Below, piece by piece: positions 1 through 64,000 of a stretch of DNA of 64,000 nt. The position numbers and the translations under genes are program-made. The stretch is from a bacterium (GTDB taxonomy: Bacteria > Hinthialibacterota > Hinthialibacteria > H5-UNCL2). Numbering within the stretch: position 1 is the first letter of the stretch; every line of letters begins with the position of its first letter. Under the pieces are notes generated by a model. That model was not told where the DNA came from. It saw nothing but the letters and a program-made list of their open reading frames with translations, and made no database searches. The stretch is from positions 186,001 through 250,000 of the forward strand of contig JABTUV010000005.1 in assembly GCA_015075175.1 (NCBI GenBank). The letters run 5' to 3'.

Positions 1-306
1 TTTCAGGAGCTGGCGGGGGAGATACAGGATTACGTGCGCGCGCGCATGCCGGAGTGGCGGCGGCGGCACGAGGGGGTGGAGGAGCTGACGCTGGCGGTGA
101 TGGGGTGCATCGTGAACGGGCCGGGCGAGTCGAAGGCGGCCAACATCGGCATCAGTCTGCCGGGCACGGGCGAGGCGCCGACTTGCCCGGTGTACATCGA
201 CGGGCGGCACGCGACCACGCTGTCGGGCGGGCGCGCGGAGCTCTCCGCCGGTTTTCGCAGAATCATCGAGGATTACGTGGCGGAGAAGTATCCACGGCGC
301 GCGTAG
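1..306 (+). CDS. ispG: IspG, 4-hydroxy-3-methylbut-2-enyl diphosphate synthase, C-terminal part
   Basis: Only the last ~101 codons are in the window and the frame is open from base 1. IspG reduces the cyclic diphosphate MEcPP to HMBPP in the non-mevalonate isoprenoid pathway, using a 4Fe-4S cluster. The visible part is the C-terminal cluster-binding domain. It holds the family signature [12 protein letters not shown], whose Cys is a cluster ligand and whose Glu is the unusual fourth ligand. [19 protein letters not shown] follows, also typical of the family end. The stop codon (304-306) is the first three bases of a dispersed repeat described separately. Identification is secure. The upstream neighbour is unknown. 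Confidence 0.95.
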
Positions 307-324
307 TTGCGCAGCGTGCTGCGC
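304..324 (+). repeat. 21-bp palindromic repeat (family C) overlapping the ispG stop
   Basis: The 21 bases starting TAGTTGCGCAGCGTGC recur identically at 23521-23541 and, reversed, at 34089-34109. A variant lies at 8900-8920. The repeat contains GCGCAGC/GCTGCGC arms and here supplies the ispG stop codon. Confidence 0.8.
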
Positions 325-354
325 TGATGCTGCATCCACGAAAGGCAGGTCCCC

Positions 355-1571
355 ATGCTGCGAGCGGCGGCTGTCGGCATCGCGCTGGGCGTCGGGATGG
401 TCGCGCTGCTGTGGGCGGGGGCGCGGCGGCCGGGGCCGGCGCGTCGCATCTTTCCGCTTCTGGCCGTGGCCCTGGCCCTGGCCGGACTGGCCTGGAACGC
501 CAAGACCCTGGCGACAACTCGCCCATCCCAGGCCTGGGATTTCCGCCCTCATGGACGGCAAGCTTTGGCCGTGGCGCTCAGAACTTCTACGATGCCGCCA
601 ACTATCGGGCGCTCGCGCCGCAACCCAGCGTTGCCCTATGAGATCGACCAGGAGTTCGACGAAGTCAACTCAGCGTGGGCTTTCATTACGCGCCGCCGAC
701 CATCCTGCTGCACTATCCGCTGGGGTTTTGAATACGAGACGGCGCACGCGCTGTGGGTGGTGTTTTCCGTCGTCGTGCTCGCGGCGGACAGGGCGCTGCT
801 GTATCTCATGTTTCTGCGCGGGCGAGGATGGGAGGGGATGGCCGCGGCGGGGGCGTTGTTTCTGCTCTTTCCGCGGTGCGATACACGCTCTACTTCGAGC
901 AGACGTCGCTGATGCTGCTGCTGCCCTGTCTTTTATTCCGGCGCGACGGAGGCCGCGACCGGGCGGGCGTACGGCGGCGCTGGCGGTGCATCGGTCAAGC
1001 CGCTGGGCGCGTTCCTGTGGTTGTATCTCGTCCTGAGGCGGCAATGGCGGGCGCTGGGAGCGGCCACGCTCACCTTGCGCTGCTCTGCGGCGTGGTCGCG
1101 ATCCTGTGCGGGCCGGCCACGGTCGTCAGCTTTTTTTCGCCGGGGCGTTACACGCACGTGCCCGACTGGCAATACAGCGAGTACGTCAACCAGTCGCTGC
1201 TGGCGGAAATCATCCGCCTGACGGGGCCCTCACCGTGGGGCGGACCGGCGACGCATCCGCTCTTTCTGGTGCTGGGAGGTCTGCTTTTCGCGGTGGGCGC
1301 ATGGGCGATGGCGCGGCTGCCGGCGGAGCGCGAGAGCCTGGCACAGAGTCTTCTCCTGCCGCTGGCGCTGCTGCTCTATCCGGGCACGCTGAATCACTAC
1401 TCGGTGTTGCTCCTGCCGGTCGTCTTCCGGCTGGCGACGGGGGCGGGCGCGGCGTGGGGATCGTGGGTGCTTGTGGGCGCCACGTACGCTCTCATGCCGC
1501 CGGGGCTGAACGTCTGGGCGCACCTGGCGTTGTTTGGCGCTTGCGCGTGGCAAGCGAGGCGACTAGAGTAA
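355..1571 (+). pseudogene. GT87/DUF2029-like membrane glycosyltransferase, several frameshifts
   Basis: This is one membrane protein spread over three frames. An N-terminal hydrophobic stretch (355-545) leads into NFYDAANYRALAP in another frame (about 575-615). Then come HYAPPTILLHYPLGF and hydrophobic segments near 670-880, SVKPLGAFLWLYLVLRR in yet another frame (about 990-1040), and an unbroken end from about 1085 to 1571 with several membrane helices. The order (a loop after TM1 with a Y-x-A-A motif, a central V-K-P motif, a late H-Y-S-V-L-L-L segment) fits GT87/DUF2029 polyprenyl-linked glycosyltransferases. At least four frame changes lie between 540 and 1085 while the meaning of the protein is kept, so sequence error is as likely as decay. 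The specific function cannot be given. Confidence 0.6.
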
Positions 1572-1581
1572 CGTCCATCCC

Positions 1582-2421
1582 ATGAGCGGCGCGGTCTATC
1601 TCAACGGGCGATACGTGGATGCGGCGGAGGCGCGCGTGTCGGTGTTCGACTCGGCGTTTCTTTATGGGTTGGCGGTGTTCGAGACGCTTGCGTTGGAGGA
1701 GGACGGCGGGCCGCTGGGCCTGGAAGAGCATCTGGCGCGGCTGTGGGAGGGGTGCCGGCGCATCCGGATAGCGCCCCGGTTGAAGCACGCCGACGTGGGG
1801 GCGATTTTCCGCGAATTGGCGCGCCGGGGCGGCCCCGGCCGCTATCGCGGGCGCATCACCATCTCGCGCGGAGCCGATGCGTCCCTGGGACTGGCCTCCG
1901 AACCGACGGAAGTAGTCGCGCTCCTGCCCATGCCTCCCTGGCCCAGCCAGTATCGGGTGAAGACGATCGAGACGGAGCGCGGACCCTTGCGCGTGTATCC
2001 CGTGATCAAGTCGGCCAACCGCATCGAAGGCATTCTGGCGACCGAAGAGGCGCAGGCGGAAGGTTACGACGACGCGCTCTTTGTGGATGCCCACGGGCAC
2101 GTGCTGGAAGGACCGACGTGGAACGTGTTCATCGCGCGGGCGGGGTGGATCGAGACGCCGCCGCTGTCCTTGGGCGTTCTGCCGGGCACGGTGCGCGGGG
2201 TGCTTTTGGCGCATCTGGGCGAGTGGGGATACGGCGGCGGGGAGGCGGCGTTTGGGAGGGAGGAGCTGTTGGCCGCCGACGAGGCGTTCCTGTCCAGTTC
2301 CACGCGCGGGGTCTTACCCATCGTGGCGGTTGACGATCGACCGGTGGGAAGCGGACGGCCGGGGCCCATCGCGGCCGATCTGGGACGCCGCTACTGGACG
2401 GTAGTGCGCAAGTCGAAGTAG
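1582..2421 (+). CDS. PLP fold-type IV aminotransferase/lyase (branched-chain aminotransferase or aminodeoxychorismate lyase type)
   Basis: The 279-aa protein has the usual length for the class IV aminotransferase family. The N-terminus AVYLNGRYVDAAEARVSVFD ends in the family F-D-x-x-F-L-Y-G-x-x-V-F-E-T block. The PLP lysine is in VIKSANRIEG (about residue 136). The conserved glutamate of the cofactor pocket is in VLEGPTWNVFI, and GVLPGTVRG follows as expected. The family includes IlvE, D-amino-acid aminotransferase and PabC; the sequence alone does not decide. A better PabC candidate stands next to pabB at 43328, so this copy may be an IlvE-like or general aminotransferase. It starts 11 bases after the GT87-like gene with no clear ribosome site. 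Confidence 0.85.
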   Translation: MSGAVYLNGRYVDAAEARVSVFDSAFLYGLAVFETLALEEDGGPLGLEEHLARLWEGCRRIRIAPRLKHADVGAIFRELARRGGPGRYRGRITISRGADASLGLASEPTEVVALLPMPPWPSQYRVKTIETERGPLRVYPVIKSANRIEGILATEEAQAEGYDDALFVDAHGHVLEGPTWNVFIARAGWIETPPLSLGVLPGTVRGVLLAHLGEWGYGGGEAAFGREELLAADEAFLSSSTRGVLPIVAVDDRPVGSGRPGPIAADLGRRYWTVVRKSK

Positions 2422-2433
2422 GGGAGGAGCGGG

Positions 2434-3045
2434 ATGGAGAGAAGGGAGTTTCTGGGTGGGGCGCTGTCGGCCCTCCTGTTTCCGCGGCTCCTGTCCGCCG
2501 AGGGCGCGGAGGCGGTGGACAAGCCGCGGCTGGCGCGCATCACGTTTTATCATCCGCGCGTGCAGCCGGAGAATGACCCGCGCCAGCGCCGCATCACCAT
2601 CCGGCTGCTTTGCGGGGAACGCAGGCAGGTGTGGGTTTCGCGGCGGTGCGCGCTGAACGGCACCTTGCGCCTGTCGGAGAAGAACGGCGGCCATCTCATT
2701 ACCGCTCACTCGAAGTTCTACTGGCTGGAGTTGGACGCGGAGAAGTTTCCCTTCGGGCAGGGGTGTCGGGGCGATGCCATCGTGCCGTTCAAGACGGTCG
2801 CCGCCGATCCGCGCGTGTTTCCCTACGGCAGCCGGGTGTTCGTGCCCATGTTCGAGATGTTGGGAATGCCCGACGGCAGCGTGCATGACGGTCATTTCAC
2901 GGTTTTGGACGTGGGGGGCAAGGTGAAGGGGGATCATCTGGATCTGGCGGTGCGGGATGATTCGGACTACCGCATATTGGTCAACAAGATTCCGTGGAAG
3001 AGCGTGAAGGGCGGGCACGGACTGTGGGTGCAGAGGGTGGGGTAG
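2434..3045 (+). CDS. Exported 3D-domain protein (MltA/YuiC-type double-psi beta-barrel)
   Basis: 203 aa. The N-terminus MERREFLGGALSALLFP has twin arginines and a hydrophobic stretch, suggesting Tat or Sec export. The C-terminal third carries FPYGSRVFVPMFEMLG and then HFTVLDVGGKVKGDHLDL. This is the D-x-G-G-x-[IV]-K-G-x-x-x-D-L signature of the 3D domain, whose conserved aspartates are catalytic in MltA-type lytic transglycosylases. A role in cell-wall cutting is therefore possible, but the protein lacks the MltA N-terminal part and resembles small stand-alone 3D proteins. A strong ribosome site (GGGGAGGAGC) lies just before the ATG, 12 bases after the preceding gene. Confidence 0.8.
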   Translation: MERREFLGGALSALLFPRLLSAEGAEAVDKPRLARITFYHPRVQPENDPRQRRITIRLLCGERRQVWVSRRCALNGTLRLSEKNGGHLITAHSKFYWLELDAEKFPFGQGCRGDAIVPFKTVAADPRVFPYGSRVFVPMFEMLGMPDGSVHDGHFTVLDVGGKVKGDHLDLAVRDDSDYRILVNKIPWKSVKGGHGLWVQRVG

Positions 3046-3350
3046 GGGACGGTCGGCGATTCCCGCGGGAAGGTCCGGCATGACGCGCAAGAGTACCTGC
3101 GGGAAGCGACGCCTGTCCCAGTTGACGGCAGGTTGCGCGGAGTACAGGATTCAGCCTGCTCTCCGCCGGTATAACGGCCCCCGTAGGGTGGGTTTTACCC
3201 ACTATGCGGGGACGGCGCGCTGCGCGGAGTACAGGCTTCAGCCTGCTCGCTGCCGGCGCGTGCACCCTTTTGAGTACAAAAGGGTGGCGCCCACGGTCGT
3301 GTTCATTTCGTATCCGTCCGGTGAAGTGCATCTTCTCAATCTGAGGAGGT
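3046..3350. repeat. Gene-free spacer filled with palindromic repeat copies
   Basis: No gene was seen. A 28-bp unit beginning TGCGCGGAGTACAGG and continuing through TTCAGCCTGCTC occurs twice (3134-3161 and 3221-3248, one mismatch). Between them lies GTAGGGTGGGTTTTACCCAC (3183-3202), a short palindrome with a relative at 17477-17497. TTTTGAGTACAAAAGGGTG (3271-3289) is another small palindrome. The spacer lies between two converging genes. Confidence 0.7.
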
Positions 3351-4775
3351 TCATTTCGACAGCGCCTCGATGCGGATGAGCAGGTCGGCGGCGTCGACGG
3401 TGCCGCTTTGGTCCAGGTCGGCCTTGCGGGACGACTCGTCCGTGCCGTTCCAGTGAAGCGACAACTCAAACACGTCCAAAGCGTCGATCCGCCCGTCGAA
3501 ATGCAGGTCGGCGGGCCAGGTCGGCGTGGGGGTGCTGGTCGGCGTGTTGGTCGCCAAGATGGGGGTCTCTACCACCGGCGGAATGTACCAGTAGCAGCCG
3601 ACGTCGTTCGCCAAGGCAGCAATGAAATCCAAGTCTTCCTGTATCCAGAACTCCTCGGGAAGGCGTAAATAACCATAGAGCGTATCGATCGCCGGCGAAT
3701 CGGGGCGCAGGTGGTAGTCGTGCTGCGCCGGGTCCACCCAGCGCGGGTCCACACTCATGTACATCCAGAAAAACGGATCGATAAACATGGCCCTCCAGTA
3801 ACTGTTACTAGTATTGAATATGGTCTCACCGATACGGAGTTCCCGCCTGTGGAGGTATATATCTCCGCCAAGGCGCCCCGCCGAGTTGCCCTAAATGATG
3901 CACACGGCAAACAGCATTACTTCATACGTGCCGCCTCCATCCACTTCAGCCTGATTGTTTGTAATTACGCAGCCACCTGGGTAGATATTGGTCCCCGGCC
4001 GAGTTTCAGTGAAAGCGATGCCGCCGCCAAAGCGCGCTCGATTCGAGTGGATCAGACCGCCGATGTGTGAATGTCGCCTCCCCCGGTCGCGCAGGCCTCC
4101 GCCCATTTCGCCGGCCACGTTGCGGATGATCTGCAAATACTTGAATTCACCCCAAATGTCGTAAATGCCCCCGCCGTCGCGCGCCGCGTGGTTGTCCCGG
4201 ATGATGCACGACTCCAGCCATAACCCCCCTCCATTGCCGTTGATCCCGCCCCCGTTCTCGGCCGAGCCGTGGCAGATGGTGAAACCCGCGATCGTCAGAT
4301 AGTTGGTTATGGGTTGGTCATATGGTCTAATCCATTCTGTTCCCGCGAGCGTGATCACGCTGCCCTGGCTGCCGCCATCGATGATGGTGTTGGCGATGGT
4401 ATACCAACTGCGCGTATTGGAACCGTGCAGGTTGAGGTACTTGCCGCGCGTGTGGATGTTCTCACGATACACGCCGGGCGAAACGATGATCTCGTCCCCG
4501 TTGACCGCGTTGTCGATGGCCGCCTGGATGCTGGAAAAATCCTGCGGCACGCGGATGGTCAACTGGCGCGGCGTGGGCGTCGGCGTGCGGGTGGGCGTGA
4601 TCGTGGCGGTCGATGTGAACGTCGGAGTCGTCAGAGGAGTCGGCGTAGCCGTATTCGTGTAGCCGGCCCAAGCCAAACATCCCGGCAACCAAATTGCAGC
4701 GCCGATGGCGATTCGCAAGCTGGCGGCGGGGGCGCACCACGCGTGCGCCCCCGCCTTATCATGTCCGGCCGTCAT
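3351..4775 (-). CDS. Secreted right-handed beta-helix protein with C-terminal dockerin-like repeat; in-frame amber codon
   Basis: The start is taken at 4775 (MTAGHDKAG), 5 bases after the stop of the upstream gene and behind a GAGG/GGCGG stretch. A signal segment is followed by a Thr/Pro linker (TPTPLTTPTFTSTATITPT, then TPTRTPTPTPR). A beta-helix domain follows with the pectate-lyase-like opening IRVPQDFSSIQAAIDNAVNG and many GGG-turn repeats. The end of the protein (about 3360-3510) has two Ca-binding loops (DLHFDGRIDALD and DLDQSGTVDAADLL), a type I dockerin-like pair. The frame is interrupted by TAG at 3891-3893 and then continues in the same frame to the dockerin. The context CII-stop-GNSAGRLGG matches the repeat motif CIIWGNSA, so TGG became TAG or was miscalled. 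Ligand or substrate unknown. Confidence 0.75.
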
Positions 4776-4780
4776 CCGCC

Positions 4781-7700
4781 TCATTCCTCGGGAAACGTGT
4801 AATTCCAACCCCAATAATGGAATCCAGCATCAATGCGGTAGTTACCGTTCTCATCCTGATTCTGATCGAGGACATAGGGAATCGCCGTACTGGTGGTCCC
4901 GTTGGTAGAAACGCGAGGCTGGCCGGTAAAGACGTCGAGTACCGGACTCTTATTGTCATTATTTTCGTTGGCGCTTTGGAATACGCCGCCCGCCACTTGA
5001 TCGTGCGACATGGCGTATCTTGCATTCTGGGTCACGATATCACCCGTCGCGTAGGGTACCGGCGCATGGTCGCTCCCAGCATAAAACGTGCTCCCATCGA
5101 TTCCCACCCTCAACGCGATGGTATCGTCGTCGCTTTGATAGACTTGCATGGCGGCAAGCACCGTCGCATTGAAGTAAATCCGAATATCCGAGCCGATAGC
5201 CAACCGAAAGTCGAGGTAACAGGGATCCGCCCCGCCACTCCCCTCTTCGTAACACTCCACCCTGACTAACAGGTCACCTTGGCCCAAGTCAGACGGCGCA
5301 ACCGACGAGTAATTCTGATCGATATTCCCGTTGTATATTCGCGTCGACGCCTTGGGAAGGGTGAGACTTCCGATTTGCTGCGCGGGATACAGGAACACGC
5401 GATAGTCGCCGCTCGGCCAGCCGCTCACGCTGATGAACGGGTTGGCATCGACATGATGCATTCTCAGCGGAATTCGTGAGACGTCGCCCGACCTTTGTGA
5501 GAGATACAATCCGTACCAGTCCCGTGCCTCGACCGCCGAAGGAAGGCTTACCAGCAGCGGATTGACGTGCCGTGGCCATACCTCCTCGATCATGTACGGA
5601 AGCTCGCTGGTGTTATACGTCGTCACGGCCGAGTGATCGACATCCGTATTGCTTGTTAGTCCGTTGTTCCAATATCCGTCGGTGTCGATCCCGCTGCCGC
5701 CGTTCTCCGGAGGAACCGCGTCCACGGAAGGAAACACGACTTGATAGGACTTGTTGGAAGGGTTGCCCGTGATTCCATGCCCGCATCCCACGACGCAATT
5801 GATGCCGCTCCACAACTGAGTGTTCCCAGCACCCGGCTGCGCGCAGTTCATGTACGCCACTTTGCCGCAATTCAGAAACGTGTGGTTGTGCATGGTCACG
5901 ATATGGGCATACGCCGCCTGGCTGGTCGTAGTCACCCGAAACGCGGCGTCCGAAAGATCGAGGAACGCGCTATACATGCTGTGAACGTTACCCAACTCAA
6001 CGTCTCGTTCCCCCGTGTACGGGAGGTTTTTCGTGGCAATCCCCACGTCGCCCCGCTCGAACGTCAATCCGCGCAAGTGGGGCTCCCTGTACTCCATCAG
6101 ACATTCCTCAAAATACAGGGCCGTGTGGAGGTGGCGCAACAGCGTGGCCTGGATGTGCGAGTAATCGCCCTTGAGCACGATGCCGTCCGCCTCCGCAAAC
6201 GGCCCGTAATACACACCGTCGGGATCCGCGTCACGGCGCTTGTAGTCGAAGAAGTTGGTCCCGAGGTAGTAGGACGAATCGAATCGAATCATGTCGTCCC
6301 TGGCGTAACGCACGGTCTGACCGTCGGGGATGTCGTGATTGCACATCAGCTTCGCGTTTATCTGCGCCTGTTCGTTCTTGTTGAATTGGAGACCGCTGAA
6401 AAAGGGATTGGTGGGCACGCCGCCCGACCCCTGCCACTCCGGGCGGAAAAAAGCAACCACAACCCCGGCTGCCACCTCCACATCCGTGTCGAACTCGCAT
6501 ACGCGGTCGTTCAACGTCGCGCCGACGCCCACAATGTAATCGACCCGCGGGTGGTGGTAGCCGAGATCGACAGCATTCACGTCGGTTGTTGCCTTATCCC
6601 AAGCGTAGGGACTCTCATTGTCGTGCGCGTCCCCGCAATCGTACTCCGTCGGCGCCTTGGTCGTCATCCCGGTGATTCCGTACGTCGCCAGGGAGCCGTA
6701 ACCGGCATTCACGAAGTCGTTCTGCTGGTCGAGATAGTACTTCCCGTTGGCCTGATGGTCGGCGTCAAACGGCGGGGTCGCCTGATAGTCCGGGTCCGAG
6801 CTCATCATCGCGAAGTACGCAAAGGCGCCCGTGTAGGTGTATGGCTGTTCGTACTCGTCCTCCTCCAGGTCGGCAAAGCCCGTGCCATTCGCCTCCACGC
6901 CGCTGAACGTGATGTAGATGGCGTCGGCGTCGTCGTAACCCTTGCTGCAGCTCGCAAGAATATTGTTCCGCGCGTACATGGTCAGGCCCACGTTGTATCC
7001 GACCACCGACTCGACCCGCACCGCCGAATACTCCATGTCGGCGATGGTATTCTGCGTCAGGTCGAACGTGACGTACTGCTCGGTGCTGGATTCCTCATCG
7101 TCCGACTTGACTGCCACGCCGTAATCGCCGTCATAAATGAGGTTGTTCTCCAGCTTCATTTGCGGATCGACGCCGACGACCGGGTCCTCGTAATAGCGCG
7201 TAAGCACCCGGACCGCCGTCTGGCATTCCCGGAAGATATTGTCGCGCACCTCGTTGACGAGCTCGCTGCGATCGTTGACGATGCCGTCCTTTGCCCAGCG
7301 GATGCGGCAAAACTGGATTTCCGACGTATTGTTGTCCACGCTCTCGAAGTGGAAAGCCGCTGCATAATTGCCTGATCCGCGAGTCGGCGTGGTTTCGCTG
7401 CCGCCGTCCGTGTCGTCGCCGTATCCGTCGTCGCTCCACGCCGTGATGAAGATGGGCAAGTACGGTTCGCCAATCGCCTTGACCGTTGCACCTTCCTGCA
7501 CGATGATGCGCTCGTCATTATCCCCGTCCGAGCTTCCCAGTTTCACGACCGTACCGGGGTCGATGACGAGTTCGCAACCCTCCAGGTAGTAGGGGGCCGT
7601 GATCCACCAGGTCTTGTCGCGGTCCCAGACCTCGTTTTTACCCTGGGTCCCGCTGCGTTGCAGATAGTCGATGACGATGGGTCGCTGCAATTCAGTTACG

Positions 7701-8731
7701 GCCAGATATCTCAGGCCTTCAAGCAACAGCAACTTGCCGGCGGTCCACTCAAAGCGCTTCCAGACAGGAATGCCGCCTGCAATCGCAGGTCTGGAAACCT
7801 GTCCCACCCAGGCGAAACCCGGCGTGAAGCGGCTCACTGCGTTACCTCGTGCGTTGCGGAACTCCAGCAGCGAGGCGTCCGCCAGCGCCGCCGTGCGCAT
7901 GTTGACTTCGCCTTCCCGTGTCTTGGCGACGACCGCGCGGTCCGTGCCGGAGATGTCGATCTCCGTGACGATCACCAGCATCGCCGACGCCGGGTTGATA
8001 CCACATCTGGCCGGGTCCGGCAGAGTGAAGTCTTCGCGCAGAACGAGGTTCTGTTTGAAGGTCACGTTGTCGTTCACGTACACGATGTCGCATCCGGGAA
8101 AGACGTTCGTGTACACGGCTCGGTTTCCATCCGCCACAGGTCTGGAGACCTGGGCTACCCCGATAATGTGACGCTGGCCGGTTTCAGGTATGAGCAGAGC
8201 CAGCGCCCGCACGCCGGTGCGGATGGTCTCTCCGTCAACACTGTACGAAATATTGAAGGATTCCTCCCCGATGGGAGAAAAGTGAATCTTCGCCCGCTGC
8301 CGGACGGCTGCGAGTACCGCGCCGGCGACGGCGGGACTAGGACCGGCGGGCTGGATGGTCGTGTCGGTCCGTTCCCAGGCGCCCTCGGGGGTCCGATAGT
8401 TGATATCGGTCCCCTTTTCGACGATCTGGGAGGGAACGTCTACCTCCAGCGAGGTAGGTTGTCCGGTAATGGGGTGCATGAAGACCTGGTGGCGGGTAGC
8501 CTCCCAGACGCGGGTATGGGCGTCGCGCAGGGCGACGTTTTCCTGAAAGTCAGCGGCAACCGCCGCGCCGGACAGAAGAAAGATGATGACGACGCCAGAA
8601 AGAAGAGGGTAAATGCCCTCCCAAGGCCAGGCTATAACCCACGATGCCACGAACGGACGGAGAAAGGGCCGCCAAACATGATCCGGCCTCAAAAACAAGT
8701 TCCTGCTGCGCAATGCAGCAAAGGTTCCCAA
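4781..8731 (-). CDS. Very large secreted beta-helix protein, 1316 aa
   Basis: An N-terminal hydrophobic segment (about residues 38-60, WEGIYPLLSGVVIIFLLSG) ending at AVAADFQ looks like a late signal peptide; a later start is possible. Residues 60-360 have no recognised family. Around residue 370-440 a beta-helix style begins (YYLEGCELVIDPGTVVKLG, then IIVQEGATVKAIGE), the usual opening of DUF1565-like surface proteins. It continues with many N/D-rich turns to the end. Two in-frame copies of a palindromic repeat encode QVSRP near residues 193 and 310. The downstream beta-helix gene begins just past its stop, so the two are probably co-transcribed. No catalytic motif was recognised; a surface or extracellular role is inferred only from the signal and fold. 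Confidence 0.75.
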   Translation of the reverse strand: MGTFAALRSRNLFLRPDHVWRPFLRPFVASWVIAWPWEGIYPLLSGVVIIFLLSGAAVAADFQENVALRDAHTRVWEATRHQVFMHPITGQPTSLEVDVPSQIVEKGTDINYRTPEGAWERTDTTIQPAGPSPAVAGAVLAAVRQRAKIHFSPIGEESFNISYSVDGETIRTGVRALALLIPETGQRHIIGVAQVSRPVADGNRAVYTNVFPGCDIVYVNDNVTFKQNLVLREDFTLPDPARCGINPASAMLVIVTEIDISGTDRAVVAKTREGEVNMRTAALADASLLEFRNARGNAVSRFTPGFAWVGQVSRPAIAGGIPVWKRFEWTAGKLLLLEGLRYLAVTELQRPIVIDYLQRSGTQGKNEVWDRDKTWWITAPYYLEGCELVIDPGTVVKLGSSDGDNDERIIVQEGATVKAIGEPYLPIFITAWSDDGYGDDTDGGSETTPTRGSGNYAAAFHFESVDNNTSEIQFCRIRWAKDGIVNDRSELVNEVRDNIFRECQTAVRVLTRYYEDPVVGVDPQMKLENNLIYDGDYGVAVKSDDEESSTEQYVTFDLTQNTIADMEYSAVRVESVVGYNVGLTMYARNNILASCSKGYDDADAIYITFSGVEANGTGFADLEEDEYEQPYTYTGAFAYFAMMSSDPDYQATPPFDADHQANGKYYLDQQNDFVNAGYGSLATYGITGMTTKAPTEYDCGDAHDNESPYAWDKATTDVNAVDLGYHHPRVDYIVGVGATLNDRVCEFDTDVEVAAGVVVAFFRPEWQGSGGVPTNPFFSGLQFNKNEQAQINAKLMCNHDIPDGQTVRYARDDMIRFDSSYYLGTNFFDYKRRDADPDGVYYGPFAEADGIVLKGDYSHIQATLLRHLHTALYFEECLMEYREPHLRGLTFERGDVGIATKNLPYTGERDVELGNVHSMYSAFLDLSDAAFRVTTTSQAAYAHIVTMHNHTFLNCGKVAYMNCAQPGAGNTQLWSGINCVVGCGHGITGNPSNKSYQVVFPSVDAVPPENGGSGIDTDGYWNNGLTSNTDVDHSAVTTYNTSELPYMIEEVWPRHVNPLLVSLPSAVEARDWYGLYLSQRSGDVSRIPLRMHHVDANPFISVSGWPSGDYRVFLYPAQQIGSLTLPKASTRIYNGNIDQNYSSVAPSDLGQGDLLVRVECYEEGSGGADPCYLDFRLAIGSDIRIYFNATVLAAMQVYQSDDDTIALRVGIDGSTFYAGSDHAPVPYATGDIVTQNARYAMSHDQVAGGVFQSANENNDNKSPVLDVFTGQPRVSTNGTTSTAIPYVLDQNQDENGNYRIDAGFHYWGWNYTFPEE
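7786..7801. repeat. Palindromic repeat inside the 1316-aa gene (QVSRP type), copy 1
   Basis: CAGGTCTGGAAACCTG is an imperfect palindrome. It is read in frame on the minus strand as part of VGQVSRPAIAGG. A sister copy is at 8137-8152. Confidence 0.7.
8137..8152. repeat. Palindromic repeat inside the 1316-aa gene (QVSRP type), copy 2
   Basis: CAGGTCTGGAGACCTG is a near-perfect palindrome. It is read in frame as GVAQVSRPVADG on the minus strand. It differs from copy 1 by one base. Confidence 0.7.
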
Positions 8732-9034
8732 GTTTTACAGCTGGCGCCGTCGGCGCACAATAGGTAAGAGCCAATCTCAGTGTATCATACCCAAACTGGA
8801 GCGTCAACAAGAAAAGTCTCGCGCCCGAACGATTTGATGCGGGAGATTTCAGGGCAATTCTTCGTACCCATGCCGCGTGGCGGATTCCGCGCGGCAGCGT
8901 AGGTGCGCCGCGTGCTGCGCGCGGCAGCAAGCTGCCGGACTATGGGCGAGGACGGGCACCCATTTCCGAAGTTTGCGGCGCGCTTTACGGCAAGATGTCG
9001 GCGGAAATGGGTGACTGTCCCTTCCTGTGCCTTC
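8732..9034. repeat. Spacer with family C and family D repeats
   Basis: No gene was seen. Besides the promoter above it holds a family C variant (8900-8920) running into GCGGCAGCAAGCTGCCG (8921-8937). It also holds a complete family D palindrome: left arm GACGGGCACCCATTTCCG (8951-8968), right arm CGGAAATGGGTGACTGTCCC (9002-9021). The right arm ends 13 bases from the stop of lpxH. Confidence 0.75.
8779..8807 (-). promoter_or_regulatory. Putative sigma-70 promoter for the beta-helix gene pair
   Basis: On the minus strand TTGACG (8807-8802), a 17-base spacer and TACACT (8784-8779) lie 48 bases upstream of the start at 8731. The -35 matches the consensus at 5 of 6 positions and the -10 at 4 of 6. 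Confidence 0.45.
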
Positions 9035-9895
9035 CTACCCGCCGCTCGGGATTTCGATTCTGAAGCTGTGGTCGGCGGGTTGATAGATGCCGTAGGCGTG
9101 GTCGTACTGCCAGGCGGGCAGGACCTGGACGCGCGCCACGCTGCCGTTGACTTGCACCTGCCGGTGGTCTTCACGATGCGTGTGTCCGTGCACGATCCAC
9201 TGATGGCCGCGTTTGGCCAGGCGCAGATACTCCTCTTCGGGTACTTCGATGGTTTCGCGCGGCTTGGCGCGGTTGATCTCCTTGCTCTTCTCCGTCATCT
9301 CGCCCGCGATGCGCCGGCGCACCGCCAGCGGCAAATACACCAGGCACGACAGCGTCACCCGGTTGCGGATCATGCGGCGGAAGCGCTGGTAGGCGTGGTC
9401 GTTGACGCACAACTCGTCGCCGTGCCCCAGGTAGAAGGAATCCCCGTTGATGGCGACGGAGAGGCTGCGGTCCAGGATGGCCACGCTGCCGGCGAAATCG
9501 CGGCTGCGCGACAGAAGAAAGTCCCGGTTGCCCACGAAGATCATCACGCGGCAGCCGGAGACCGCCAGCTTGTTGATCTCCTCGACGACCGGGCCGTAGG
9601 CAGGCTCTTCTTTCACCGTCCGATAGCACCACACGTGGAAGAGGTCGCCGAGGAAGTAGAGTCCGGCGACGTGCTCGCGGCCGGCGCGGCGCAAGCATTC
9701 GAGCATTTTGGAGAGTCCCTCCGGCGCCCGCGGATGCAGGTGGGCGTCGGCGATGAACCAATGTACCCCGTGTTTCACAAGCCCCGGCGCCGACAGCCGC
9801 ACGCAGTCCTCGCCGGCCCGGCGTCCTTGCTCCTCTTGTGCATGGAAAGATGCCCCTGAGAGCAGGATTGTCCGGCGGGTGTGGGGGCATGTCAA
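9035..9895 (-). CDS. lpxH: LpxH-like UDP-2,3-diacylglucosamine diphosphatase
   Basis: This metallophosphoesterase hydrolyses UDP-2,3-diacylglucosamine to lipid X in lipid A synthesis at the inner face of the cytoplasmic membrane. Every family motif is visible: HWFIADAHLH (D-x-H), LYFLGDLFHVW (G-D), VMIFVGNRDFLLS (G-N-R-D-F), YLGHGDELCVNDHAYQRFRR (the LpxH-specific block) and IVHGHTHR. The 286-aa frame is longer than the usual ~240 aa, because about 40 residues precede the first motif. A GTG at 9778, close before HWFIAD, is a plausible real start. The gene is the main evidence that the cell has an LPS outer membrane. An AT-rich stretch with a -10-like TATAAT (minus strand, 9948-9943) lies upstream. 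Confidence 0.85.
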   Translation of the reverse strand: MTCPHTRRTILLSGASFHAQEEQGRRAGEDCVRLSAPGLVKHGVHWFIADAHLHPRAPEGLSKMLECLRRAGREHVAGLYFLGDLFHVWCYRTVKEEPAYGPVVEEINKLAVSGCRVMIFVGNRDFLLSRSRDFAGSVAILDRSLSVAINGDSFYLGHGDELCVNDHAYQRFRRMIRNRVTLSCLVYLPLAVRRRIAGEMTEKSKEINRAKPRETIEVPEEEYLRLAKRGHQWIVHGHTHREDHRQVQVNGSVARVQVLPAWQYDHAYGIYQPADHSFRIEIPSGG

Positions 9896-10443
9896 GCTTC
9901 ACGTGGTCGGGAAGCGCATGAATTTCATGTATTGGACATTATAAGTGATAATATCGATAATGATAGTAAAGGGCGGCGCTAAGCCGTCATGGCGAGCGCA
10001 GGGCGGAAGATTTCTCCCTTCGGTCGAAATGACAGTTGAGTCGAAATGACAGTTGAGTCGAAATGACAGTTGATCCGAAATGACAGTTGATCCGAAATGA
10101 CAGTTGATCCGAAATGACAGCTGATCCGAAATGACAGCTAATCCGAAAAGACAGGGGTGCTTGCCGGCGATGATCAGGTGGTCGCGCGCCATGAAGCGGC
10201 GCGCTGTCCCCACCCTCCCCCTCACCCGTTCGTCTGCGGCGGCGGACGAACGACCTCTGCCCTTGGGAGAGGTGAAGAACTCCGCAGCCGCAAGTTCTGG
10301 CGGCTGCACGTTGGCAGTTCCCAGGGTTGCGCGGGCGGGCGAGGCGTGGCAGAATAGCGGCCACTTGCCGGCGGTACAAATGCGCCGTCGGGCGCGGGGG
10401 AGAAACGGTTGATATACTGTATGCGTAGCAGCTGGGAGGGGCC
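9896..10443. repeat. Spacer with 17-bp tandem array (family B) and a Leu/Arg-type intergenic repeat
   Basis: No gene was seen. 9930-9970 is AT-rich and may carry the lpxH promoter. 10011-10154 is the family B array described separately. Around 10205-10290 the phrases CCCCTCACCCG and CCTCTGCCCTTGGGAGAGG belong to the widespread intergenic repeat type that also occurs at 47127-47165. TATACT at 10413-10418 could be a -10 for the next gene, but no -35 is convincing. Confidence 0.6.
10011..10154. repeat. Family B repeat end amplified as eight 17-bp tandem units
   Basis: GATTTCTCCCTTCGGTCGAAATGACAG is one arm of the dispersed family B repeat. Its last bases (CGAAATGACAG) plus a 6-base linker recur at 10025, 10042, 10059, 10076, 10093, 10110, 10127 and 10144, exactly 17 bases apart. 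The linker is TTGAGT in the first units, TTGATC later, and CTGATC/CTAATC at the far end. Confidence 0.9.
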
Positions 10444-11412
10444 ATGAAGAGCGTCTACGTGAAGGACCTGGCGATGGGCCAACCGGTAGACGGCCTCTTC
10501 GTGGTGAGTCGGGCCGGATTGCGCAGCTACTCAGGCGGGCAGTTCCTCTCCCTGCGGCTGGCGGACAAGACCGGAAAGGTGGATGGCGTGGTCTGGGACC
10601 GCGCGGAGGACGTGTATCAATCGGTCGCGGTCGGCCGTCCCGTGCGCGTAGTGGGCAAGGTGGGCCAGTACCAGGGAAACCTTCAGGTCACCGTGGACAA
10701 GTTGGTCGCGGAGGTGGACCCGAGCGAGGTGGATCCCGAGGATTTCCTGGCGCGCGCTCCCATTGACCTGGAGAAGACGGCGCAGGAACTGTGCGAGTTG
10801 GCGGCTTCCCAGGAGAATGCGCATCTGCGCGCCCTCTGGAAGCACTTCGTCCAGGAGGAAAGGCCGCTGTGGGAGGCGTTTCAAAAAGCGCCCGGCGGCA
10901 AGCTGTGGCATCACGGGTATCTGGGCGGGCTTTTGGAGCATACCTTGTCCGTCTGCCGCTGCGCGTTGCGCATCGCGGACGGCTATCCCGGCGTGGACCG
11001 GGACGTGCTCTTGACGGCGGGGCTTTTTCACGACTTGGGCAAGGCGGAGGAGTTCTCGTACGACACCATGATCGATTACACCGACTCGGGCCGCCTCATC
11101 GGGCACCTGGTGCTGTCGGTGGTGCGGGTGGAGAAGATGATCGGGCGGTTGCCCGATTTTCCCGAGTCGCTGCGCAACCAGGTTGTTCACTGCATGTTGG
11201 CGCATCATGGGGAGACGGAGCAGTCGCCCATGCAGGCGATGACGCGGGAGGCGTTGATTCTCTATCACGCCGACCATCTGGACGCGCATCTCAACGCCTA
11301 CCAGCGGGAGATGGAGAAGGCGCGGGCGGCGGGCAAGACCTGGACGGACTACATCAATCTGATCGGACGTTTTCTTTATGCCGGTAACGGCCAGCAGCAG
11401 ACACAAGGTTGA
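10444..11412 (+). CDS. yhaM: YhaM-family 3'-5' exoribonuclease (OB fold plus HD domain)
   Basis: 322 aa, close to the 314 aa of Bacillus YhaM, with the same order: an N-terminal OB-fold nucleic-acid-binding part (residues 1-95, SLRLADKTGKVDGVVWD) and a metal-dependent HD domain. The HD motifs are visible as WHHGYLGGLLEHTLSV, LFHDLGKAEEF, CMLAHHGETEQSP and LILYHADHLDAHL. The family trims RNA (and single-stranded DNA) from the 3' end. A good ribosome site (GGGAGGGGCC) precedes the ATG. The next gene overlaps its end by 35 bases, so the two are probably translated together although no functional link is known. Confidence 0.85.
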   Translation: MKSVYVKDLAMGQPVDGLFVVSRAGLRSYSGGQFLSLRLADKTGKVDGVVWDRAEDVYQSVAVGRPVRVVGKVGQYQGNLQVTVDKLVAEVDPSEVDPEDFLARAPIDLEKTAQELCELAASQENAHLRALWKHFVQEERPLWEAFQKAPGGKLWHHGYLGGLLEHTLSVCRCALRIADGYPGVDRDVLLTAGLFHDLGKAEEFSYDTMIDYTDSGRLIGHLVLSVVRVEKMIGRLPDFPESLRNQVVHCMLAHHGETEQSPMQAMTREALILYHADHLDAHLNAYQREMEKARAAGKTWTDYINLIGRFLYAGNGQQQTQG

Positions 11413-14400
11413 GCTCGCGCTGGAGCGGGAGCTCTTGCGGCTGCGGCGGCGGCTGCGGCTGCGGGCGCTGGCCTGGGGCTTTTTCTCCGCGGTGGTCGTG
11501 GCGGGTGTGGGCGGGGCGGCGCTGGCCTTGGCCCATCCCCTCGTGGCCTCGCACCTGGCGCTGTCTGGAACCGCCGCGCTGGCCTTCCTGGCTCTGGTCG
11601 GCTGGGGCCTTGCGCGGCTCGCCTTGGCTCCCCTCTGGGAACCGCTGCCTGCCGACCGCCTGCTGTCCGCCGTCGAGCACCGCAATCCCGAACTCTACGA
11701 GCGCCTCTCGACTGCGTTGTATCTCTATCGCAGCGACGAGGTAGACAAGTATCGCTTCTCGCCGGAGCTGGTGCGGGCGACGCTGTCGTTCGCGGAGGCG
11801 CGGGCGGAGCTGGGCGAGCTGCGGCAGGGCTTCTCGTGGCGGCCCGTGCTCTATCCGCTGGCGTGGTGCACCATGGTGGTCGCCTTGTGGGGAGGGTTGT
11901 ACATGCTGCGCGATCGCTGGGTGTTACCCGCCTGGACGGGCTATCGGAGCGCGCTGGTGGGCCATTTTCCCGCCGAGCCGCCGCTGCGGTTTACCACCAG
12001 CGGCGACCTGTACGTGCGGCCCGGCCAGGCGACCGAGATCGGCGCGCGCGTGCTGGGGGATGCGCCGGGCAAGATGCTGTTGGAGTTGATCGGGCCGGAC
12101 GAGACGCGCCGGCTGGTGGAAGGTGAGGCGCGCGGGGCGACCACGTACTTTCAGATTCCGCCGATTGCGGCCGATCACAGTTACCGCGTGTTTGCGGGCG
12201 GCCATTTCAGCCGCGAGCATCGGTTGACGCTCTTGGTTCCGCCGCGGATTGTGCGCTGGCGTTGGACGATCACGCCGCCCGGGTATACCGGGCTGGCGGT
12301 GGAACGGGTGGTGACGCCGTCGCGGCGCATTTCCGCGCCGGTGGGCAGCTGGGGCGAGTTGTCGGCGGAATGCAACTGGCCGCTGGCGCGCGTGGCGACG
12401 CGGGGCGGCCTGCTCAATGTCTCCGTTGATGCCGGCCATCCACGCGAGCTGGTGGGGGCGATGGAGTTCGCCTCAGCCGCGGCGGTGGTCGTCCGGCTGG
12501 AGGACGTGTTCGGCCAGATCGCGGACGAGACGCTGGAGGTTTCGCTGGTGCCCGACCATCCGCCGGAGGTGGCGCTGTCGTTTCCGCCGCGGTTGTGGCA
12601 TCCGCCGGACAAGACGACGAGCGCGCGGCTGGAGTGGGCGGCCACGGACGACTATGGCGTGGACTCGGCCACGTTGGTCTTCCGCATCAACGCCAGCGAG
12701 GCCAACGAGGATCGCGTGGGGTTGTACGGACCGGGGGTGGTGGCGGGGACGGTCGAGGCCACGACCAACGGGTTCATCGGGGGCTACCTCTGGGACCTGG
12801 CGCCGCTGCGGTTGTTGCCGGGGGATGAAGTCAACTACTGGGTGGAGGCGAGCGATCGGCGTCCGGCGCCGGGCGGGCCCAACCTGGGCCGCTCGGGGGT
12901 GCATACGCTGCGCATTCCGTCGCTTCTGGAGCAGTACTCGGACCAGTTCGAGAGCCAGGCGGCGCAGCTGGAGAGCATGGAGGACCTGTTGGAGCGACAG
13001 CGGGCGCTGGCGGAGCGGGTCAAGCAAATCCGCCGCAACCTGGAGGAGAAGCAGCGCAACATCATGCTGGGCAAGGAGCGGCCGGAGAGCGCCTGGGAGG
13101 AGGAGAAGGCGCTGGAGGAGGCGCTGCGCGACCAGGAGGCGCTGGAGCGGCAGATGGAGCGGCTGCGGGAGGCCGCCCAGGAGAGCCTGTCGGTGGGCGA
13201 GGAGGAGCGCCGTCGCGCCACTCGCACCGAGGAGAAACGCAAGAAGATCAACGAACTGTTGGAGCAAATATTAGACGAAAAGGCCAAGGCGCTGCGCAAT
13301 CGCATGCGCGAGGCCATCGAAGAGATGGCCCGCCAGATGGACGCGCGCCAGCTGGAGACGCTGGAAATCGACATGGAGGAATACGAACAGCAACTGGATC
13401 GGCTGCTGGACCAGTTGCAGAACCTATACACGGAGCGGCAAGTCGAGCAGATGCTGGAGCGGGCGCAGGAGCTGGCCGAAGCGCAGCGCGAGATCAGCGA
13501 GCGCACCGAGGATGCGCGCGACCTGGGCGAGGAGGCGCAGTCGAAGGAGGAGCTGGCGCGACAGGAGGAGTTTCTGGCGCAGGAGCTGGAGGAATTGGCG
13601 CAGCAACTGGAGCGGCTGGCGGAACGGAACGCCGAGTCGAACCCGGAGCGCAGCGAGATGCTGCAGAAGGCGGCGGACGAGCTGCGGCAGAGCGGGGTGA
13701 CTGAAGATGTAGAGAAGGCGATGGAGGAGCTGCGGCAGGAGCAGTTCTCGCAGTCGCTGCAGAGCCAGCGGCAGGCGCAGGGCAAGATGGACCAGCTGGC
13801 CTCACGGATGCAGCAGATGCAGGAGGCGATGGGCGGGCCGGACATGCAGATGGACATCGAGAAGATCGGGGCGGTCGCGCGGCGGGCGCTGTACCTGTCG
13901 CATCGGCACGAGGCGACGGTGGTGGCGCCGCTGTTTGATCTTTCGCGCACCTCGCGCTGGTCGGAGGCGGGCCAGCAGAGGATCAGCCGGGAGCTGGACA
14001 GTTATCGGGCGGAGACGGCGCGGCTGGTGGCGTTGTTGGACGAGGCGATGCGGGAGGTGCCGTTCGTGGACGACCGGGCGGGGCGGGCCTTGGCCGGCGC
14101 GTTGCGGACGTTCCGGCAGAGCGTGCGCGCGGCCGAGGACGAGCAGCCGGCCAGCGCGCTGCCGGCCGCCAACCAGGCGCTGCGGTTTCTCAACGAGACG
14201 GTGCGCGCGCTCCTGGACAGCCTGTCGCAGATGCAGTCGATGCAGCAGATGATGCAGCCGGGCGGCCAGGAAGCGACCCAACAGATGCTGGAGCAACTGG
14301 CGCAGCGGCAGCGCAGCCTGGGTCAGCGCCTGCAGCGCCTGCAGGCCGCGCCGCGCGACAAACCCGGCTGGCAGGAGATGATGGACCGCATGGCCGAAGA

Positions 14401-14806
14401 GCAGAAGGCCATCCGCGAGGAGCTGGAGGGGCTGTCGGAGCAATTGGAGAAGAGCAAGGAGCAGCTGGGCGAGGCGGGCGAGGCGGCGGAGGACATGAAG
14501 GAGGCCGAGGAGCTCCTGCGCCAGCACCATCCCGATGATCCGCGCCTGAAGGAAAAGCAGGAGCAGATACTGGAGAAGCTCCTGCAGGGGGGCAAGTCGC
14601 TGAAGCGGGACGAGTTCGAGAAGGAGCGGCAGTCGGAGGTCGCCAAAAAGTATCCGCGGCCCGAGGTGTTGGATCGGGCGGGTCCGGGGCGCGACCTGCA
14701 GCGTACGCTCCTGCGGCGGGCGGAGGGGCTGGAGGATGAGAATCTGTCGCCGCGCCTGCGCGCCCCCGCGTCCAATTATTTCAGAAACCTGGCGGAAGAA
14801 CTATGA
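11378..14806 (+). CDS. DUF4175-like membrane protein with long coiled coils, 1142 aa
   Basis: The N-terminus carries two membrane helices (about residues 30-52 and 60-80, VVVAGVGGAALALAHPLV and a following segment) and a third near 155-175. Beta-rich Ig-like parts follow (residues 190-500, including WRWTITPPGYTGLA and LEWAATDDYGVDSATLVFRI). From about 510 to 870 and 950 to 1090 the protein is Glu/Gln/Arg-rich coiled coil. The layout matches the DUF4175 group found beside MoxR/VWA (Bat-like) genes, where a TPR protein often follows, as it does here. The role is not established; envelope-associated scaffolding is a guess. It overlaps the next gene by 4 bases (ATGA). Confidence 0.65.
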   Translation: MPVTASSRHKVELALERELLRLRRRLRLRALAWGFFSAVVVAGVGGAALALAHPLVASHLALSGTAALAFLALVGWGLARLALAPLWEPLPADRLLSAVEHRNPELYERLSTALYLYRSDEVDKYRFSPELVRATLSFAEARAELGELRQGFSWRPVLYPLAWCTMVVALWGGLYMLRDRWVLPAWTGYRSALVGHFPAEPPLRFTTSGDLYVRPGQATEIGARVLGDAPGKMLLELIGPDETRRLVEGEARGATTYFQIPPIAADHSYRVFAGGHFSREHRLTLLVPPRIVRWRWTITPPGYTGLAVERVVTPSRRISAPVGSWGELSAECNWPLARVATRGGLLNVSVDAGHPRELVGAMEFASAAAVVVRLEDVFGQIADETLEVSLVPDHPPEVALSFPPRLWHPPDKTTSARLEWAATDDYGVDSATLVFRINASEANEDRVGLYGPGVVAGTVEATTNGFIGGYLWDLAPLRLLPGDEVNYWVEASDRRPAPGGPNLGRSGVHTLRIPSLLEQYSDQFESQAAQLESMEDLLERQRALAERVKQIRRNLEEKQRNIMLGKERPESAWEEEKALEEALRDQEALERQMERLREAAQESLSVGEEERRRATRTEEKRKKINELLEQILDEKAKALRNRMREAIEEMARQMDARQLETLEIDMEEYEQQLDRLLDQLQNLYTERQVEQMLERAQELAEAQREISERTEDARDLGEEAQSKEELARQEEFLAQELEELAQQLERLAERNAESNPERSEMLQKAADELRQSGVTEDVEKAMEELRQEQFSQSLQSQRQAQGKMDQLASRMQQMQEAMGGPDMQMDIEKIGAVARRALYLSHRHEATVVAPLFDLSRTSRWSEAGQQRISRELDSYRAETARLVALLDEAMREVPFVDDRAGRALAGALRTFRQSVRAAEDEQPASALPAANQALRFLNETVRALLDSLSQMQSMQQMMQPGGQEATQQMLEQLAQRQRSLGQRLQRLQAAPRDKPGWQEMMDRMAEEQKAIREELEGLSEQLEKSKEQLGEAGEAAEDMKEAEELLRQHHPDDPRLKEKQEQILEKLLQGGKSLKRDEFEKERQSEVAKKYPRPEVLDRAGPGRDLQRTLLRRAEGLEDENLSPRLRAPASNYFRNLAEEL

Positions 14807-17403
14807 CCGTACTGCGCTTAAACTGTTTCTCTGTCATTTCGACCGCAGGGAGAAATCTCGTCCTGTGTGGAGTGCGGCTGCCAGCTGCCGCGCTGCTTGT
14901 GGTATGGCTGGCGCCGGCCTGGGTACAGGTTTCACAGTCCGATCTGTCGCAGGTGCTGCGGCTGAAGGCGCAGGGGCAGATACCGGCGGCCTACAGCCTG
15001 GTGCAAAACCGGCTGGCGCAGCCCAACCTGCCGACGGCGGAGCGGATGCAATGGCAGGAGCAACTGGCGCTGCTCTTGACGCAAATGGGGCGGCACGCGG
15101 AGGCGCGCGAGGCGATGCAGAAAATCGGGGAGCTGCCGGGCTTCGCCGAGAGCGCCTACGCGCATCGGGTTCCCTCGTTTCTGGCCGACAGTTTTCTGGC
15201 GGAGGGCCAGCGGGACGCGGCGGTAGCGGCGCTGTTGCGGGCGCTGGAGGCGATCCCTTCCGCCAGCCGCAGCCGGCCCGAGGCCTTGGAGCTGCGGGCC
15301 AAGCTGGCCAGCATGAGATTTTCCACCGGCGACTACGTGCGGGCCGCCTCGGAGCTGCTGGAGCTCATGGACCATCCCGAGCTGCCGCGGCGCGACAACG
15401 CCGCCCGCATGTTGATCCAGCTTTACGCCGTCGAGGTGCTTACCGACGCGCACTAGAATGGCTCCACAAACAGCTGCCAGAAGAAAACACCAGCTACCAA
15501 TTGTTGAGCAGTGCTGGCAGACGCCTATCAGGGGCAGAAGAAAAAAAGAAGGCAACCGACCTGTACCGCAGAATCGCGCAGCGGCACCCCGACACGCTGT
15601 TGCAGCACTCTCTCATTACCTAAGGCCCATTTAGCCCAGGAGAAAACTGGCAGACCTCGCAGAAAGGTCGTACGGCAGAAAGCAGAGAAAGCAGCAGGCA
15701 GCCTGCAAAGCCAACGCCTAGCTATTGTCGCAAGTACCAGTTGGAGAAACAAAATTCGAGGAGGCACTGGCAGTGCTGGGCCAGTCGAAGAGAACGCGGC
15801 AACTGGCGCCGAACAAACGAACCTGCTGTTCAAACGAAGCCGGTACCAGAAAGCCGCCGCCCATCACGAGGCTCTACTGAAGACACGCCCAGCGACTCGA
15901 ACACAATCGAGCCAACCAGCTACCTCAAAGCTGAATCAGCAGGAGAAGCAACAGCGCGGCCTAAACGCTGGTCGCATAGCCCCCGCCGCCAGCCAGAACA
16001 GCTACCAACAACTCTCAGAGCACGTATACCAGCACCACAACGCAACGCGAAGCGCTGGACGCGCTACGCAAACGCACCGCCTCCCGCAGCGCTCTCCTCC
16101 ACCGCCAACATAGCCTACCTCTGGCTGGTGCAGGGCGACTATGCACGCGCTTGAAGCGTTTTCCAGTACGTGCTGGTCGTCGGCAATTCGAAGTTCATCA
16201 ACAGCAACATTTTCAATACATCCGCAGCAGCGAGGAGCAGGAGGAGCTGTTGGCGGCCGTCAACCAATTGTACAGAACAGCAGGGCAGGCTAATCAAACC
16301 CAGTGGCTGTGGTTGACCCAGGACCTGCAGGCGCAAATCCTGGTGAAGATTGGGGCGTTATGAGAGGCCCTGGCAGAAACAGAAGGCGGCAGAGAACCGC
16401 AATGCAGAAATTTATCAACTGGGGGCGCTATTCGAGCGAACAAGCGCGCCAAGTAAACAATGTGTGGGCGTATCACCAAAAGCCAAAGCAGGCGCCGGTG
16501 GATTACGCCGGCATGATCCTGCACGTGGCGCGGTTGGAGCACTCGCTGGGACGACTGGAGGAGGCGCGGCGCACGCTGGACGATGCCTCCGCGCTCTTGT
16601 CCGGGGACCCCCGCGGGCTTTCCGCCGAGATGCTCTTTCTGCGCGCGCGCCTGCTCTTGGACTTGAAGGAAGCCGGTCCGGCGCTGGCGCTCCTGTCGCA
16701 GCCGGCGGCGACCGCGGCGCTGGCGCACAGTCCGCAGCGGCTGGAGGAGGCGCAACTATATCGGGGCGAGGCCTACAGCATGCTCGGCAGTCTGCCCCGC
16801 GCGCGCGCCGAACTCCTGCCCCTGGCCGACTCGCCCCAGCGCAACCTACGGCTCCTGGCCCGCTTTCATCTGGGCAACCTCCATTTGTGGCAGAATGAAC
16901 CCGACCAGGCGGTGGAATTCTACAGCGACATTCTCGAAAACGAACTGGGCCACGAGCTGGCCAACGACGTTTTGGACATGGCGGTCTCGGCCAAGCTGTA
17001 CAGCCCGGAGGAGATGGGCCATTACAGTTTGGCGCTGCTTTACAGCTGGCAGGGACGGCGGGACGACGCGGTCGAGGAGTGGCGGATGCTGGCGGCGCTG
17101 GCGGGGAGGGGACCTGGCGGCGCACGCGTTGGCGGAAGCGGCGACATCTTCGCCGCTTCCGGCGACCTGGCTTCCGCCTCCGCCGAGTTCGCCAAGGCCC
17201 TGCGCTTCGCCCAGAACGCCGACGTGGTCGGGCGCATTCGCTGGGCCATGCTGGAAGAGGTTGAGCGCAAGCAGCGGGGCGAAGTCGCCCGGCCCGAGTA
17301 TGAGAAACTGATCGTGGACTTTCCGGATACCCTGTTCGCCGATCTGGCGCGCCGCAGGCTGCAGGCGGAGAAACCCAAGCCTCCGGTGGAGCCTCGACCC
17401 TGA
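14803..17403 (+). pseudogene. TPR-repeat protein, frame-scrambled in the middle
   Basis: Two clean blocks of TPR-like helices, 14803-15456 (LLLTQMGRHAEAREAMQKIG and similar) and about 16440-17403 (LHLWQNEPDQAVEFYSDIL and similar), flank a ~1-kb stretch where fragments appear in changing frames. These include EKKKATDLYRRIAQRHPDTL (frame 3, about 15540), ADAYQGQKKK (frame 1) and AYLWLVQGDYARA (about 16115). They are recognisable TPR pieces, so one long TPR protein of roughly 850 aa is likely. The scrambled part is unusually A/C-rich. The first residues come from a family B repeat (SVISTAGRNL), so the annotated start may be displaced. Its ATGA overlap with the DUF4175-like gene suggests a shared operon and envelope role. 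Confidence 0.6.
14831..14863 (+). repeat. Family B repeat copy at the start of the TPR gene
   Basis: TGTCATTTCGACCGCAGGGA followed by GAAATCTCG is one arm of family B. It is read in frame as VISTAGRNL, nine codons after the ATG. It replaces the expected signal-peptide start, and the hydrophobic segment comes after it. Confidence 0.75.
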
Positions 17404-17754
17404 CGGCTTCTCTTAATCTTACTCTTAATCTTGATCACAATCGCACCTCGATTGCGCGCACCGAGCACCACCGGGCGTAGGGTGGGTTCCACCCACCGTC
17501 GTCGCGCGAGGCCTGCATGGTGGCCAGTGGGAGCGTGCAGGCCGCATGGTACAGACCTCCAGGCCCGTGGCTCGGGCAGGAAGCCTGACCCGAGTGCGAC
17601 CGGGCGCGATCCGAGTTGGCATCCTTGCAAGAGCACGAGTAAGATTAAGATTAAGAGAAAGAGCAAGATTAAGAGCAAGATTAAGAGCAAGAGCAAGATT
17701 AAGATTAAGAGTAAGATTAAGATTAAGATTAGGATTAGGGGTTGCGCCGCCGCA
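17404..17754. repeat. Spacer flanked by inverted hexamer-rich arrays (family G)
   Basis: CTTCTCTTAATCTTACTCTT (from 17405) on the left and the complementary AAGATTAAGATTAAGAGAAA type array (17640-17740) on the right are inverted relative to each other. The units are AAGATT, AAGAGC and AAGAGT in irregular order. Between them lies a GTAGGGTGGGTTCCACCCAC palindrome (17477-17496) and unrecognised DNA. The right array also encodes the low-complexity SKIKIKRKSKIK seen in one frame; this is not taken as a gene. Confidence 0.75.
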
Positions 17755-19278
17755 TCATACCTCATCCAACCTCGCCGGCTGAAAGAAGCCTTTGCTTTGA
17801 GTGCCGGCGAGGAGGGAGTAGAGCATCGCGCGGTCGGCGTCGAGGATGTGGTCGTGGCCCTTGCTGTAGAGGACTTCGCCGCGTGAGGAGAGGGTGTAGG
17901 TGTGGGCGGCCAGCTCTTCGAGGCGGGGGCCGTCGCCGAAGCGGATGCGGCGTTCCTCGATGAGACGCGCGTAGAGGTCGGTAGTGGCGCGTTTCATGGG
18001 CAGGCGGGCGGGGCCGTCGCCGAGGGTGAGGACGCCGCCGAAGGGGACGCCGAGTTCGCCGTCGGGGCCGCGGGTGAGGCGGCGGGAGAGGTCGGGCCGC
18101 TCTTGGGCCAGGCCCTGAAGCAGGGCCAGGCCGCCGCCGCCGCGGTCCGAAGCCAGGCTCTCCGCAGCGGTCGTGGTCATGACCGCCGCCACCCAGGCTT
18201 CCTGCACGCGATAGGGCACGCGCACCATGCGCAGGACCCCGAGGGCGCGCAGGCGGCAGTCGCGGACGTCCCGCCCTTCCACCGCCCACACCACGAGGAC
18301 CGAGGGGTCCTGGCTGTAGCCCACGTCCATGCCCAAGAGCACGCGCGCGTCGCCAGGCTCCAGGCTGGCGCACCAGCGCGAGAGCTGCGCCTGGGCGTCG
18401 CCCGACTCGCCGGAAAGCTCCAGAAACGGCTCGGGGGAGGGCAGAAGGCACGCTTCCAGCTCGGCCAGCGCGAAGACGCTGCCGGCGGGGCTGCCATGCT
18501 CGCCCAGCACGTTGTGCACGTATCCCGGCGCCATCCTTCCGCCGTACAGCCGCGCCAGCTCCGCGTCCTTGGCCTCGTCGAAGTCGGGATTGAGCCGGCT
18601 CGGCCAGTGGTACTGCGAAAAGGCCTCGTCGTGGGAGAGCTGGTAGAAGCGGTTGCGCAGGCCGTTGGGCACGCCGTAGACGTAGAGCCATCCGCCGGCG
18701 TTGAGGGCGGGCAGGAGTTCGTCCCAGGAGGGCTCGAGCATGTTCTGGGCCTCGTCCACGGCGATGGCGTCGACGTGGGTGTTCTGGAAGTTGACGCCGC
18801 GGGCGCCGGCGATCTTGGCCAGCAGCAACGCGCCGTTGTCGAACTGGAGGCGAACGAAGGGCGAGCGCACGATGCGCGCGACGCGCGGCGAGAGCAGCGG
18901 ATGGGAGCGGCAGAGGGCGATCAGGCGCTCGGTGGTAGGCGCCAGGTTGTGCTGCCACTGCGCGGCCAGGAGACACTCGCGGCCGGGATGGGTGAGGGCG
19001 AAGTGCAGGAGGCAGAGTTCGATCTCAGTGGTCTTGCCAAACGTCGCGGCCGTCGCGGTGCAATTGCGCAGGGCGGGATCGAGGAGAGGCGCGCTGGTAG
19101 TCGCAGAGGACGAGCCGCGCAGGCTCCAGGAGCGTCTGGGTGAAGGCGAGGCGTCCGGCGGGCGTGGGATCGAGCAGGGAGCTCGGACGTGGACGCGACC
19201 GGCCAGTCGTGCCAGTAGTCGCCCCAGCCTCTGCGGCATGGCGGAAACAGCCCAGGTCGCGCTCTCGTCCTGGCGCAC
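17755..19278 (-). CDS. Phage-type terminase large subunit (TerL-like)
   Basis: The protein has the two-domain order of TerL. The ATPase shows a Walker A-like ATAATFGKTTEIELCLLHFA, a Walker B VDAIAVDEAQNM and a coupling motif VYGVPNGLRNRFYQL. The RNase H-like nuclease shows LLGMDVGYSQDPSVLVVW and a late acidic site DHILDADRAMLYSL. TerL pumps and cuts phage DNA during packaging. The true N-terminus is probably in the other frame (LLDPTPAGRLAF at about 19180, then LLEPARLVLCDYQR), with a one-base shift near 19090 just before the Walker A region. Residues upstream of that in this frame are unreliable. No portal, capsid or tail gene is next to it, so it is a remnant or part of a minimal element. 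Confidence 0.75.
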   Translation of the reverse strand: MRQDESATWAVSAMPQRLGRLLARLAGRVHVRAPCSIPRPPDASPSPRRSWSLRGSSSATTSAPLLDPALRNCTATAATFGKTTEIELCLLHFALTHPGRECLLAAQWQHNLAPTTERLIALCRSHPLLSPRVARIVRSPFVRLQFDNGALLLAKIAGARGVNFQNTHVDAIAVDEAQNMLEPSWDELLPALNAGGWLYVYGVPNGLRNRFYQLSHDEAFSQYHWPSRLNPDFDEAKDAELARLYGGRMAPGYVHNVLGEHGSPAGSVFALAELEACLLPSPEPFLELSGESGDAQAQLSRWCASLEPGDARVLLGMDVGYSQDPSVLVVWAVEGRDVRDCRLRALGVLRMVRVPYRVQEAWVAAVMTTTAAESLASDRGGGGLALLQGLAQERPDLSRRLTRGPDGELGVPFGGVLTLGDGPARLPMKRATTDLYARLIEERRIRFGDGPRLEELAAHTYTLSSRGEVLYSKGHDHILDADRAMLYSLLAGTQSKGFFQPARLDEV

Positions 19279-19828
19279 GATGGACAGGAGCCCGCGCGCC
19301 GCCAGAAACAGGAGACGCGCCCCGGGTGGTGCGCTCGCCGTTGTCGCTGGTACTCGTAATCTCCTCGACGAGGCCGCGCTCGGCGAGGCGACTCTCCAAC
19401 CGGCCCAGGATCAGGCGGGCGGTACACAGATCGGCGAGGCGGCGGAAATGCTGGGGGGTGAGATGTTGGCCGGTGGACATGAGCTGTTCCAGCGAGAGCC
19501 GCAGGATGTCGATGGCGGCCTCGACTTCGTAGCGGCAATAGGTGCGACGGCGGGGCTTGGCGGGGCGGCCGTCGGCGCGGCGGCAGTCGCAGCCGAAGCC
19601 GCCGCCGTATTGGCGGCAGCCTTCCGGGCAGCGCAGGAGGACGGTGTAGCCGCGCTCGGACAGGAGGCAGAGCGCCTTGCTGAGGCGTTGTCCGGCGGTG
19701 CAGGTAGCGCCAGCCTGGCGGCGGAAGCCAGGCGACGAAAGGCGGGGCGGGACGTCAGGCACGGGATGCGGGCAGCGGCAGCCGGCGGCCCACTCGGCCT
19801 CGCAGAGTTCGGGCAGGGTTTCACTCAT
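19279..19828 (-). CDS. Cys-rich small protein preceding TerL, possible small terminase or DNA-binding partner
   Basis: The start is taken at 19828 (MSETLPELCEAEWAAG); the longer frame begins at 19843. The first 85 residues hold many cysteines (CRCPHP, LRCPEGCRQYGGGFGCDC, TYC), which could bind metal. Residues 90-160 are helical (AAIDILRLSLEQLM, FRRLADLCTARLILGRLESR). A frameshift near 19320 moves the sequence to LLFLAARGLLSIVRQDESAT in the frame of the next gene. The position directly before a TerL gene suggests the small terminase role. That is inference from order only; no HTH was identified. Confidence 0.4.
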
Positions 19829-19920
19829 GGCGCATACTCCCAAAGGTGGGGCGGCTGGCGCGGGGGCGAGGACATGGGAAGAAAGGGCCTCGTGCCCGTT
19901 AAGAAGATAGTGGCGAACAG

Positions 19921-19980
19921 GCCGTCCTCTCGATACGCCCGGAGTACCGGTTACTCGAGGACTCGGTTTCAGCTTTCTTG
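19921..19980 (+). repeat. Family A hairpin repeat, short form (A1)
   Basis: It reads GCCGTCCTCTCGATACGCCC then GGAGTACCGG and TTACTCGAGGACTCGG. The two outer thirds pair as a hairpin and a T-rich tail follows. One of eight copies in the window, all on this strand. Confidence 0.85.
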
Positions 19981-20057
19981 CGGCTACGCCTTATGAAACG
20001 GCGCCAGGGGACCTGGACGGGGCGGATGGCCTGCGCGAGGCGGGTCGCACGCGCCCC

Positions 20058-20086
20058 TTGACGCTTTTCGCCCCCTTGCCTAGTAT
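20058..20086 (+). promoter_or_regulatory. Sigma-70 promoter for the MBL-fold gene
   Basis: TTGACG (20058-20063), 17 bases, TAGTAT (20081-20086). The start codon is 54 bases downstream of the -10. Confidence 0.6.
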
Positions 20087-20140
20087 GAGCTTGTCGAACC
20101 AATCGGTCTCTTTTTTTTTGCAACACCACGGGAGGACAGC

Positions 20141-21064
20141 GTGCCATTCAAGTTCACGTTTCGTGGTGTGCGGGGGAGTTACGCGGTTCCCGGACCGTCA
20201 ACCCTTCGCGTGGGCGGCAACACCACCTGCCTGGAAGTGCGCGTGGAGGGCAACCTGATTCTGTTTGACGCGGGGACGGGGATCATCCAGGTGGGGCGGG
20301 AGGTCGCCGAGGAGCTGGCGGAGCGGCGCAAGACCCAGCCCGACGCGCGCGTGGTCGCCAGCATCTTCTTTTCCCACATGCATCACGACCACACGCAGGG
20401 CTTCCCTTTTTTCAAGCCGGTTTACTTTGAGACCAGCGAGCTGCATCTCTTCGGGCCGCGCATGATGAACACGGATTTCGGTTCCGGGCTGGCCACCGCG
20501 CTCTTGTCGCCGCTGTTTCCCGTGGAGCTGTCGGACATGCGGGCCGCCAAGCACATCCACAACATCTACGACACCGACGTAGTCGTCTATCCGCTCTCGG
20601 GCGAGGCGCCGGTGATGGTGAAGAACAAGAACGGGGCGGAAGAGTACGGGCCGGAGACGCCGCGGGTGCGCTGCTGCCACAGTTACGCCCATCCCAACGG
20701 GGGTTCGATGGTGTATCGCATCGAGTGGAACGGCAAGTCGGTGGTTTTTGCGACCGACGTGGAGGGTTACGTGGGCGGGGACCAGCGGCTGATTCATTTC
20801 GCCAAGGGGGCGGACGCGCTGATTCACGACGCGCAGTACGAAGAGAAGCGCTACTTCGGCTATCCCAATCCGGTGCAAGGTTTCGGGCACAGCACGCCGG
20901 AGATGGCGGCGCACGTGGCCCGCAGCGCGGGCGTGCGGCGGTTGTTTCTGCATCATCACGATCCGGAGAGCGACGATGAGCTGGTGGAGGCGATGGCGGA
21001 GCGCGCGCGCAAGTCGTTTCCCAATACTCAACCCGCGGTGGAGGGACTCACCATCGAGCTGTAG
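20141..21064 (+). CDS. Metallo-beta-lactamase-fold hydrolase (RNase Z/phosphodiesterase-like)
   Basis: 307 aa with GTG start behind GGGAGGACAGC. The dinuclear metal site is clear: FFSHMHHDHTQGFPFF (H-x-H-x-D-H), a later His in CHSYAHPNGGSMVYRI, the bridging Asp in VVFATDVEGYVGG and a final HHHDPESDD. The start VRGSYAVPGPSTLRVGGNT, with G-G-N-T-x-C, is typical of the stand-alone MBL group related to RNase Z and cyclic-nucleotide phosphodiesterases. The substrate cannot be read from the sequence. It has its own promoter and is followed by a family A and a family D repeat. Confidence 0.8.
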   Translation: MPFKFTFRGVRGSYAVPGPSTLRVGGNTTCLEVRVEGNLILFDAGTGIIQVGREVAEELAERRKTQPDARVVASIFFSHMHHDHTQGFPFFKPVYFETSELHLFGPRMMNTDFGSGLATALLSPLFPVELSDMRAAKHIHNIYDTDVVVYPLSGEAPVMVKNKNGAEEYGPETPRVRCCHSYAHPNGGSMVYRIEWNGKSVVFATDVEGYVGGDQRLIHFAKGADALIHDAQYEEKRYFGYPNPVQGFGHSTPEMAAHVARSAGVRRLFLHHHDPESDDELVEAMAERARKSFPNTQPAVEGLTIEL

Positions 21065-21154
21065 CGAGCCAGGGACAGTCTCTCATGAGGCTTCGCCTCA
21101 CCGGTAGAAGATAAAACACCGAGGCCGCTCCGAAGGCGGGTTGGCCGCATCCAA

Positions 21155-21313
21155 GCCGTCCTCTCGATACGCCGGAGTACCGGCTACTCGAGGACTCGGT
21201 TTTTGTTTCTCTTGCAACTCTGGCAAGGCCTGTTTTTAAGCGCAGTCACCCATTTCCGCCGCCGCGCCCCGCGCGGTCGGAGAGTTCTCCCTGCGGAAAT
21301 GGGTGACTGTCCC
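21155..21313 (+). repeat. Compound repeat: family A element (A2) joined to family D palindrome (D2)
   Basis: A2 (21155-21205) has the GCCGGAGTACCGGC hairpin tip. Its tail CTCTTGCAACTCTGGCA and TTTTTAAG runs straight into the D arm CAGTCACCCATTTCCGC (from 21243), and the other D arm ends at 21313. The same A-tail-D order is seen at 55907-56036. Confidence 0.85.
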
Positions 21314-21317
21314 TGAG

Positions 21318-22529
21318 TCAGCGCGTCCAGGCGTGGATGAAGGTCAGCGTATTCTGGGGGATGGCGACCTCCACGTCACGCGTAGCCGGATTGCCCTGGC
21401 TCATGTTGATGGTGGTGTCGTAGACGACCGGGTCGCCGTCCTGCGGGGTCAGCTGAATGCGCACCGGGATGTTGCCCTGTGGGACGAAGTCGCGCGCCTG
21501 CAGGGTGATGGTCTGGCTGGCGGAACTGCCCAGGGGCATGAAGATGCTGACCGCCTCGCCGGTCCCCTCCAGGATGGCGCGTCCCGCCACGCTGATGATG
21601 TCCAGGCGCGGCTGCGGGGTGGCGAAGGAGGCCATGTAGCTGCCGATGGAGACCACCGTGGTGGGCTGGTAGTCGAACGCGAGCTGGCTGCGGTAGATGG
21701 TGTCGATGCGGATGCGGCCGGCGCCGCCCTCGGTGTTGGTCCAGGAGGTGCGTCCGCCACGCACGTCCAGCGTACCCGTACCCGAAACGACGGGAGCCAC
21801 GCAACGGATCGCGCCGCCGCTGCCCTGGCCGCCGGAGACCAGGGACCCGCTTGTCCCGTCGTTATCTCCGCCGCGGGCGCGGATGGTTCCAAACACTTCC
21901 ACCTTGGTGTTGGAAGAGAGCAGAATAGCGCCGCCCCCGCCGGCCCCGCCGCGCCCCGGCTGGCCTGATGTTCCCCCTCCACCCGAGCCGCCGACCAGAG
22001 GGACGAGCAGCGCGCTGCCGTAGACCTCACCGTCCTTATCGGTGACGTGGTTCGTACGGCTGCCATAAGCTGCACTTCCTGCGCTGGAATTCTCGTAAGG
22101 CGGCGAGGGAGTGCCCCCCAGACCCGCGCCCGGGCCCTGTCCGGCGCCCGGCGCCACGCCCAGGATGCCCGGGGTACCGCCGTCAAACCCGCCCGGACCG
22201 CCCGCGCCCGCGACCGGCGGCGACGACGTGCCCGACTGGCCCGACACGTCGATGGTACCGTCGATGCGGATGTCGCCCGTCGCCAGGATATGCACGGGGG
22301 TGTTCAACACGTTACGGTTGAAGCGCAGCGTCCGCCCGGCTCGCACCGTCACGGTAGTGAAGTTAAAGATGCCGTTGGGAGGAACGTCCAGGATGGTGAG
22401 GGTGGTTACGTCGAGAATGCCGTCCGCTCCCGTGCTGCCCGAGTTGAAAGCCGGCTGCGCCGGCGCCGGCGGGGTCAACGCCAGACAGATTCCGGCCAGT
22501 CCAAACCATGCGAGTCTGCCGATGTTCAT
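21318..22529 (-). CDS. Secreted Gly-rich beta-structured protein
   Basis: 403 aa. A Sec signal peptide (MNIGRLAWFGLAGICLALTP, cut near APAQPAF) is followed by FNSGSTGADGILDVTTLTIL and then repeated short strands (ILATGDIRIDGTIDVSGQSG). The middle is Gly/Ser-rich. This style is common in surface proteins of Myxococcota and candidate phyla that begin with a beta-helix-like GDI-x-I-x-G-x-I. No enzyme motif is seen. It directly follows the repeat protein gene upstream on the same strand (the frames nearly touch at 22526-22529), so a two-gene unit is likely. Confidence 0.65.
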   Translation of the reverse strand: MNIGRLAWFGLAGICLALTPPAPAQPAFNSGSTGADGILDVTTLTILDVPPNGIFNFTTVTVRAGRTLRFNRNVLNTPVHILATGDIRIDGTIDVSGQSGTSSPPVAGAGGPGGFDGGTPGILGVAPGAGQGPGAGLGGTPSPPYENSSAGSAAYGSRTNHVTDKDGEVYGSALLVPLVGGSGGGGTSGQPGRGGAGGGGAILLSSNTKVEVFGTIRARGGDNDGTSGSLVSGGQGSGGAIRCVAPVVSGTGTLDVRGGRTSWTNTEGGAGRIRIDTIYRSQLAFDYQPTTVVSIGSYMASFATPQPRLDIISVAGRAILEGTGEAVSIFMPLGSSASQTITLQARDFVPQGNIPVRIQLTPQDGDPVVYDTTINMSQGNPATRDVEVAIPQNTLTFIHAWTR

Positions 22530-23353
22530 GCTCTTCTCCTCCTTCGCTCACTGAAAGCGTTGCTTACGGTCGGTCGTCGCGCCGCAGCACGGCCGCGTCG
22601 GCGACCGGCTTGCCGGACGTGTCGCGACGGATGCTGACCGGCGGTCGGGCTAACACGGTATTGCGCGGCAGCCGCTGGTTTGGCCAGGTCAGGGCGGACG
22701 ATGTCTGGAGGTTTGGCCACGACAGTATTGCGCGGCAGCCCGCCAGGTTTGGCCAGGTCAGGGCGGACGATGTCTACCGGAGGTTTGGCCACGACGGTAT
22801 TGCGCGGCAGGCCGCCGGTTTGGCCGAGATCGGGGCGGACGATGTCTACCGGAGGTTTGGCCACGACGGTATTGCGTGCCAAGCCGCCGGTTTGGCCGAG
22901 ATCGGGGCGGACGATGTCTACCGGAGGTTTGGCCACGACGGTATTGCGTGCCAAGCCGCCGGTTTGGCCGAGATCGGGGCGGACGATGTCGATGGGCGGG
23001 CGGGCGACCACGGTGTTAAACGGCAGGCCGCCGGTATCGCCGAACTCGGGCAGCACGATCTCGACCGGCGTGCCCGTCCCGCCGCCCGCCATGTAGAAGC
23101 GGCGTTGCGTGACGCCCGCCCAGTGGTACGAGAGGCAGAGCACGTCCCAGTAGTTCACCAGACCGTCCAGGTTGTAGTCGGCGACCTGCTTGGTACGCCA
23201 GTCGAAATAGAGGGTCCAGAAGTCGGCCTCGGCCTGAGCGAAGGAGACCGGTGCCCAGCTCAGGCAAAAAAAGGCCGTCAGCCCGAGGCATAGCGGGTGC
23301 CAAGAATGGGCGCAGGGCCGGATGATATTGCGACTGAGTGTCTCTGGCCTCAT
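22526..23353 (-). CDS. Secreted protein with 24-residue tandem repeats and a half dockerin
   Basis: A signal peptide (CLGLTAFFCLSWAPVSFAQ) is followed by one Ca-loop helix pair (VADYNLDGLVNYWDVLCLSY), half of a dockerin. Then come five or six near-identical 24-aa units with the core DIVRPDLGQTGGL and RNTVVAKPPV (72-bp DNA period, about 22670-23030). The last unit is damaged: one V is lost, then a shift at about 22675 turns the tail into Arg-rich nonsense. In the neighbouring frame the natural end reads LPRNTVLARPPVSIRRDTSG and stops at 22564. The true gene therefore probably ends at 22564. Function unknown; a flexible surface stalk is a guess. Confidence 0.6.
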   Translation of the reverse strand: MRPETLSRNIIRPCAHSWHPLCLGLTAFFCLSWAPVSFAQAEADFWTLYFDWRTKQVADYNLDGLVNYWDVLCLSYHWAGVTQRRFYMAGGGTGTPVEIVLPEFGDTGGLPFNTVVARPPIDIVRPDLGQTGGLARNTVVAKPPVDIVRPDLGQTGGLARNTVVAKPPVDIVRPDLGQTGGLPRNTVVAKPPVDIVRPDLAKPGGLPRNTVVAKPPDIVRPDLAKPAAAAQYRVSPTAGQHPSRHVRQAGRRRGRAAARRPTVSNAFSERRRRRA

Positions 23354-23770
23354 GTTACGCGGCCCCGTCGTGTCTGTACCTGGTACTTGGGAAGCGAAAA
23401 GAGGGAAAAACGCGACTCACTGCGGCCAATGCCGCTGACAAGGGAATTGGATATTACAATAGGCGGTACGTTAATGCAAGTCAATTTGCAATTGATTCTC
23501 AACAATTTTCTTGGGGGCGGTAGTTGCGCAGCGTGCTGCGCGCGCCGGCAAGCTGGCGCAGTCCATACTTCCAGTCCGGAGGGTTGCCACAACTTCTTGA
23601 TTTGGGGCAAGTTATCCTATTTCTTGACAATCCGGAGCGGGTTTTCTAGAGTATGGTTTAGTGGCCGAGGCGGCCGATCGAGTTCATCCCCTTAACACGT
23701 CGCAGGAGTCGGAGGATCCGGACCGCGGCCAACGCCCTTAGCCGCGGCCGGTATGCGGAGGCGCCATCCC
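23354..23770. promoter_or_regulatory. Spacer upstream of accB: family C repeat and promoter
   Basis: No gene was seen. A family C copy lies at 23521-23541 and extends into GCGCCGGCAAGCTGGCGCAG (23540-23559). The accB promoter is at 23624-23652. A leader of about 118 bases then runs to the accB start. Confidence 0.6.
23624..23652 (+). promoter_or_regulatory. Sigma-70 promoter of accB-accC
   Basis: TTGACA (23624-23629), a perfect -35, is followed by a 17-base spacer and TAGAGT (23647-23652). Confidence 0.75.
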
Positions 23771-24214
23771 ATGGACCTGGAGCAGATCAAGCGGTTGATC
23801 GACCTTCTCCTGGAGTCGCAGATTACCGAGATCGAGGTCGAGGAGGAGGGGACGCGCATCCGGGTGAGCCGGCAGGCGTCGGTGCAACAAGTGGTTGCGG
23901 CGGCGCCCGGCGCGCCCGCGCCGGGCTTCGCGCCCATGAGCATCACCCCGGCTCCCGGGGTCGAGGAGAGTCCCTTCCAACTCATCAAGGCGCCCATGGT
24001 GGGCACGTTCTACCGCGCCCCCTCTCCGGACGCCGTGCCCTACGTGAAGATCGGCGACGAGGTCCATCCTGAAACCGTGGTTTGCATCCTGGAAGCCATG
24101 AAGATCATGAACGAGCTGAAGGCGGGCGTGTCGGGGGTCGTGCGCAACATCCTGGTGGAAAACGGCGAAGCGGTGGAATACGGGCAGCCGCTGTTCGAGA
24201 TCGAGCCGCGCTGA
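23771..24214 (+). CDS. accB: Biotin carboxyl carrier protein of acetyl-CoA carboxylase
   Basis: AccB carries the biotin that AccC carboxylates in the first step of fatty-acid synthesis. The start is taken at 23771 ([13 protein letters not shown]); six codons upstream are also open. The N-terminal helix and [14 protein letters not shown] are typical, then an Ala/Pro linker, then the biotinyl domain with [14 protein letters not shown], where the Lys of E-A-M-K-M-x-N receives biotin. 147 aa is normal for the family. accC follows after 5 bases. Confidence 0.93.
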
Positions 24215-24219
24215 CGGCC

Positions 24220-25570
<1,351 letters not shown>

Positions 25571-25660
25571 GAAAATTAGGGTTAGCGCCTATTTTTCCGC
25601 AGAACATCCGGAGGGTTGGACAGGCTGACACGGAAAAATAGGCGCTGACCCTAATTTTCC
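25571..25660. repeat. Family D palindrome directly after accC (D3)
   Basis: 90 bases with 30-base arms that match at 29 positions: GGAAAATTAGGGTTAGCGCC at the left end and its complement at the right end, loop about 30 bases. It begins at the base after the accC stop. Confidence 0.9.
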
Positions 25661-25675
25661 CTCGAGGAGGTCGAA

Positions 25676-26068
25676 ATGGTCTGTTACTACGAAACCGAGC
25701 TGGGGCGAGTGTACATCGGGGCGGACATCGTGCGGGCGGTGATCGCGCCGGAGATCGCCAAGTCGCGCTACTTCCGTCCGATGAACTACGTGGTCGCCGA
25801 CAAACCGGAAGAACAGGACCTGCGGCAGCTGGAGCGGGGCATCCAGGTCGAGTCGGAGGACGGGCGGGTGGTGGCCAAGGTGCACGTGGAGGCGCAGTAC
25901 GGGATACCCATCAACAAGGAGGCGGAGGCGCTGGCGGGGGACATCCGGCAGGCGCTGAAGGTGTCGACGGGGCTGGAGGTCGCCAACCTGATCGTAAACG
26001 TGGACGGGGTGTATCCGGCGCCGAGCGAGCCGAACGCGCGCAAGGCGCGCCGGGGAGGCCGGCGATGA
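25676..26068 (+). CDS. Asp23/Gls24 family protein
   Basis: 130 aa with VYIGADIVRAVIAPEIAKS at the start and IPINKEAEALAGDIRQALKV near the end, the usual landmarks of the alkaline-shock Asp23 family. In Firmicutes Asp23 is a membrane-associated protein anchored by AmaP, and the next gene here encodes AmaP, overlapping by 4 bases (ATGA). This strongly supports the assignment. A strong ribosome site (GAGGAGG) stands before the ATG. The biochemical role is unknown even in model bacteria; a role in envelope stress is inferred. Confidence 0.8.
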   Translation: MVCYYETELGRVYIGADIVRAVIAPEIAKSRYFRPMNYVVADKPEEQDLRQLERGIQVESEDGRVVAKVHVEAQYGIPINKEAEALAGDIRQALKVSTGLEVANLIVNVDGVYPAPSEPNARKARRGGRR

Positions 26069-26697
26069 ACACGCTGCGCTGGCTGATCCATCTGGTGCTG
26101 GTGGCGTACTTCATCGTGCTGGCTATCGTAATGTTCACGCTGGGGACGTCGCATCGCGTCTCGCACGCGGCGCACGAATGGGTGTGGCGGCAGGCGGCGA
26201 CGGAGGGGACGCCGTGGCATCCCGAGCGGCGGCTGGCCTACGGGGCGGGCGCGATCCTCTTGATTCTGGGGGCGTTGACGGCCGCGACGCTGCCGCGCCG
26301 CGACCGCCGCGGCGACGTATTGACGTACAGCCAGGAGGGGACGGAGGTGCGCATCGCGCGCCGCGCGGTGGAGGATTTCGTCTCCAAACTGGGCAAGGAG
26401 ATCGACGGCGTGTCGGACATGAGCTGCTGGATTGCGGCCAAGAACGACTGGATTCAGGTGAACGTGCACGTCAGCGTGGACGTGGGGCGGGTCGCCATAC
26501 CCAGCGCGTGCCAGGCGGTGAAGGCGACGTTGGAGCGGGAGATGCGGGAGACGCTGGGCTTCCCCAACGTGGGGGAGGTGACGGTGCAAGTGAGCCGGTT
26601 GGCGCAGACGGGGCCGCGGGCGCGCGCGCGCAAGGGCGAGGAGACGCTGCCGGCGGGCGAGGAATCGTACAGCTATACGCCGCCGCCGGAGACGTGA
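26065..26697 (+). CDS. amaP: AmaP-type membrane anchor of Asp23
   Basis: 210 aa. There are two N-terminal membrane helices (WLIHLVLVAYFIVLAIVMF and AYGAGAILLILGALTAATL) separated by about 35 residues, then a cytoplasmic domain related to Asp23 itself (EVRIARRAVEDFVSKLGKEI, with WIQVNVHVSVDVG). This is the AmaP arrangement. It overlaps the Asp23 gene. A family D palindrome starts at its stop codon. Confidence 0.75.
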   Translation: MNTLRWLIHLVLVAYFIVLAIVMFTLGTSHRVSHAAHEWVWRQAATEGTPWHPERRLAYGAGAILLILGALTAATLPRRDRRGDVLTYSQEGTEVRIARRAVEDFVSKLGKEIDGVSDMSCWIAAKNDWIQVNVHVSVDVGRVAIPSACQAVKATLEREMRETLGFPNVGEVTVQVSRLAQTGPRARARKGEETLPAGEESYSYTPPPET

Positions 26698-26790
26698 GCG
26701 AAAAATGGGGTCAGCGCCTATTTTTCCCCACCAGGCCACCCATAAGCGTCAGTACTGATTGGAAAAATAGGCGCTGACCCTATTTTTCGC
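26698..26790. repeat. Family D palindrome directly after amaP (D4)
   Basis: Left arm GCGAAAAATGGGGTCAGCGC continues to TATTTTTCC; the right arm GGAAAAATAGGCGCTGACCC ends in TATTTTTCGC (26761-26790). It begins at the base after the amaP stop and ends 10 bases before the gatC start, so the gatC ribosome site (AGGGG) immediately follows it. Confidence 0.9.
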
Positions 26791-26800
26791 AGGGGCATCC

Positions 26801-27094
26801 ATGACCATCAGTCGAGCTGAAGTCGAGCATATCGCGCTCCTGTCGCGTCTGTCGCCGAGCGAGGCGGAACTGGAGCGGCTGACGCACGACCTGGCGGAAA
26901 TCCTGGCCTTTGTCGCCAAGCTGTCCGAGCTGGACCTGTCCGAGGTGCCGCCGACCAGCCATCCGGTCGCGCTCGTCAACGTGACCGCGCCGGATGAGGT
27001 GGAGCCCTCGCTGGACAACGACACCGCACTGCGGAACGCGCCCAGCCGCCAGGGACCGTTCTTTCGCACGCCCAAGATCGTGGATGCGGGGTAG
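26801..27094 (+). CDS. gatC: Asp-tRNA(Asn)/Glu-tRNA(Gln) amidotransferase subunit C
   Basis: 97 aa, the normal GatC length. The start ITRAEV-type helix (TISRAEVEHIALLSRLSPSE), the loop VPPTSHP and the end RNAPSRQGPFFRTPKIVDAG are all typical; the last segment wraps around GatA. GatABC converts misacylated Glu-tRNA(Gln) or Asp-tRNA(Asn). gatA and gatB are not beside it. The stop codon is the first three bases of a small repeat. Confidence 0.9.
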   Translation: MTISRAEVEHIALLSRLSPSEAELERLTHDLAEILAFVAKLSELDLSEVPPTSHPVALVNVTAPDEVEPSLDNDTALRNAPSRQGPFFRTPKIVDAG

Positions 27095-27421
27095 GGTGCG
27101 CACCGCGCACCACGCCCAAAAATGCGCATGTCTGCGTCCATACCACGACCGGTTTCATCGTTGTAACCTCCGTCTCGCATGAGTCAAGCCAACAGGGATA
27201 GGCGCCCATTTTCCAGCGGACAATTTGCGTAACGGGCAAGCCATCAGTGGAAAATGGGTGACTGTCCCTTTGGGGCAATCCAGCCGAGCGCCAGACGCAG
27301 GCGCCGCAGCTCACTGGTCCGCCTCAAGCGCAGCGTAACCGCCTCCCGGCTCATGTCGACTTTCATCTTCGATCGCTCGCAGACGCATCCGGGCGGATTG
27401 TCGACCGAAGCGGGGGCCGGG
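27092..27421. repeat. Spacer with a gatC-stop repeat and family D palindrome (D5)
   Basis: TAGGGTGCGCACCGCGCACC (27092-27111) begins at the gatC stop and is a small palindrome. D5 has left arm GGCGCCCATTTTCCA (27201-27215) and right arm TGGAAAATGGGTGACTGTCC (27248-27267). A possible 40-codon gene on the minus strand is listed separately. Confidence 0.7.
27244..27366 (-). CDS. Possible small protein of about 40 aa
   Basis: It reads MKVDMSREAVTLRLRRTSEL, then RRLRLALGWIAPKG. The Arg/Leu-rich helix M-S-R-x-A-V-T-x-R-L-x-x-x-S-x-L-R-x-L-x-L-x-L-G resembles small hypothetical proteins I have seen in other genomes. That is recollection only. No ribosome site is clear. The stop codon comes from the right arm of the family D palindrome. 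It may be chance. Confidence 0.25.
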   Translation of the reverse strand: MKVDMSREAVTLRLRRTSELRRLRLALGWIAPKGQSPIFH

Positions 27422-28609
27422 TCAATGCGAAACTGCCGGTTCGGAAGTCAGATGAGCGCGGCGGGAGAGGAGCGCCCAGAGGAGGGCGGCCATGGCCGCC
27501 TGGATGACGCCGGCGACCCAGAAGGGGGTGGAGAGGCCGTAAGCGCCCACCAGCCAGCCGGTGAGGGCGGCGCCGGCCGAGGAGCCGAGGCTGTTGACGG
27601 TGCGATTGAAGCCGTAGTTGCCGCCGACGCGTCCCGCCACGAAGATCATGGACACGAACATCTGAGTGCCGAAGATGAGCACGCCGTCGGCCGCCACGTG
27701 GACCAGCCGCACGAAGAAGAAGCCGCCCAGTCCGGTAGTACCCGCGACGAGGGCGAGGGAGAGGCCGGAGACCATCATGGCGAGGACGAGGATGGGAACG
27801 AGCCGGCGGCGCGCGTCGATGGCGTGCCCGGCCCAGCGCGAGGCGAGCGGCATGGCGACGGAGACGACGAGGAAGTAGGCGGCGATTTCGTAGCCGGCGA
27901 GAGACAGCGTATCGTCCATGAATCGGACCAGCGCGTAGTGCTCGGTTCCGAAGTGGATGCCGACGGTGAAGGTGAGGAGGGCCAGGCAGAAGACGGGCAG
28001 GCGGGCGACGTCGCGGACGTACTGGGCCAGGGGGAAGCGCTCGATGGGGGCGTGGGGGAGGCCGAGGGCGAGGGCGAAGCTGAGCGCGTAGAAGGGGAGC
28101 GCGGTGTGAAAGATGATTTCAGGCGGCAGCCGCAGTTGGCAGACCAGGATGGCGCTGGCGGCGGTCCCCAGCGAGTAGCCGGCCAGGCTGGCGCCCACCC
28201 AGAGGGAGAGGCGGCGTCCCCGTGCCTCGCGCTCCAGGGACTTCAGAAGCAGCACGTTGCCGGAGAGGGTCGCCAGCGTCCAGCCGACGCCGGCCATGGC
28301 CATGACGAGGGCCAGCGCGCGCACGTCCGACAGGCGGGGAAGGAGCACGCAGTAGAGGACCGACAGCGCGGCGCCGCATAGAATCAGGGGCCGGCAGGGC
28401 ATGCGGTCGGTGAGCAGACCCAGCACCAGCACGACCATGGGCAGGGCGAGATAATAGACGGACAGGAGGCCGCCGATGCGGTCCTCGGGGATGCCGCGGC
28501 TGGCGAAGTAGAGCGAGAGATACATGCCGATGATGCTGTTGCCCATGGAGAGGCAGAAGGCGAAGAGGTAGAAGCGGAGGAGGGGGCGGGGGCGGGGAGG
28601 GTCGGTCAT
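27422..28609 (-). CDS. Major facilitator superfamily transporter
   Basis: 395 aa with about 12 hydrophobic helices. The start RPLLRFYLFAFCLSMGNSI and the loop between helices 2 and 3 (GLLTDRMPCRPLILCGA, the G-x-x-x-D-R-x-x-R-R-like motif A) are typical of MFS carriers. A second similar loop is AGHAIDARRRLVPILVL. The substrate cannot be told from the sequence. The gene stands alone between repeats, with mqnC downstream on the same strand after a 265-base gap. Confidence 0.75.
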   Translation of the reverse strand: MTDPPRPRPLLRFYLFAFCLSMGNSIIGMYLSLYFASRGIPEDRIGGLLSVYYLALPMVVLVLGLLTDRMPCRPLILCGAALSVLYCVLLPRLSDVRALALVMAMAGVGWTLATLSGNVLLLKSLEREARGRRLSLWVGASLAGYSLGTAASAILVCQLRLPPEIIFHTALPFYALSFALALGLPHAPIERFPLAQYVRDVARLPVFCLALLTFTVGIHFGTEHYALVRFMDDTLSLAGYEIAAYFLVVSVAMPLASRWAGHAIDARRRLVPILVLAMMVSGLSLALVAGTTGLGGFFFVRLVHVAADGVLIFGTQMFVSMIFVAGRVGGNYGFNRTVNSLGSSAGAALTGWLVGAYGLSTPFWVAGVIQAAMAALLWALLSRRAHLTSEPAVSH

Positions 28610-28648
28610 GGTTCCGAAGCCGCGTCAAGCAACATCGTCGCTATCCCT

Positions 28649-28790
28649 CGTCCTCTCGATACGCGGCCCGAAGATACAGCTTGCCTTTGCGCGAAGTCCC
28701 CGGCGGGCCGCTACTGGAGGACTCGGTTTTTTCCCTTTATCGTAAGCTCTCAAGAACTCGGTCTTACTTTCTTGCGAGGGACCTGAGCGA
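28649..28790 (+). repeat. Family A hairpin repeat, long form (A3), with a degenerate second unit
   Basis: CGTCCTCTCGATACGCGGCC opens the left arm; GGGCCGCTACTGGAGGACTC is the right. The arm tip is GCGGCCCG/CGGGCCGC. After a T-rich tail the end is repeated once in decayed form (CTCTCAAGAACTCGGTCTTA). Confidence 0.8.
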
Positions 28791-28874
28791 AGCCCCTTGC
28801 CTCCACCCCGGTGGCCCAGAGCGAAGCCCGAAGGGCGAAGTCGAAGGGCGGAGTTGTATGCGCCAATCCCGGCC

Positions 28875-29909
28875 TCATGCCGCGGCGGGCAGGTGCTTGT
28901 AGTAGGTATTGCGTTTCTGGGGGCGGAAGCCCGCGTCGCTGATGAGGCGGATGAGCCGCTCCTCGGTGATGCTGCGGGAGACGCCGGTGGCGTGGACCAC
29001 GTGCTCCTCCAGAAGCGTGCCTCCCATGTCGTTGGCGCCGAAGAAGAGGCCGATCTGGCCGATCTTCTCGCCGGGGGTCAGCCAGCTGGTCTGTACGTTG
29101 GTGAAGTTGTCCAGGAAGATGCGGGAGAGGGCGAGGGTGCGCAGGAACTCGAAGGCGCCCACTTCGCGCCCGCCCAGTTCGGTGTTGCCGGGTTGATAGG
29201 TCCACGGGATGAAGGCGGTGAAGCCGCCGGTTTCGTCCTGCAACTCCCGTATCCGCAAGAGATGTTCGATGCGCTCCTCGATGGTTTCGATGTGGCCGAA
29301 CATCATGGTGGCGGTCGAGGGCATGCCCAGGCGATGCGCCTGGCGCATCACCTCCAACCACTCGTCGGTCATAGCTTTACCTTTGGTCAGCTCTTTGCGC
29401 ACGCGGTCCACGAGAATCTCGGCGCCGCCGCCGGGCAGGCTGTCCAGGCCGGCGGTTTTCAACCGTTCGAGCACCTCGCGGATGGAGAGGCGTTCCAGCC
29501 GGGCGAGGAAGGCGATTTCCACCGGTGAGAGGCAATGGATGTCCACGGTGGGAAACTCTTTTTTGATATGCGAGAAAAGGCGCTCGAAGTCGGCGAGACG
29601 CCAGTCGGGGTTGAGGCCGCCCTGCATGAGGAGTTGGGTGCCGCCGACGGCGACGAGGGCGTGGATGCGGCGGTCGATCTCGGGCAGGGAGAGGCTGTAG
29701 GCGTCGGGATCGCCGGGGCGGCGATAGAAGGCGCAGAAGCTGCAGGTGGCCGCGCAGACGTTGCTGTAGTTGACGTTGCAGTCGACGACGTAGGTGACGA
29801 CGGCGGGGTCGGACTTTTCGTCGCGGATTTTCCGGGCGCGTTCGCCGAGGCTGTAGAGGTCGGCGCGGCGCCAGAGGGCGAGCGCGTCGTCAGGACTTAT
29901 CCGCGGCAT
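28875..29909 (-). CDS. mqnC: Dehypoxanthine futalosine cyclase (radical SAM)
   Basis: MqnC cyclises dehypoxanthine futalosine in the alternative menaquinone pathway. The radical-SAM cluster is CAATCSFC within VDCNVNYSNVCAATCSFCAF. LLMQGGLNPDW, IHCLSPVEI, LKTAGLDSLPGGGAEIL and QDETGGFTAFIPWTYQPGNT all agree with MqnC, including the C-x-x-x-C-x-x-C spacing. 344 aa is normal. It overlaps mqnA by 20 bases, so the two are one operon. The later pathway genes (mqnB, mqnD) are not in the window. Confidence 0.9.
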   Translation of the reverse strand: MPRISPDDALALWRRADLYSLGERARKIRDEKSDPAVVTYVVDCNVNYSNVCAATCSFCAFYRRPGDPDAYSLSLPEIDRRIHALVAVGGTQLLMQGGLNPDWRLADFERLFSHIKKEFPTVDIHCLSPVEIAFLARLERLSIREVLERLKTAGLDSLPGGGAEILVDRVRKELTKGKAMTDEWLEVMRQAHRLGMPSTATMMFGHIETIEERIEHLLRIRELQDETGGFTAFIPWTYQPGNTELGGREVGAFEFLRTLALSRIFLDNFTNVQTSWLTPGEKIGQIGLFFGANDMGGTLLEEHVVHATGVSRSITEERLIRLISDAGFRPQKRNTYYKHLPAAA

Positions 29910-30636
29910 GGCGGGTGTACTCCTCGAATTGGGCCAGGCCCGCGAGTTCGCGCGGACCCAGCTGATAGAGAATGCGGTTGGTGAGGTAGTCGGCGAGGCG
30001 GTCGGCGGGGATGCGGGTGCGCGCCGACTCGCGGGCGACGATGGTCTGGATGTTTTCGCCGGCCCAATCCAATCCCCGCGCCAGGAGGCCGAGCGTCGCT
30101 TGGGCGTCGCTATCGCCGGCGGCCACGAACAGGCCGAAGACCATGGCGTGGCCGGTCATCTGGAACCAGGCTTCGCCCAGGTCCAGGGCGTCGTAGCCGG
30201 GCATGGGCAGGAGGGCGCGGTCGCCGATCACGAGGACCGCCTCGGGACGCTCGAGGGCGAAGATGTCGGCGGGGACGAGTTCGGCGTCCATGTGAAAGTG
30301 GTGCTTGAGCAGGATATCGAGCATGGCGACGGAAGTGGAGCTGCGCTGGTCGACGGCGATGCGGGAGAGGGAGCGAAAGGGGAGGCGATGAAAGAGCATG
30401 ACGCTGGCGACGGGGCCGCGGCAGGCGACGCCGAACCCCGGCACGCGGCGGACGGTCTCCTTCATGCGCAGGTAGTCGAAGGCGGGGATGAAGGCGGCCT
30501 GGACCGCGCCGGAGGCAAAAAGGCGCGAGAGTTCCCGGGGCGGGCCGTAGACCAGCTGGGGGCCGGGCAAGGCGCCGTATTCATAAGCCGCGATGAACGG
30601 CTTGAGATTGCAGAAGCAAACGACTCCCAGTTTCAC
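29890..30636 (-). CDS. mqnA: Chorismate dehydratase
   Basis: MqnA converts chorismate to 3-enolpyruvyl-benzoate, the entry to the futalosine menaquinone pathway. 248 aa, a periplasmic-binding-protein-like fold. The landmarks are LGVVCFCNLKPFIAAYEYG, FIPAFDYLRM, an S-S-T-S-V-A-M box (VDQRSSTSVAMLDILLKHHF) and LVIGDRALLP, which fit MqnA better than MqnD. Overlap with mqnC supports the pathway assignment. Confidence 0.85.
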   Translation of the reverse strand: MKLGVVCFCNLKPFIAAYEYGALPGPQLVYGPPRELSRLFASGAVQAAFIPAFDYLRMKETVRRVPGFGVACRGPVASVMLFHRLPFRSLSRIAVDQRSSTSVAMLDILLKHHFHMDAELVPADIFALERPEAVLVIGDRALLPMPGYDALDLGEAWFQMTGHAMVFGLFVAAGDSDAQATLGLLARGLDWAGENIQTIVARESARTRIPADRLADYLTNRILYQLGPRELAGLAQFEEYTRHAADKS

Positions 30637-30711
30637 CGTGGGCAGCTCCTGTCAGCGGTGGGCGTCATGCTACCCGGGAGGGCGGGGGCGCACAAGGGGG
30701 GGATTCGGCGC

Positions 30712-30740
30712 TTGTGCCACGGTCGAGCGGGGTGTAATAT
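30712..30740 (+). promoter_or_regulatory. Promoter of the toxin-antitoxin pair
   Basis: TTGTGC (30712-30717), 17 bases, TAATAT (30735-30740), 28 bases before the antitoxin start. Confidence 0.6.
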
Positions 30741-30768
30741 TTGAGCGAAGTTCGCACGAGGAGGGATC

Positions 30769-30990
30769 ATGTCGACGAAGCGCATAACCGTCGCCGATGT
30801 TCTGAGCCTGCCGGTGCACGAGCGACTCCAGTTGGTCCAGGACGTGTGGGACAGCATTGCGGATATTCCCGAGGCGCTTGAGTTGACGGAAGAGGAACGG
30901 GCCGAGCTGGACCGCCGCCTGGAGGCCTACCACCGGGATCCCTCGGGGACGCTTGCGTGGGATGAGGTCAAGGCCCACCTGTTGCCGTGA
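30769..30990 (+). CDS. Antitoxin of the addiction-module (RelB/TIGR02574-like) family
   Basis: 73 aa: VLSLPVHERLQLVQDVWDSI and LTEEERAELDRRLEAYHRDP, then WDEVKAHLL. This is the standard pattern of the unstable antitoxin family that pairs with ParE/RelE toxins. The toxin gene overlaps its end by 4 bases (GTGA). It follows a GAGGAGGG ribosome site and its own promoter. The protein probably represses that promoter together with the toxin, which is family knowledge. Confidence 0.85.
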   Translation: MSTKRITVADVLSLPVHERLQLVQDVWDSIADIPEALELTEEERAELDRRLEAYHRDPSGTLAWDEVKAHLLP

Positions 30991-31295
30991 GGTCCCGACT
31001 TGCCGTTCGCCTTGTCGCGGAAGCCAGGGCGGATGTAGCCGAGGCCTGCCGATGGTACGAGAATCGCGTTGCGGGGCTCGGGCGTGGATTCCTGACCCAG
31101 GTTGACGCGGCGTTGGAACGTTTGGCAAACAACCTATTGTCTTGCCCGCTCGTTCATCGAGGCATACGCCGCGCACTTCTGGTACGCTTCCCCTATGCGG
31201 TGTATTATCTCGCGCATGAGGATCATATCATCGTGCTGGCCGTTCTTCATTGCCGGCGCCATCCCAGAGTGGTGCAGAAGCGTGCGAGGCAATGA
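30987..31295 (+). CDS. ParE/RelE-family toxin
   Basis: 102 aa with VAEARADVAEACRWYENRV and a C-terminal half FPYAVYYLAHEDHIIVLAVL followed by HCRRHPRVVQKR, the typical ParE/RelE core. ParE-type toxins attack gyrase and RelE types cut mRNA; the sequence does not tell which. GTG start inside the antitoxin end. Confidence 0.85.
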   Translation: MRSRLAVRLVAEARADVAEACRWYENRVAGLGRGFLTQVDAALERLANNLLSCPLVHRGIRRALLVRFPYAVYYLAHEDHIIVLAVLHCRRHPRVVQKRARQ

Positions 31296-31353
31296 TCGCT
31301 TTGAGGCGATGCACTTATCTCGGCCTTTCCAGCGGCCGGAACGGTGCGTCCAC

Positions 31354-31701
31354 TCAACCACGATCGGATTCATACAGCACCGTTCCGTGATCCAGGGCTT
31401 CGCGGATCAGGGGATCGCCGTGTCGGTAGCGGAAGGCCACGTCGTCGGGGCGTCGGGCCAAGAGGTCCAGCGGAATGCGCGCGTCGATACGGTTGAGAAT
31501 CTCCAGCGACATGCGGAAGTTGCTTTGCTGGAAGGGCAGCACCACGAGCAGGTCCACGTCGGAGTCGGGCGTGGGACGGCCGTACGCGTAAGAACCGAAA
31601 AGAATGATGCGCTGCGGCGCAAAGGCATCCACGATCCGCCGCGTTAACCGGCGGATTTCCTCCTTATCGACCAATCCGTTCAGCATCGCTGCACTTTTCA
31701 T
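31354..31701 (-). CDS. Minimal nucleotidyltransferase (MntA-like)
   Basis: 115 aa. The nucleotidyltransferase signature is IILFGSYAYGRPTPDSDVDL (G-S-x-(8)-S-D-x-D), with a third carboxylate in ARIPLDLLARRPDD. Such proteins often act as antitoxins paired with a HEPN protein. No HEPN gene is next to it; the neighbours are the ParE toxin (convergent) and a glycosidase-like gene. Confidence 0.8.
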   Translation of the reverse strand: MKSAAMLNGLVDKEEIRRLTRRIVDAFAPQRIILFGSYAYGRPTPDSDVDLLVVLPFQQSNFRMSLEILNRIDARIPLDLLARRPDDVAFRYRHGDPLIREALDHGTVLYESDRG

Positions 31702-31738
31702 GCGCTGTCACATGATACGCGCGACGGGCGTGGTGTGT

Positions 31739-33085
31739 CTACCGGCTTCCGCCCGCGGTTCGAACCACCTCCCAAAGTTCCTCGTCGCCCAGGAGGTTGC
31801 GGGCGGAGAAGAGGCTCCAGCCGCCAGCGTGGGTTTGTGCGAAGCGCATCTGGCGCAGGAGCTGGTCCGGGTCGGCGAGGTTTTTGTAGACGCCCACGCC
31901 CGCGATCACGCGGGCGGGCTGGGGTGCGAACTCGACCGCCTGTCGCAGTTGGCGCGAAAAGAGCCTGCCGTCGATGGTATAGGACATGAGATAGACCTCA
32001 TCGACCAGGCCGCTTTCCAGCCAGCCCGGCCAGTCCTGGTAGAAGGTGAGGTAGGCGCGCTCGGGGAAGGGAATCACGCTGGCGGAGAGGCGGGCGGCGG
32101 GGCGGAGGCGGTCGCGCGCCTGGCGCACGCGCCGCACGATGCCGGTAATGCGCTCGCGGCGCCATTCGTCCCATTGCCAGCAGGCGCGCTCGTAGGCCGC
32201 CTCGCCCATTTCCTGCACGTGCCGACGCCGTTGTCGCAAGAGCTCGAGCGGATCGCTGCCGCCGTCGATACGGTAGGCCGCCAGCGCCGCCGGGTTGTAT
32301 CCGAAGGTGCGATTGGGCGGATAATAGAGGCCGGTGGAAAACGCATGGGTTGACGGATAGCGGATGAAGTCGAGTTGGACGCCGTCCAGGTCGTAGCGTT
32401 CAAGCACCTCGCTGTAGAGGCGTTCGAGGTAGTCGCCCACCTCGGGATGGCCGGGATCGAGCCAGACGGCCTCCAGCCAGTCGGCGGCCATTTCGCTCGG
32501 GGTGTAGTCGGAGAGTTTCCTTCCGCGGTCGTCGAACATGACCCAGTCGGGATGGGCGGCGAGGATCGTGCCCGTCGCGTCTCGGGTACGTCCGACGAGG
32601 GTAGCCAGGTAGGCGTAGACCTCCAGGCCCTCCTTGTGGGCGCGGGTGATGAAGCGCGAGAGGGCGTCGGGCGAGCCATCGGCTACGCGGCTGGGGGCGA
32701 CGCGGGAGGGATACTGCGCCCGGCCTGCCGAGTACACGAGCAGGAGCAGGCGGTTGAGTCCGGCGGCCTTGGCGGCGGCCAGGGTTCTTTGGCTCTGCGC
32801 GGCATCCTGAAACGCGCCGGGATAGGTCCACATGGCGCGCACCGGGGGGCGCGTCACTTCCCTCTCAACAAGGGGGGCTGGAGGTGATTCCGCTCCGTCC
32901 TTGATGAAGGGGGTTGGAAGGGACTCGGCTCCCGCCTCAACAAGGGGGGTCGGGGGGGACTCCGCTTCCCCTTTAACAAGGGGGGCTGGGGGGGATAATC
33001 CGCGTCCCACCAGCACCCCGCAGGTGAACGCGAGCGCCAGGCAGAGCGTGAACAGCGCGAGGACGCTAGCCGTTTTCCACCACAT
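31739..33085 (-). CDS. GHL10-like (DUF187) glycosidase, membrane-anchored, with an inserted repeat
   Basis: The start is ATG 33085 (MWWKTASVLALFTLCLALAF), a signal anchor, inside the end of the preceding gene. Residues about 30-75 are a Pro-rich linker made of four copies of an S-P-P-x-P-L-V-K-G/E unit. From about residue 85 a TIM-barrel follows with RAMWTYPGAFQDA, LNRLLLLVYSAGRAQYPS, DYTPSEMAADWLEAVWLDPG, YDLDGVQLDFIRYP and LVDEVYLMSYTID. These are the landmarks of the GHL10/DUF187 family, in which the Asp of D-G-[VI]-x-x-D is catalytic. Polysaccharide hydrolysis outside the cytoplasm is inferred; substrate unknown. Confidence 0.75.
   Translation of the reverse strand: MWWKTASVLALFTLCLALAFTCGVLVGRGLSPPAPLVKGEAESPPTPLVEAGAESLPTPFIKDGAESPPAPLVEREVTRPPVRAMWTYPGAFQDAAQSQRTLAAAKAAGLNRLLLLVYSAGRAQYPSRVAPSRVADGSPDALSRFITRAHKEGLEVYAYLATLVGRTRDATGTILAAHPDWVMFDDRGRKLSDYTPSEMAADWLEAVWLDPGHPEVGDYLERLYSEVLERYDLDGVQLDFIRYPSTHAFSTGLYYPPNRTFGYNPAALAAYRIDGGSDPLELLRQRRRHVQEMGEAAYERACWQWDEWRRERITGIVRRVRQARDRLRPAARLSASVIPFPERAYLTFYQDWPGWLESGLVDEVYLMSYTIDGRLFSRQLRQAVEFAPQPARVIAGVGVYKNLADPDQLLRQMRFAQTHAGGWSLFSARNLLGDEELWEVVRTAGGSR
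32856..32997. repeat. Four copies of the CCCCCTTGTTGAGG-type repeat within the glycosidase gene
   Basis: The plus strand reads CAACAAGGGGGGCTGGAGG and three variants of it, about 33-36 bases apart, including TTTAACAAGGGGGGCTGGGG. On the coding strand this gives the SPPAPLVKGE-type repeats without breaking the frame. Confidence 0.8.
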
Positions 33086-33971
33086 GGGTTCCGGCCAGTT
33101 TGTCGTGCAGGCTGCTGCCAGGAACGACAAGCGCGGAAAGCGCGGTGATGCAGAAAAGAAGGAAGAAGCAGAGGTCGCGCAGGAAGGCGAGGAGGAAGCC
33201 GGGGGGTCGGCCGCGCCGATCCACCAGCCGGATGCCGACGAAGAGCATTCCGGGCGTTTGGCCGGCGGCGGCGTGGGAGAGGGAGAAATAGAGGACGGCG
33301 AAGTAGGCCAGGATGGACAAGACCGCGGTGGAGGCGGCGGAGGACAGGTCGAGGGCGCCGGGGCCGAGCATCGCCAGGAGGATGGCCTGGGCGACGGCGG
33401 TCGCCAGGCAGAAGGAGCAGGTGACGAGGGCCAGATCCACGGCGAGGGCGAAAGCGCGGCGCAGGGGATGGGCGGGGCGGTCGGTCGTCGGCTTTGCGGG
33501 GAGCGGGGAGGGAGGCGCGACTTCGGGCGCGGGGGGATCGACGGGGCCGCCGCGGCGGCGCGCTTCCTCGGCCCAGAAGCGGGCGCGGGGATGGTCGGGC
33601 GCAAGTTCGAGGGCGCGCTGGAAGGCGCGTTCCGCGTGGCGATAGGCGGAGGTTCGGTAATACGCACCACCGAGGCGGAACCAGGTCTCGGCATGGTTGG
33701 GGGCGCGGTTGAGCGCCTCTTGAAAGGAGGCAAAGGCGCCCAGGAGGTCGCCGGCCTCGACCTGTGCGACGGCGCGATCCGACCAGGCGGCGGCGTCCTG
33801 CGGGGCAGTGGGCGAAGGCGCCGGCGCGGAGGGTTCCCTTTCGGTTTGGATCAGGACTTCGCCGAGCAGCGCGGCCAGCGGCGGCGGGGAAGGCGGAAGC
33901 GCCAGCCCGCAGTGCGGGCAGACCGTGGCCTCCGGCGGCGTCTCTTCTTTACAACGGGGACATTGCGGCAT
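33066..33971 (-). CDS. Zinc-ribbon, TPR and RDD-domain membrane protein
   Basis: The start is 33971 (MPQCPRCKEETPPEATVCPH), a zinc ribbon with CPRC/CPHC pairs. A TPR pair follows (AVAQVEAGDLLGAFASFQEA, AYYRTSAYRHAERAFQRALE). A C-terminal RDD domain comes last (RRAFALAVDLALVTCSF, GQTPGMLFVGIRLVDRRGRP) with about three membrane helices. The domain mixture is known from deltaproteobacteria and candidate phyla; its function is unknown. The glycosidase gene starts inside its last codons, so the pair is translated together. Confidence 0.75.
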   Translation of the reverse strand: MPQCPRCKEETPPEATVCPHCGLALPPSPPPLAALLGEVLIQTEREPSAPAPSPTAPQDAAAWSDRAVAQVEAGDLLGAFASFQEALNRAPNHAETWFRLGGAYYRTSAYRHAERAFQRALELAPDHPRARFWAEEARRRGGPVDPPAPEVAPPSPLPAKPTTDRPAHPLRRAFALAVDLALVTCSFCLATAVAQAILLAMLGPGALDLSSAASTAVLSILAYFAVLYFSLSHAAAGQTPGMLFVGIRLVDRRGRPPGFLLAFLRDLCFFLLFCITALSALVVPGSSLHDKLAGTHVVENG

Positions 33972-34088
33972 GGGGGCATCTTGAACGCGGGTGGTCCTGA
34001 AATCAAGCCAACAAAGGGCTTTTCTCCGAGCCGGAGCGGATTTACTATGGCGGCGAGGAAATATTTGGCTTGGGATGGCAGGCGCAGG

Positions 34089-34109
34089 CGCAGCACGCTG
34101 CGCAACTAC
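34089..34109 (-). repeat. Family C repeat, reversed copy
   Basis: GCGCAGCACGCTGCGCAACT plus one base is the exact reverse complement of 304-324. Confidence 0.8.
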
Positions 34110-34187
34110 GGCGTCTCGCTGCCAGCTAAGATATGGCGGACGTAATATAAACGACGGGACCGCAACGTTGCGCCGGGAGGTCGCCCT

Positions 34188-34664
34188 ATGGGCATCAAGG
34201 AAGCCGTAATGGAGGGGATGAAAGAGGCCATGAAGGAGCGGCGGGAGCCGGACCTGTCGGCTCTGCGCATGGTGCGGGCGGAGATTCTCAAGCTGGAGAA
34301 GTCGGGTTCGCACAAGGAAGTGGGGGACGCGCAGATGATCGAGATTCTCTCGCGGCTGATCCGGCAGCGGAGAGAGAGCATCGAGCAGTTTCGCAAAGGG
34401 GGCCGGGAGGACTTGGCGAGCCGCGAGGAGGCGGAAATCCGGGCGCTGGAGGGGTATTTGCCGGCGGGACTTTCCGAAGAGGAGGTCGAGGCGGCGATTG
34501 CGGCCGTGATGGCGGAGACGGGCGCGCGGAGCGAGAAGGAGCTGGGGCGGGTGATGGGTGCGGTAGTGGGTCGGCTGAAGGCGACGGGCCGGCCCTTTGA
34601 CGCGGGGGCGGTCAACGCCAAAGTTCGCGCGCGCCTGGCGGCGTTGGGTTCGTCTGGGACGTGA
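34188..34664 (+). CDS. yqeY: GatB/YqeY-domain protein
   Basis: 158 aa of the usual YqeY length. Landmarks: MKEAMKERREPDLSALRMVR (normally M-K-x-x-[MD]-x-x-x-L-x-x-[IL]-R), IRQRRESIEQFRKGGREDLA and EEAEIRALEGYLPAGLSEEE. The C-terminal helical domain matches the tRNA-binding tail domain of GatB. Function not established in general. It has a good ribosome site (GGGAGG). A -10-like TAATAT is at 34143-34148 without a clear -35. Confidence 0.85.
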   Translation: MGIKEAVMEGMKEAMKERREPDLSALRMVRAEILKLEKSGSHKEVGDAQMIEILSRLIRQRRESIEQFRKGGREDLASREEAEIRALEGYLPAGLSEEEVEAAIAAVMAETGARSEKELGRVMGAVVGRLKATGRPFDAGAVNAKVRARLAALGSSGT

Positions 34665-34990
34665 ACGCGGAGGCCGCTCCGAAGGCGGGCCGGCCGCATC
34701 GAGGCCGTCCTCTCGATACGCGGCCCGTAGTTACATCACGCATCAAGGCGAAGATCTCGTCGGGCCGCTACTCGAGGACACGGTTTTTCTTTCTTTCGGG
34801 ACTACTGGAGGACACGGTTTTTCTTTCTTTCGGGACCACTGGAGGACACGGTTTTTCTTTCTTTCGGGACTACTGGAGGACACGGTTTTTCTTTCTATCG
34901 GGACTACTGGAGGACACGGTTTTTCTTTCTTTCGGGAGTACTGGAGGACACGGTTTTTCTTTTTCTTGGACCTACACATCAGCGGGTGTT
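34665..34990 (+). repeat. Family A hairpin repeat (A4) with six 34-bp tandem units
   Basis: The hairpin part is 34704-34785 (left GCCGTCCTCTCGATACGCGG, right GGGCCGCTACTCGAGGACAC). The end GAGGACACGGTTTTTCTTTC then repeats at 34774, 34808, 34842, 34876, 34910 and 34944, exactly 34 bases apart and nearly identical. It fills the gap between two converging genes. No gene was seen. Confidence 0.95.
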
Positions 34991-36580
34991 TCAATCGCTC
35001 CAATAGGCGCGGCGTTGGTTTAGGGCGCGGCGGGGGCCCCAGAGGCGGGTCCATTCGTATTCACCCAGCGAGTTGTAGTTCCAGTAGAGGGGCGTGTCCT
35101 CGCCGCCGCGGGGGGTGATGTGAGTGATAAAGAGGCGGTTGACGACGGCGCCCCAGCGGCGCTTGCGGGGGGGCTGGTCGGCGGGCACGTCGTCCGTGTT
35201 GGCGTCGAAGGGGACCCAGCCGTAACCGGGCAAGTAAATTTCCAGCCAGCGATGAAAGACGCGATCCTCCCAGGGCCCGCCGCCGGCGCGGGATGAGTAG
35301 ACGGTGCTGCCGATGTTGCGCGTGGCGAACCCGTTGGCGCGTAAGAGTCCGTTAAAGCAATACGTGTATTCGCTGCAACTGCCGGTACCGCGCTCCAGCA
35401 CGGTGAGGGCGTCCTGCCAGCCCCCTTCCAGCACGTACTCGACCTTGTCGAAGAGATACTGGCGGATGGCGGCGATCTGCGCGAGCGGCAGGGTTGCCTC
35501 ATCCACGGCGGCGCGCGCATGGGCCTGCGTGGCAGGCTGGGAGAGGCAGTAGTTCTCGGTATCGGCGTAGTAATCCTCCGCCAGGGAGGCGCGCGCCGAG
35601 GCCAGGTCGCCCACGCGGCGGTCGTCCAAACACCAGCGCACGGTGGCGATCTCCACGCGGGCGGTCCAGCTGGCCTCCAGCACTTCGCCGAGCGCGAGGC
35701 GACCGGCCTGGAAGACGGCGAAGGAAGCGCCCCAGGGGTCCGTGATCCAGCGCGTCGGCGATCCGCTCCAGACCAACCCATGCACGCGCTGTCGCTCGGT
35801 CGTCGGAGGCACGGCCAAGGTAATGCGCGCGTTGCGGATGGGGTTGTCGCACTGGTTCTCGATGCGGTGGGTCATGGTAATGGTCTTGGTGATGGGATCG
35901 GAGAGGGTGAAGCCGTCGCCGTCCACGAACGGCACGTGGAGGATGCCGCCGCGCCCGCGGCAGGCGACCCAGAGACCGCCCGGCCCCCAGGCCAGGCCTC
36001 GCGCCAGTCCCGAGGGGCTGTAGACCACGCGAATCGGATCGCCGGTCTTGGGATCGAGGCAATAGTACGCCTGGTTGAGGGCGCAATGCAGCCAGAGATG
36101 CTGTCCATCCCAGGCCAGGCCGCGGGGCCGGACGGCCTCGGTGGATAGAGTGCGAAGCACCTGGCCCTTGCGCGAGTCGATGAGGTAGAGCGTGCCGCCG
36201 GAGCGGTCGGCAAGCCAGAGGCCCTCCGGAGTCCAGGCCAAGGCTGCGGGACGCTGGACCGGCGCGGGCAGGGTCTCTTCGACGCGGCCGCGTCTTGGTT
36301 CCAGGCGATAGAGGCGGGCGGTACTCTCGGAGGCGACCCAGAAGCGGCGGCCGTCCCAGGCCAGGCCGGTGGGTTTGCGGCAGGGCAGGCCCAGGCTGCG
36401 GCGAATCGCGCCGCTGTCGGGGTTGAGCTCGAACATGCGACCGGCATCGTAGTCGGCGGTCCACAGGCTCCGGCCGTCCCAGGCCAGGCCGTAGGCGTGA
36501 TTGCTGGGGGCGGGGCGACTGTCGACCGGGGCGGGCCAGTCGGCGGCGGCGAGAGCAGAACCGACGAGCAGGCCCAGCAT
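34991..36580 (-). CDS. Secreted transglutaminase-like protein with N-terminal beta-propeller repeats
   Basis: 529 aa with a short signal peptide (MLGLLVGSALAAA). Residues 25-220 contain six repeats of the form G-L-A-W-D-G-x-x-L-W-x-A (HAYGLAWDGRSLWTADY, PTGLAWDGRRFWVAS), a propeller-like domain. The C-terminal half is a transglutaminase core. The catalytic Cys is in GTGSCSEYTYCFNGLLRANG, His in VFHRWLEIYLPGYGWVPFD and Asp in the same segment (DAN). Bacterial members are mostly proteases or amidases acting outside the cell. Substrate unknown. Confidence 0.75.
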   Translation of the reverse strand: MLGLLVGSALAAADWPAPVDSRPAPSNHAYGLAWDGRSLWTADYDAGRMFELNPDSGAIRRSLGLPCRKPTGLAWDGRRFWVASESTARLYRLEPRRGRVEETLPAPVQRPAALAWTPEGLWLADRSGGTLYLIDSRKGQVLRTLSTEAVRPRGLAWDGQHLWLHCALNQAYYCLDPKTGDPIRVVYSPSGLARGLAWGPGGLWVACRGRGGILHVPFVDGDGFTLSDPITKTITMTHRIENQCDNPIRNARITLAVPPTTERQRVHGLVWSGSPTRWITDPWGASFAVFQAGRLALGEVLEASWTARVEIATVRWCLDDRRVGDLASARASLAEDYYADTENYCLSQPATQAHARAAVDEATLPLAQIAAIRQYLFDKVEYVLEGGWQDALTVLERGTGSCSEYTYCFNGLLRANGFATRNIGSTVYSSRAGGGPWEDRVFHRWLEIYLPGYGWVPFDANTDDVPADQPPRKRRWGAVVNRLFITHITPRGGEDTPLYWNYNSLGEYEWTRLWGPRRALNQRRAYWSD

Positions 36581-36865
36581 GGCAGGGAGAATGGCTCTCT
36601 CAGGATCAAGGACGAGCTCCGTGGTTAAACTTCACGATACACGAACGCATCGGCTGGGTCACAAGTAACACGGAAAGTCCCGCGCGGCAACGTGTGGAGT
36701 GCGGGTGCTTGCTCCCGCGCGCGGCAGCAAGCTGCCGCAGTCCAAAGGGGAGAGCGGCAGCAAGCTGCCGCAGTCCATACGTCTTTCCCGCCGGTGTAGG
36801 CGTTGACAGGTGCGGCGGTTGACGACTATTCTGAAGCGTCCCCAAATGCGGGCCAAGGAGCCTTT
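36581..36865. repeat. Spacer with twin 23-bp repeats and a promoter
   Basis: GCGGCAGCAAGCTGCCGCAG plus TCC occurs at 36721-36743 and identically at 36754-36776. A related sequence (GTGCGGGTGCTTGCTCCCGC) lies just before. The promoter for the next gene is at 36803-36832. Confidence 0.75.
36803..36832 (+). promoter_or_regulatory. Sigma-70 promoter of the cytidylate-kinase-like gene
   Basis: TTGACA (36803-36808), 18 bases, TATTCT (36827-36832). The start codon is 34 bases downstream and AAGGAG precedes it. Confidence 0.65.
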
Positions 36866-37570
36866 ATGACCCCCCATCGCGGCGGCGTGGAAGCCATGAT
36901 TCAGCGGCAGATTCACAACTGGGGCCGCTACCAGGAGTTGTTGCGGGCGGCCGCGGCGGAAGAGAAAGTGGCGCGGCGGCCCATCATCACCATCTCGCGC
37001 GAACTGGGCAGCGGAGGGCGGCTGTTGGCCGAGGCGCTGGCGAGTCGGCTGGGACTGCAAGTGCACGGTCTCTCGCTGATCGACTACATCGCCCGGCACA
37101 AGCACGTGGAGCGTGAGGTGATCGACCAGTTGGACGAAAATCTGCGCTCGGAGATCGACCTGTGGGTGGAAGGGATGCTTTCGGGCCGGCTGTTCATGCG
37201 GGACGAGTATCACGTGTCGCTGGTGCGGGCGATCCGCACGCTGGCGGCGCGCGGAGGAGTGGTGTTCATCGGGCGGGCGGCCAACATGGTCCTGGCGGAC
37301 AAGGCGAGCCTGCGCATCCGGGTCGTCGCGTCGATGGAGACGCGCATCCGCAACGTGATGGAGTACGAGCATCTGGACGAAGCGGCGGCCAAAAAGAAGA
37401 TCGCCGACTCCGACGAGGCGCGCGAGAAGTTCACCCAGAAGCTATTCAAAGTCTCCAGCCGGGATCCGCACTATCACGACCTGGTCATCAACACCGACCG
37501 CATTCCGGTCCCGCGCATGGTGGAGATCGCGATGGCGGCGCTGGAAGCGCGGGGTGCGTACGACTCCTGA
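36866..37570 (+). CDS. Cytidylate kinase-like (AAK6/CMPK2-type) protein
   Basis: 234 aa. After about 30 residues comes PIITISRELGSGGRLLAEAL, the P-loop-like S-R-E-x-G-S-G-G motif of the cytidylate-kinase-like family. Later landmarks are GVVFIGRAANMVLAD, LRIRVVASMETRIRNVM and HYHDLVINTDRIPV, all found in that family. True Cmk enzymes have G-P-x-G-S-G-K, so the nucleotide substrate is uncertain. pgpA follows with a one-base overlap. Confidence 0.75.
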   Translation: MTPHRGGVEAMIQRQIHNWGRYQELLRAAAAEEKVARRPIITISRELGSGGRLLAEALASRLGLQVHGLSLIDYIARHKHVEREVIDQLDENLRSEIDLWVEGMLSGRLFMRDEYHVSLVRAIRTLAARGGVVFIGRAANMVLADKASLRIRVVASMETRIRNVMEYEHLDEAAAKKKIADSDEAREKFTQKLFKVSSRDPHYHDLVINTDRIPVPRMVEIAMAALEARGAYDS

Positions 37571-38088
37571 TGCACTATCATCCCACGCGGCCGGGAGGCG
37601 TATCCGCCGGACCCCGCGGGGTCCGGGAGCGGGTGGTTTGGGGGCTGGCGACGATGCTGGGCGCCGGCTACGCGCCGCTGGCGCCGGGGACGGTCGGCTC
37701 GCTTTTGGCCGCGCTTCTCTATCTCCCGCTGGCCGGCTGCTTTCACGGGCCGGACGTCTGGCAGGCGGGGATGATGATTTTCGCCGTCAGCGGTCTGGGC
37801 GTCTGGTCGGCGGGGGTGGTGGAGCGGCGCGCGGGAAAGAAAGACCCGGGAATCGTGGTCGTGGACGAGTGGGCGGGGCAGTGGCTGGCCTATCTGGGGC
37901 TGCCGTTTTCGTGGTGGGCGTGGGGAGCGGGCTTTGTACTGTTTCGCCTGTTCGACGTGCTCAAACCATTTCCGGCGCGGCGGCTGGAGCGGCTGGCGGG
38001 CGGCTGGGGGGTGATGCTGGACGATCTCGTGGCCGGGGGCTACGCCTTGGTCGTGCTGCAAGTCGTACAGAGGTGGATGGCGCCGTGA
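37570..38088 (+). CDS. pgpA: Phosphatidylglycerophosphatase A
   Basis: PgpA dephosphorylates phosphatidylglycerol phosphate in the inner membrane. 172 aa. Landmarks: GAGYAPLAPGTVGSLLAALL, KDPGIVVVDEWAGQWLA (the catalytic D-E), FRLFDVLKPFPARRLERL and GGWGVMLDDLVAGGYAL. Membrane helices agree. It shares a base with the upstream stop and overlaps the cinA start. Confidence 0.9.
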   Translation: MHYHPTRPGGVSAGPRGVRERVVWGLATMLGAGYAPLAPGTVGSLLAALLYLPLAGCFHGPDVWQAGMMIFAVSGLGVWSAGVVERRAGKKDPGIVVVDEWAGQWLAYLGLPFSWWAWGAGFVLFRLFDVLKPFPARRLERLAGGWGVMLDDLVAGGYALVVLQVVQRWMAP

Positions 38089-39350
38089 AGCAAGGCCCCG
38101 TGGTGGAACTGGTGGCCATCGGCAGTGAACTCCTGGGTCCGACGCGGGTGGACACGGATGCCCTGACGCTGGCGCGGGCGCTGGAGGGGCTGGGATTGGC
38201 GCTGTCGCGCAAGACGACGGTTGCGGACCGGCCCGAGCCTTTGCGGGTGGTGCTGTGCGAGGCCATCGCGCGCGCCGACCTCTTGATGACGACCGGCGGG
38301 CTGGGGCCGACCGTGGACGACCTGACGCGGCAGATACTCTCCGAGTGCACGGGCATTCCGTTGCGCTACGAGCCCAAGGTCGAGCGGGCGATTCGCGCGC
38401 GATTCGCCGAACGGCGCATCGAAATGCCGGAGAACAACCTCGTGCAGGCCTGGGTTCCCGAGCGGGGGCGCTGGTTTCCCAATCACTTCGGGACCGCGCC
38501 CGGGCTGGTGTTTGAGCCGGAAGGGAAGCTGATCGTGGCGCTGCCGGGTCCGCCGCGCGAGCTGGAGCCGATGCTGGAGCGGTATCTCCTCCCGCTCCTG
38601 GAGGAGCGGTTCGCCCAGGAGGAGCGGGTGCTGTCGAAAGAACTGCACACGGCGCATGTCTCCGAATCGTGGGTGGACGCAACGCTGCGGGGGGCCTTGT
38701 CGGGGTTCGCGGACGTGGAGGTGTCGATGCTGGCGCGGCCCGGCTACGTGGACGTGTGGTTGTCGCGGCGCGTGCCCAGGGGCGCGGCGACGGATGAGCG
38801 GCTGCGGGCCGCGCACGCGGCGGCGCGCGCGGCGCTCTCGCCCCACGTCTATTCCGACGGCGAGGAGACCCTGCCGATGGCGGTGGGTCGCCGGCTGCGC
38901 GAGGCGGGCAAGAGGCTGGCCGTCGCCGAGAGTTGCACCGGCGGGCTGATCGGCGCGGCCATCACGGAAGTCCCCGGCAGCAGCCAGTACTTTCTGGCAG
39001 GGCTGTGCACGTATGCCAACGAGGCGAAGTTGCGGTTTTTGGGGGTGCCGGAGGCGCTCCTGGTCGAGCACGGGGCGGTGAGCGGGGCGGTCGCGGAGGC
39101 GATGGCGCGGGGGGTCCGCGCGGCGACGGGCGCGGATTACGCTCTCGCCACCACCGGCATCGCCGGCCCGGGCGGGGGCACGGCGGAGAAGCCGGTGGGA
39201 CTGGTCTATATCGCCGTCGCCGATGCGGAGCGCTGCCTGGTGGAAGAAGTGCACTTCGGGGGTGGGCGGGAGGTCGTGCGGCAGCGGGCGGTAGCGGCGG
39301 CGCTGGACATACTGCGGCGGTTCATCATGCCGTTTCAAGAGAAGTTGTAG
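38085..39350 (+). CDS. cinA: CinA, nicotinamide-nucleotide amidase/ADP-ribose pyrophosphatase-like
   Basis: 421 aa, the usual two-domain length. The GTG start overlaps the pgpA stop (GTGA). The N-terminal MoCF-like domain has VELVAIGSELLGPTRVDTDA and LLMTTGGLGPTVDDLTRQIL. The C-terminal amidase domain has AVAESCTGGLIGAAITEVPG and ALATTGIAGPGGGTAEKPVG. CinA recycles NMN and is often near recA. Here thpR follows, an order often seen (recA is absent from the window). Confidence 0.92.
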   Translation: MKQGPVVELVAIGSELLGPTRVDTDALTLARALEGLGLALSRKTTVADRPEPLRVVLCEAIARADLLMTTGGLGPTVDDLTRQILSECTGIPLRYEPKVERAIRARFAERRIEMPENNLVQAWVPERGRWFPNHFGTAPGLVFEPEGKLIVALPGPPRELEPMLERYLLPLLEERFAQEERVLSKELHTAHVSESWVDATLRGALSGFADVEVSMLARPGYVDVWLSRRVPRGAATDERLRAAHAAARAALSPHVYSDGEETLPMAVGRRLREAGKRLAVAESCTGGLIGAAITEVPGSSQYFLAGLCTYANEAKLRFLGVPEALLVEHGAVSGAVAEAMARGVRAATGADYALATTGIAGPGGGTAEKPVGLVYIAVADAERCLVEEVHFGGGREVVRQRAVAAALDILRRFIMPFQEKL

Positions 39351-39641
39351 CGAGCCGGCCGTCCTCTCGATACGCCGGAGTACCGGCTACTCGAGGACTC
39401 GGTTTGTGCTTTTTCGTAAGTACTCGAGGACTCGGTTTGTGCTTTTTCGTAAGTACTCGAGGACTCGGTTTGTGGTTGCTCGCAAGTACTCGAGGACTCG
39501 GTTGGTGGTTGCTCGCAAGTATGCGAGGACTCGGTTTGTGGTTTCTCGCAAGTACTCGAGGACTCGGATTCTGCTTACCGAATGTGTCCGAGGACTCGGA
39601 TTGTCTTTGGTCGCCAACACGTTTTGGGAAACGTCAATCGC
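39351..39641 (+). repeat. Family A hairpin repeat (A5) with seven 33-bp tandem units
   Basis: The hairpin (GTCCTCTCGATACGCCGGAG, 39361-39380, with GGCTACTCGAGGACTCGG) ends in units that start CGAGGACTCGG. These fall at 39392, 39425, 39458, 39491, 39524, 39557 and 39589 (33-bp period, last step 32). The tail of each unit drifts stepwise: GTGCTTTTTCGTAAG, then GTGGTTGCTCGCAAG, then GTGGTTTCTCGCAAG. The array runs up to 26 bases before thpR. Confidence 0.95.
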
Positions 39642-40232
39642 ATGAGCGACTCCAATCTGCGTTTTTATCCGTACCGGGCGTTTCTGGCGGTTCCCCTGCC
39701 GGAGGCGTTGCGGGAGGAGCTGGGGCGGTTGCAGAAGGCCCTGCGCCACAGCGGGGTGGCCTGGCGCTACGCGGACCCGCAGCACATCCACCTCACGCTG
39801 TTGTTTTTGGGAGACATCGACCGGGCGACCGAGGGGGCGATGACGACGACGATGGACGAGCTTGCGTCGCCGGACTTTTCGCTGCCGTATCCGGTCGAGG
39901 GCCTGGGCGCGTTTCCCGACCTGGTGGAGAAGCCGCGGGTATTGTGGGCGGGGATCGGGGGCAACTGGGCGCCGCTGCGGCATCTGCACAAGACATTGGC
40001 GGACGCGGCGCGTGGGGCAGGCCTGGAGGTCGAGAAGCAGCCATACCATCCCCATCTTACGCTGGCCCGGATTCCGAAGGGCTTTCACGGTCCGTTGCGC
40101 CTGCCGGAGAAGCTGAAGGGGGGCTTTTACGGGTACTTGCCGATCGAGAAGCTGGTGCTGTTTGAGAGCCGGCTGTCGCCGGCGGGTCCGTCGTATCGGG
40201 CGGTGCACGAGCGGGTGTTGACGGGGTCGTAG
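39642..40232 (+). CDS. thpR: RNA 2',3'-cyclic phosphodiesterase (ThpR/LigT)
   Basis: 196 aa. Start at 39642 (MSDSNLRFYPYRAFLAVPLP). The two H-x-T motifs are HIHLTLLFLG and HPHLTLARIP, correctly spaced. The family hydrolyses 2',3'-cyclic phosphates on RNA. A typical neighbour of cinA. Confidence 0.88.
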   Translation: MSDSNLRFYPYRAFLAVPLPEALREELGRLQKALRHSGVAWRYADPQHIHLTLLFLGDIDRATEGAMTTTMDELASPDFSLPYPVEGLGAFPDLVEKPRVLWAGIGGNWAPLRHLHKTLADAARGAGLEVEKQPYHPHLTLARIPKGFHGPLRLPEKLKGGFYGYLPIEKLVLFESRLSPAGPSYRAVHERVLTGS

Positions 40233-40489
40233 GCTGAACGCATCGCCGTCAATAGTTGCCGACAACATTTAGTCGTAATCGACAACCGCACATGAGAATC
40301 ATGCGCAGTGCTGAGATAGTTTGAGTCAAGAGTTAGCCAGCCTTAACTGCTCCATCCGGCTTGAGTTGAACCGCTTGTCCGCAGGTAGACTGGTAAGACT
40401 GCCGCTTTTGGCACCCTTCTTGTTATCCACCCAAGGCCGGTTGCAGACCGGCATCCAAACGTCTTATGCCAAAATTACAGGGGGAAGAG
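40233..40489. promoter_or_regulatory. Spacer before the secreted protein gene, possible sigma-54 site
   Basis: No repeat family was seen here, which is unusual for this window. TGGCACCCTTCTTGTT (40409-40424) matches TGGCACnnnnnTTGCW except GT for GC at the -12 side. GCCGGTTGCAGACCGGC (40436-40452) is a small hairpin. Both are weak evidence. Confidence 0.3.
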
Positions 40490-41590
40490 ATGAAGCAGTT
40501 TGTATTAATGTGTATTTTGTTGATATTTATAGTGCCAGCGATGGCGGTGGATCCGGTCACCATCAACTACGGCAATTTCGGGGTCAACGATGATTTCACG
40601 GGGACGGAGGAGTTCGACCTGACCAAGTGCGACATCATCGTGACGTACACGTTGGACATGAACGCTTACGTGCCGTCGCCGGGGACGGAGTACTCGACGG
40701 TCGGCCTCGTGTCGTCGTCGGCCATCGGGTACATGGCGTCGGGGGCGCCGTTCGCGGCCAATACGGACCCCTTGGCGCGCGATCCGGACGACCGGCTGGT
40801 GTTGGGTGCGCCGACGCGGCTGGATGAAGACAGTTACGATGCCACCGGACCGGACACGGTCGTGGGGGCGCCCATCGGCACGCCGTCCGAGAATTTCAAC
40901 TTCCTCTTCGACCGGGACGGCGTGTCGGCGGCGGAGGCGCTGGAGTGGTGGGCGGTGGACGGCTCGACCTACAACACGGCGGGCTTCTACAACGTGGAGA
41001 TCGCCTTCCACGCCATCAGCGCGACCGAGGCGACCATGTTCGCCAGAATCAACGGACTGGCGCAGGGCATCTATGCGGTCGCCGCGTTCGACGGGCCGCC
41101 GGAGTTCTATCCCGTGGGCAAGACCATGGACAGCGGGGACATCACGCGCTTGCGGGTGTTCAACTTCCTGCGCGGCGCGGGGGTGGCGATCACCAATCTG
41201 ACGGTGACCGGTTGTTTGCGCGCCCAGGAGGTTGAGATCGACGTGCTGCCGGGCAGCCCGACCAATCCCATCAACAAGAAGTCCAAGGGTCTTCTGCCGG
41301 TCGTGATCCTGTCCTCGCCGGACTTGGACGCGACCGAGCTGGACCTGGAGACGGTCTTCCTGGAGGGCGCGCCGGTCAAGAGGATCGGCGGCAGGCACAA
41401 CTTCTGGTTGGTCGTGCCGGTCGACCTCAACCGCGACGGGCTTATGGACCTCTTGGTGTTCTTCGACAAAGAAAAGATGGACATGAGCGGTCTGGACGAC
41501 GGTTACGCCGATCTCGTGGGCGAGACGCTGTCGGGGGATTCGATTTACGGTTCGGATGCGGTCACGTTGGTGGGGCGAGGAGGTTTTTAG
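40490..41590 (+). CDS. Secreted protein with C-terminal IDVLPGS-type domain
   Basis: 366 aa from ATG 40490 (MKQFVLMCILLIFIVPAMAV), a clear signal peptide behind GGGGGAAGAG. The middle is beta-rich with no recognised family. The last 120 residues (VEIDVLPGSPTNPINKKSKG, then LLPVVILSSPDLDATELDL and DLNRDGLMDLLVFF) match a widespread domain that ends extracellular proteins of many environmental bacteria (usual form I-D-I-K-P-G-S-x-P-N-x-I-N). Function unknown. A strong terminator follows. Confidence 0.7.
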   Translation: MKQFVLMCILLIFIVPAMAVDPVTINYGNFGVNDDFTGTEEFDLTKCDIIVTYTLDMNAYVPSPGTEYSTVGLVSSSAIGYMASGAPFAANTDPLARDPDDRLVLGAPTRLDEDSYDATGPDTVVGAPIGTPSENFNFLFDRDGVSAAEALEWWAVDGSTYNTAGFYNVEIAFHAISATEATMFARINGLAQGIYAVAAFDGPPEFYPVGKTMDSGDITRLRVFNFLRGAGVAITNLTVTGCLRAQEVEIDVLPGSPTNPINKKSKGLLPVVILSSPDLDATELDLETVFLEGAPVKRIGGRHNFWLVVPVDLNRDGLMDLLVFFDKEKMDMSGLDDGYADLVGETLSGDSIYGSDAVTLVGRGGF

Positions 41591-41662
41591 CGCAAGCAGG
41601 GCGACTGACTTGCCGGCTGGACGGCGTTCCCACCCGATCATCGCCGGAAAGCGGCAGGCCCC

Positions 41663-41703
41663 GGGAGGCCCGGCGTTGCTCGTCGCCGGGCCTCCCTTTT
41701 TCT
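41663..41703 (+). terminator. Rho-independent terminator
   Basis: GGGAGGCCCGGCG, an 8-base loop, CGCCGGGCCTCCC and a T run. This is a 13-bp perfect GC stem 73 bases after the stop of the secreted protein gene. Confidence 0.9.
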
Positions 41704-41705
41704 TG

Positions 41706-41740
41706 AATGGGACCGATGGGAGGTAAGGGACCTATGGGCG
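41706..41740 (+). repeat. Decamer repeat ATGGGACCTATG type (family F), copy 1
   Basis: ATGGGACCGATGGGAGGTAA then GGGACCTATGGG. Other copies are at 42279-42319, 44223-44262, 50086-50122 and 53536-53580. Confidence 0.75.
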
Positions 41741-41773
41741 GGCGGCTTGACGGGGTGGTGAGTCGCGTCCACC

Positions 41774-43143
41774 ATGGGCGGCATGGACCGGTCGGTAGTA
41801 CGTGAAATCGAGTATCCCGCCGAGCCGCTGGCGCCGTTCCGGCGACTGGCGGGGTTGCCGCACGCGATGGCTCTCCACTCGGCGCGCACGGACCTGCCTT
41901 TTGCGCGCTACAGCTACTTTTCCGCCGAACCCTGCGCGACGCTCCGGCTGGATCACGCCGGGCGATGGAACGCGACCGGGCTTGCCAGGCGGGATCTGCC
42001 GGACGATCCGTTGCGAGTGCTGGAGCGCCTCCTGGGAGAGGGGCGGGCGGAACCGGGGCCGTTCCGGGGCGGATGGGTGGGCTACCTGGCCTACGAGCTG
42101 GCGGGATACATCGATGGCCTGCCGCGCCATGCGCGGCCTGAGCCGCGCACGGCGCTTCTATGGTTGGGATATTACGATGCGGTCGTAGTCCTGGACCATC
42201 ACGCGGCGGGGTGGGTAGTGATCCGTAGCCGCGGGTGGAGAGGATGGCGGAGTGGTTGCGGGAGGGGGCCTGCAGTCAGATGGGACCTATGGGACGTATG
42301 GGACCCATGGGACCGATAGAGATGGAGCAGTCGCGGGAGTTTTACTACTCGAGGCTGGCGGCGATCCGGGAGCATCTCTGGGCGGGGGACATCTACCAGG
42401 CGAACTACACGCAGCGGGTGCGCGTGGAGGGGCGGTTTTCGTCGGCGGGGCTTTTTGCGGCGATGGCGGCGCGCAATGCTGCGCCGTTTTCGGCCTACCT
42501 GGACTGCGGCGACCACGCCATCGTCTCCGCTTCGCCGGAGCTGTTTCTTGACTTCGACGGCACGACGGCGACGACGCGGCCCATCAAGGGCACGCGCCCG
42601 CGGGGCCGGACGCCGGAAGAAGACGCGCGGCTGGCCGCGGAACTCTCCGCCAGCCCCAAGGACCTGGCCGAGCACCTGATGATCGTGGACCTGGAGCGCA
42701 ACGATCTGGGGCGGGTTTGCGCGGCGGGGAGCGTGCGCGCGTATGACATGCTCTCGGTTGAGAGTTACGCCTCCGTGCACCACCTGGTTTCGTCGGTGCG
42801 AGGCCGATTGCCGGCGGATCGCGGGTCGGCGGAGCTGTTGCGGGCGCTGTTTCCGGGCGGGTCGGTGACGGGGGCGCCGCGCCGGCGGGCCATGCAGATC
42901 ATCGCCGAGCTGGAGCCGTGCCCGCGCGGCGTTTATACCGGCTGTATCGGCTGGCTTGACGATTCGGGGCGGATGCAGTGGAATATCGCCATCCGCACGC
43001 TGGTCGTCACGCCGGAGGAGGTGTGTTTTCACGTGGGGGGAGGGATCGTGTGGGATAGCGATCCCGAGGCGGAGTACGAGGAGTGCCGGGCCAAGGCGGC
43101 GGGACTATTGTGGAGCCTGGAGACGCACGAGTACGATTCTTAA
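41774..43143 (+). CDS. pabB: Aminodeoxychorismate/anthranilate synthase component I (PabB-like), one frameshift
   Basis: The N-terminal part (41774 to about 42235) has FARYSYFSAEPCATLRLDH and GGWVGYLAYELAGYIDGLP. The catalytic part in the next frame (from about 42235) has HLWAGDIYQANYTQRV, ASPELFLDFDG, RPIKGTRPRGRTPEEDA, HLMIVDLERNDLGRVC, FPGGSVTGAPRRRAMQI and TGCIGWLDDSGRMQWNIAIR. These are the chorismate-binding signatures; PIKGTRPR with its Lys is usual in PabB. The frame changes within about 10 bases of 42235. Just after it the linker contains an inserted decamer repeat read as QMGPMGRMGPMGPI. pabC follows, supporting folate (p-aminobenzoate) synthesis. The amidotransferase PabA is not in the window. 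Confidence 0.85.
42279..42319 (+). repeat. Decamer repeat (family F) inserted in pabB
   Basis: Four decamers, ATGGGACCTATGGGACGTAT then GGGACCCATGGGACCGAT. They are in frame in pabB and give Met-Gly-Pro/Arg repeats in the linker between the two halves of the protein. Confidence 0.85.
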
Positions 43144-43327
43144 TCGTAATCATATGTCATTTCGACCGAAGGGAGAACTCCAGCGATACCGGCCGGGCGC
43201 TGCCGGAAGCGCGGGGGAAGATTTCTCCCTTCGGTCGAAATGACAGTGGCTTGCTCGTGCTCGATTACGATTAGGCGCGAGATTACGCGCAAGATTAAGA
43301 TTAAGAATACGATTACGAATCGTAATC
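43144..43327. repeat. Nested repeats between pabB and pabC: family B pair inside family G arrays
   Basis: Outer: GATTCTTAATCGTAATCA (43135-43152) and GATTACGATTAGGCGCGAGA (from 43262) to ATCGTAATCG (43327), hexamer-like units inverted to each other. Inner: TGTCATTTCGACCGAAGGGA (43154-43173) and its inverted partner TCCCTTCGGTCGAAATGACA (43225-43244). This is a complete family B palindrome within a family G frame. Confidence 0.85.
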
Positions 43328-44236
43328 GTGGGGGCGGTCGAGGTGATTGTTTGCCTCAACGGTGGGTTGATCCCCGAGGGGGAGGCGGTGCTGGGGGCGA
43401 CGCATCCCGGGCTATTGTTGGGCGCGGGAGTGTTCGAGACGCTGCGGGCGGTGTGGGGGGTGGGGTTTCTCTTGGAGCGGCATTACGCGCGGCTGGCGGC
43501 GGGGGCGGAGCGGATCGGAACGAGCGTCCCCTTCGGGTTGGAGGAGCTGGCCGAGTACGTTCGGCAGCTGGGGGAAGTCAACCGGTGCGAGGAGGGGCGG
43601 GTGCGGATCACGCTGGTGCGAGGGCGGGAAGGGGAGGGGGAGGCGCGGGCGGACTTCGTCATCCAAGTTTCGCCGTTGGGACCGCAACCGGCGGGTTGGC
43701 GGGCGACGTGCGCGGCTGCCGGAAGGGCGGCGCACAGTCCGCTGGCCGGCGTCAAGTCCACCAGTTACCTCGACTACCTGCTCCTGCGCGAGGGGGCGGT
43801 GCGGCAGGGCTTCCAGGAGGCGCTGCTGTTGGACGAACGCGGGCGGCTGGTGGAGGGGGCCGCCAGCAACGTGTTTCTGGTGCAACACGGGCGGATTGCA
43901 ACGCCCGAGGAGCGAACCGGCCTGTTGCCGGGCATCACGCGCGGGTTTCTCTTGGAGAACCTGGCCGGCTGGGGTTGGTCCGTGCGCGAGGCGACGTTGT
44001 CGCTGGCCGACCTGGAGGCGGCGGACGAAGTCTTCTGCAGCAACGCGGTAGTGGGGGTGATGCCGGTCAGCCACGTCGAAGGCAAGGCGCTGGGGAGTTT
44101 GTCGGCGGGTTCGATCTCGCGCCAGGTCGCGGCGGCGTATCGGCAGGCGCGGGAGGATTACGTGGAGGCGGCGCGTGGAGGGGAGGGGCGTCCGCCCTGT
44201 CAGGCCGGGGAGAGTAAGATCGTATGGGACGGATAG
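43328..44236 (+). CDS. pabC: Aminodeoxychorismate lyase (PabC-like, PLP fold-type IV)
   Basis: 302 aa by the GTG at 43328; GTG at 43340 (VIVCLNGGLIPEGEAVL) is an equal candidate. The PLP lysine is in LAGVKSTSYLDYLLLREGA, whose K-S-x-x-Y-L-x-x-L form is typical of PabC. The cofactor-pocket Glu is in LVEGAASNVFLVQHGR; LLPGITRGFLLE follows. PabC splits aminodeoxychorismate to p-aminobenzoate and pyruvate. Placement after pabB makes this the best PabC of the two class IV enzymes here. The last codons (IVWDG) lie inside a decamer repeat that also gives the stop. Confidence 0.82.
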   Translation: MGAVEVIVCLNGGLIPEGEAVLGATHPGLLLGAGVFETLRAVWGVGFLLERHYARLAAGAERIGTSVPFGLEELAEYVRQLGEVNRCEEGRVRITLVRGREGEGEARADFVIQVSPLGPQPAGWRATCAAAGRAAHSPLAGVKSTSYLDYLLLREGAVRQGFQEALLLDERGRLVEGAASNVFLVQHGRIATPEERTGLLPGITRGFLLENLAGWGWSVREATLSLADLEAADEVFCSNAVVGVMPVSHVEGKALGSLSAGSISRQVAAAYRQAREDYVEAARGGEGRPPCQAGESKIVWDG

Positions 44237-44262
44237 GGCGTATGGGACGTATGGGACGCGAG
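44223..44262 (+). repeat. Decamer repeat (family F) at the pabC end
   Basis: TATGGGACGGATAGGGCGTA then TGGGACGTATGGGACG. It supplies the last codons and TAG stop of pabC. Confidence 0.8.
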
Positions 44263-44277
44263 GAGAGAGGATGATTC

Positions 44278-44604
44278 ATGAACAAGGTTGGACGTAAGAC
44301 CCGCCGTGACGCAGACATGAGAAACGAGTACGATTTCAGCGGCGGGGAGCGCGGAAGATACGCCAAAGCCCTGGAAAGGGGTTACACCATGACCATTCGC
44401 AATCCGGACGGCTCTACGACCGTGAAAAAGGTGAAACCACCCCAGGGCGCGGTAGTCCTGGAGCCGGACGTACGCGCGTATTTTCCCGATTCGGAATCGG
44501 TGAACCGAGCTCTGCGATCCCTGATAACGCTCATCCCCGCGCCGCGCAAGGCCCGAACGCGCGGAAAAACATCCGGGAGTCCCGCGCGTCCGTCTTCGCG
44601 ATAG
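44278..44604 (+). CDS. Small antitoxin-like protein
   Basis: 108 aa. MRNEYDFSGGERGRYAKALE, with GAVVLEPDVRAYFPDSESVN and RALRSLI, follows the pattern of small proteins annotated as antitoxins or CopG-like partners (the acidic F-P-D-S-E-S-V-N-x-A-L-R motif). An insert of about 25 residues (TMTIRNPDGSTTVKKVKPPQ) lies between the two motifs. No toxin gene is adjacent. A GAGAGAGG ribosome site precedes ATG 44278; ATG 44317 at the motif is an alternative. Confidence 0.5.
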   Translation: MNKVGRKTRRDADMRNEYDFSGGERGRYAKALERGYTMTIRNPDGSTTVKKVKPPQGAVVLEPDVRAYFPDSESVNRALRSLITLIPAPRKARTRGKTSGSPARPSSR

Positions 44605-44621
44605 GCGCGGCAGCGGGGGCG

Positions 44622-44695
44622 GAGACAGGCACCCATGGGCGCAGCTGGATGGGAGCCGGAATGGCGGATGCCGGCGCCCATGGGTGGCTGTCCCG
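44622..44695. repeat. Family D palindrome (D6)
   Basis: Left arm GAGACAGGCACCCATGGGCG, right arm GCGCCCATGGGTGGCTGTCC, loop about 30 bases. It ends 17 bases from the stop of the GH172 gene. The inner arm bases differ from other copies but still pair. Confidence 0.85.
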
Positions 44696-44711
44696 TCCCT
44701 GTCTCCGTCGC

Positions 44712-47021
44712 TTACGGGATGCGGGTCATGATGACGGCGTCCAGACCACAGAGGTAGCTCTGTGAGGCCTCGTTCTTGCCCAGGGCTTCGACCTTGAGGA
44801 CGTGCTGCTTGTCGGTCAGGTCGTAGGCGCCCAGGGGGACCACGATGCGGTCGGCGGTCTTGCTCCAGGTGTCGATGGGTTCACCCAGCTTGCGGCCGTT
44901 GAGATAGAACTGCACGACGCCGTAATCCCAGGATTTCACCAGACAGAGGTCGATGTTGTAGCGGCCCGGCTCCATGGGTTGGGGGAGGGCCAGTTCGGCC
45001 CAGTCGCCCGGATTGCGCAACCGGATGAGGCGATGGGTTCCGCCCGAGGAGGGCGGGATGCTGCGCACGTTGTACTCTTGCGCAATCGAGCGCGCGCCCG
45101 CCGCCGGCTTCATGTCCTCGCCTTCGATGGCGTTGTCGGCGCGATAGGGGGTAGTCCAGTTGCCGATCCACTCGCTGGAGCGGCGGCTGTTGCCGTGCCA
45201 GGACCAGACGTCGAAGCCGTGAGGATTGAAGCGGCCGGGCGCGACGTACTGATAGTTCTGGTTCCAGGGATCGCGGGGAATTTGCTTGACGTAGTTGCCG
45301 TCCAGGAGCTGTTGCAGGGAGTCGGGATAGGCGCCCTTGTCCTTCTTGTAGGCCTGGATGGCCTTGGCGAGCGCCGCCACGTCGTCCTTGGCCTTCTGGA
45401 TCATGCCCGCGAAGAGCTTCTCCTCCTCGGCCAGGTACTCCCGGGTCCATTTTTCGTGGTCGTCGATGGGCATTTTGCGCAGCGAGATGCCATCCAGGGC
45501 CAGGTTGTAGCCCCGGTCGTTGGTGCGGGGATCAAAGCTCAGGATATGGCTGCCCACGCACTCGAAACGGAAGGTGTAGTCGCCCGCGGCCAGCTTGTGG
45601 ATCCCCAGCTTCTTCTCCCGCCAGGTGCCGTAGATTTCGTTCTCGGGATAGTTTTCCTTCCAGGCCAGCCAGGGGTCGAAGAAGTCCAGGCTGGCGTCCA
45701 GGATGATGGGCTCGGCCAACGAGCCGCCGGAGAGCGAGACCTTCCAGATGCCGCGGTCTTTGAAGAGGGACTGGTAGACGCTGATGGAGTAACGTCCCGG
45801 ATTGTCGATCCGGCAGGGAACTTCCAGCCAGGAGCCGACTTTGGTGTTGGCCATGAACATGTGCTCTTTCTTGTTGCAGACGCGGTTACTGCGCTTGATG
45901 GGGGTACAACCCTCCGAGGCGCGCAATTTGCCGGCCTCGGCCAAGTCGGCGGTCTCCAGAAAGACTTCGGGCATGATGCGTTCGGACGCGGGCGCCAAGG
46001 CCGGCCAGGACTGACACACGCCCTTCTGATACCAGAAGGCGACGGAGGACCAGAAGTCGGGCCGGAACTTGAAATCATGGCTGATCATGCGGCCGGTGGC
46101 GGGATCGCGATAGGCCAGGAAGCTCCTGCGCTCGACCTCGACCTTGAGCGACTTCTGGAAGGTGATGGGTTCATGCAGATGCCAGCGATACATGGTGACG
46201 CGGCAGTCCTCAGCGTTAGGCTCCTTGATGGTGACGCCGGCGTTGAAGTTAGTGAAGGTGCGCAGGTTCCAGGCGTCGGTGAAGTAATCCTCCGTGCCCG
46301 TGCCCACGAGGCTGGGCTCCTCCTCGCCATCGATGTAGTAGCGGTCGTCGGCCTCGCCGAACCAGCTTTCAAAGGTGTTCTGCGAGGAGAGGACGACCCC
46401 GACCATCTGGCCCTGGCCGGTGATGTCGGCGACGGTGTAGGGACGGAAGCGGGGCGGAGGCGCGGCTTCCTGGTAGTAGCGGGCGTGGAAGTAGAGCGTG
46501 TCGTCGGGCAGGCTGTCGAACTTCTGCCAGCTGACCTGGCAGTAGACGGTGAGGCGTCCGTAGCCCTGATGCTCCAGTTCGAGCCGGGCTTTCTTCTTAA
46601 AGGGCATGCGCCAGAAGCAGTTGAGGGCGCGGCCGTAGGAGGTGACCTCGATGGGCAGCGTGGAGACGTTGGCCTTCATGCCGTTGCCGGCGCAGAAGAA
46701 GTCGCCGATGGGGGCCTCGACGGAGGGGATCTCCGAGTCGTCCCAGTACCAGCGCATGACGAGGGTGCGGGGATAGCGGCGGTCGTCGCCCATGATGGTG
46801 AACCAGATGCGGCGGACTTCGCCGGGGCCTTCCAGTTCGCAGAAGGTCAGTTTCTGGCCGCCCATGATGTGGTAGGCGTCGGCGTTGGACTCGGGGTCGT
46901 AGAGGCCGGTGGAAAAGCGCATGGAGCGGCCCGGCTGGGGGCGCGTGACTTCTTCGAGAAGAGTAGCGAAACCGGACGCCATCAAAAAGGTGGCCAGCGT
47001 CGAGAGAAAGAGCGTACGCAT
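44712..47021 (-). CDS. Secreted GH172 (DUF2961) protein with an inserted pseudopilin GspG-like domain
   Basis: The start is ATG 47021 (MRTLFLSTLATFLMASGFAT, signal peptide) behind GGAGG. Residues 20-370 are the DUF2961 core: TRPQPGRSMRFSTGLYDPES, FCELEGPGEVRRIWFTIMGD and the hallmark SLVGTGTEDYFTDAWNL near residue 240. Known GH172 enzymes act on D-arabinofuranosyl or D-fructofuranosyl linkages. Residues about 400-500 are a beta domain. Residues about 530-620 are an insert that reads as the C-terminal domain of type II secretion major pseudopilins: AKAIQAYKKDKGAYPDSLQQ, YVKQIPRDPWNQNYQYVAPG and a late IGNW. A carbohydrate-binding-like end follows (RYNIDLCLVKSWDYGVVQFY). Both halves are clear; the combination is odd. 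Confidence 0.8.
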   Translation of the reverse strand: MRTLFLSTLATFLMASGFATLLEEVTRPQPGRSMRFSTGLYDPESNADAYHIMGGQKLTFCELEGPGEVRRIWFTIMGDDRRYPRTLVMRWYWDDSEIPSVEAPIGDFFCAGNGMKANVSTLPIEVTSYGRALNCFWRMPFKKKARLELEHQGYGRLTVYCQVSWQKFDSLPDDTLYFHARYYQEAAPPPRFRPYTVADITGQGQMVGVVLSSQNTFESWFGEADDRYYIDGEEEPSLVGTGTEDYFTDAWNLRTFTNFNAGVTIKEPNAEDCRVTMYRWHLHEPITFQKSLKVEVERRSFLAYRDPATGRMISHDFKFRPDFWSSVAFWYQKGVCQSWPALAPASERIMPEVFLETADLAEAGKLRASEGCTPIKRSNRVCNKKEHMFMANTKVGSWLEVPCRIDNPGRYSISVYQSLFKDRGIWKVSLSGGSLAEPIILDASLDFFDPWLAWKENYPENEIYGTWREKKLGIHKLAAGDYTFRFECVGSHILSFDPRTNDRGYNLALDGISLRKMPIDDHEKWTREYLAEEEKLFAGMIQKAKDDVAALAKAIQAYKKDKGAYPDSLQQLLDGNYVKQIPRDPWNQNYQYVAPGRFNPHGFDVWSWHGNSRRSSEWIGNWTTPYRADNAIEGEDMKPAAGARSIAQEYNVRSIPPSSGGTHRLIRLRNPGDWAELALPQPMEPGRYNIDLCLVKSWDYGVVQFYLNGRKLGEPIDTWSKTADRIVVPLGAYDLTDKQHVLKVEALGKNEASQSYLCGLDAVIMTRIP

Positions 47022-47126
47022 GAGGGAACCTCCGCAGGGGATGGGATGTCGTGGCAGGGGCATCCTGCCCGTGCTGGGATTATGGACAAGCGGGGCGGGG
47101 ATGCAAGGGGAATTGGCGGGGGGGCG

Positions 47127-47165
47127 CCCCCTCACCCTGGCCCTCTCCCCGAGGGAGAGGGGAGG
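47127..47165. repeat. Widespread intergenic repeat (LTLALSPRERG type)
   Basis: CCCTCACCCTGGCCCTCTCC then CCGAGGGAGAGGGGAGGGAG, an imperfect palindrome seen in many unrelated genomes, between two minus-strand genes. Confidence 0.75.
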
Positions 47166-47187
47166 GAGGTTAAAGCAGCCCAGGATT

Positions 47188-49684
47188 TCAAAGCGGCCGT
47201 TTTGGACGAGCAGGGAGGGCGACAGAGGTCGCCGGGCAGCACGTCGGCGTGCTTGCCGTTGACGGTCGCGCCGGCGAGCGGACGGCCGTCGCCGGAGCGC
47301 AGCCGCAGCAGCATGATGGCCGTCGGCTCAACGGCCAACCAGCTTCTTCAAGCGCAAGCTGGACGGCCAGCGAAGTTTCCATCCTTGCCGACCTTGGCGT
47401 GCAAGTCGACAGTTCCGCCAGAGATTCGTGCCCATCTCGGAAACGCCCATGGTTGCGCCGGGTCGCAGCCAGGCGCAGGGGATGGCGGAGAGCAACCAGA
47501 GGGCCTCAGGAGCGGCGCCGGCGCCAGCCCGTTCGTGGACGAACATGGCGCGCAGGGCCAGCCAGCGCTCGCCCTCGCCGAAGGGGAGCCTGGCTGGGCG
47601 CGCCGTCCAGCGACTCGACGCCCACCCGCCAGTCGTGATGCACGACCGCCGCGAGATTGTTGAACAACCACTCAAAGAAGCGCGGCAGGTCGTCACGCGC
47701 CAGGAAGAGATGGCTGCCGATGGGCCACATGGTTTCGTACTCGACGTAATGCCGCCAGAGAAAATGGCGCTCCGCCTGCCGATCGTTGACGTCCGGCAGG
47801 GTTGGCGTCGGCGATCTGCATACCTGGCCGGGTAAGATTGAAGTACGGCCCCTCTCCCGAGACATGCCCACGCCTCCAGGAAAGCCAGGGCGTTTTCGAC
47901 CAGAGGATCGAAGGCATCAGAAGGCGCCCCAGGCGCCGCGCGCAGAGGGACCGTACCCGGTGTAGGTCCAGTCGATCTTCCGCCAGTCGAGTTCCTCGAT
48001 CATGCCACGGGGAGTAGGGCTGCTGGGAGCCGTCAGGCATGGGCACGGGTTGCGCCCGCTGCGAGGCGGCGGCATAGGCCGCGTGCAGGCAGGCGCGGTA
48101 GTCTTCCAGCTCCTGCTCCAGTTCGGCCGCGCGGGGATGGCCGATCTCACGGCACACTCGGACCACCTCCGCCATGCCGTAAATGCAATACACGTCGTTA
48201 AAGATGGTGCTGCCCGCGAGCCAGTCGTGGGCCGAGGCGGCGGGCAGCAGTCCCCAATGGGGACCTTGCGGCCGTTTTCCTCGCGCATGGTGCGACGCCG
48301 CTGCACGGTGATCCAATCAAGCCGTCCAGCATGGTCGTCAGGGGGGAGTGCGGTTCGTGGTGAAGCCAGGCGTCGTCGCGGGTGATGCGATAGTGGCGGG
48401 CCAGCGCCCACAGGCCCATGCCGTGCGAGAGGAGCAGGGGATTGGCGGTCCAGCCGCCGAAGTTGCCGAGGAAGCCGGGATGCTCGGCGAAGCCTTCGCC
48501 GGCCAGCACGTCGCCGCGGCCCATGCGCGCGCGGTTAAGCCCTCCCACGTCGGCGGTACGACTGTGGATGAAGCCGGAGAGCACGTCGCGGTCCAAACCG
48601 ACCAGGCCGCGCAGCGTGAAGGCGGGCAGGGCCTTGGCGGCGTTGCAGGGCCAGTAGTTCTCGTAGTTGTTGGGACTGGTCTTGTACATCCAGAGGCCGG
48701 GATGGTGGCGCCAGGCGACCTGCTGCGCCATTTGGGCGGGGACGGCGGCCAGGTAGTCGTTGATCCAGGGATCGGGGGTGGTGATGCGGCCCGGGCCGTC
48801 GATGAGGCGTTTCCAGTAGGTTTCGACTTTGCGCTGCATGGAAGTGGGGTTGATTTCCAGGAGCGCCTGGGCGCGGGGGAGTTCCAGCCAGCCGTAGGGC
48901 AAGACGAGGCGGGCCTGGGCCGTTTCGCCCGCCGCCAGCGAGACTTCCCACTCGAGCACGCGCTGGGCGGGGGTCGTGTCGGCGACAGGCGAGGCGATTT
49001 CTTCGTGCCAGGAGAGCGTCCCCTTTTGGGCGCGGGGAAGGCGTAGCGCACGCGGCCGTGGTGGATGCCGAAGGGCGGCTGCCAGGCGTGCTCGACGGCC
49101 GGCGCCAATTCGTGCAGCTGGGCGCGCAGTAGAAGTGGACGCGCGCCAGGGTTCGAAATGCAGCCAGAGATGGGCGACGCGCGGCTCTTTTGATTGGTTC
49201 TTGACCGAGAAGAGCACGTGCGTGACCAGCACGTCGTCGGGCCAGGGGTGCGGCGTCCTCCATCTCGCGTCCGAGGAGATGCGCGAAGCCGTCTCCCTCA
49301 GACGAGGTCGCCGTCGCGGGTTTCGACCGTGGGGATGGGCAGCCGGCCATCCAAGAGGCGGCGCGACAGGTCAGGATGGTTGGTTCCCTGCCGGTCGAGG
49401 ATGCGCATACGGGAACGCCAGAAGCCCACGGTAAGGTGGAGGCCGTTGTCGCCCAGCGGAGCCAGTTCCTCCACCATGACAGGAATATCGCGCACGGCGA
49501 TGGGTCCGCAGACAGAGGCGCCGTTCCAGAGGACGGCGGTCTGGAAGTTGTAGCCGGGGACGCCCACGTGCTGGACGGGTCGGACCATGGGCTTCCAGGC
49601 GGCCTTGGCCTGTTCAAAGGTCCATTCGGCGGGCAGGAGGCCGGCGCCGAGGGCGGCGATCCAAATGGGGGTGAGGTAACGCAT
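47188..49684 (-). pseudogene. Large secreted glycosidase-like protein with many frameshifts
   Basis: The start at 49684 gives a signal peptide (MRYLTPIWIAALGAGLLPAE). Pieces then appear in changing frames: 49298-49684; DGFAHLLGREMEDA (about 49270); VLVTHVLFSVKNQSKEPRVA (49230-49150); a long clean block 49100-48330; IFNDVYCIYGMAEVVRVCRE (about 48200-48100); HYVEYETMWPIGSHLFLARD (about 47740-47660); ALRAMFVHERAG and a beta-sandwich end LRLRSGDGRPLAGATVNGKH (about 47260). The clean block is an all-helical (alpha/alpha)6-like region (PWINDYLAAVPAQMAQQVAW, YENYWPCNAAKALPAFTLRG). An alpha-L-rhamnosidase-like fold is possible. Coherent protein across every break suggests errors, not decay. Confidence 0.5.
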
Positions 49685-50215
49685 GACGAAGGCTCCTGAG
49701 TCGAGGTCAGGGCGGGAAGATAGACGAGGGAAGGCGGCCTGTCCATGCCCAAGGGCGCGGGGTAGTCGCCGTGCCTCTCGATACGGCCCCGAAGATAGAT
49801 TTCTCTTCTCATGGGGATGCGACGGCGGGGCCTACTCGAGGACACGGCTTGGGTTTTATACATCAAAGGGGCCTCTGCGGACACGGCTTGGTTTACATGG
49901 GTGTCAAGTCGCCGTGCCTCTCGATACGGCCCCGAAGGTAGATTTCTCTTCTCATGGGGGTGCGACGGCGGGGCCTACTCGAGGACACGGCTTGGGTTTT
50001 ACACATCAAAGGGGCCTACTGGTGGACACGGCTCTGTTTTGCGTGTATCGACAATTGAGGAAGCGGCTTGGTTTTGCTGCTGGGACCTATGAGACCTATG
50101 AGACCTACCTAGGTCCCATTGCCTCGCCCTGCAAGCGCGCAAGGGTCTCGACTTGCGGCGGGCGGCGGGTTACGATCCGCCCATCGAGTCGCATCTTCCA
50201 GGCAAGGAAAGAGGC
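49685..50215 (+). repeat. Duplicated family A element (A6) and family F copy between divergent genes
   Basis: A 143-base stretch (49768-49910, GCCGTGCCTCTCGATACGGC at its start) is repeated next to itself from 49911 with few changes. The hairpin tip here is CGGCCCCG/CGGGGCC, different from other copies but paired. Decayed ends (GTGGACACGGCTCTGTTTTG, GAGGAAGCGGCTTGGTTTTG) follow to 50080. Then a family F copy, TGGGACCTATGAGACCTATG (50086-50105). No gene was seen. Confidence 0.85.
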
Positions 50216-51186
50216 ATGGAGCGGACGCTGGTGACGGGGCGGGGCTTTATCGGCAGCCACCTGGTGGAGGCGCGTGGCGCGCGCGCGGGCGGCGGGTGCG
50301 CGCCATGGTGCACTACAACTCGCGCAACAGCTGGGGCTGGCTGGAAGGCTCCAGCGTTCTTTCTCAAATCGAAGTCGTAGCCGGCGACGTGCGCGACTAC
50401 GATTCGGTCGCCGCAGGCATGAAGGATTGCCGCGAGGTCTTCCACCTGGCAGCGCTCATCGGCATTCCGTATTCTTACGAGTCGCCGCTGGGCTACGTGC
50501 GGACCAACGTGGAGGGACGTGCCACGTCTTGTCGGCAGCGCACGCGCTGGGGCTGAGAGGGTGGTGGTGACGTCCACGAGCAGAAGTGTACAGGACGGCG
50601 GAGAGCGTGCCCTGAGGGAAACGCACCCGCTCTCAGCGCAGTCGCCCTACGCGGCCAGCAAGATCGGGGGGACCAGCTGGCGCTGGCGTTTCATCGCTCG
50701 TTCGGGCTGCCGGTGTACGTAGTGCGTCCGTTCAACGTTTACAGCCCCAGGCAGTCGGCGCGGGCCGTGATCCCCACCATGCTGGCGCAGATGGTCGCGG
50801 GGCGAAGGACGCTCTCGCTGGGCAACCTGTCGCCGCGGCGCGATTTCACCTTCGTGCGCGACACGGTGGAGGGCTTTCTGGCCATTGCCGAGAGTCCCGA
50901 GCTGTGCGGGCGCGTGACGCATATTTGCAGCGGGAAGGAAATCTCGGTGGGGGAGCTGGCGCAGTTGATCGGGGAGCTGTGCGGCGTCCCGATCGACATT
51001 CGCCGCGAGGCGGAGCGCGCGCGGCCCGAGGGCAGCGAGGTGGAGCGGCTGTGCGGCGATCCGGGGCTGATCTTCGCGCATACGTCGTGGCGGCCGCGCG
51101 TGCCGCTGCGCGAGGGACTGGCGGAGACGCTGGCGTGGATGAAAGAACACCGCGAGCTCTACAAGCCGGACTTTTACAGCAAGTGA
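50216..51186 (+). pseudogene. NAD-dependent sugar-nucleotide dehydratase/epimerase (LegB-like), several frameshifts
   Basis: Start 50216 behind AAGGAAAGAGG: ERTLVTGRGFIGSHLVEA, lacking one or two residues of the G-x-x-G-x-x-G loop. In the next frame RVRAMVHYNSRNSWGWLEGS, EVVAGDVRDYDSVAAGMKDC and HLAALIGIPYSYESPLGYVR are the hallmarks of the LegB-type branch of the extended SDR family, which dehydrates UDP-GlcNAc derivatives at C4/C6. Later SPYAASKIG holds the Y-x-x-x-K. From about 50713 the frame is clean to the end (YVVRPFNVYSPRQSARAVIP). At least three shifts lie in 50230-50700. The next gene is a sugar nucleotidyltransferase. Confidence 0.65.
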
Positions 51187-51195
51187 GGCGCAGGG

Positions 51196-51897
51196 ATGCA
51201 GGCGATACTCCTGGTGGGCGGCAAGGGAACGCGACTGCTTCCCTACACGGCGGTTTTTCCCAAGTCGCTCATGCCCATCGGCGATCTGCCGATCCTGGAG
51301 GTGGTGGTGCGACAGCTGCGGCGGGAGGGGTTCTCGCGCCTGGTCTTCGCCGTGGGACATCAGCACGAGATGTTCCGCGCGTTTTTCGGGGACGGGGGCA
51401 AGTGGGGGTTGTCGATCACGTACAGCCTGGAGGATGAGCCGCTGGGGACGGCGGGGCCGTTGCGGCTGATCCCGGAACTGGACGAGAATTTTCTCATGCT
51501 CAACGGAGACGTTCTGACCGACCTTTCGTTCGGCGAGCTGTATCGCCTGCACTGCGCGGGCGGGCATGCGGCGACCATCGCCACGGCGCGGCGCCAGGTG
51601 GCCATCGACTACGGCACGCTGGAGTTCGATGCGGCGTCGCGGCTTGTATCCTACCGAGAAAAGCCGGTGCTGGCGTATCACGTGAGCATGGGCGTATATG
51701 CGCTTTCGCGCTCGGTGGTGGAGCTGGTTCCCGAGAAGCGGCGGTTTGATTTTCCCGAGCTGGTCGCCGCGCTCCTCGCCGCCGGGCGGCGGGTGTACTG
51801 CCATCGCTACGACGGTTACTGGCGGGACATCGGGCGGGGGGAGGATTACGCGCGGGCGATCGAGGAGTTCGAGGAGATGAGGGAAAGGCTGGTGTAG
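51196..51897 (+). CDS. Sugar-1-phosphate nucleotidyltransferase
   Basis: 233 aa: MQAILLVGGKGTRLLPYTAV followed by PKSLMPIGDLPILEVVVRQL (G-G-x-G-T-R-L and P-K) and NFLMLNGDVLTDLSFGELY, the nucleotide- and metal-binding motifs of the NTP-transferase family. YRYDGYW-like HRYDGYWRDIGRGEDYARA ends the fold (W-x-D-I-G). It forms NDP-sugars; whether it uses GTP, CTP or UTP is not readable. It lies 9 bases after the dehydratase gene, so both probably serve one deoxysugar pathway. Confidence 0.8.
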   Translation: MQAILLVGGKGTRLLPYTAVFPKSLMPIGDLPILEVVVRQLRREGFSRLVFAVGHQHEMFRAFFGDGGKWGLSITYSLEDEPLGTAGPLRLIPELDENFLMLNGDVLTDLSFGELYRLHCAGGHAATIATARRQVAIDYGTLEFDAASRLVSYREKPVLAYHVSMGVYALSRSVVELVPEKRRFDFPELVAALLAAGRRVYCHRYDGYWRDIGRGEDYARAIEEFEEMRERLV

Positions 51898-51916
51898 GGC
51901 GAGCGGGCGCGTCCAT

Positions 51917-52015
51917 GCCGTCCTCTCGATACACGGCGCGAAGTTACATCTCGCATCGATGCACGCAGCTCGTCGGGCCGCTACTCGAGGACTCGGTTTT
52001 TCCTTTTTTCGGGAC
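51917..52015 (+). repeat. Family A hairpin repeat, long form (A7)
   Basis: GCCGTCCTCTCGATACACGG at the left, TCGGGCCGCTACTCGAGGAC at the right, then a T-rich tail. It comes 20 bases after the stop of the nucleotidyltransferase. Confidence 0.85.
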
Positions 52016-52072
52016 GCTCCATGCCAGTCGCGTTTTCAAAGCGGGCGCGCATTTGCGAAGCGGGTTGCGGGT

Positions 52073-53425
52073 TTATTGGTGGGAGGGAGGCGGAAATGGG
52101 TGAGTGTCCCCGGCTTTTTCGCGCATGGCCTGGCAGTCGTTCAGCCAGGTGGTGATTTTGTCGCGCAGGCTGCGCGCCTTCGCCGGCTCCTGAGCGGAGA
52201 GGTTGCGCGTCTCGCCCGGGTCGATGGCAAGGTTGAAGAGGCGGGCCGATTCGCGATCGTCTTCGCGCTCCAGGATCAATTTCCATCCTTCCGCTTGCAC
52301 CGAATAGAACACGTGCGTGACGTTCTCGGGGTCAGGCTCCAGGTAGCCGTAGTTGGAGGTCGCCGCAAAGGCGACGCGATCCGGACCGCCCGCGGGGTCC
52401 TGCCACGTGGATGACAGCGACTCGCCTTGAAAATATTCCGGCGGGGCGATTCCCAGGAGCTCGAAGACGGTCGGCATGACGTCGATGGCGCGCACCTGCG
52501 TTTCGACGGTAACCCCCTCGGGCAGCACTCCCGGCAGAGACAGAATCAGGGGGACGTGGAGCACGGCGTTGTAGAGCGTGCCCGCCAAGAGGGTCGTGGT
52601 ATGGCCGACGTAGTCGTGGTCCAGGAGGCCCTCGCCGTGGTCGGCGGAGAAAACGACCAGCGTGCGCTCGGAGAGGGCCGCCGCTTCGAGGGCGTCCAGA
52701 ATCCGGCCCAGCTTCTCGTCGATGGTGCGAACCTCGCCGTCGTAGAGCGCGCGGATGGGCGGGCCGTCGCGCTCGGGGAAGAAGTTGATCGAGTTGCGGG
52801 GAAGTAGATTCCGGCGCATCACGAGGTCGATGCGCCACTTGGAGTCCGGTCCTGTAATCAGCGAGTCGTCCCAGAAGAGCGAGCGATGAGGCTGGGGCGG
52901 ATCATAGGGTAGATGCGATTCGTAGAGATGATACCACATGAAGAAGGGGCGGTCCTTGTGGGCGGCGATCCAGTCCCAGGGGGGGGCGTTGTTGACGGTT
53001 GACTCCGTGTAGCCGAGGTCGCGATGGGCGATCTGCTCGGGCTGCTGGTAGTCGGTCATGCGGGGGATGAGATAGCCGCGTTCGGCGAGGATTTTGAAGG
53101 GAGTTTTCCAGGCGGCGGGAACGGCGCGGTCGCGCGTGATGACGCCGTGGGCGGGGGAGTAAAGGGAGAGGAAGTTGGAAATCATGCTCTCGGTAGTCCA
53201 GGAGGAGGCGGAGAAGGCGCGGCGCCAGAGGACGCCGCGTGCGGCGAGGGCGTCGATGCGGGGGCTGGTGGGTTTGTCGTAGCCGTAGCAGCCGAGATGG
53301 TCGGGCCGCAGGCTTTCGCCGGTCAACCAGAGGACGTTGTAGGGGGTCGCCGAGGCGGCGCCGTGCGCGCCGAGGGCGGCCAGGTGCGCACACGCCAACC
53401 CGAGCACCACGCGCCATCGGCCCAT
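52073..53425 (-). CDS. Secreted sulfatase/phosphatase-superfamily hydrolase
   Basis: 450 aa with signal peptide (VLGLACAHLAALGAHGAASA). The alkaline-phosphatase fold is clear: NVLWLTGESLRPDHLGCYGY, FSASSWTTESMISNFLSLYS, TLVVFSADHGEGLLDHDYVG and HVPLILSLPGVLP. At the nucleophile site the formylglycine motif C/S-x-P-x-R is absent; the aligned residue is Thr in S-S-W-T-T. This matches the W-T-x-P-S subgroup whose members need no formylglycine, so true sulfatase activity is doubtful. The last dozen residues (KAGDTHPFPPPSHQ) are encoded by a family D arm. Confidence 0.75.
   Translation of the reverse strand: MGRWRVVLGLACAHLAALGAHGAASATPYNVLWLTGESLRPDHLGCYGYDKPTSPRIDALAARGVLWRRAFSASSWTTESMISNFLSLYSPAHGVITRDRAVPAAWKTPFKILAERGYLIPRMTDYQQPEQIAHRDLGYTESTVNNAPPWDWIAAHKDRPFFMWYHLYESHLPYDPPQPHRSLFWDDSLITGPDSKWRIDLVMRRNLLPRNSINFFPERDGPPIRALYDGEVRTIDEKLGRILDALEAAALSERTLVVFSADHGEGLLDHDYVGHTTTLLAGTLYNAVLHVPLILSLPGVLPEGVTVETQVRAIDVMPTVFELLGIAPPEYFQGESLSSTWQDPAGGPDRVAFAATSNYGYLEPDPENVTHVFYSVQAEGWKLILEREDDRESARLFNLAIDPGETRNLSAQEPAKARSLRDKITTWLNDCQAMREKAGDTHPFPPPSHQ
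52090..52110. repeat. Solo arm of family D (D7) inside the sulfatase-like gene end
   Basis: GCGGAAATGGGTGAGTGTCC then CC matches the right arm only. No left arm is found within 100 bases. Confidence 0.75.
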
Positions 53426-53535
53426 CAGTCAGTCCTTCCATCGTGCTTGACGGCTTTGTGATAGCCGGGTCGCGGGATGGTTGTCAACCCTACGGAGCCT
53501 GGCTCGCCCCAATAAGGGGCACGGCGCGTGACGCG

Positions 53536-53580
53536 ATGGGACCTATAGGGCGCATGGGACCCATAGGACGGATGGGAGGT
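53536..53580 (+). repeat. Decamer repeat (family F)
   Basis: ATGGGACCTATAGGGCGCAT then GGGACCCATAGGACGGATGG, about four decamers, in the spacer between the divergent sulfatase-like and GMD-like genes. Confidence 0.75.
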
Positions 53581-53684
53581 GGATCGGCGGGCGGCGGTGT
53601 ACCGCGGGCCTGTCGGCTTGACAGCGGCGAGTGGGATGTTTAATGGTTAGACGCAAGTCCCACATTGAGCATTCAGGAGAGAGC

Positions 53685-54680
53685 ATGGCCGGTACGAAGT
53701 CCAGGACGGTTCTCATCACGGGCATTTCCGGCCAGGACGGCAGCTACCTGTGCGAGCGGCTGGTGGAACGCGGGGAGCGGGTGGTGGGACTGGTCGCGCG
53801 GGCGCAGGATCGGCTTCCCCCTTATTTGGAGGAGTACCTGGGGGCGCTGCCGGGACGGGAGGCGGTGCGACTCGTGTCCGGGGACGTGACGGAGGCGGCG
53901 CTGTTCGGGGCGCTGTTGTCGGACGTCAAGCCCGACTGGGTCTTCCATCTGGCGGCGGTTTCCAGCGTGGCGCAGAGTTTTTCCGCGCCGCTGCTTGCCG
54001 CAGAGGTCAACGGGGTAGCGACCATGCGGCTCTTGGAGGCGGTGCGACTGGTAGCACCTGAGGCGCGCGTATTCCTGGCGATCTCGGGCGAGGTGTTCGG
54101 GCCGCGCACCACCCCCGCCGACGAAACCTGCGATTTTTCCCCCGGCAACCCCTACGCGGCCAGCAAGGCCTTCGCTTACTGGAGCGGCGTGAACTTCCGC
54201 GAGAGTTACGATTTGTTTATCTGCAACGGCATTTTCTTCAACCACGAGTCGCCGCGGCGGCCGCCGGGCTTTGTCACGCGCAAGGTAGTGCGGGGGGCGG
54301 TCGAGATCGCGGCCGGCAAGCGGCAGCGACTGGCGCTGGGCAATCTGGAGCCGGTGCGCGACTGGGGCTATGCACCCGAGTACATGGACGCGGCGGTGCG
54401 CATGTTGGAGGCCGACCGGCCGGGCGATTACGTGATTGCGACGGGCGAAGGCCACTCGGTGCGCGAGTTGGTCTCGGCCGTGTTCGAGGCGGTGGGGCTG
54501 GACTACACCCGATGCGTGGAGGAGGGCGCGGAGAGCCTGCGTCCCTCCGACCTGGCCTGGATGGTGGGCAATCCCGCGAAGATCGAGCGCGAGTTGGGCT
54601 GGAAGGCCGAGACGCGATTCAACCGACTGGTGGAGATCCTCGTGCAGGCCGAGCTGGCGGCGGGGGGGGCGGCGGCATGA
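53685..54680 (+). CDS. GDP-mannose 4,6-dehydratase-like protein
   Basis: 331 aa from ATG 53685 behind [28 protein letters not shown] is the GMD-type NAD(P) loop. Then [31 protein letters not shown] (Y-x-x-x-K) and [20 protein letters not shown] (GMD hallmark N-H-E-S-P-R-R). The active-site Ser/Thr of [ST]-S-E is replaced by SGE. The second GMD-like gene overlaps its end by 4 bases. GMD begins synthesis of GDP-fucose, GDP-rhamnose and related sugars; having two unlike copies suggests different products. Confidence 0.8.
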
Positions 54681-55655
54681 AGACGGTACTGGTGACGGGC
54701 GTCACGGGGCAGGACGGCTCCTATCTGGCGGAGATGCTGGTGGCGGAGGGCTGTCGGGTGGTGGGGCTGGTGCGTCGCAGCAGCGTGCCGAACACGTGGC
54801 GGATCGATCATCTGATTTACGGGGAGGCGGGCAAGGAGAGGCGCTTCATCCTGGAAGAGGCCGACCTCTGCGACGATCTGTCGCTGTATCGCGTGCTGGA
54901 GCAATACCAGCCGGTGGAGCTTTATAACATGGGGGCGCAGAGCCACGTGGCGAGCAGTTTCAAGATACCCGACTACACGGCGGACGCGACGGGTCTGGCG
55001 CCGCTGCGGCTGTTGGAGGGCATCCGGAGGCTGGGGCTGGCGTGCCGGTTTTACCAGGCCAGTTCGAGCGAGATGTTCGGCAAGGTGCGGGAGACGCCGC
55101 AGCGTGAGACCACGCCCTTCCATCCGCGCAGTCCCTACGGGGTCGCCAAGGTGTTCGCGCACCACGTCACGCGGGTGTATCGGGAGAACTACGGGATGTT
55201 CGCGTGCTCGGGGATACTCTTTAATCATGAGTCGCCGCGGCGGGGAGACCCGTGACGCGCAAGATCTTGGGGCGGCGCGGATCGTGGCGGGACTGTCGGA
55301 TAACCTGACGCTGGGCAACCTGGAGGCGCGGCGCGACTGGGGGTTTGCGGGCGACTACATGCAGGCGGTAGTGAAGATGATGCGGGCGCCCGAGCCGCGG
55401 GATTACGTGATCGCGACGGGCGAGACGCATTCGGTGCAGGAGTTTGTGGAAGAGGTGTTCGCGCGGGCCGGTCTGGACCCGAAGAAATGGGTGCGCACGG
55501 ATCCGCGTTTCCTGCGGCCGGCGGAGGTAGACATGCTGGTGGGCGACGCCTCGCGCGCCAAGGCGGAGTTGGGCTGGGAGGCGAAGGTGCGCTACCGGGA
55601 GCTGGCGGCGATGATGCTGGAGGCGGACCTCTTGCGAGTCAAGCGGGAGAGATAG
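54677..55655 (+). CDS. gmd: Second GDP-mannose 4,6-dehydratase-like protein, frameshift near 55245
   Basis: ATG overlaps the previous stop. [49 protein letters not shown] (canonical GMD), [20 protein letters not shown] (S-S-E) and [20 protein letters not shown] are all typical. After FNHESPRRG the frame breaks (stop at 55253-55255) and continues as [20 protein letters not shown] and [20 protein letters not shown] to 55655. The lost piece is the usual E-T-F-V-T-R-K-I. At least two small indels lie within 55240-55275. This copy is closer to true Gmd than the first. Confidence 0.8.
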
Positions 55656-55665
55656 GCGGGGCGTC

Positions 55666-55866
55666 ATGCGAACCCATCGGGTCATCGATGATCGGTTCAT
55701 GTCCCGCGCGCTGAAGTCCGGCGGATATCGCACGCAGAAGTCGGCCGTGGAGGCCGGACTGCGCCACTTGGTTCAACTGCACCAGCAGGGCCGGTTGCGG
55801 CGGTTGCGGGGCAAGGTGGGCTGGGAAGGCGACTTGGAAGAGATGCGGCGGGACAGTGGGGGATGA
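55666..55866 (+). CDS. VapB-like (DUF2191) antitoxin
   Basis: 66 aa: MRTHRVIDDRFMSRALKSGG, then AVEAGLRHLVQLHQQ and RLRGKVGWEGDLEEMRR. This is the standard VapB pattern (M-R-T-x-x-x-I-D-D, then L-R-G-K-V-x-W-E-G-D-L). The partner PIN toxin VapC would be expected just downstream but the next 290 bases are repeats. It is therefore an orphan. Confidence 0.85.
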   Translation: MRTHRVIDDRFMSRALKSGGYRTQKSAVEAGLRHLVQLHQQGRLRRLRGKVGWEGDLEEMRRDSGG

Positions 55867-56155
55867 GAAGCCAAGGTCGCTGTGAAGGCGGGCCGGGCGC
55901 GTTCCTGCCGTCCTCTCGATACGTCGGAGTACCGGCTACTCGAGGACGCGGTTTTTTTCTCTTGCAACTCTGGCAGGGCGCATTTTTAAGAGCAGTCACC
56001 GACTTCCGGCAAGGGTGCTCCAATCAACCGGAAGATTGGCTTGGGAAATCGGCGCCAGTCCTTGGCGCGAGGGACAGGCACCCGTTTCCGAAGGGAGTTG
56101 CGCGCATGGTAGCGAGGCGGGCGGCGGAAACGGGTGACTGACCCGCGCGGGGCGG
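55867..56155 (+). repeat. Family A element (A8), family D half (D8) and complete family D (D9)
   Basis: A8 is 55907-55990 (GCCGTCCTCTCGATACGTCG, GGAGTACCGGCTACTCGAGG, tail CTCTTGCAACTCTGGCA). The D8 arm AGCAGTCACCGACTTCCGG starts at 55991 with a poor partner near 56020. D9 has left arm GGGACAGGCACCCGTTTCCG (56070-56089) and right arm CGGAAACGGGTGACTGACCC (56125-56144). D9 ends 11 bases from the stop of the next, convergent gene. Confidence 0.85.
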
Positions 56156-57163
56156 TCAACCTTCGAACCAGGCGACGCTGGGCACGTCGACCATGGTGTG
56201 CAGGCCGGGCGCGGCCTTCATGATGGAACGAATCGCGTTGACGGTGATGGCGCAGGTGGCCGTGTCGCCATGCACCCCGCCTTTGATGGTCGAGTCGATC
56301 CTCGGCTCGCCCTCGATCAACACACGATCGTAGGAGTCCGGTTCGCCCACGGAGGCGCGGAAGACCAGGGTGATGACTTCCTGTCCGTCACGGAAGCCGC
56401 GGCCGGTCTGAAGGACGCCGAGGGCCATGCCGGGCTGGACGGTCATGGTTTCGCCTACCCAGCGTTCGGAGGCAACCACCGGCTCGATGACGTCCTGGGT
56501 GCGCTCCAGTTTCCAGCCGAACTGGGAGGCGATCATGTGGAGCGACTCGGTGAGGCCGACGTGGCGCAGGGTCCCGTCCTTGATCTTCTGGGCGAACTCC
56601 TCCAGCGAGAGGCCGGCGCCGATCTTCTTCTGGAAGGGAATGCGGCGCTTGGAGGCGTCCTGAACGCGCTGGACGATGACGCGCTCGACCTTGCGGCAGA
56701 CGGCGGTGAGGGCCTGGGGCAGGAAGTCCATGAGGAAGCCGGGATTGACGCCCGTGCCCAGGACGGCCACGCCGTTCTCGCGGGCGAGTTGATCGATCTG
56801 GTGGCAGAAGTCGGGGGCGGTCGTCCAAGGGTAGGAGAGTTCCTCGCAGGTGGAGACGACGTAGGCGCCGGCGCGGATGGCGGTCTCCAGCTGAGGTTTG
56901 AGGCGGGCCAGGTCGGAGACGGTCGTCAGGATGCAGACGTGGGCCTCGGTGTCGCGGAGGGTCTTTTCGAGGTCGGGGCGGACCTTGACGCCGAGGACGC
57001 GGCCCAGGCCGGCCAATTCGCCCACGTCCCGGCCGGCCAGTTGGGGATCGATATCGACGGCGCCGACGAGTTCGAGGCTGGCGCGCTCGAGGATGAAGGG
57101 GACGGTCAGGAGACCCAGCGGCCCCAGCCCGCAGATAACTACGCGCGATTTCTTGGGATTCAT
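56156..57163 (-). CDS. DapB-like NAD(P)-dependent oxidoreductase (2,4-diaminopentanoate dehydrogenase type)
   Basis: 335 aa from ATG 57163. The Rossmann start is SRVVICGLGPLGLLTVPFIL (G-x-G-x-x-G) and ELVGAVDIDPQLAGRDVGEL follows. Later VVSTCEELSYPW and GTGVNPGFLMDFLPQAL resemble dihydrodipicolinate reductase-like proteins and the 2,4-diaminopentanoate dehydrogenase of ornithine breakdown. It is longer than DapB (~270 aa) and lacks the DapB signature G-T-T-G. Substrate unknown. No related pathway genes stand beside it; the divergent neighbour is a secreted glycosidase-like protein. Confidence 0.65.
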   Translation of the reverse strand: MNPKKSRVVICGLGPLGLLTVPFILERASLELVGAVDIDPQLAGRDVGELAGLGRVLGVKVRPDLEKTLRDTEAHVCILTTVSDLARLKPQLETAIRAGAYVVSTCEELSYPWTTAPDFCHQIDQLARENGVAVLGTGVNPGFLMDFLPQALTAVCRKVERVIVQRVQDASKRRIPFQKKIGAGLSLEEFAQKIKDGTLRHVGLTESLHMIASQFGWKLERTQDVIEPVVASERWVGETMTVQPGMALGVLQTGRGFRDGQEVITLVFRASVGEPDSYDRVLIEGEPRIDSTIKGGVHGDTATCAITVNAIRSIMKAAPGLHTMVDVPSVAWFEG

Positions 57164-57350
57164 CAGGTTCAGGTCCTTCGTCGTCAGGGGTACGTCCAGC
57201 GAAAACGGACGGATGCGCACGCGCCGGTGGGGGCGCGCGTCGGGTGTGAGATTCGGGCAAACGGGGCGGGTTTGCAACCGGAAAGTGCTTGCCGGGCGCG
57301 TGACTCCCGTGGTACTGGTATGACCAGTTTCCAACCGACGGGAGGGTCCC

Positions 57351-60300
57351 ATGCGTGGTTGCATCACGGCCGCATTATTGAATCTGGCCTGCTTCGGATA
57401 CATTTGGGCCGCGCCCATTCCCTTGTGGATCGAAGGCCGGCTGGCGGCGCCCGCCGAGTACGGGCTGGCGCAATTGGAGCGGGCGCTGGGCGAACGCGGG
57501 GTTGAGCTGGCACGGGCTACCGGCGTCCCGCGCGGGCGCGGCGTGGTGGTGGGCGTGGCGGCGTCCGGAAGCCGGATGGCGGGCTGGGCAGCCGCGGAGC
57601 GGCTGACGCTGGCACCTGGCCCCGAGGCGCTGGCGGTCAAACGCTTGCGCGAGGGGGAGGCGGAGCTCTTGGTGTTCGCCGGTTCGGACCCGGTGGGACT
57701 CATGTACGCCCTCCTGGACGCGGCGGAGGAGGTCGAGAAGCTGGGGCGAGACGCCGACTGGTTTCTCTCCGTCCGCGAGGTTTCGGAAAAGCCGGCCAAC
57801 CAGCTGCGCCAGGCGCGCCTGTTACTCCACCATGAGAAAAACGAAGCCGCTTGGTACCACGACAAGGGTTACTGGGACTGGTACCTGGGAACGCTCTCGC
57901 GGGACCGGTTCAACGGCCTCAACCTGGTTTTCGCGCATCAGACGCCTTACCTGGCGCCGATGTTCGCCTGGCATTTCGTCGTGCCCGAGTATCCGGAGGT
58001 GCGGGGCAAGGGCGTGACGGATGAAGACATGGCGCGCAATCTGGAGACGCTCAAGTACATCGCCGCGGAGTGCGAGCGGCGGGGTATCGACTTCTGCGTG
58101 GGCATTTGGCAGTACCTGCCGTGGAGCCGGGAGAACCTGGTGGGGCGGGGCGACCAGCGGTCGCTGGTGGAGGGTTTGACGATCCGGAACGTGACGGAAT
58201 ACACCTATCTGGCGACGAAGCGACTGCTGGCCGAAGTTCCCGGCATCAAGCGCATTCAGTTGCGCTTCAGTTCGGAGACGGGCCTGGAGAGGGGCGACCA
58301 GTATTATTTCTACAAGAACGGGCTGTTTCCGGCCATCGCGGAGGCAAGCCCCGCGGTGGAGCTGGACATGCGCATGGGAGGAGGGCCGCGCGCCGTGCGC
58401 GAGCTGGCGCGCGAGCTGGGCATACCCTACCGCATCTCGCAGAAGTACAACGGCGAGTTCATGGGCCTGCCCCATCCCCCCGCGGAAATCCTCTGCGTGG
58501 GATACAGTTATTCCGACTATCTCCGTTATCCGCGCGAGTGTCCCGTCTATAACGAAGTATGGGCGCTAGGCTCGCACCGGGTGCTGTTGTGGGGATCGGA
58601 GGAATACGGGCGGCAGTTCGGGCGCGCGGCCAGTTTCGGGGGCACGATCGGCTTCGAGGTGGACATGCCGATGGGCCAGAAGGGCTACCAGGACGAGGAA
58701 GGGGAGGCGTGGCGGTTTTTCAAACATGCGGAGGACGAGTATTTCAAGCACGAGATGGAGCGATACTGGGCGTATCTGCGGGCGTACGGGCGGTTCAGTT
58801 ACGATCCGGAGGCGGATCACGAGGTGTGGATGCGGCCGTTCCGGCGGCGGTTCGGGGCGGGGGCGGAGGCGATGGCGGCGGCCTATGAAGCGGCGGGCCG
58901 CGTGGTGTGGTTGATCGTAGCCAGCCATATCAACAACACCAACATGTACGCCTGGCCGGAAAAGAGCATGGGGGGGCTGCCCAACGCCTACCTCGAAATC
59001 GGCGGCATGGACCGGCTGCACTTTCCCACCATCAAGGCGCAGGTGGAGGAGGAGCTGGGGGGTCTGTGGTCCGGTTGCGCGGGCGCGGAGCGGCTGGCGG
59101 CCGAGTTTGACGGGATCGCCGACGCCATCGAGCGGGCGCTGGGCGAGGCGGAAGCCGCCGTGGTGGATCGGGGGAAGGAATACGCGGCGACGGTCAATGA
59201 CTTTCGTATTCTCATGCACCTGGCGCGCTTTCATGCCGACCGGCAGCGCGAGGGCTACGCCTTGGCGAAGTTCAACGCGACCGGCGACGCGGCGCAGCTC
59301 GCGCGCGCGCGCGGCCAGTCCGAGGCGGCGGTCGGCGAGTGGAAGGCGCTGGCGGAGATCGGCGAGCGGCAGTACTACGACCGGATGAACTGCGGGCCGT
59401 TGGAAGTGGGACACTGGAAGGACAGCCTGTTTCTGGTCGAGGCGGGGCCGAAGCTGCTCGAGGAGGCGCGCGAGACGCTCTCGACCTTCGGGCTGTTCGA
59501 GCGTGGTTTTGATTTCGGGGGGACGCCGCTGGCGACGCGCCTGGCGACCTACACCATCAAGGATTACGGCAACCAGTATGACGTGGAGCGGCGATTCACG
59601 GGGGTGCACGCGGGGGAGTTGTACCAGTCGCAGAGCGGTTACGGACTCCTGGAGAACGAGGGGCTTGGAGCGGTGCGCAACCGCATGGTACCGCGCGGCA
59701 ACCTGGTAGGCGACCAGCCGGATCCCGAGCGGCCGCTGCCCTTCCAGCAACTGTACCAGGACTTTCTTTCCAGCCGGCAGCGCTTCTCGTTTCGAATGGA
59801 CCTGGCGATGGAGTGGTATCGCCTGACGATGGTGTTTTCGGATTTGTCGGAGCGGCCGGCGGAGCATGGTCCCTTCGAGGTGGGCCTGGTGGGGCGGTTC
59901 GCGGACAATCCGATCGCGCGCTCGGTGCGGGTGCCGGCGGGGGGGACGGTGTATCTGCAGGAAGACCACAACGTGCGCAACGACCGCTTCCAATTCGTGT
60001 CGGTGTACGCGCAGCCGCGGCAGGCGGGCGGGGATGCGATGCTGTCGGGGCTGACGGCGCATCGGCTGGCGCCGAGCCTGGGGCACGCGCCCAGCCGGCG
60101 GTTGGACCCGGCGGAGGGGCGGCTGGCGGTGACGATCACGATGCCGCCGGAAACGGGCGAGGGCGGCGGACCGCCGTCCGCCAGTTCCAGGGGTCGGCTG
60201 GCGTCCGCGAGCGTGTTGGTGCGCGGGGGAGAAGGGCAAGCCTGGAGCGCCCGGCCGCTCACGACCGAGGATGGGTTGGTGTATGAGGCCCGCCTGTCGC

Positions 60301-60737
60301 GCGAGGACCTATCCCAGCGGTGGGTGGAGTATTACTTCCAGGCCATTGACAAGGCGGGCAAGGCCACCCGCCTGCCGCGGGCCGGCAGCTATCGCAGCCG
60401 CATCACGGCGGACGCGGCGCCGCCGCGGGTCGCGCACGTGCCGACCCTCCGCGGCAAGCCGGGGGCGGCGATCCCCATCCGGGTCGAGGCCGAGGATGAG
60501 AGCGGGGTAGCCGCGGTGCGCGTGCGCTATCGCCCGATGAACCAGCGGCTGTCGTACCAATCGCTGGAGCTAGAAGCGCGGGACGGTGCGTACTACGGGG
60601 CGATTCCGGGAGAGGCGATCGATCCGGAGTTTGATTTCATCTACTGCATTGAGGCGGTCGACGAGGCGGGCAACGGATGCTTCTTCCCGGATTGGAGGAA
60701 GACGGCGCCGTACTACATCGTGGCGGTGGAGCGGTAG
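57351..60737 (+). CDS. Secreted glycosidase-like giant protein, 1128 aa (copy 1)
   Basis: Signal peptide MRGCITAALLNLACFGYIWA behind GGGAGG. Residues 25-135 form an alpha/beta domain like the N-terminal part of GH20/GH67/GH115-type hydrolases (YGLAQLERALGERGVELARA, then AVKRLREGEAELLVFAGSDP). Residues 145-480 look like a TIM barrel (QARLLLHHEKNEAAWYHDKG, FCVGIWQYLPWS, IQLRFSSETGLERGDQYYFY, ISQKYNGEFMGLPHP, EVWALGSHRVLLWGSEEYGR). SHINNTNMYAWPEKSMGG is strongly kept between the two copies. Several Ig-like domains close the protein. The acidic residues in RFSSETG could be catalytic; this is a guess. No named family is claimed. Confidence 0.65.
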   Translation: MRGCITAALLNLACFGYIWAAPIPLWIEGRLAAPAEYGLAQLERALGERGVELARATGVPRGRGVVVGVAASGSRMAGWAAAERLTLAPGPEALAVKRLREGEAELLVFAGSDPVGLMYALLDAAEEVEKLGRDADWFLSVREVSEKPANQLRQARLLLHHEKNEAAWYHDKGYWDWYLGTLSRDRFNGLNLVFAHQTPYLAPMFAWHFVVPEYPEVRGKGVTDEDMARNLETLKYIAAECERRGIDFCVGIWQYLPWSRENLVGRGDQRSLVEGLTIRNVTEYTYLATKRLLAEVPGIKRIQLRFSSETGLERGDQYYFYKNGLFPAIAEASPAVELDMRMGGGPRAVRELARELGIPYRISQKYNGEFMGLPHPPAEILCVGYSYSDYLRYPRECPVYNEVWALGSHRVLLWGSEEYGRQFGRAASFGGTIGFEVDMPMGQKGYQDEEGEAWRFFKHAEDEYFKHEMERYWAYLRAYGRFSYDPEADHEVWMRPFRRRFGAGAEAMAAAYEAAGRVVWLIVASHINNTNMYAWPEKSMGGLPNAYLEIGGMDRLHFPTIKAQVEEELGGLWSGCAGAERLAAEFDGIADAIERALGEAEAAVVDRGKEYAATVNDFRILMHLARFHADRQREGYALAKFNATGDAAQLARARGQSEAAVGEWKALAEIGERQYYDRMNCGPLEVGHWKDSLFLVEAGPKLLEEARETLSTFGLFERGFDFGGTPLATRLATYTIKDYGNQYDVERRFTGVHAGELYQSQSGYGLLENEGLGAVRNRMVPRGNLVGDQPDPERPLPFQQLYQDFLSSRQRFSFRMDLAMEWYRLTMVFSDLSERPAEHGPFEVGLVGRFADNPIARSVRVPAGGTVYLQEDHNVRNDRFQFVSVYAQPRQAGGDAMLSGLTAHRLAPSLGHAPSRRLDPAEGRLAVTITMPPETGEGGGPPSASSRGRLASASVLVRGGEGQAWSARPLTTEDGLVYEARLSREDLSQRWVEYYFQAIDKAGKATRLPRAGSYRSRITADAAPPRVAHVPTLRGKPGAAIPIRVEAEDESGVAAVRVRYRPMNQRLSYQSLELEARDGAYYGAIPGEAIDPEFDFIYCIEAVDEAGNGCFFPDWRKTAPYYIVAVER

Positions 60738-60746
60738 GGGGGAGAA

Positions 60747-60819
60747 GGGACAGGCACCGATTTTCCGCGGGGGTCTTCGACTCATGCGGAAGGTTTGCAG
60801 GGAAAATCGGTGGCTGTCC
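60747..60819. repeat. Family D palindrome between the two giant genes (D10)
   Basis: Left arm GGGACAGGCACCGATTTTCC, right arm GGAAAATCGGTGGCTGTCCC. It starts 10 bases after the stop of copy 1 and ends 28 bases before copy 2. Confidence 0.9.
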
Positions 60820-60847
60820 CAGGTTCACATTACGGAGGTGAAAGATC

Positions 60848-63800
60848 ATGAAGTTCATGGCGACGGCAGGGGTATTAGTCCTGTGCAGCGGCGTGGCGGG
60901 GGCGATGGCGCTGCGAGTGGAAGGCGAGTTGGCCTCGCCGGCGGCGTACGGGCTGGCGCAGGTGGAGAAGGCGCTGTCGGCGCGAGGCGAGACGCTGGTA
61001 CGCGGGGACCTGCCGGACAGCGGGCGCGCGCTCTGTGTGGGCGTGGCCGGAGCGGGCACGCGACTGGCGCAGTGGACGGCGGCGGGGCGCATCGCACTGC
61101 CGGACTGGCCCGAGGCGCTGGCGGTCAAGCGCCTGCGCGAGGGAGGGGCCGAGATTCTCGCCGTCGCCGGCTCCGACGCCATGGGCCTCATGTATGCGCT
61201 CCTGGAAATCGCCGAGGAAATCGAGGCCCTGCCCAGGGACGCCGACTGGTTCGCGTCCGTGAAGGAGGTCTCCGAGAAACCCGCCAACGCGATGCGGCGG
61301 ATGCGCATCATGTTGCATCACGAGGCCAATGAGGAGGACACCTATCTCAACCCCGAGTACTGGGACTGGTATCTGGATCTCTTGGTGCGGAATCGCTTCA
61401 ACGCGCTCAACCTGGTCTATTCGCACCAGACGTCGTACATGGCGCCGATGTATCCGTGGCATATCGTCGTACCGGGTTTTCCCAACGTGAACGTGAAGGG
61501 GCTGTCGGAGGAGCGGCGGCAGAGGAACCTGGCGGCGCTGCAGGGGATCGCGCGCAAGTGCCAGGAGCGGGGGCTGGAGTTCACGCTGGGCATCTGGCAG
61601 CAGCTGCCGTGGATGGAGGCGTTCGTGGGCACGCGCGAGGATCAGCCGGTGTACGTGGAAGGGCTTGCCCCCGAGAACGCGCGCGAGTACGTGTACGCGG
61701 CCATGAAGGAGCTGTTGGCGCAGGTTCCCGGGGTGGCGCGCGTGCAACTGCGCTGCAACGACGAGTCCGGCATCCCCTACGACATCCAGACGCGCTTTTA
61801 TCGCGACACGGCCCTGAGAGCCATCGCGGAAGCCAGTCCGCCGGTGCAACTGGAGTTGCGGCTGGCCAAGGAAACGACCATCGAGGCGGCGCGCGAGATG
61901 GACCTGGGCCTGCGGCTGTCGACTAAGTTCTACGGGGAGTTCATGGGGCAGCCCTACACCCCGCTGGAGGCCAACACGCGGGGCTACAGCTACGACGAGA
62001 AGTTCCGGCGGCCGTTCAAGAATCCCGTCTTCAACGAGGTGTGGGTACTCGGATCGCATCGGGTGTTTCTATGGGGATCGGAGGACTATGGGCGGAGGTT
62101 CGGGCGCTTCGCCAGTTATGGAGGGGCGATCGGTTTCGAGACGGACGGTCCGCTGGCGCAGAAGGGCTATCGGGACCCTTACAGTCCGGCGTGGCGCATC
62201 TTCAAGCACAAGGACGACGAGTATTATCGCTGGGAGATGGAGCGCTACTGGGCGTTTTACCGGTCGGTGGGGCGGTTCGGGTACAACCCGGACACGGACC
62301 GGGAGGTGTGGCTGCGACCCTTCCGGGCGCGTTTCGGAGCGCAGGCGGAAGCGGTCGCGGAGGCTTACGAGCACGCCAGCCGCGTGATCGGACTGATCGT
62401 GGCCAGCCATATCAACAACATCAACATGTACGTGTGGCCGGAGAAGAGCATGGGGGGGCTTCTGGGCGTGTATCTGGACCTGCGGGGGAGCGACAAGGGG
62501 CTGTTTCCCAGCATCAACGAGTACGTGGCGGAGGAGCTGGCGGGCAAGCTGTCGGGGCGGCCGGGGCCGCTGGGGCTGGCGCGCGAGTTGGAGACCATCG
62601 CGGACGGGGTAGGCCGGGCGCTGGCGGCCCCGGGGCTGTCGGCGCTCGCCGACCACAAGGAGTTCATCGCCACGCGCGCGGACTTCACCATGCTGGCGAC
62701 CTTGGCGCGCTATCATGCCGCCCGCCAGCGCGAGGGCTACCGCATGGCGCGCTTCTTTTCCACCGGCGACGTGAGCGCGACGGGTGAGGCGCTGGAAGAG
62801 GCCCGGCATGCGGTCGGGCTGTGGCGCGCGCTGGTGGAAATGACCGACCGCTGGTACTACGACAAGATGATGTTCGCGCCGATCGAGAACGGCCATTGGA
62901 AGGACAGCCTGTTCTTGGTCGAGAAGGAGCCGACGCTGGTCGCGGACGCGGTCGAGATGCTGCGCAGGTACGGGTTATTTGACTATGGCTTTGACTTCGG
63001 CGCGCCGCCGACGGCGAATCGCTTTACCATTTTCAGTTTCTGGAAATACGCCAACAGCTACCAGATCGAGCCGCGCTTCACGGGGCTGTCTCAGCACAGC
63101 CGGTACAGTCCGCAGACGGGCTACGGATGGACGGAGGCGGAGGGGATGACGGCGACGGCGGCGCCGACGGTGCATACGCGGCAGTTGACGGGCGAGCAGC
63201 CGGCTCCGGAGCGGGGGCTGCCGCGCGACATGCTTTACGCTGATTTTGTTTCCAGTGCGTCGCCCATGAGTTTCCGGTTGGACTTGCCCATGAGCTGGCA
63301 TCGGCTGACGTTTGTGTTCGCGGACAGGTCGAGAGCGGCCGCGGGAGCACTGACCGCTGGACGTGATGGAGGGCGGGCGCACGGCGCCTCGCTTCTGGAG
63401 GGGGCATCCGGGTTCCGGCGGGCGAGATGGTGCACTCATCAGCGGGGACGAACGTGCGCGGATCGTGGTATCCCTTCCGGGAATATACGCTGCGCCCGTC
63501 GCAGTCGGACGGGGACGCCATGCTGTCGGCGCTGATCGTGTCGGCGTCGGCTCCGCGGCTGGCCCACGGGCCGGTCGCGCGGCTGGACCCGGGCGGGGAC
63601 GCCCGGCTCTCCGTGACCATCACGGTTCCGCCGGAGGCGGGGCCGGACGGAGCCTTGTCGGCCAACAGCCTGGGGAAGCTGGCCGAGGCGCAACTGGTGT
63701 GGCGCACGGACGCGGCGCGCGAGTGGACGGCCGAGCCGCTGTCCAGTCGGGACGGCTTCGTCTACACGGCGGCCGTGCCCAAGAACAAACTCTCGGGCCG

Positions 63801-64000
63801 CTGGCTGGAGTATTACTTCATCGCGCGGGATCGGTTCAATCACACGACGCGGTTGCCCGAGTCGGGGGCGCACGGGGCGTTCGCCGCGCGGCTGTCGGCG
63901 GATGAGACGCCGCCCGCCATCACCCACCAGCCGCCCGCGCGGCTGGTTCCCGGCAAACCCTTTACCGTGCGCGCCAAGCTTGACGATCCCGAGGGCGTGG
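60848..64000 (+). CDS. Secreted glycosidase-like giant protein (copy 2), runs off the window, frameshifted near 63330-63480
   Basis: Signal peptide MKFMATAGVLVLCSGVAGAM behind GGAGGTG. It follows copy 1 segment by segment: SPAAYGLAQVEKALSARGET, MRRMRIMLHHEANEEDTYLN, FTLGIWQQLPW, VQLRCNDESGIPYDIQTRFY, STKFYGEFMGQPYTP, EVWVLGSHRVFLWGSEDYGR, SHINNINMYVWPEKSMGG and GHWKDSLFLVEKEP. The frame is clean to about 63330 (LTFVFADRS). Then it changes, and MLSALIVSASAPRLAHGPVA to KPFTVRAKLDDPEGV continues in another frame to base 64000. By comparison with copy 1 roughly 50-150 residues remain outside the window. Tandem duplication then divergence is the simplest origin. Confidence 0.65.

What the first reader, a model, noticed from the sequence alone, without database searches (positions are those of the whole stretch)
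19921..55990. Family A: a dispersed hairpin element with compensatory base changes, eight loci, one orientation
Eight loci (19921, 21155, 28649, 34704, 39361, 49768/49911, 51917, 55907) share GTCCTCTCGATAC on the left and ACTCGAGGAC on the right, then T-rich DNA. The arms pair. Their inner parts differ between loci but stay complementary: GCCGG/CCGGC, GCGGCCCG/CGGGCCGC and CGGCCCCG/CGGGGCC. Such compensatory change means the stem is selected, or is needed for movement as single-stranded hairpin DNA or RNA. All copies lie on the plus strand; I saw none reversed. Five follow plus-strand genes closely, so a terminator or 3'-end RNA role is possible. I know of no described family with this consensus.
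Basis: partly seen in the sequence, partly recalled or inferred. Interest (0 to 1): 0.82.

Follow-up and report, generated by a model that had tools for sequence, protein, structure and literature searches.

The report
Replication-oriented folding DNA repeats, driver unknown
This bacterium carries at least 150 copies of a short DNA repeat that folds into a two-stem hairpin around an unchanging internal loop; the copies point the way the chromosome's strand composition points, and close relatives of the fold occur in two other bacterial phyla, where in six genomes checked the usual enzyme for spreading such repeats is missing.

Summary
A covariance model finds nine copies in the window, all plus, and at least 150 in the 4.98 Mb genome, on both strands. 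Each has an outer stem, an invariant asymmetric internal loop (TCGATAC / TACTC), an inner stem and a variable tip. Both stems change in a paired way (94% of cells paired against 74% shuffled; outer helix 99.5%), almost without G-T intermediates. Tips are swapped as whole blocks, so the pairing evidence is strong but partly non-independent.

New points. (1) Single copies follow GC skew (type I 35/41, type II 18/21), head-to-head dimers do not, and gene sense does not explain it; this accounts for 'all plus' in the window. (2) The same fold, with other stems, occurs in some Actinomycetes and Bacteroidota. (3) The REP transposase family (Y1/RAYT) is absent from six actinomycete carriers, and the two Y1 genes here sit beside different repeats.

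Most likely it is a REP/BIME-like non-autonomous element spread as folded single-stranded DNA during replication by an unidentified enzyme. A terminator role is not what places it: copies between same-direction genes show no sense preference.

The parts
19922..19968 (+). Core copy, short tip CCCGG-AGTA-CCGG(T), in a degenerate type II scaffold
   Evidence: cmsearch R1 41.9 bits, E 4.9e-8; flanks read
21156..21201 (+). Core copy, short tip GCCGG-AGTA-CCGGC, type I scaffold
   Evidence: cmsearch 57.7 bits, E 7e-12; type I bracket at 21087
21087..21112 (+). Type I scaffold bracket (GAGGCTTCGCCTCACCGGTAGAAGAT) upstream of the copy at 21156
   Evidence: bracket-only search and alignment
28648..28728 (+). 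Core copy, long tip GCGGCCCG...CGGGCCGC, antisense to both neighbouring genes
   Evidence: cmsearch 39.4 bits, E 2e-7; genes
34705..34785 (+). Core copy, long tip, type I scaffold leader
   Evidence: cmsearch 47.1 bits, E 2.7e-9; clusters with type I
34768..34962 (+). Tandem array, 5.7 units of 34 bp, each unit = right box + right outer arm + T-rich tail
   Evidence: Tandem Repeats Finder
39359..39404 (+). Core copy, short tip GCCGG-AGTA-CCGGC, type II scaffold, about 10 bp after a plus-strand gene
   Evidence: cmsearch 57.7 bits, E 7e-12; gene end 39350
39329..39352 (+). Left terminal inverted repeat of the type II scaffold (GCCGTTTCAAGAGAAGTTGTAGCG)
   Evidence: TIR searches
39388..39608 (+). 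Tandem array, 6.8 units of 33 bp, same kind of unit; 33 is the spacing of the two CTACT direct repeats in a type II element
   Evidence: Tandem Repeats Finder; spacing read from the type II consensus
49769..49849 (+). Class B core copy, long tip GGCCCCG...CGGGGCC
   Evidence: cmsearch 51.2 bits, E 2.7e-10
49912..49992 (+). Class B core copy, local duplicate of the previous one
   Evidence: cmsearch 51.2 bits, E 2.7e-10
51918..51998 (+). Core copy, long tip, between converging genes
   Evidence: cmsearch 37.2 bits, E 7e-7; genes
55908..55953 (+). Core copy, short tip GTCGG-AGTA-CCGGC, between converging genes
   Evidence: cmsearch 50.1 bits, E 5e-10; genes

Best explanation
It is a REP/BIME-like, non-autonomous interspersed element that acts as folded single-stranded DNA. 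The recognised object is the internal loop TCGATAC/TACTC held between two stems; the stem sequences may vary as long as they pair. Shown: the fold and its paired changes, the invariant loop in three phyla, dispersal into intergenic DNA in at least two larger scaffolds (type I, and the ~115 bp type II with sharp ends CTAGYGCCGTTTC...GAAACGGCRCTAG), head-to-head dimers, and orientation that follows GC skew in both scaffolds. Inferred: the strand carrying TCGATAC...TACTC and the T-rich tail is exposed on the lagging-strand template, folds there, and is copied or inserted by an ssDNA-acting enzyme supplied in trans. That enzyme is not identified and is probably not the Y1/RAYT family that drives known REPs, at least in the actinomycete carriers. 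The tandem arrays of the right half are inferred to be replication slippage between short direct repeats.
For: Dispersed high copy: 75 strict, 164 looser, at least 150 by covariance model, reversed-pattern control 0. All 143 class A-D copies in 1.28 Mb of fetched DNA are intergenic. Fold: 94.2% of cells paired against 74.3% shuffled, score 0.532 against 0.185, slid versions at most 0.146; outer helix 99.5% paired. A flank-only test gives inner pairs 2-4 at 94-97% Watson-Crick against about 41-50% shuffled, and pair 7 at 92% against 49%. Few one-sided changes. Polarity: type I 35/41, type II 18/21, head-to-head dimers 9/23; logit skew z 4.2; without C45 class A p 1.6e-4; class A flips with the skew near 100 kb on C47. 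Same fold elsewhere: actinomycete G137 GGTC/GACC 74/75, Bacteroidota G002 CCTC/GAGG and GGTC/GACC, G105 TCTC/GAGA; the model from this genome also hits those copies, best E 2e-5. Head-to-head topology and convergent bias match known REPs.
Against: No cognate enzyme was found: two Y1 genes, each beside its own different repeat within the 1.5 kb examined; none in six actinomycete carriers; no longer element with type II ends. No empty site or target duplication could be shown, because no relative closer than class is held, so movement is inferred from dispersal. Stretches were mostly chosen because they held copies. Polarity was shown in one genome only; it could not be tested in G137, where skew is weak. 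GC skew stands in for replication direction; dnaA lies on C12, not at the strong C45 skew switch.
Confidence: 0.58

Rival explanations
1. RNA element: an intrinsic terminator or 3'-end stabiliser, selected on transcripts from the plus strand of the element.
For: Class A has a G+C-rich stem followed by a T-run; enriched between converging genes (34 of 92 against 17.7% of intergenic bases); some copies sit 10-40 bp after genes.
Against: No sense preference between unidirectional genes (A+B 32:32); in the logit gene strand is weakly negative while skew is strong; G-U pairs nearly absent, unusual for an RNA-selected helix; class B and D tails are poor U-tracts.
Confidence: 0.14
2. A replication- or segregation-linked chromosomal site, selected for its orientation along the replichore like other polarised motifs, rather than a mobile element biased at insertion.
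For: Same polarity in two unrelated scaffolds; core better conserved than scaffold leader (0.93-0.96 against 0.73-0.82).
Against: Absent from 13 same-class genomes beyond background; head-to-head dimers have no polarity; nested and tandem copies look like mobile DNA.
Confidence: 0.13
3. Ordinary double-stranded MITEs: outer inverted repeats are moved by DDE transposases and the hairpin core is a passenger.
For: Type II has sharp ends and long terminal inverted repeats, about 32 elements genome-wide, 20 with both ends found 84-86 bp apart; type I ends resemble GGGACAG..CTGTCCC repeats.
Against: The same core sits in different scaffolds and in other phyla with other scaffolds; double-stranded transposition predicts no replication polarity; no longer element with these ends.
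Confidence: 0.11
4. Neutral palindrome repair: template switching at quasi-palindromes perfects the arms, so paired changes need no selection.
For: Changes come as blocks without G-T intermediates; such repair is known to be replication-linked (established knowledge).
Against: It should also erase the mismatched loop TCGATAC/TACTC, which stays invariant in three phyla. It explains the pairing, not the dispersal.
Confidence: 0.04

Closest known systems
GTAG-tagged REPs / BIMEs (Di Nocera et al. 2013, PMC3733652)
   Same: Short palindrome in many intergenic copies, sub-families with complementary stem changes, head-to-head dimers with GTAG outward, located mostly between converging or unidirectional genes; the reverse strand here reads GAGTAG-stem.
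   Different: The GTAG lies inside an internal loop between two stems instead of being a free foot, is missing in the Bacteroidota copies, and no RAYT gene was found beside these repeats. The main text of that paper does not mention Actinobacteria.
REPIN / RAYT (TnpA_REP) REPtrons (PMC3116915, PMC6006769, PMC8266576)
   Same: Inverted pairs of hairpins dispersed as non-autonomous ssDNA elements; a required irregularity in the stem is known for E. coli REP.
   Different: No cognate Y1 transposase: 0 of 6 actinomycete carriers, and the two Y1 genes here neighbour other repeats.
IS200/IS605 single-strand transposons
   Same: Hairpin recognition and lagging-strand coupling would give orientation bias like that seen here.
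   Different: No transposase and no left/right end pair.
REP-like 18-nt repeat of Caldithrix abyssi (PMC5317091)
   Same: Intergenic palindrome whose variants are said to prefer one half of the chromosome.
   Different: Different sequence; simple palindrome without an invariant internal loop.
Integron attC sites
   Same: Stem, unpaired spacer, stem and variable-length tip; strand-specific folding (established knowledge).
   Different: No RYYYAAC/GTTRRRY boxes and no gene cassettes.

Membership tests
GTAG-tagged REP superfamily | 20-40 bp palindrome, many intergenic copies | tested here: met
   At least 150 copies by covariance model; 143 of 143 intergenic in the sampled 1.28 Mb, own gene calls
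GTAG-tagged REP superfamily | Unpaired GTAG tag at one end of the stem-loop | tested here: inconclusive
   GTA + invariant first G of the inner stem (46/46) on the reverse strand, but inside an internal loop; Bacteroidota copies lack it
GTAG-tagged REP superfamily | Head-to-head dimers with GTAG outward | tested here: met
   Dimer clusters in this genome (23 copies) and regular alternating arrays in actinomycete G137
RAYT / REPIN system | Y1 (PF01797) transposase gene flanked by the same repeat | tested here: not met
   Two Y1 genes in this 84%-complete genome, none beside this repeat within 1.5 kb, each beside another repeat; 0 of 6 actinomycete carriers have PF01797
IS200/IS605-type ssDNA mobility | Orientation biased with replication | tested here: met
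   GC-skew co-orientation 35/41 and 18/21 in two scaffolds; skew is a proxy
IS200/IS605-type ssDNA mobility | Precise insertion and excision at a target site | not testable with these tools
   No same-genus or same-family genome held
Integron attC | RYYYAAC / GTTRRRY boxes and gene cassettes | tested here: not met
   Outer arms are CCTC/GAGG and similar; copies are scattered intergenic singles or dimers
Intrinsic terminator | Oriented in the sense of the upstream gene | tested here: not met
   32 sense, 32 antisense in unidirectional contexts for classes A and B
Rfam family | Match at gathering score | tested here: not met
   0 matches in the window; only a chance hit at E 4.1 near 21.2 kb

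The most novel reading that the evidence does not exclude
A separate cross-phylum class of single-strand DNA repeats, defined by the internal loop TCGATAC/TACTC and not by a GTAG foot, spread by an enzyme family unrelated to the Y1/RAYT transposases and coupled to the replication fork.
Probability: 0.3. Interest if true: 0.8.

Novelty: new variant of a known kind. Interest (0 to 1): 0.6.

Why it matters
REP repeats are usually explained by RAYT transposases. A REP-like fold shared by three phyla, polarised along the chromosome in the one genome where that could be tested, and without RAYT in six carriers, means that either a second ssDNA-mobilising enzyme exists or such repeats can persist and stay folded without one. 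Both are directly testable in culturable actinomycetes. It also warns that paired stem changes in bacterial repeats can come from block replacement and need not be step-by-step selection.

Tried and rejected
RAYT as driver: tested in this genome, five Bacteroidota genomes and six actinomycetes; no Y1 gene was found beside the repeat; at one Bacteroidota locus (L228) copies lie about 1.3 kb away, judged not flanking. Autonomous partner with type II ends: none. Genes flanked on both sides by copies: seven ordinary-looking genes, none picked out as a transposase by eye (no family search run). Replication polarity in G137: not testable, skew too weak. Structure inside the 33-nt long loop: no covariation. 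Inner-register fold (CTCGA/TCGAG): pairs, but its outer part does not covary, score 0.332 against 0.532. The dnaA gene does not mark the C45 skew switch. Naming the host phylum: not possible with the tools used.
Full report
Check of the observation. The 13-mer GTCCTCTCGATAC occurs exactly at seven places in the window, and TGCCTCTCGATAC at two more. A covariance model (46 distinct sequences from elsewhere in the genome) finds nine copies, all plus, with E from 7e-12 to 7e-7 and nothing else. The genome is a 4.98 Mb, 84% complete assembly in 49 contigs; the window is C45:186001-250000. Strict pattern hits number 75 (54 contig-plus, 21 contig-minus) with no hit for the reversed control; a looser pattern gives 164, again with no control hit; the model returns 150, which is the number the tool scored, so a lower bound.

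Anatomy. Three main classes (A, B, C) and a small class D share one plan. An outer stem (CCTC/GAGG, TCTC/GAGA, CCCC/GGGG or TCCC/GGGA) is followed by an invariant asymmetric internal loop, TCGATAC on the left and TACTC on the right. Inside lie an inner stem of about thirteen sequence types and a tip whose loop is about 4 nt or about 33 nt. On 46 distinct sequences this structure has 94.2% of cells paired (shuffled 74.3%), 86 cells changed on both sides (shuffled 34.5) and covariation score 0.532 (shuffled 0.185; partners slid by 1-3 columns at most 0.146); the outer helix is 99.5% paired. The alternative inner register scores 0.332. Choosing copies by flanks alone, inner pairs 2 to 4 are 94-97% Watson-Crick against about 41-50% after dealing out the right halves anew, and pair 7 is 92% against 49%.

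How to read the covariation. In the table only two paired cells differ from the commonest pair on one side, and only four cells are G-U. The same type I scaffold can carry the short tip or either long tip, so stems change as blocks. This makes the number of independent events much smaller than the number of cells and leaves room for neutral palindrome correction. What such correction does not explain is that the loop between the stems stays mismatched and invariant. The long loop itself differs from its consensus at about 8-9 of 33 positions while copies of one stem class keep one length; a few copies of other length exist.

Scaffolds. Selected by outer arms only, 18 type II elements (about 115 bp, ends CTAGYGCCGTTTC...GAAACGGCRCTAG, similarity stopping at the ends) all retain the core. 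Type I elements keep the core boxes at 0.93-0.96 identity against 0.73-0.82 for leader and tail (that set also required a loose match to the left box, so a small bias is possible). Head-to-head dimers are frequent. In the window two copies are followed by tandem arrays of their right half, 34 bp and 33 bp units; 33 is the spacing of two CTACT repeats in the type II consensus, so slippage is a likely origin (inference).

Position and direction. With my own ORF-based gene calls (not a curated annotation) all 143 class A-D copies in 1.28 Mb are intergenic. Class A lies 34 times between converging, 11 times between diverging and 47 times between unidirectional genes, where converging intervals make up 17.7% of intergenic bases; between unidirectional genes classes A and B are 32 sense and 32 antisense. 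Orientation follows GC skew instead: class A 55 plus and 11 minus where the plus strand is G-rich, 14 and 25 where it is C-rich (20 kb on each side, Fisher p 1.4e-6; without C45 p 1.6e-4). Type I is co-oriented in 35 of 41, type II in 18 of 21, head-to-head dimers in 9 of 23; in a logit the skew sign has z 4.2 and gene strand z -2.2. On C47 both skew and class A orientation change near 100 kb. I assume, as is usual, that the G-rich strand is the leading strand; the origin was not mapped, and dnaA lies on C12. Several window sizes and thresholds were tried; the class A effect holds in all with all contigs, and without C45 it loses significance only at the highest threshold, where five copies remain. 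Classes B and D alone are mostly not significant.

Relatives. Thirteen same-class genomes have only background counts, and no closer relative is held. In 148 Actinomycetes sampled, six have 14 or more exact copies with control 0; one, G137, has 221 in regular alternating arrays with a slightly wider pattern. Bacteroidota genomes G002 and G105 have 15 and 11 pattern hits, G105 with 4 control hits. Outer stems there are GGTC/GACC (G137, 74 of 75), CCTC/GAGG and GGTC/GACC (G002), TCTC/GAGA (G105), around the same loop. The model built here hits copies in both groups with E 2e-5 to 0.07. Whether this is common descent, transfer or convergence is not decided.

Driver. Y1 transposases (PF01797) were the obvious candidate. 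This genome has two; one is flanked by GGAAAATTAGGGTCAGCGCCTAATTTT, the other by GGAGTACAAACTTYAGTTTG repeats, and neither by this element within 1.5 kb. Six actinomycete carriers have none. In the Bacteroidota the Y1 genes examined are not flanked by it; one lies about 1.3 kb from two copies. No longer element with type II ends was found: of 52 ends, 40 pair at 84-86 bp and the other 12 lack a partner within three mismatches.

Known families. The published REP superfamily tagged GTAG is the nearest kind: small intergenic palindromes, head-to-head dimers, 3' gene ends (PMC3733652). Here the GTAG is inside the fold, is missing in Bacteroidota, and the RAYT gene test fails. Rfam has no match. 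A replichore preference has been suggested for a different REP-like repeat in Caldithrix abyssi (PMC5317091).

Conclusion. The family is real and structurally constrained; it most likely behaves as a REP/BIME-like single-strand DNA element whose orientation is set by replication, with an unidentified enzyme. The terminator reading is a possible side effect. I place it as a new variant of a known kind.

Noticed in passing
L069 (G000:C46:236562-239888), 1127-1213 and 1888-1973: A Y1 (RAYT-like) gene flanked on both sides by inverted pairs of GGAAAATTAGGGTCAGCGCCTAATTTT, a separate repeat family of its own.
   Followed up: partly
L070 (G000:C5:15037-18246), 1062-1275 and 1928-2151: A second Y1 gene flanked by GGAGTACAAACTTYAGTTTG repeats and their inverted partners; the same kind of repeat is seen at L015 near 12.9 kb.
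   Followed up: partly
window 10025-10154: 17-bp tandem array (CGAAATGACAGTTGATC, 7.6 units); similar CGAAATGACAG repeats occur at L023 and L038.
   Followed up: no
window 17637-17737: Array of TAAGAT-type units; alike AAGATTAAG strings were seen elsewhere in the genome (L039).
   Followed up: no
window 22655-23068: 72-bp unit repeated 5.8 times, overlapping a predicted reading frame.
   Followed up: no
window 42280-42314, 44221-44258, 50084-50107, 53530-53577: Short ATGGGACCTATGAGACC-like repeats dispersed at four places.
   Followed up: no
L010 4561, L011 13217, L062 9062: A class D hairpin nested at the same point inside the left box of a longer copy (TCTCGATA | TCCCTCGATACGG...), a possible record of insertion of one element into another.
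   Followed up: partly
G000:C45 between about 20 and 45 kb: Strong GC-skew switch (-0.22 to +0.18) without dnaA, which lies on C12; a candidate origin.
   Followed up: no
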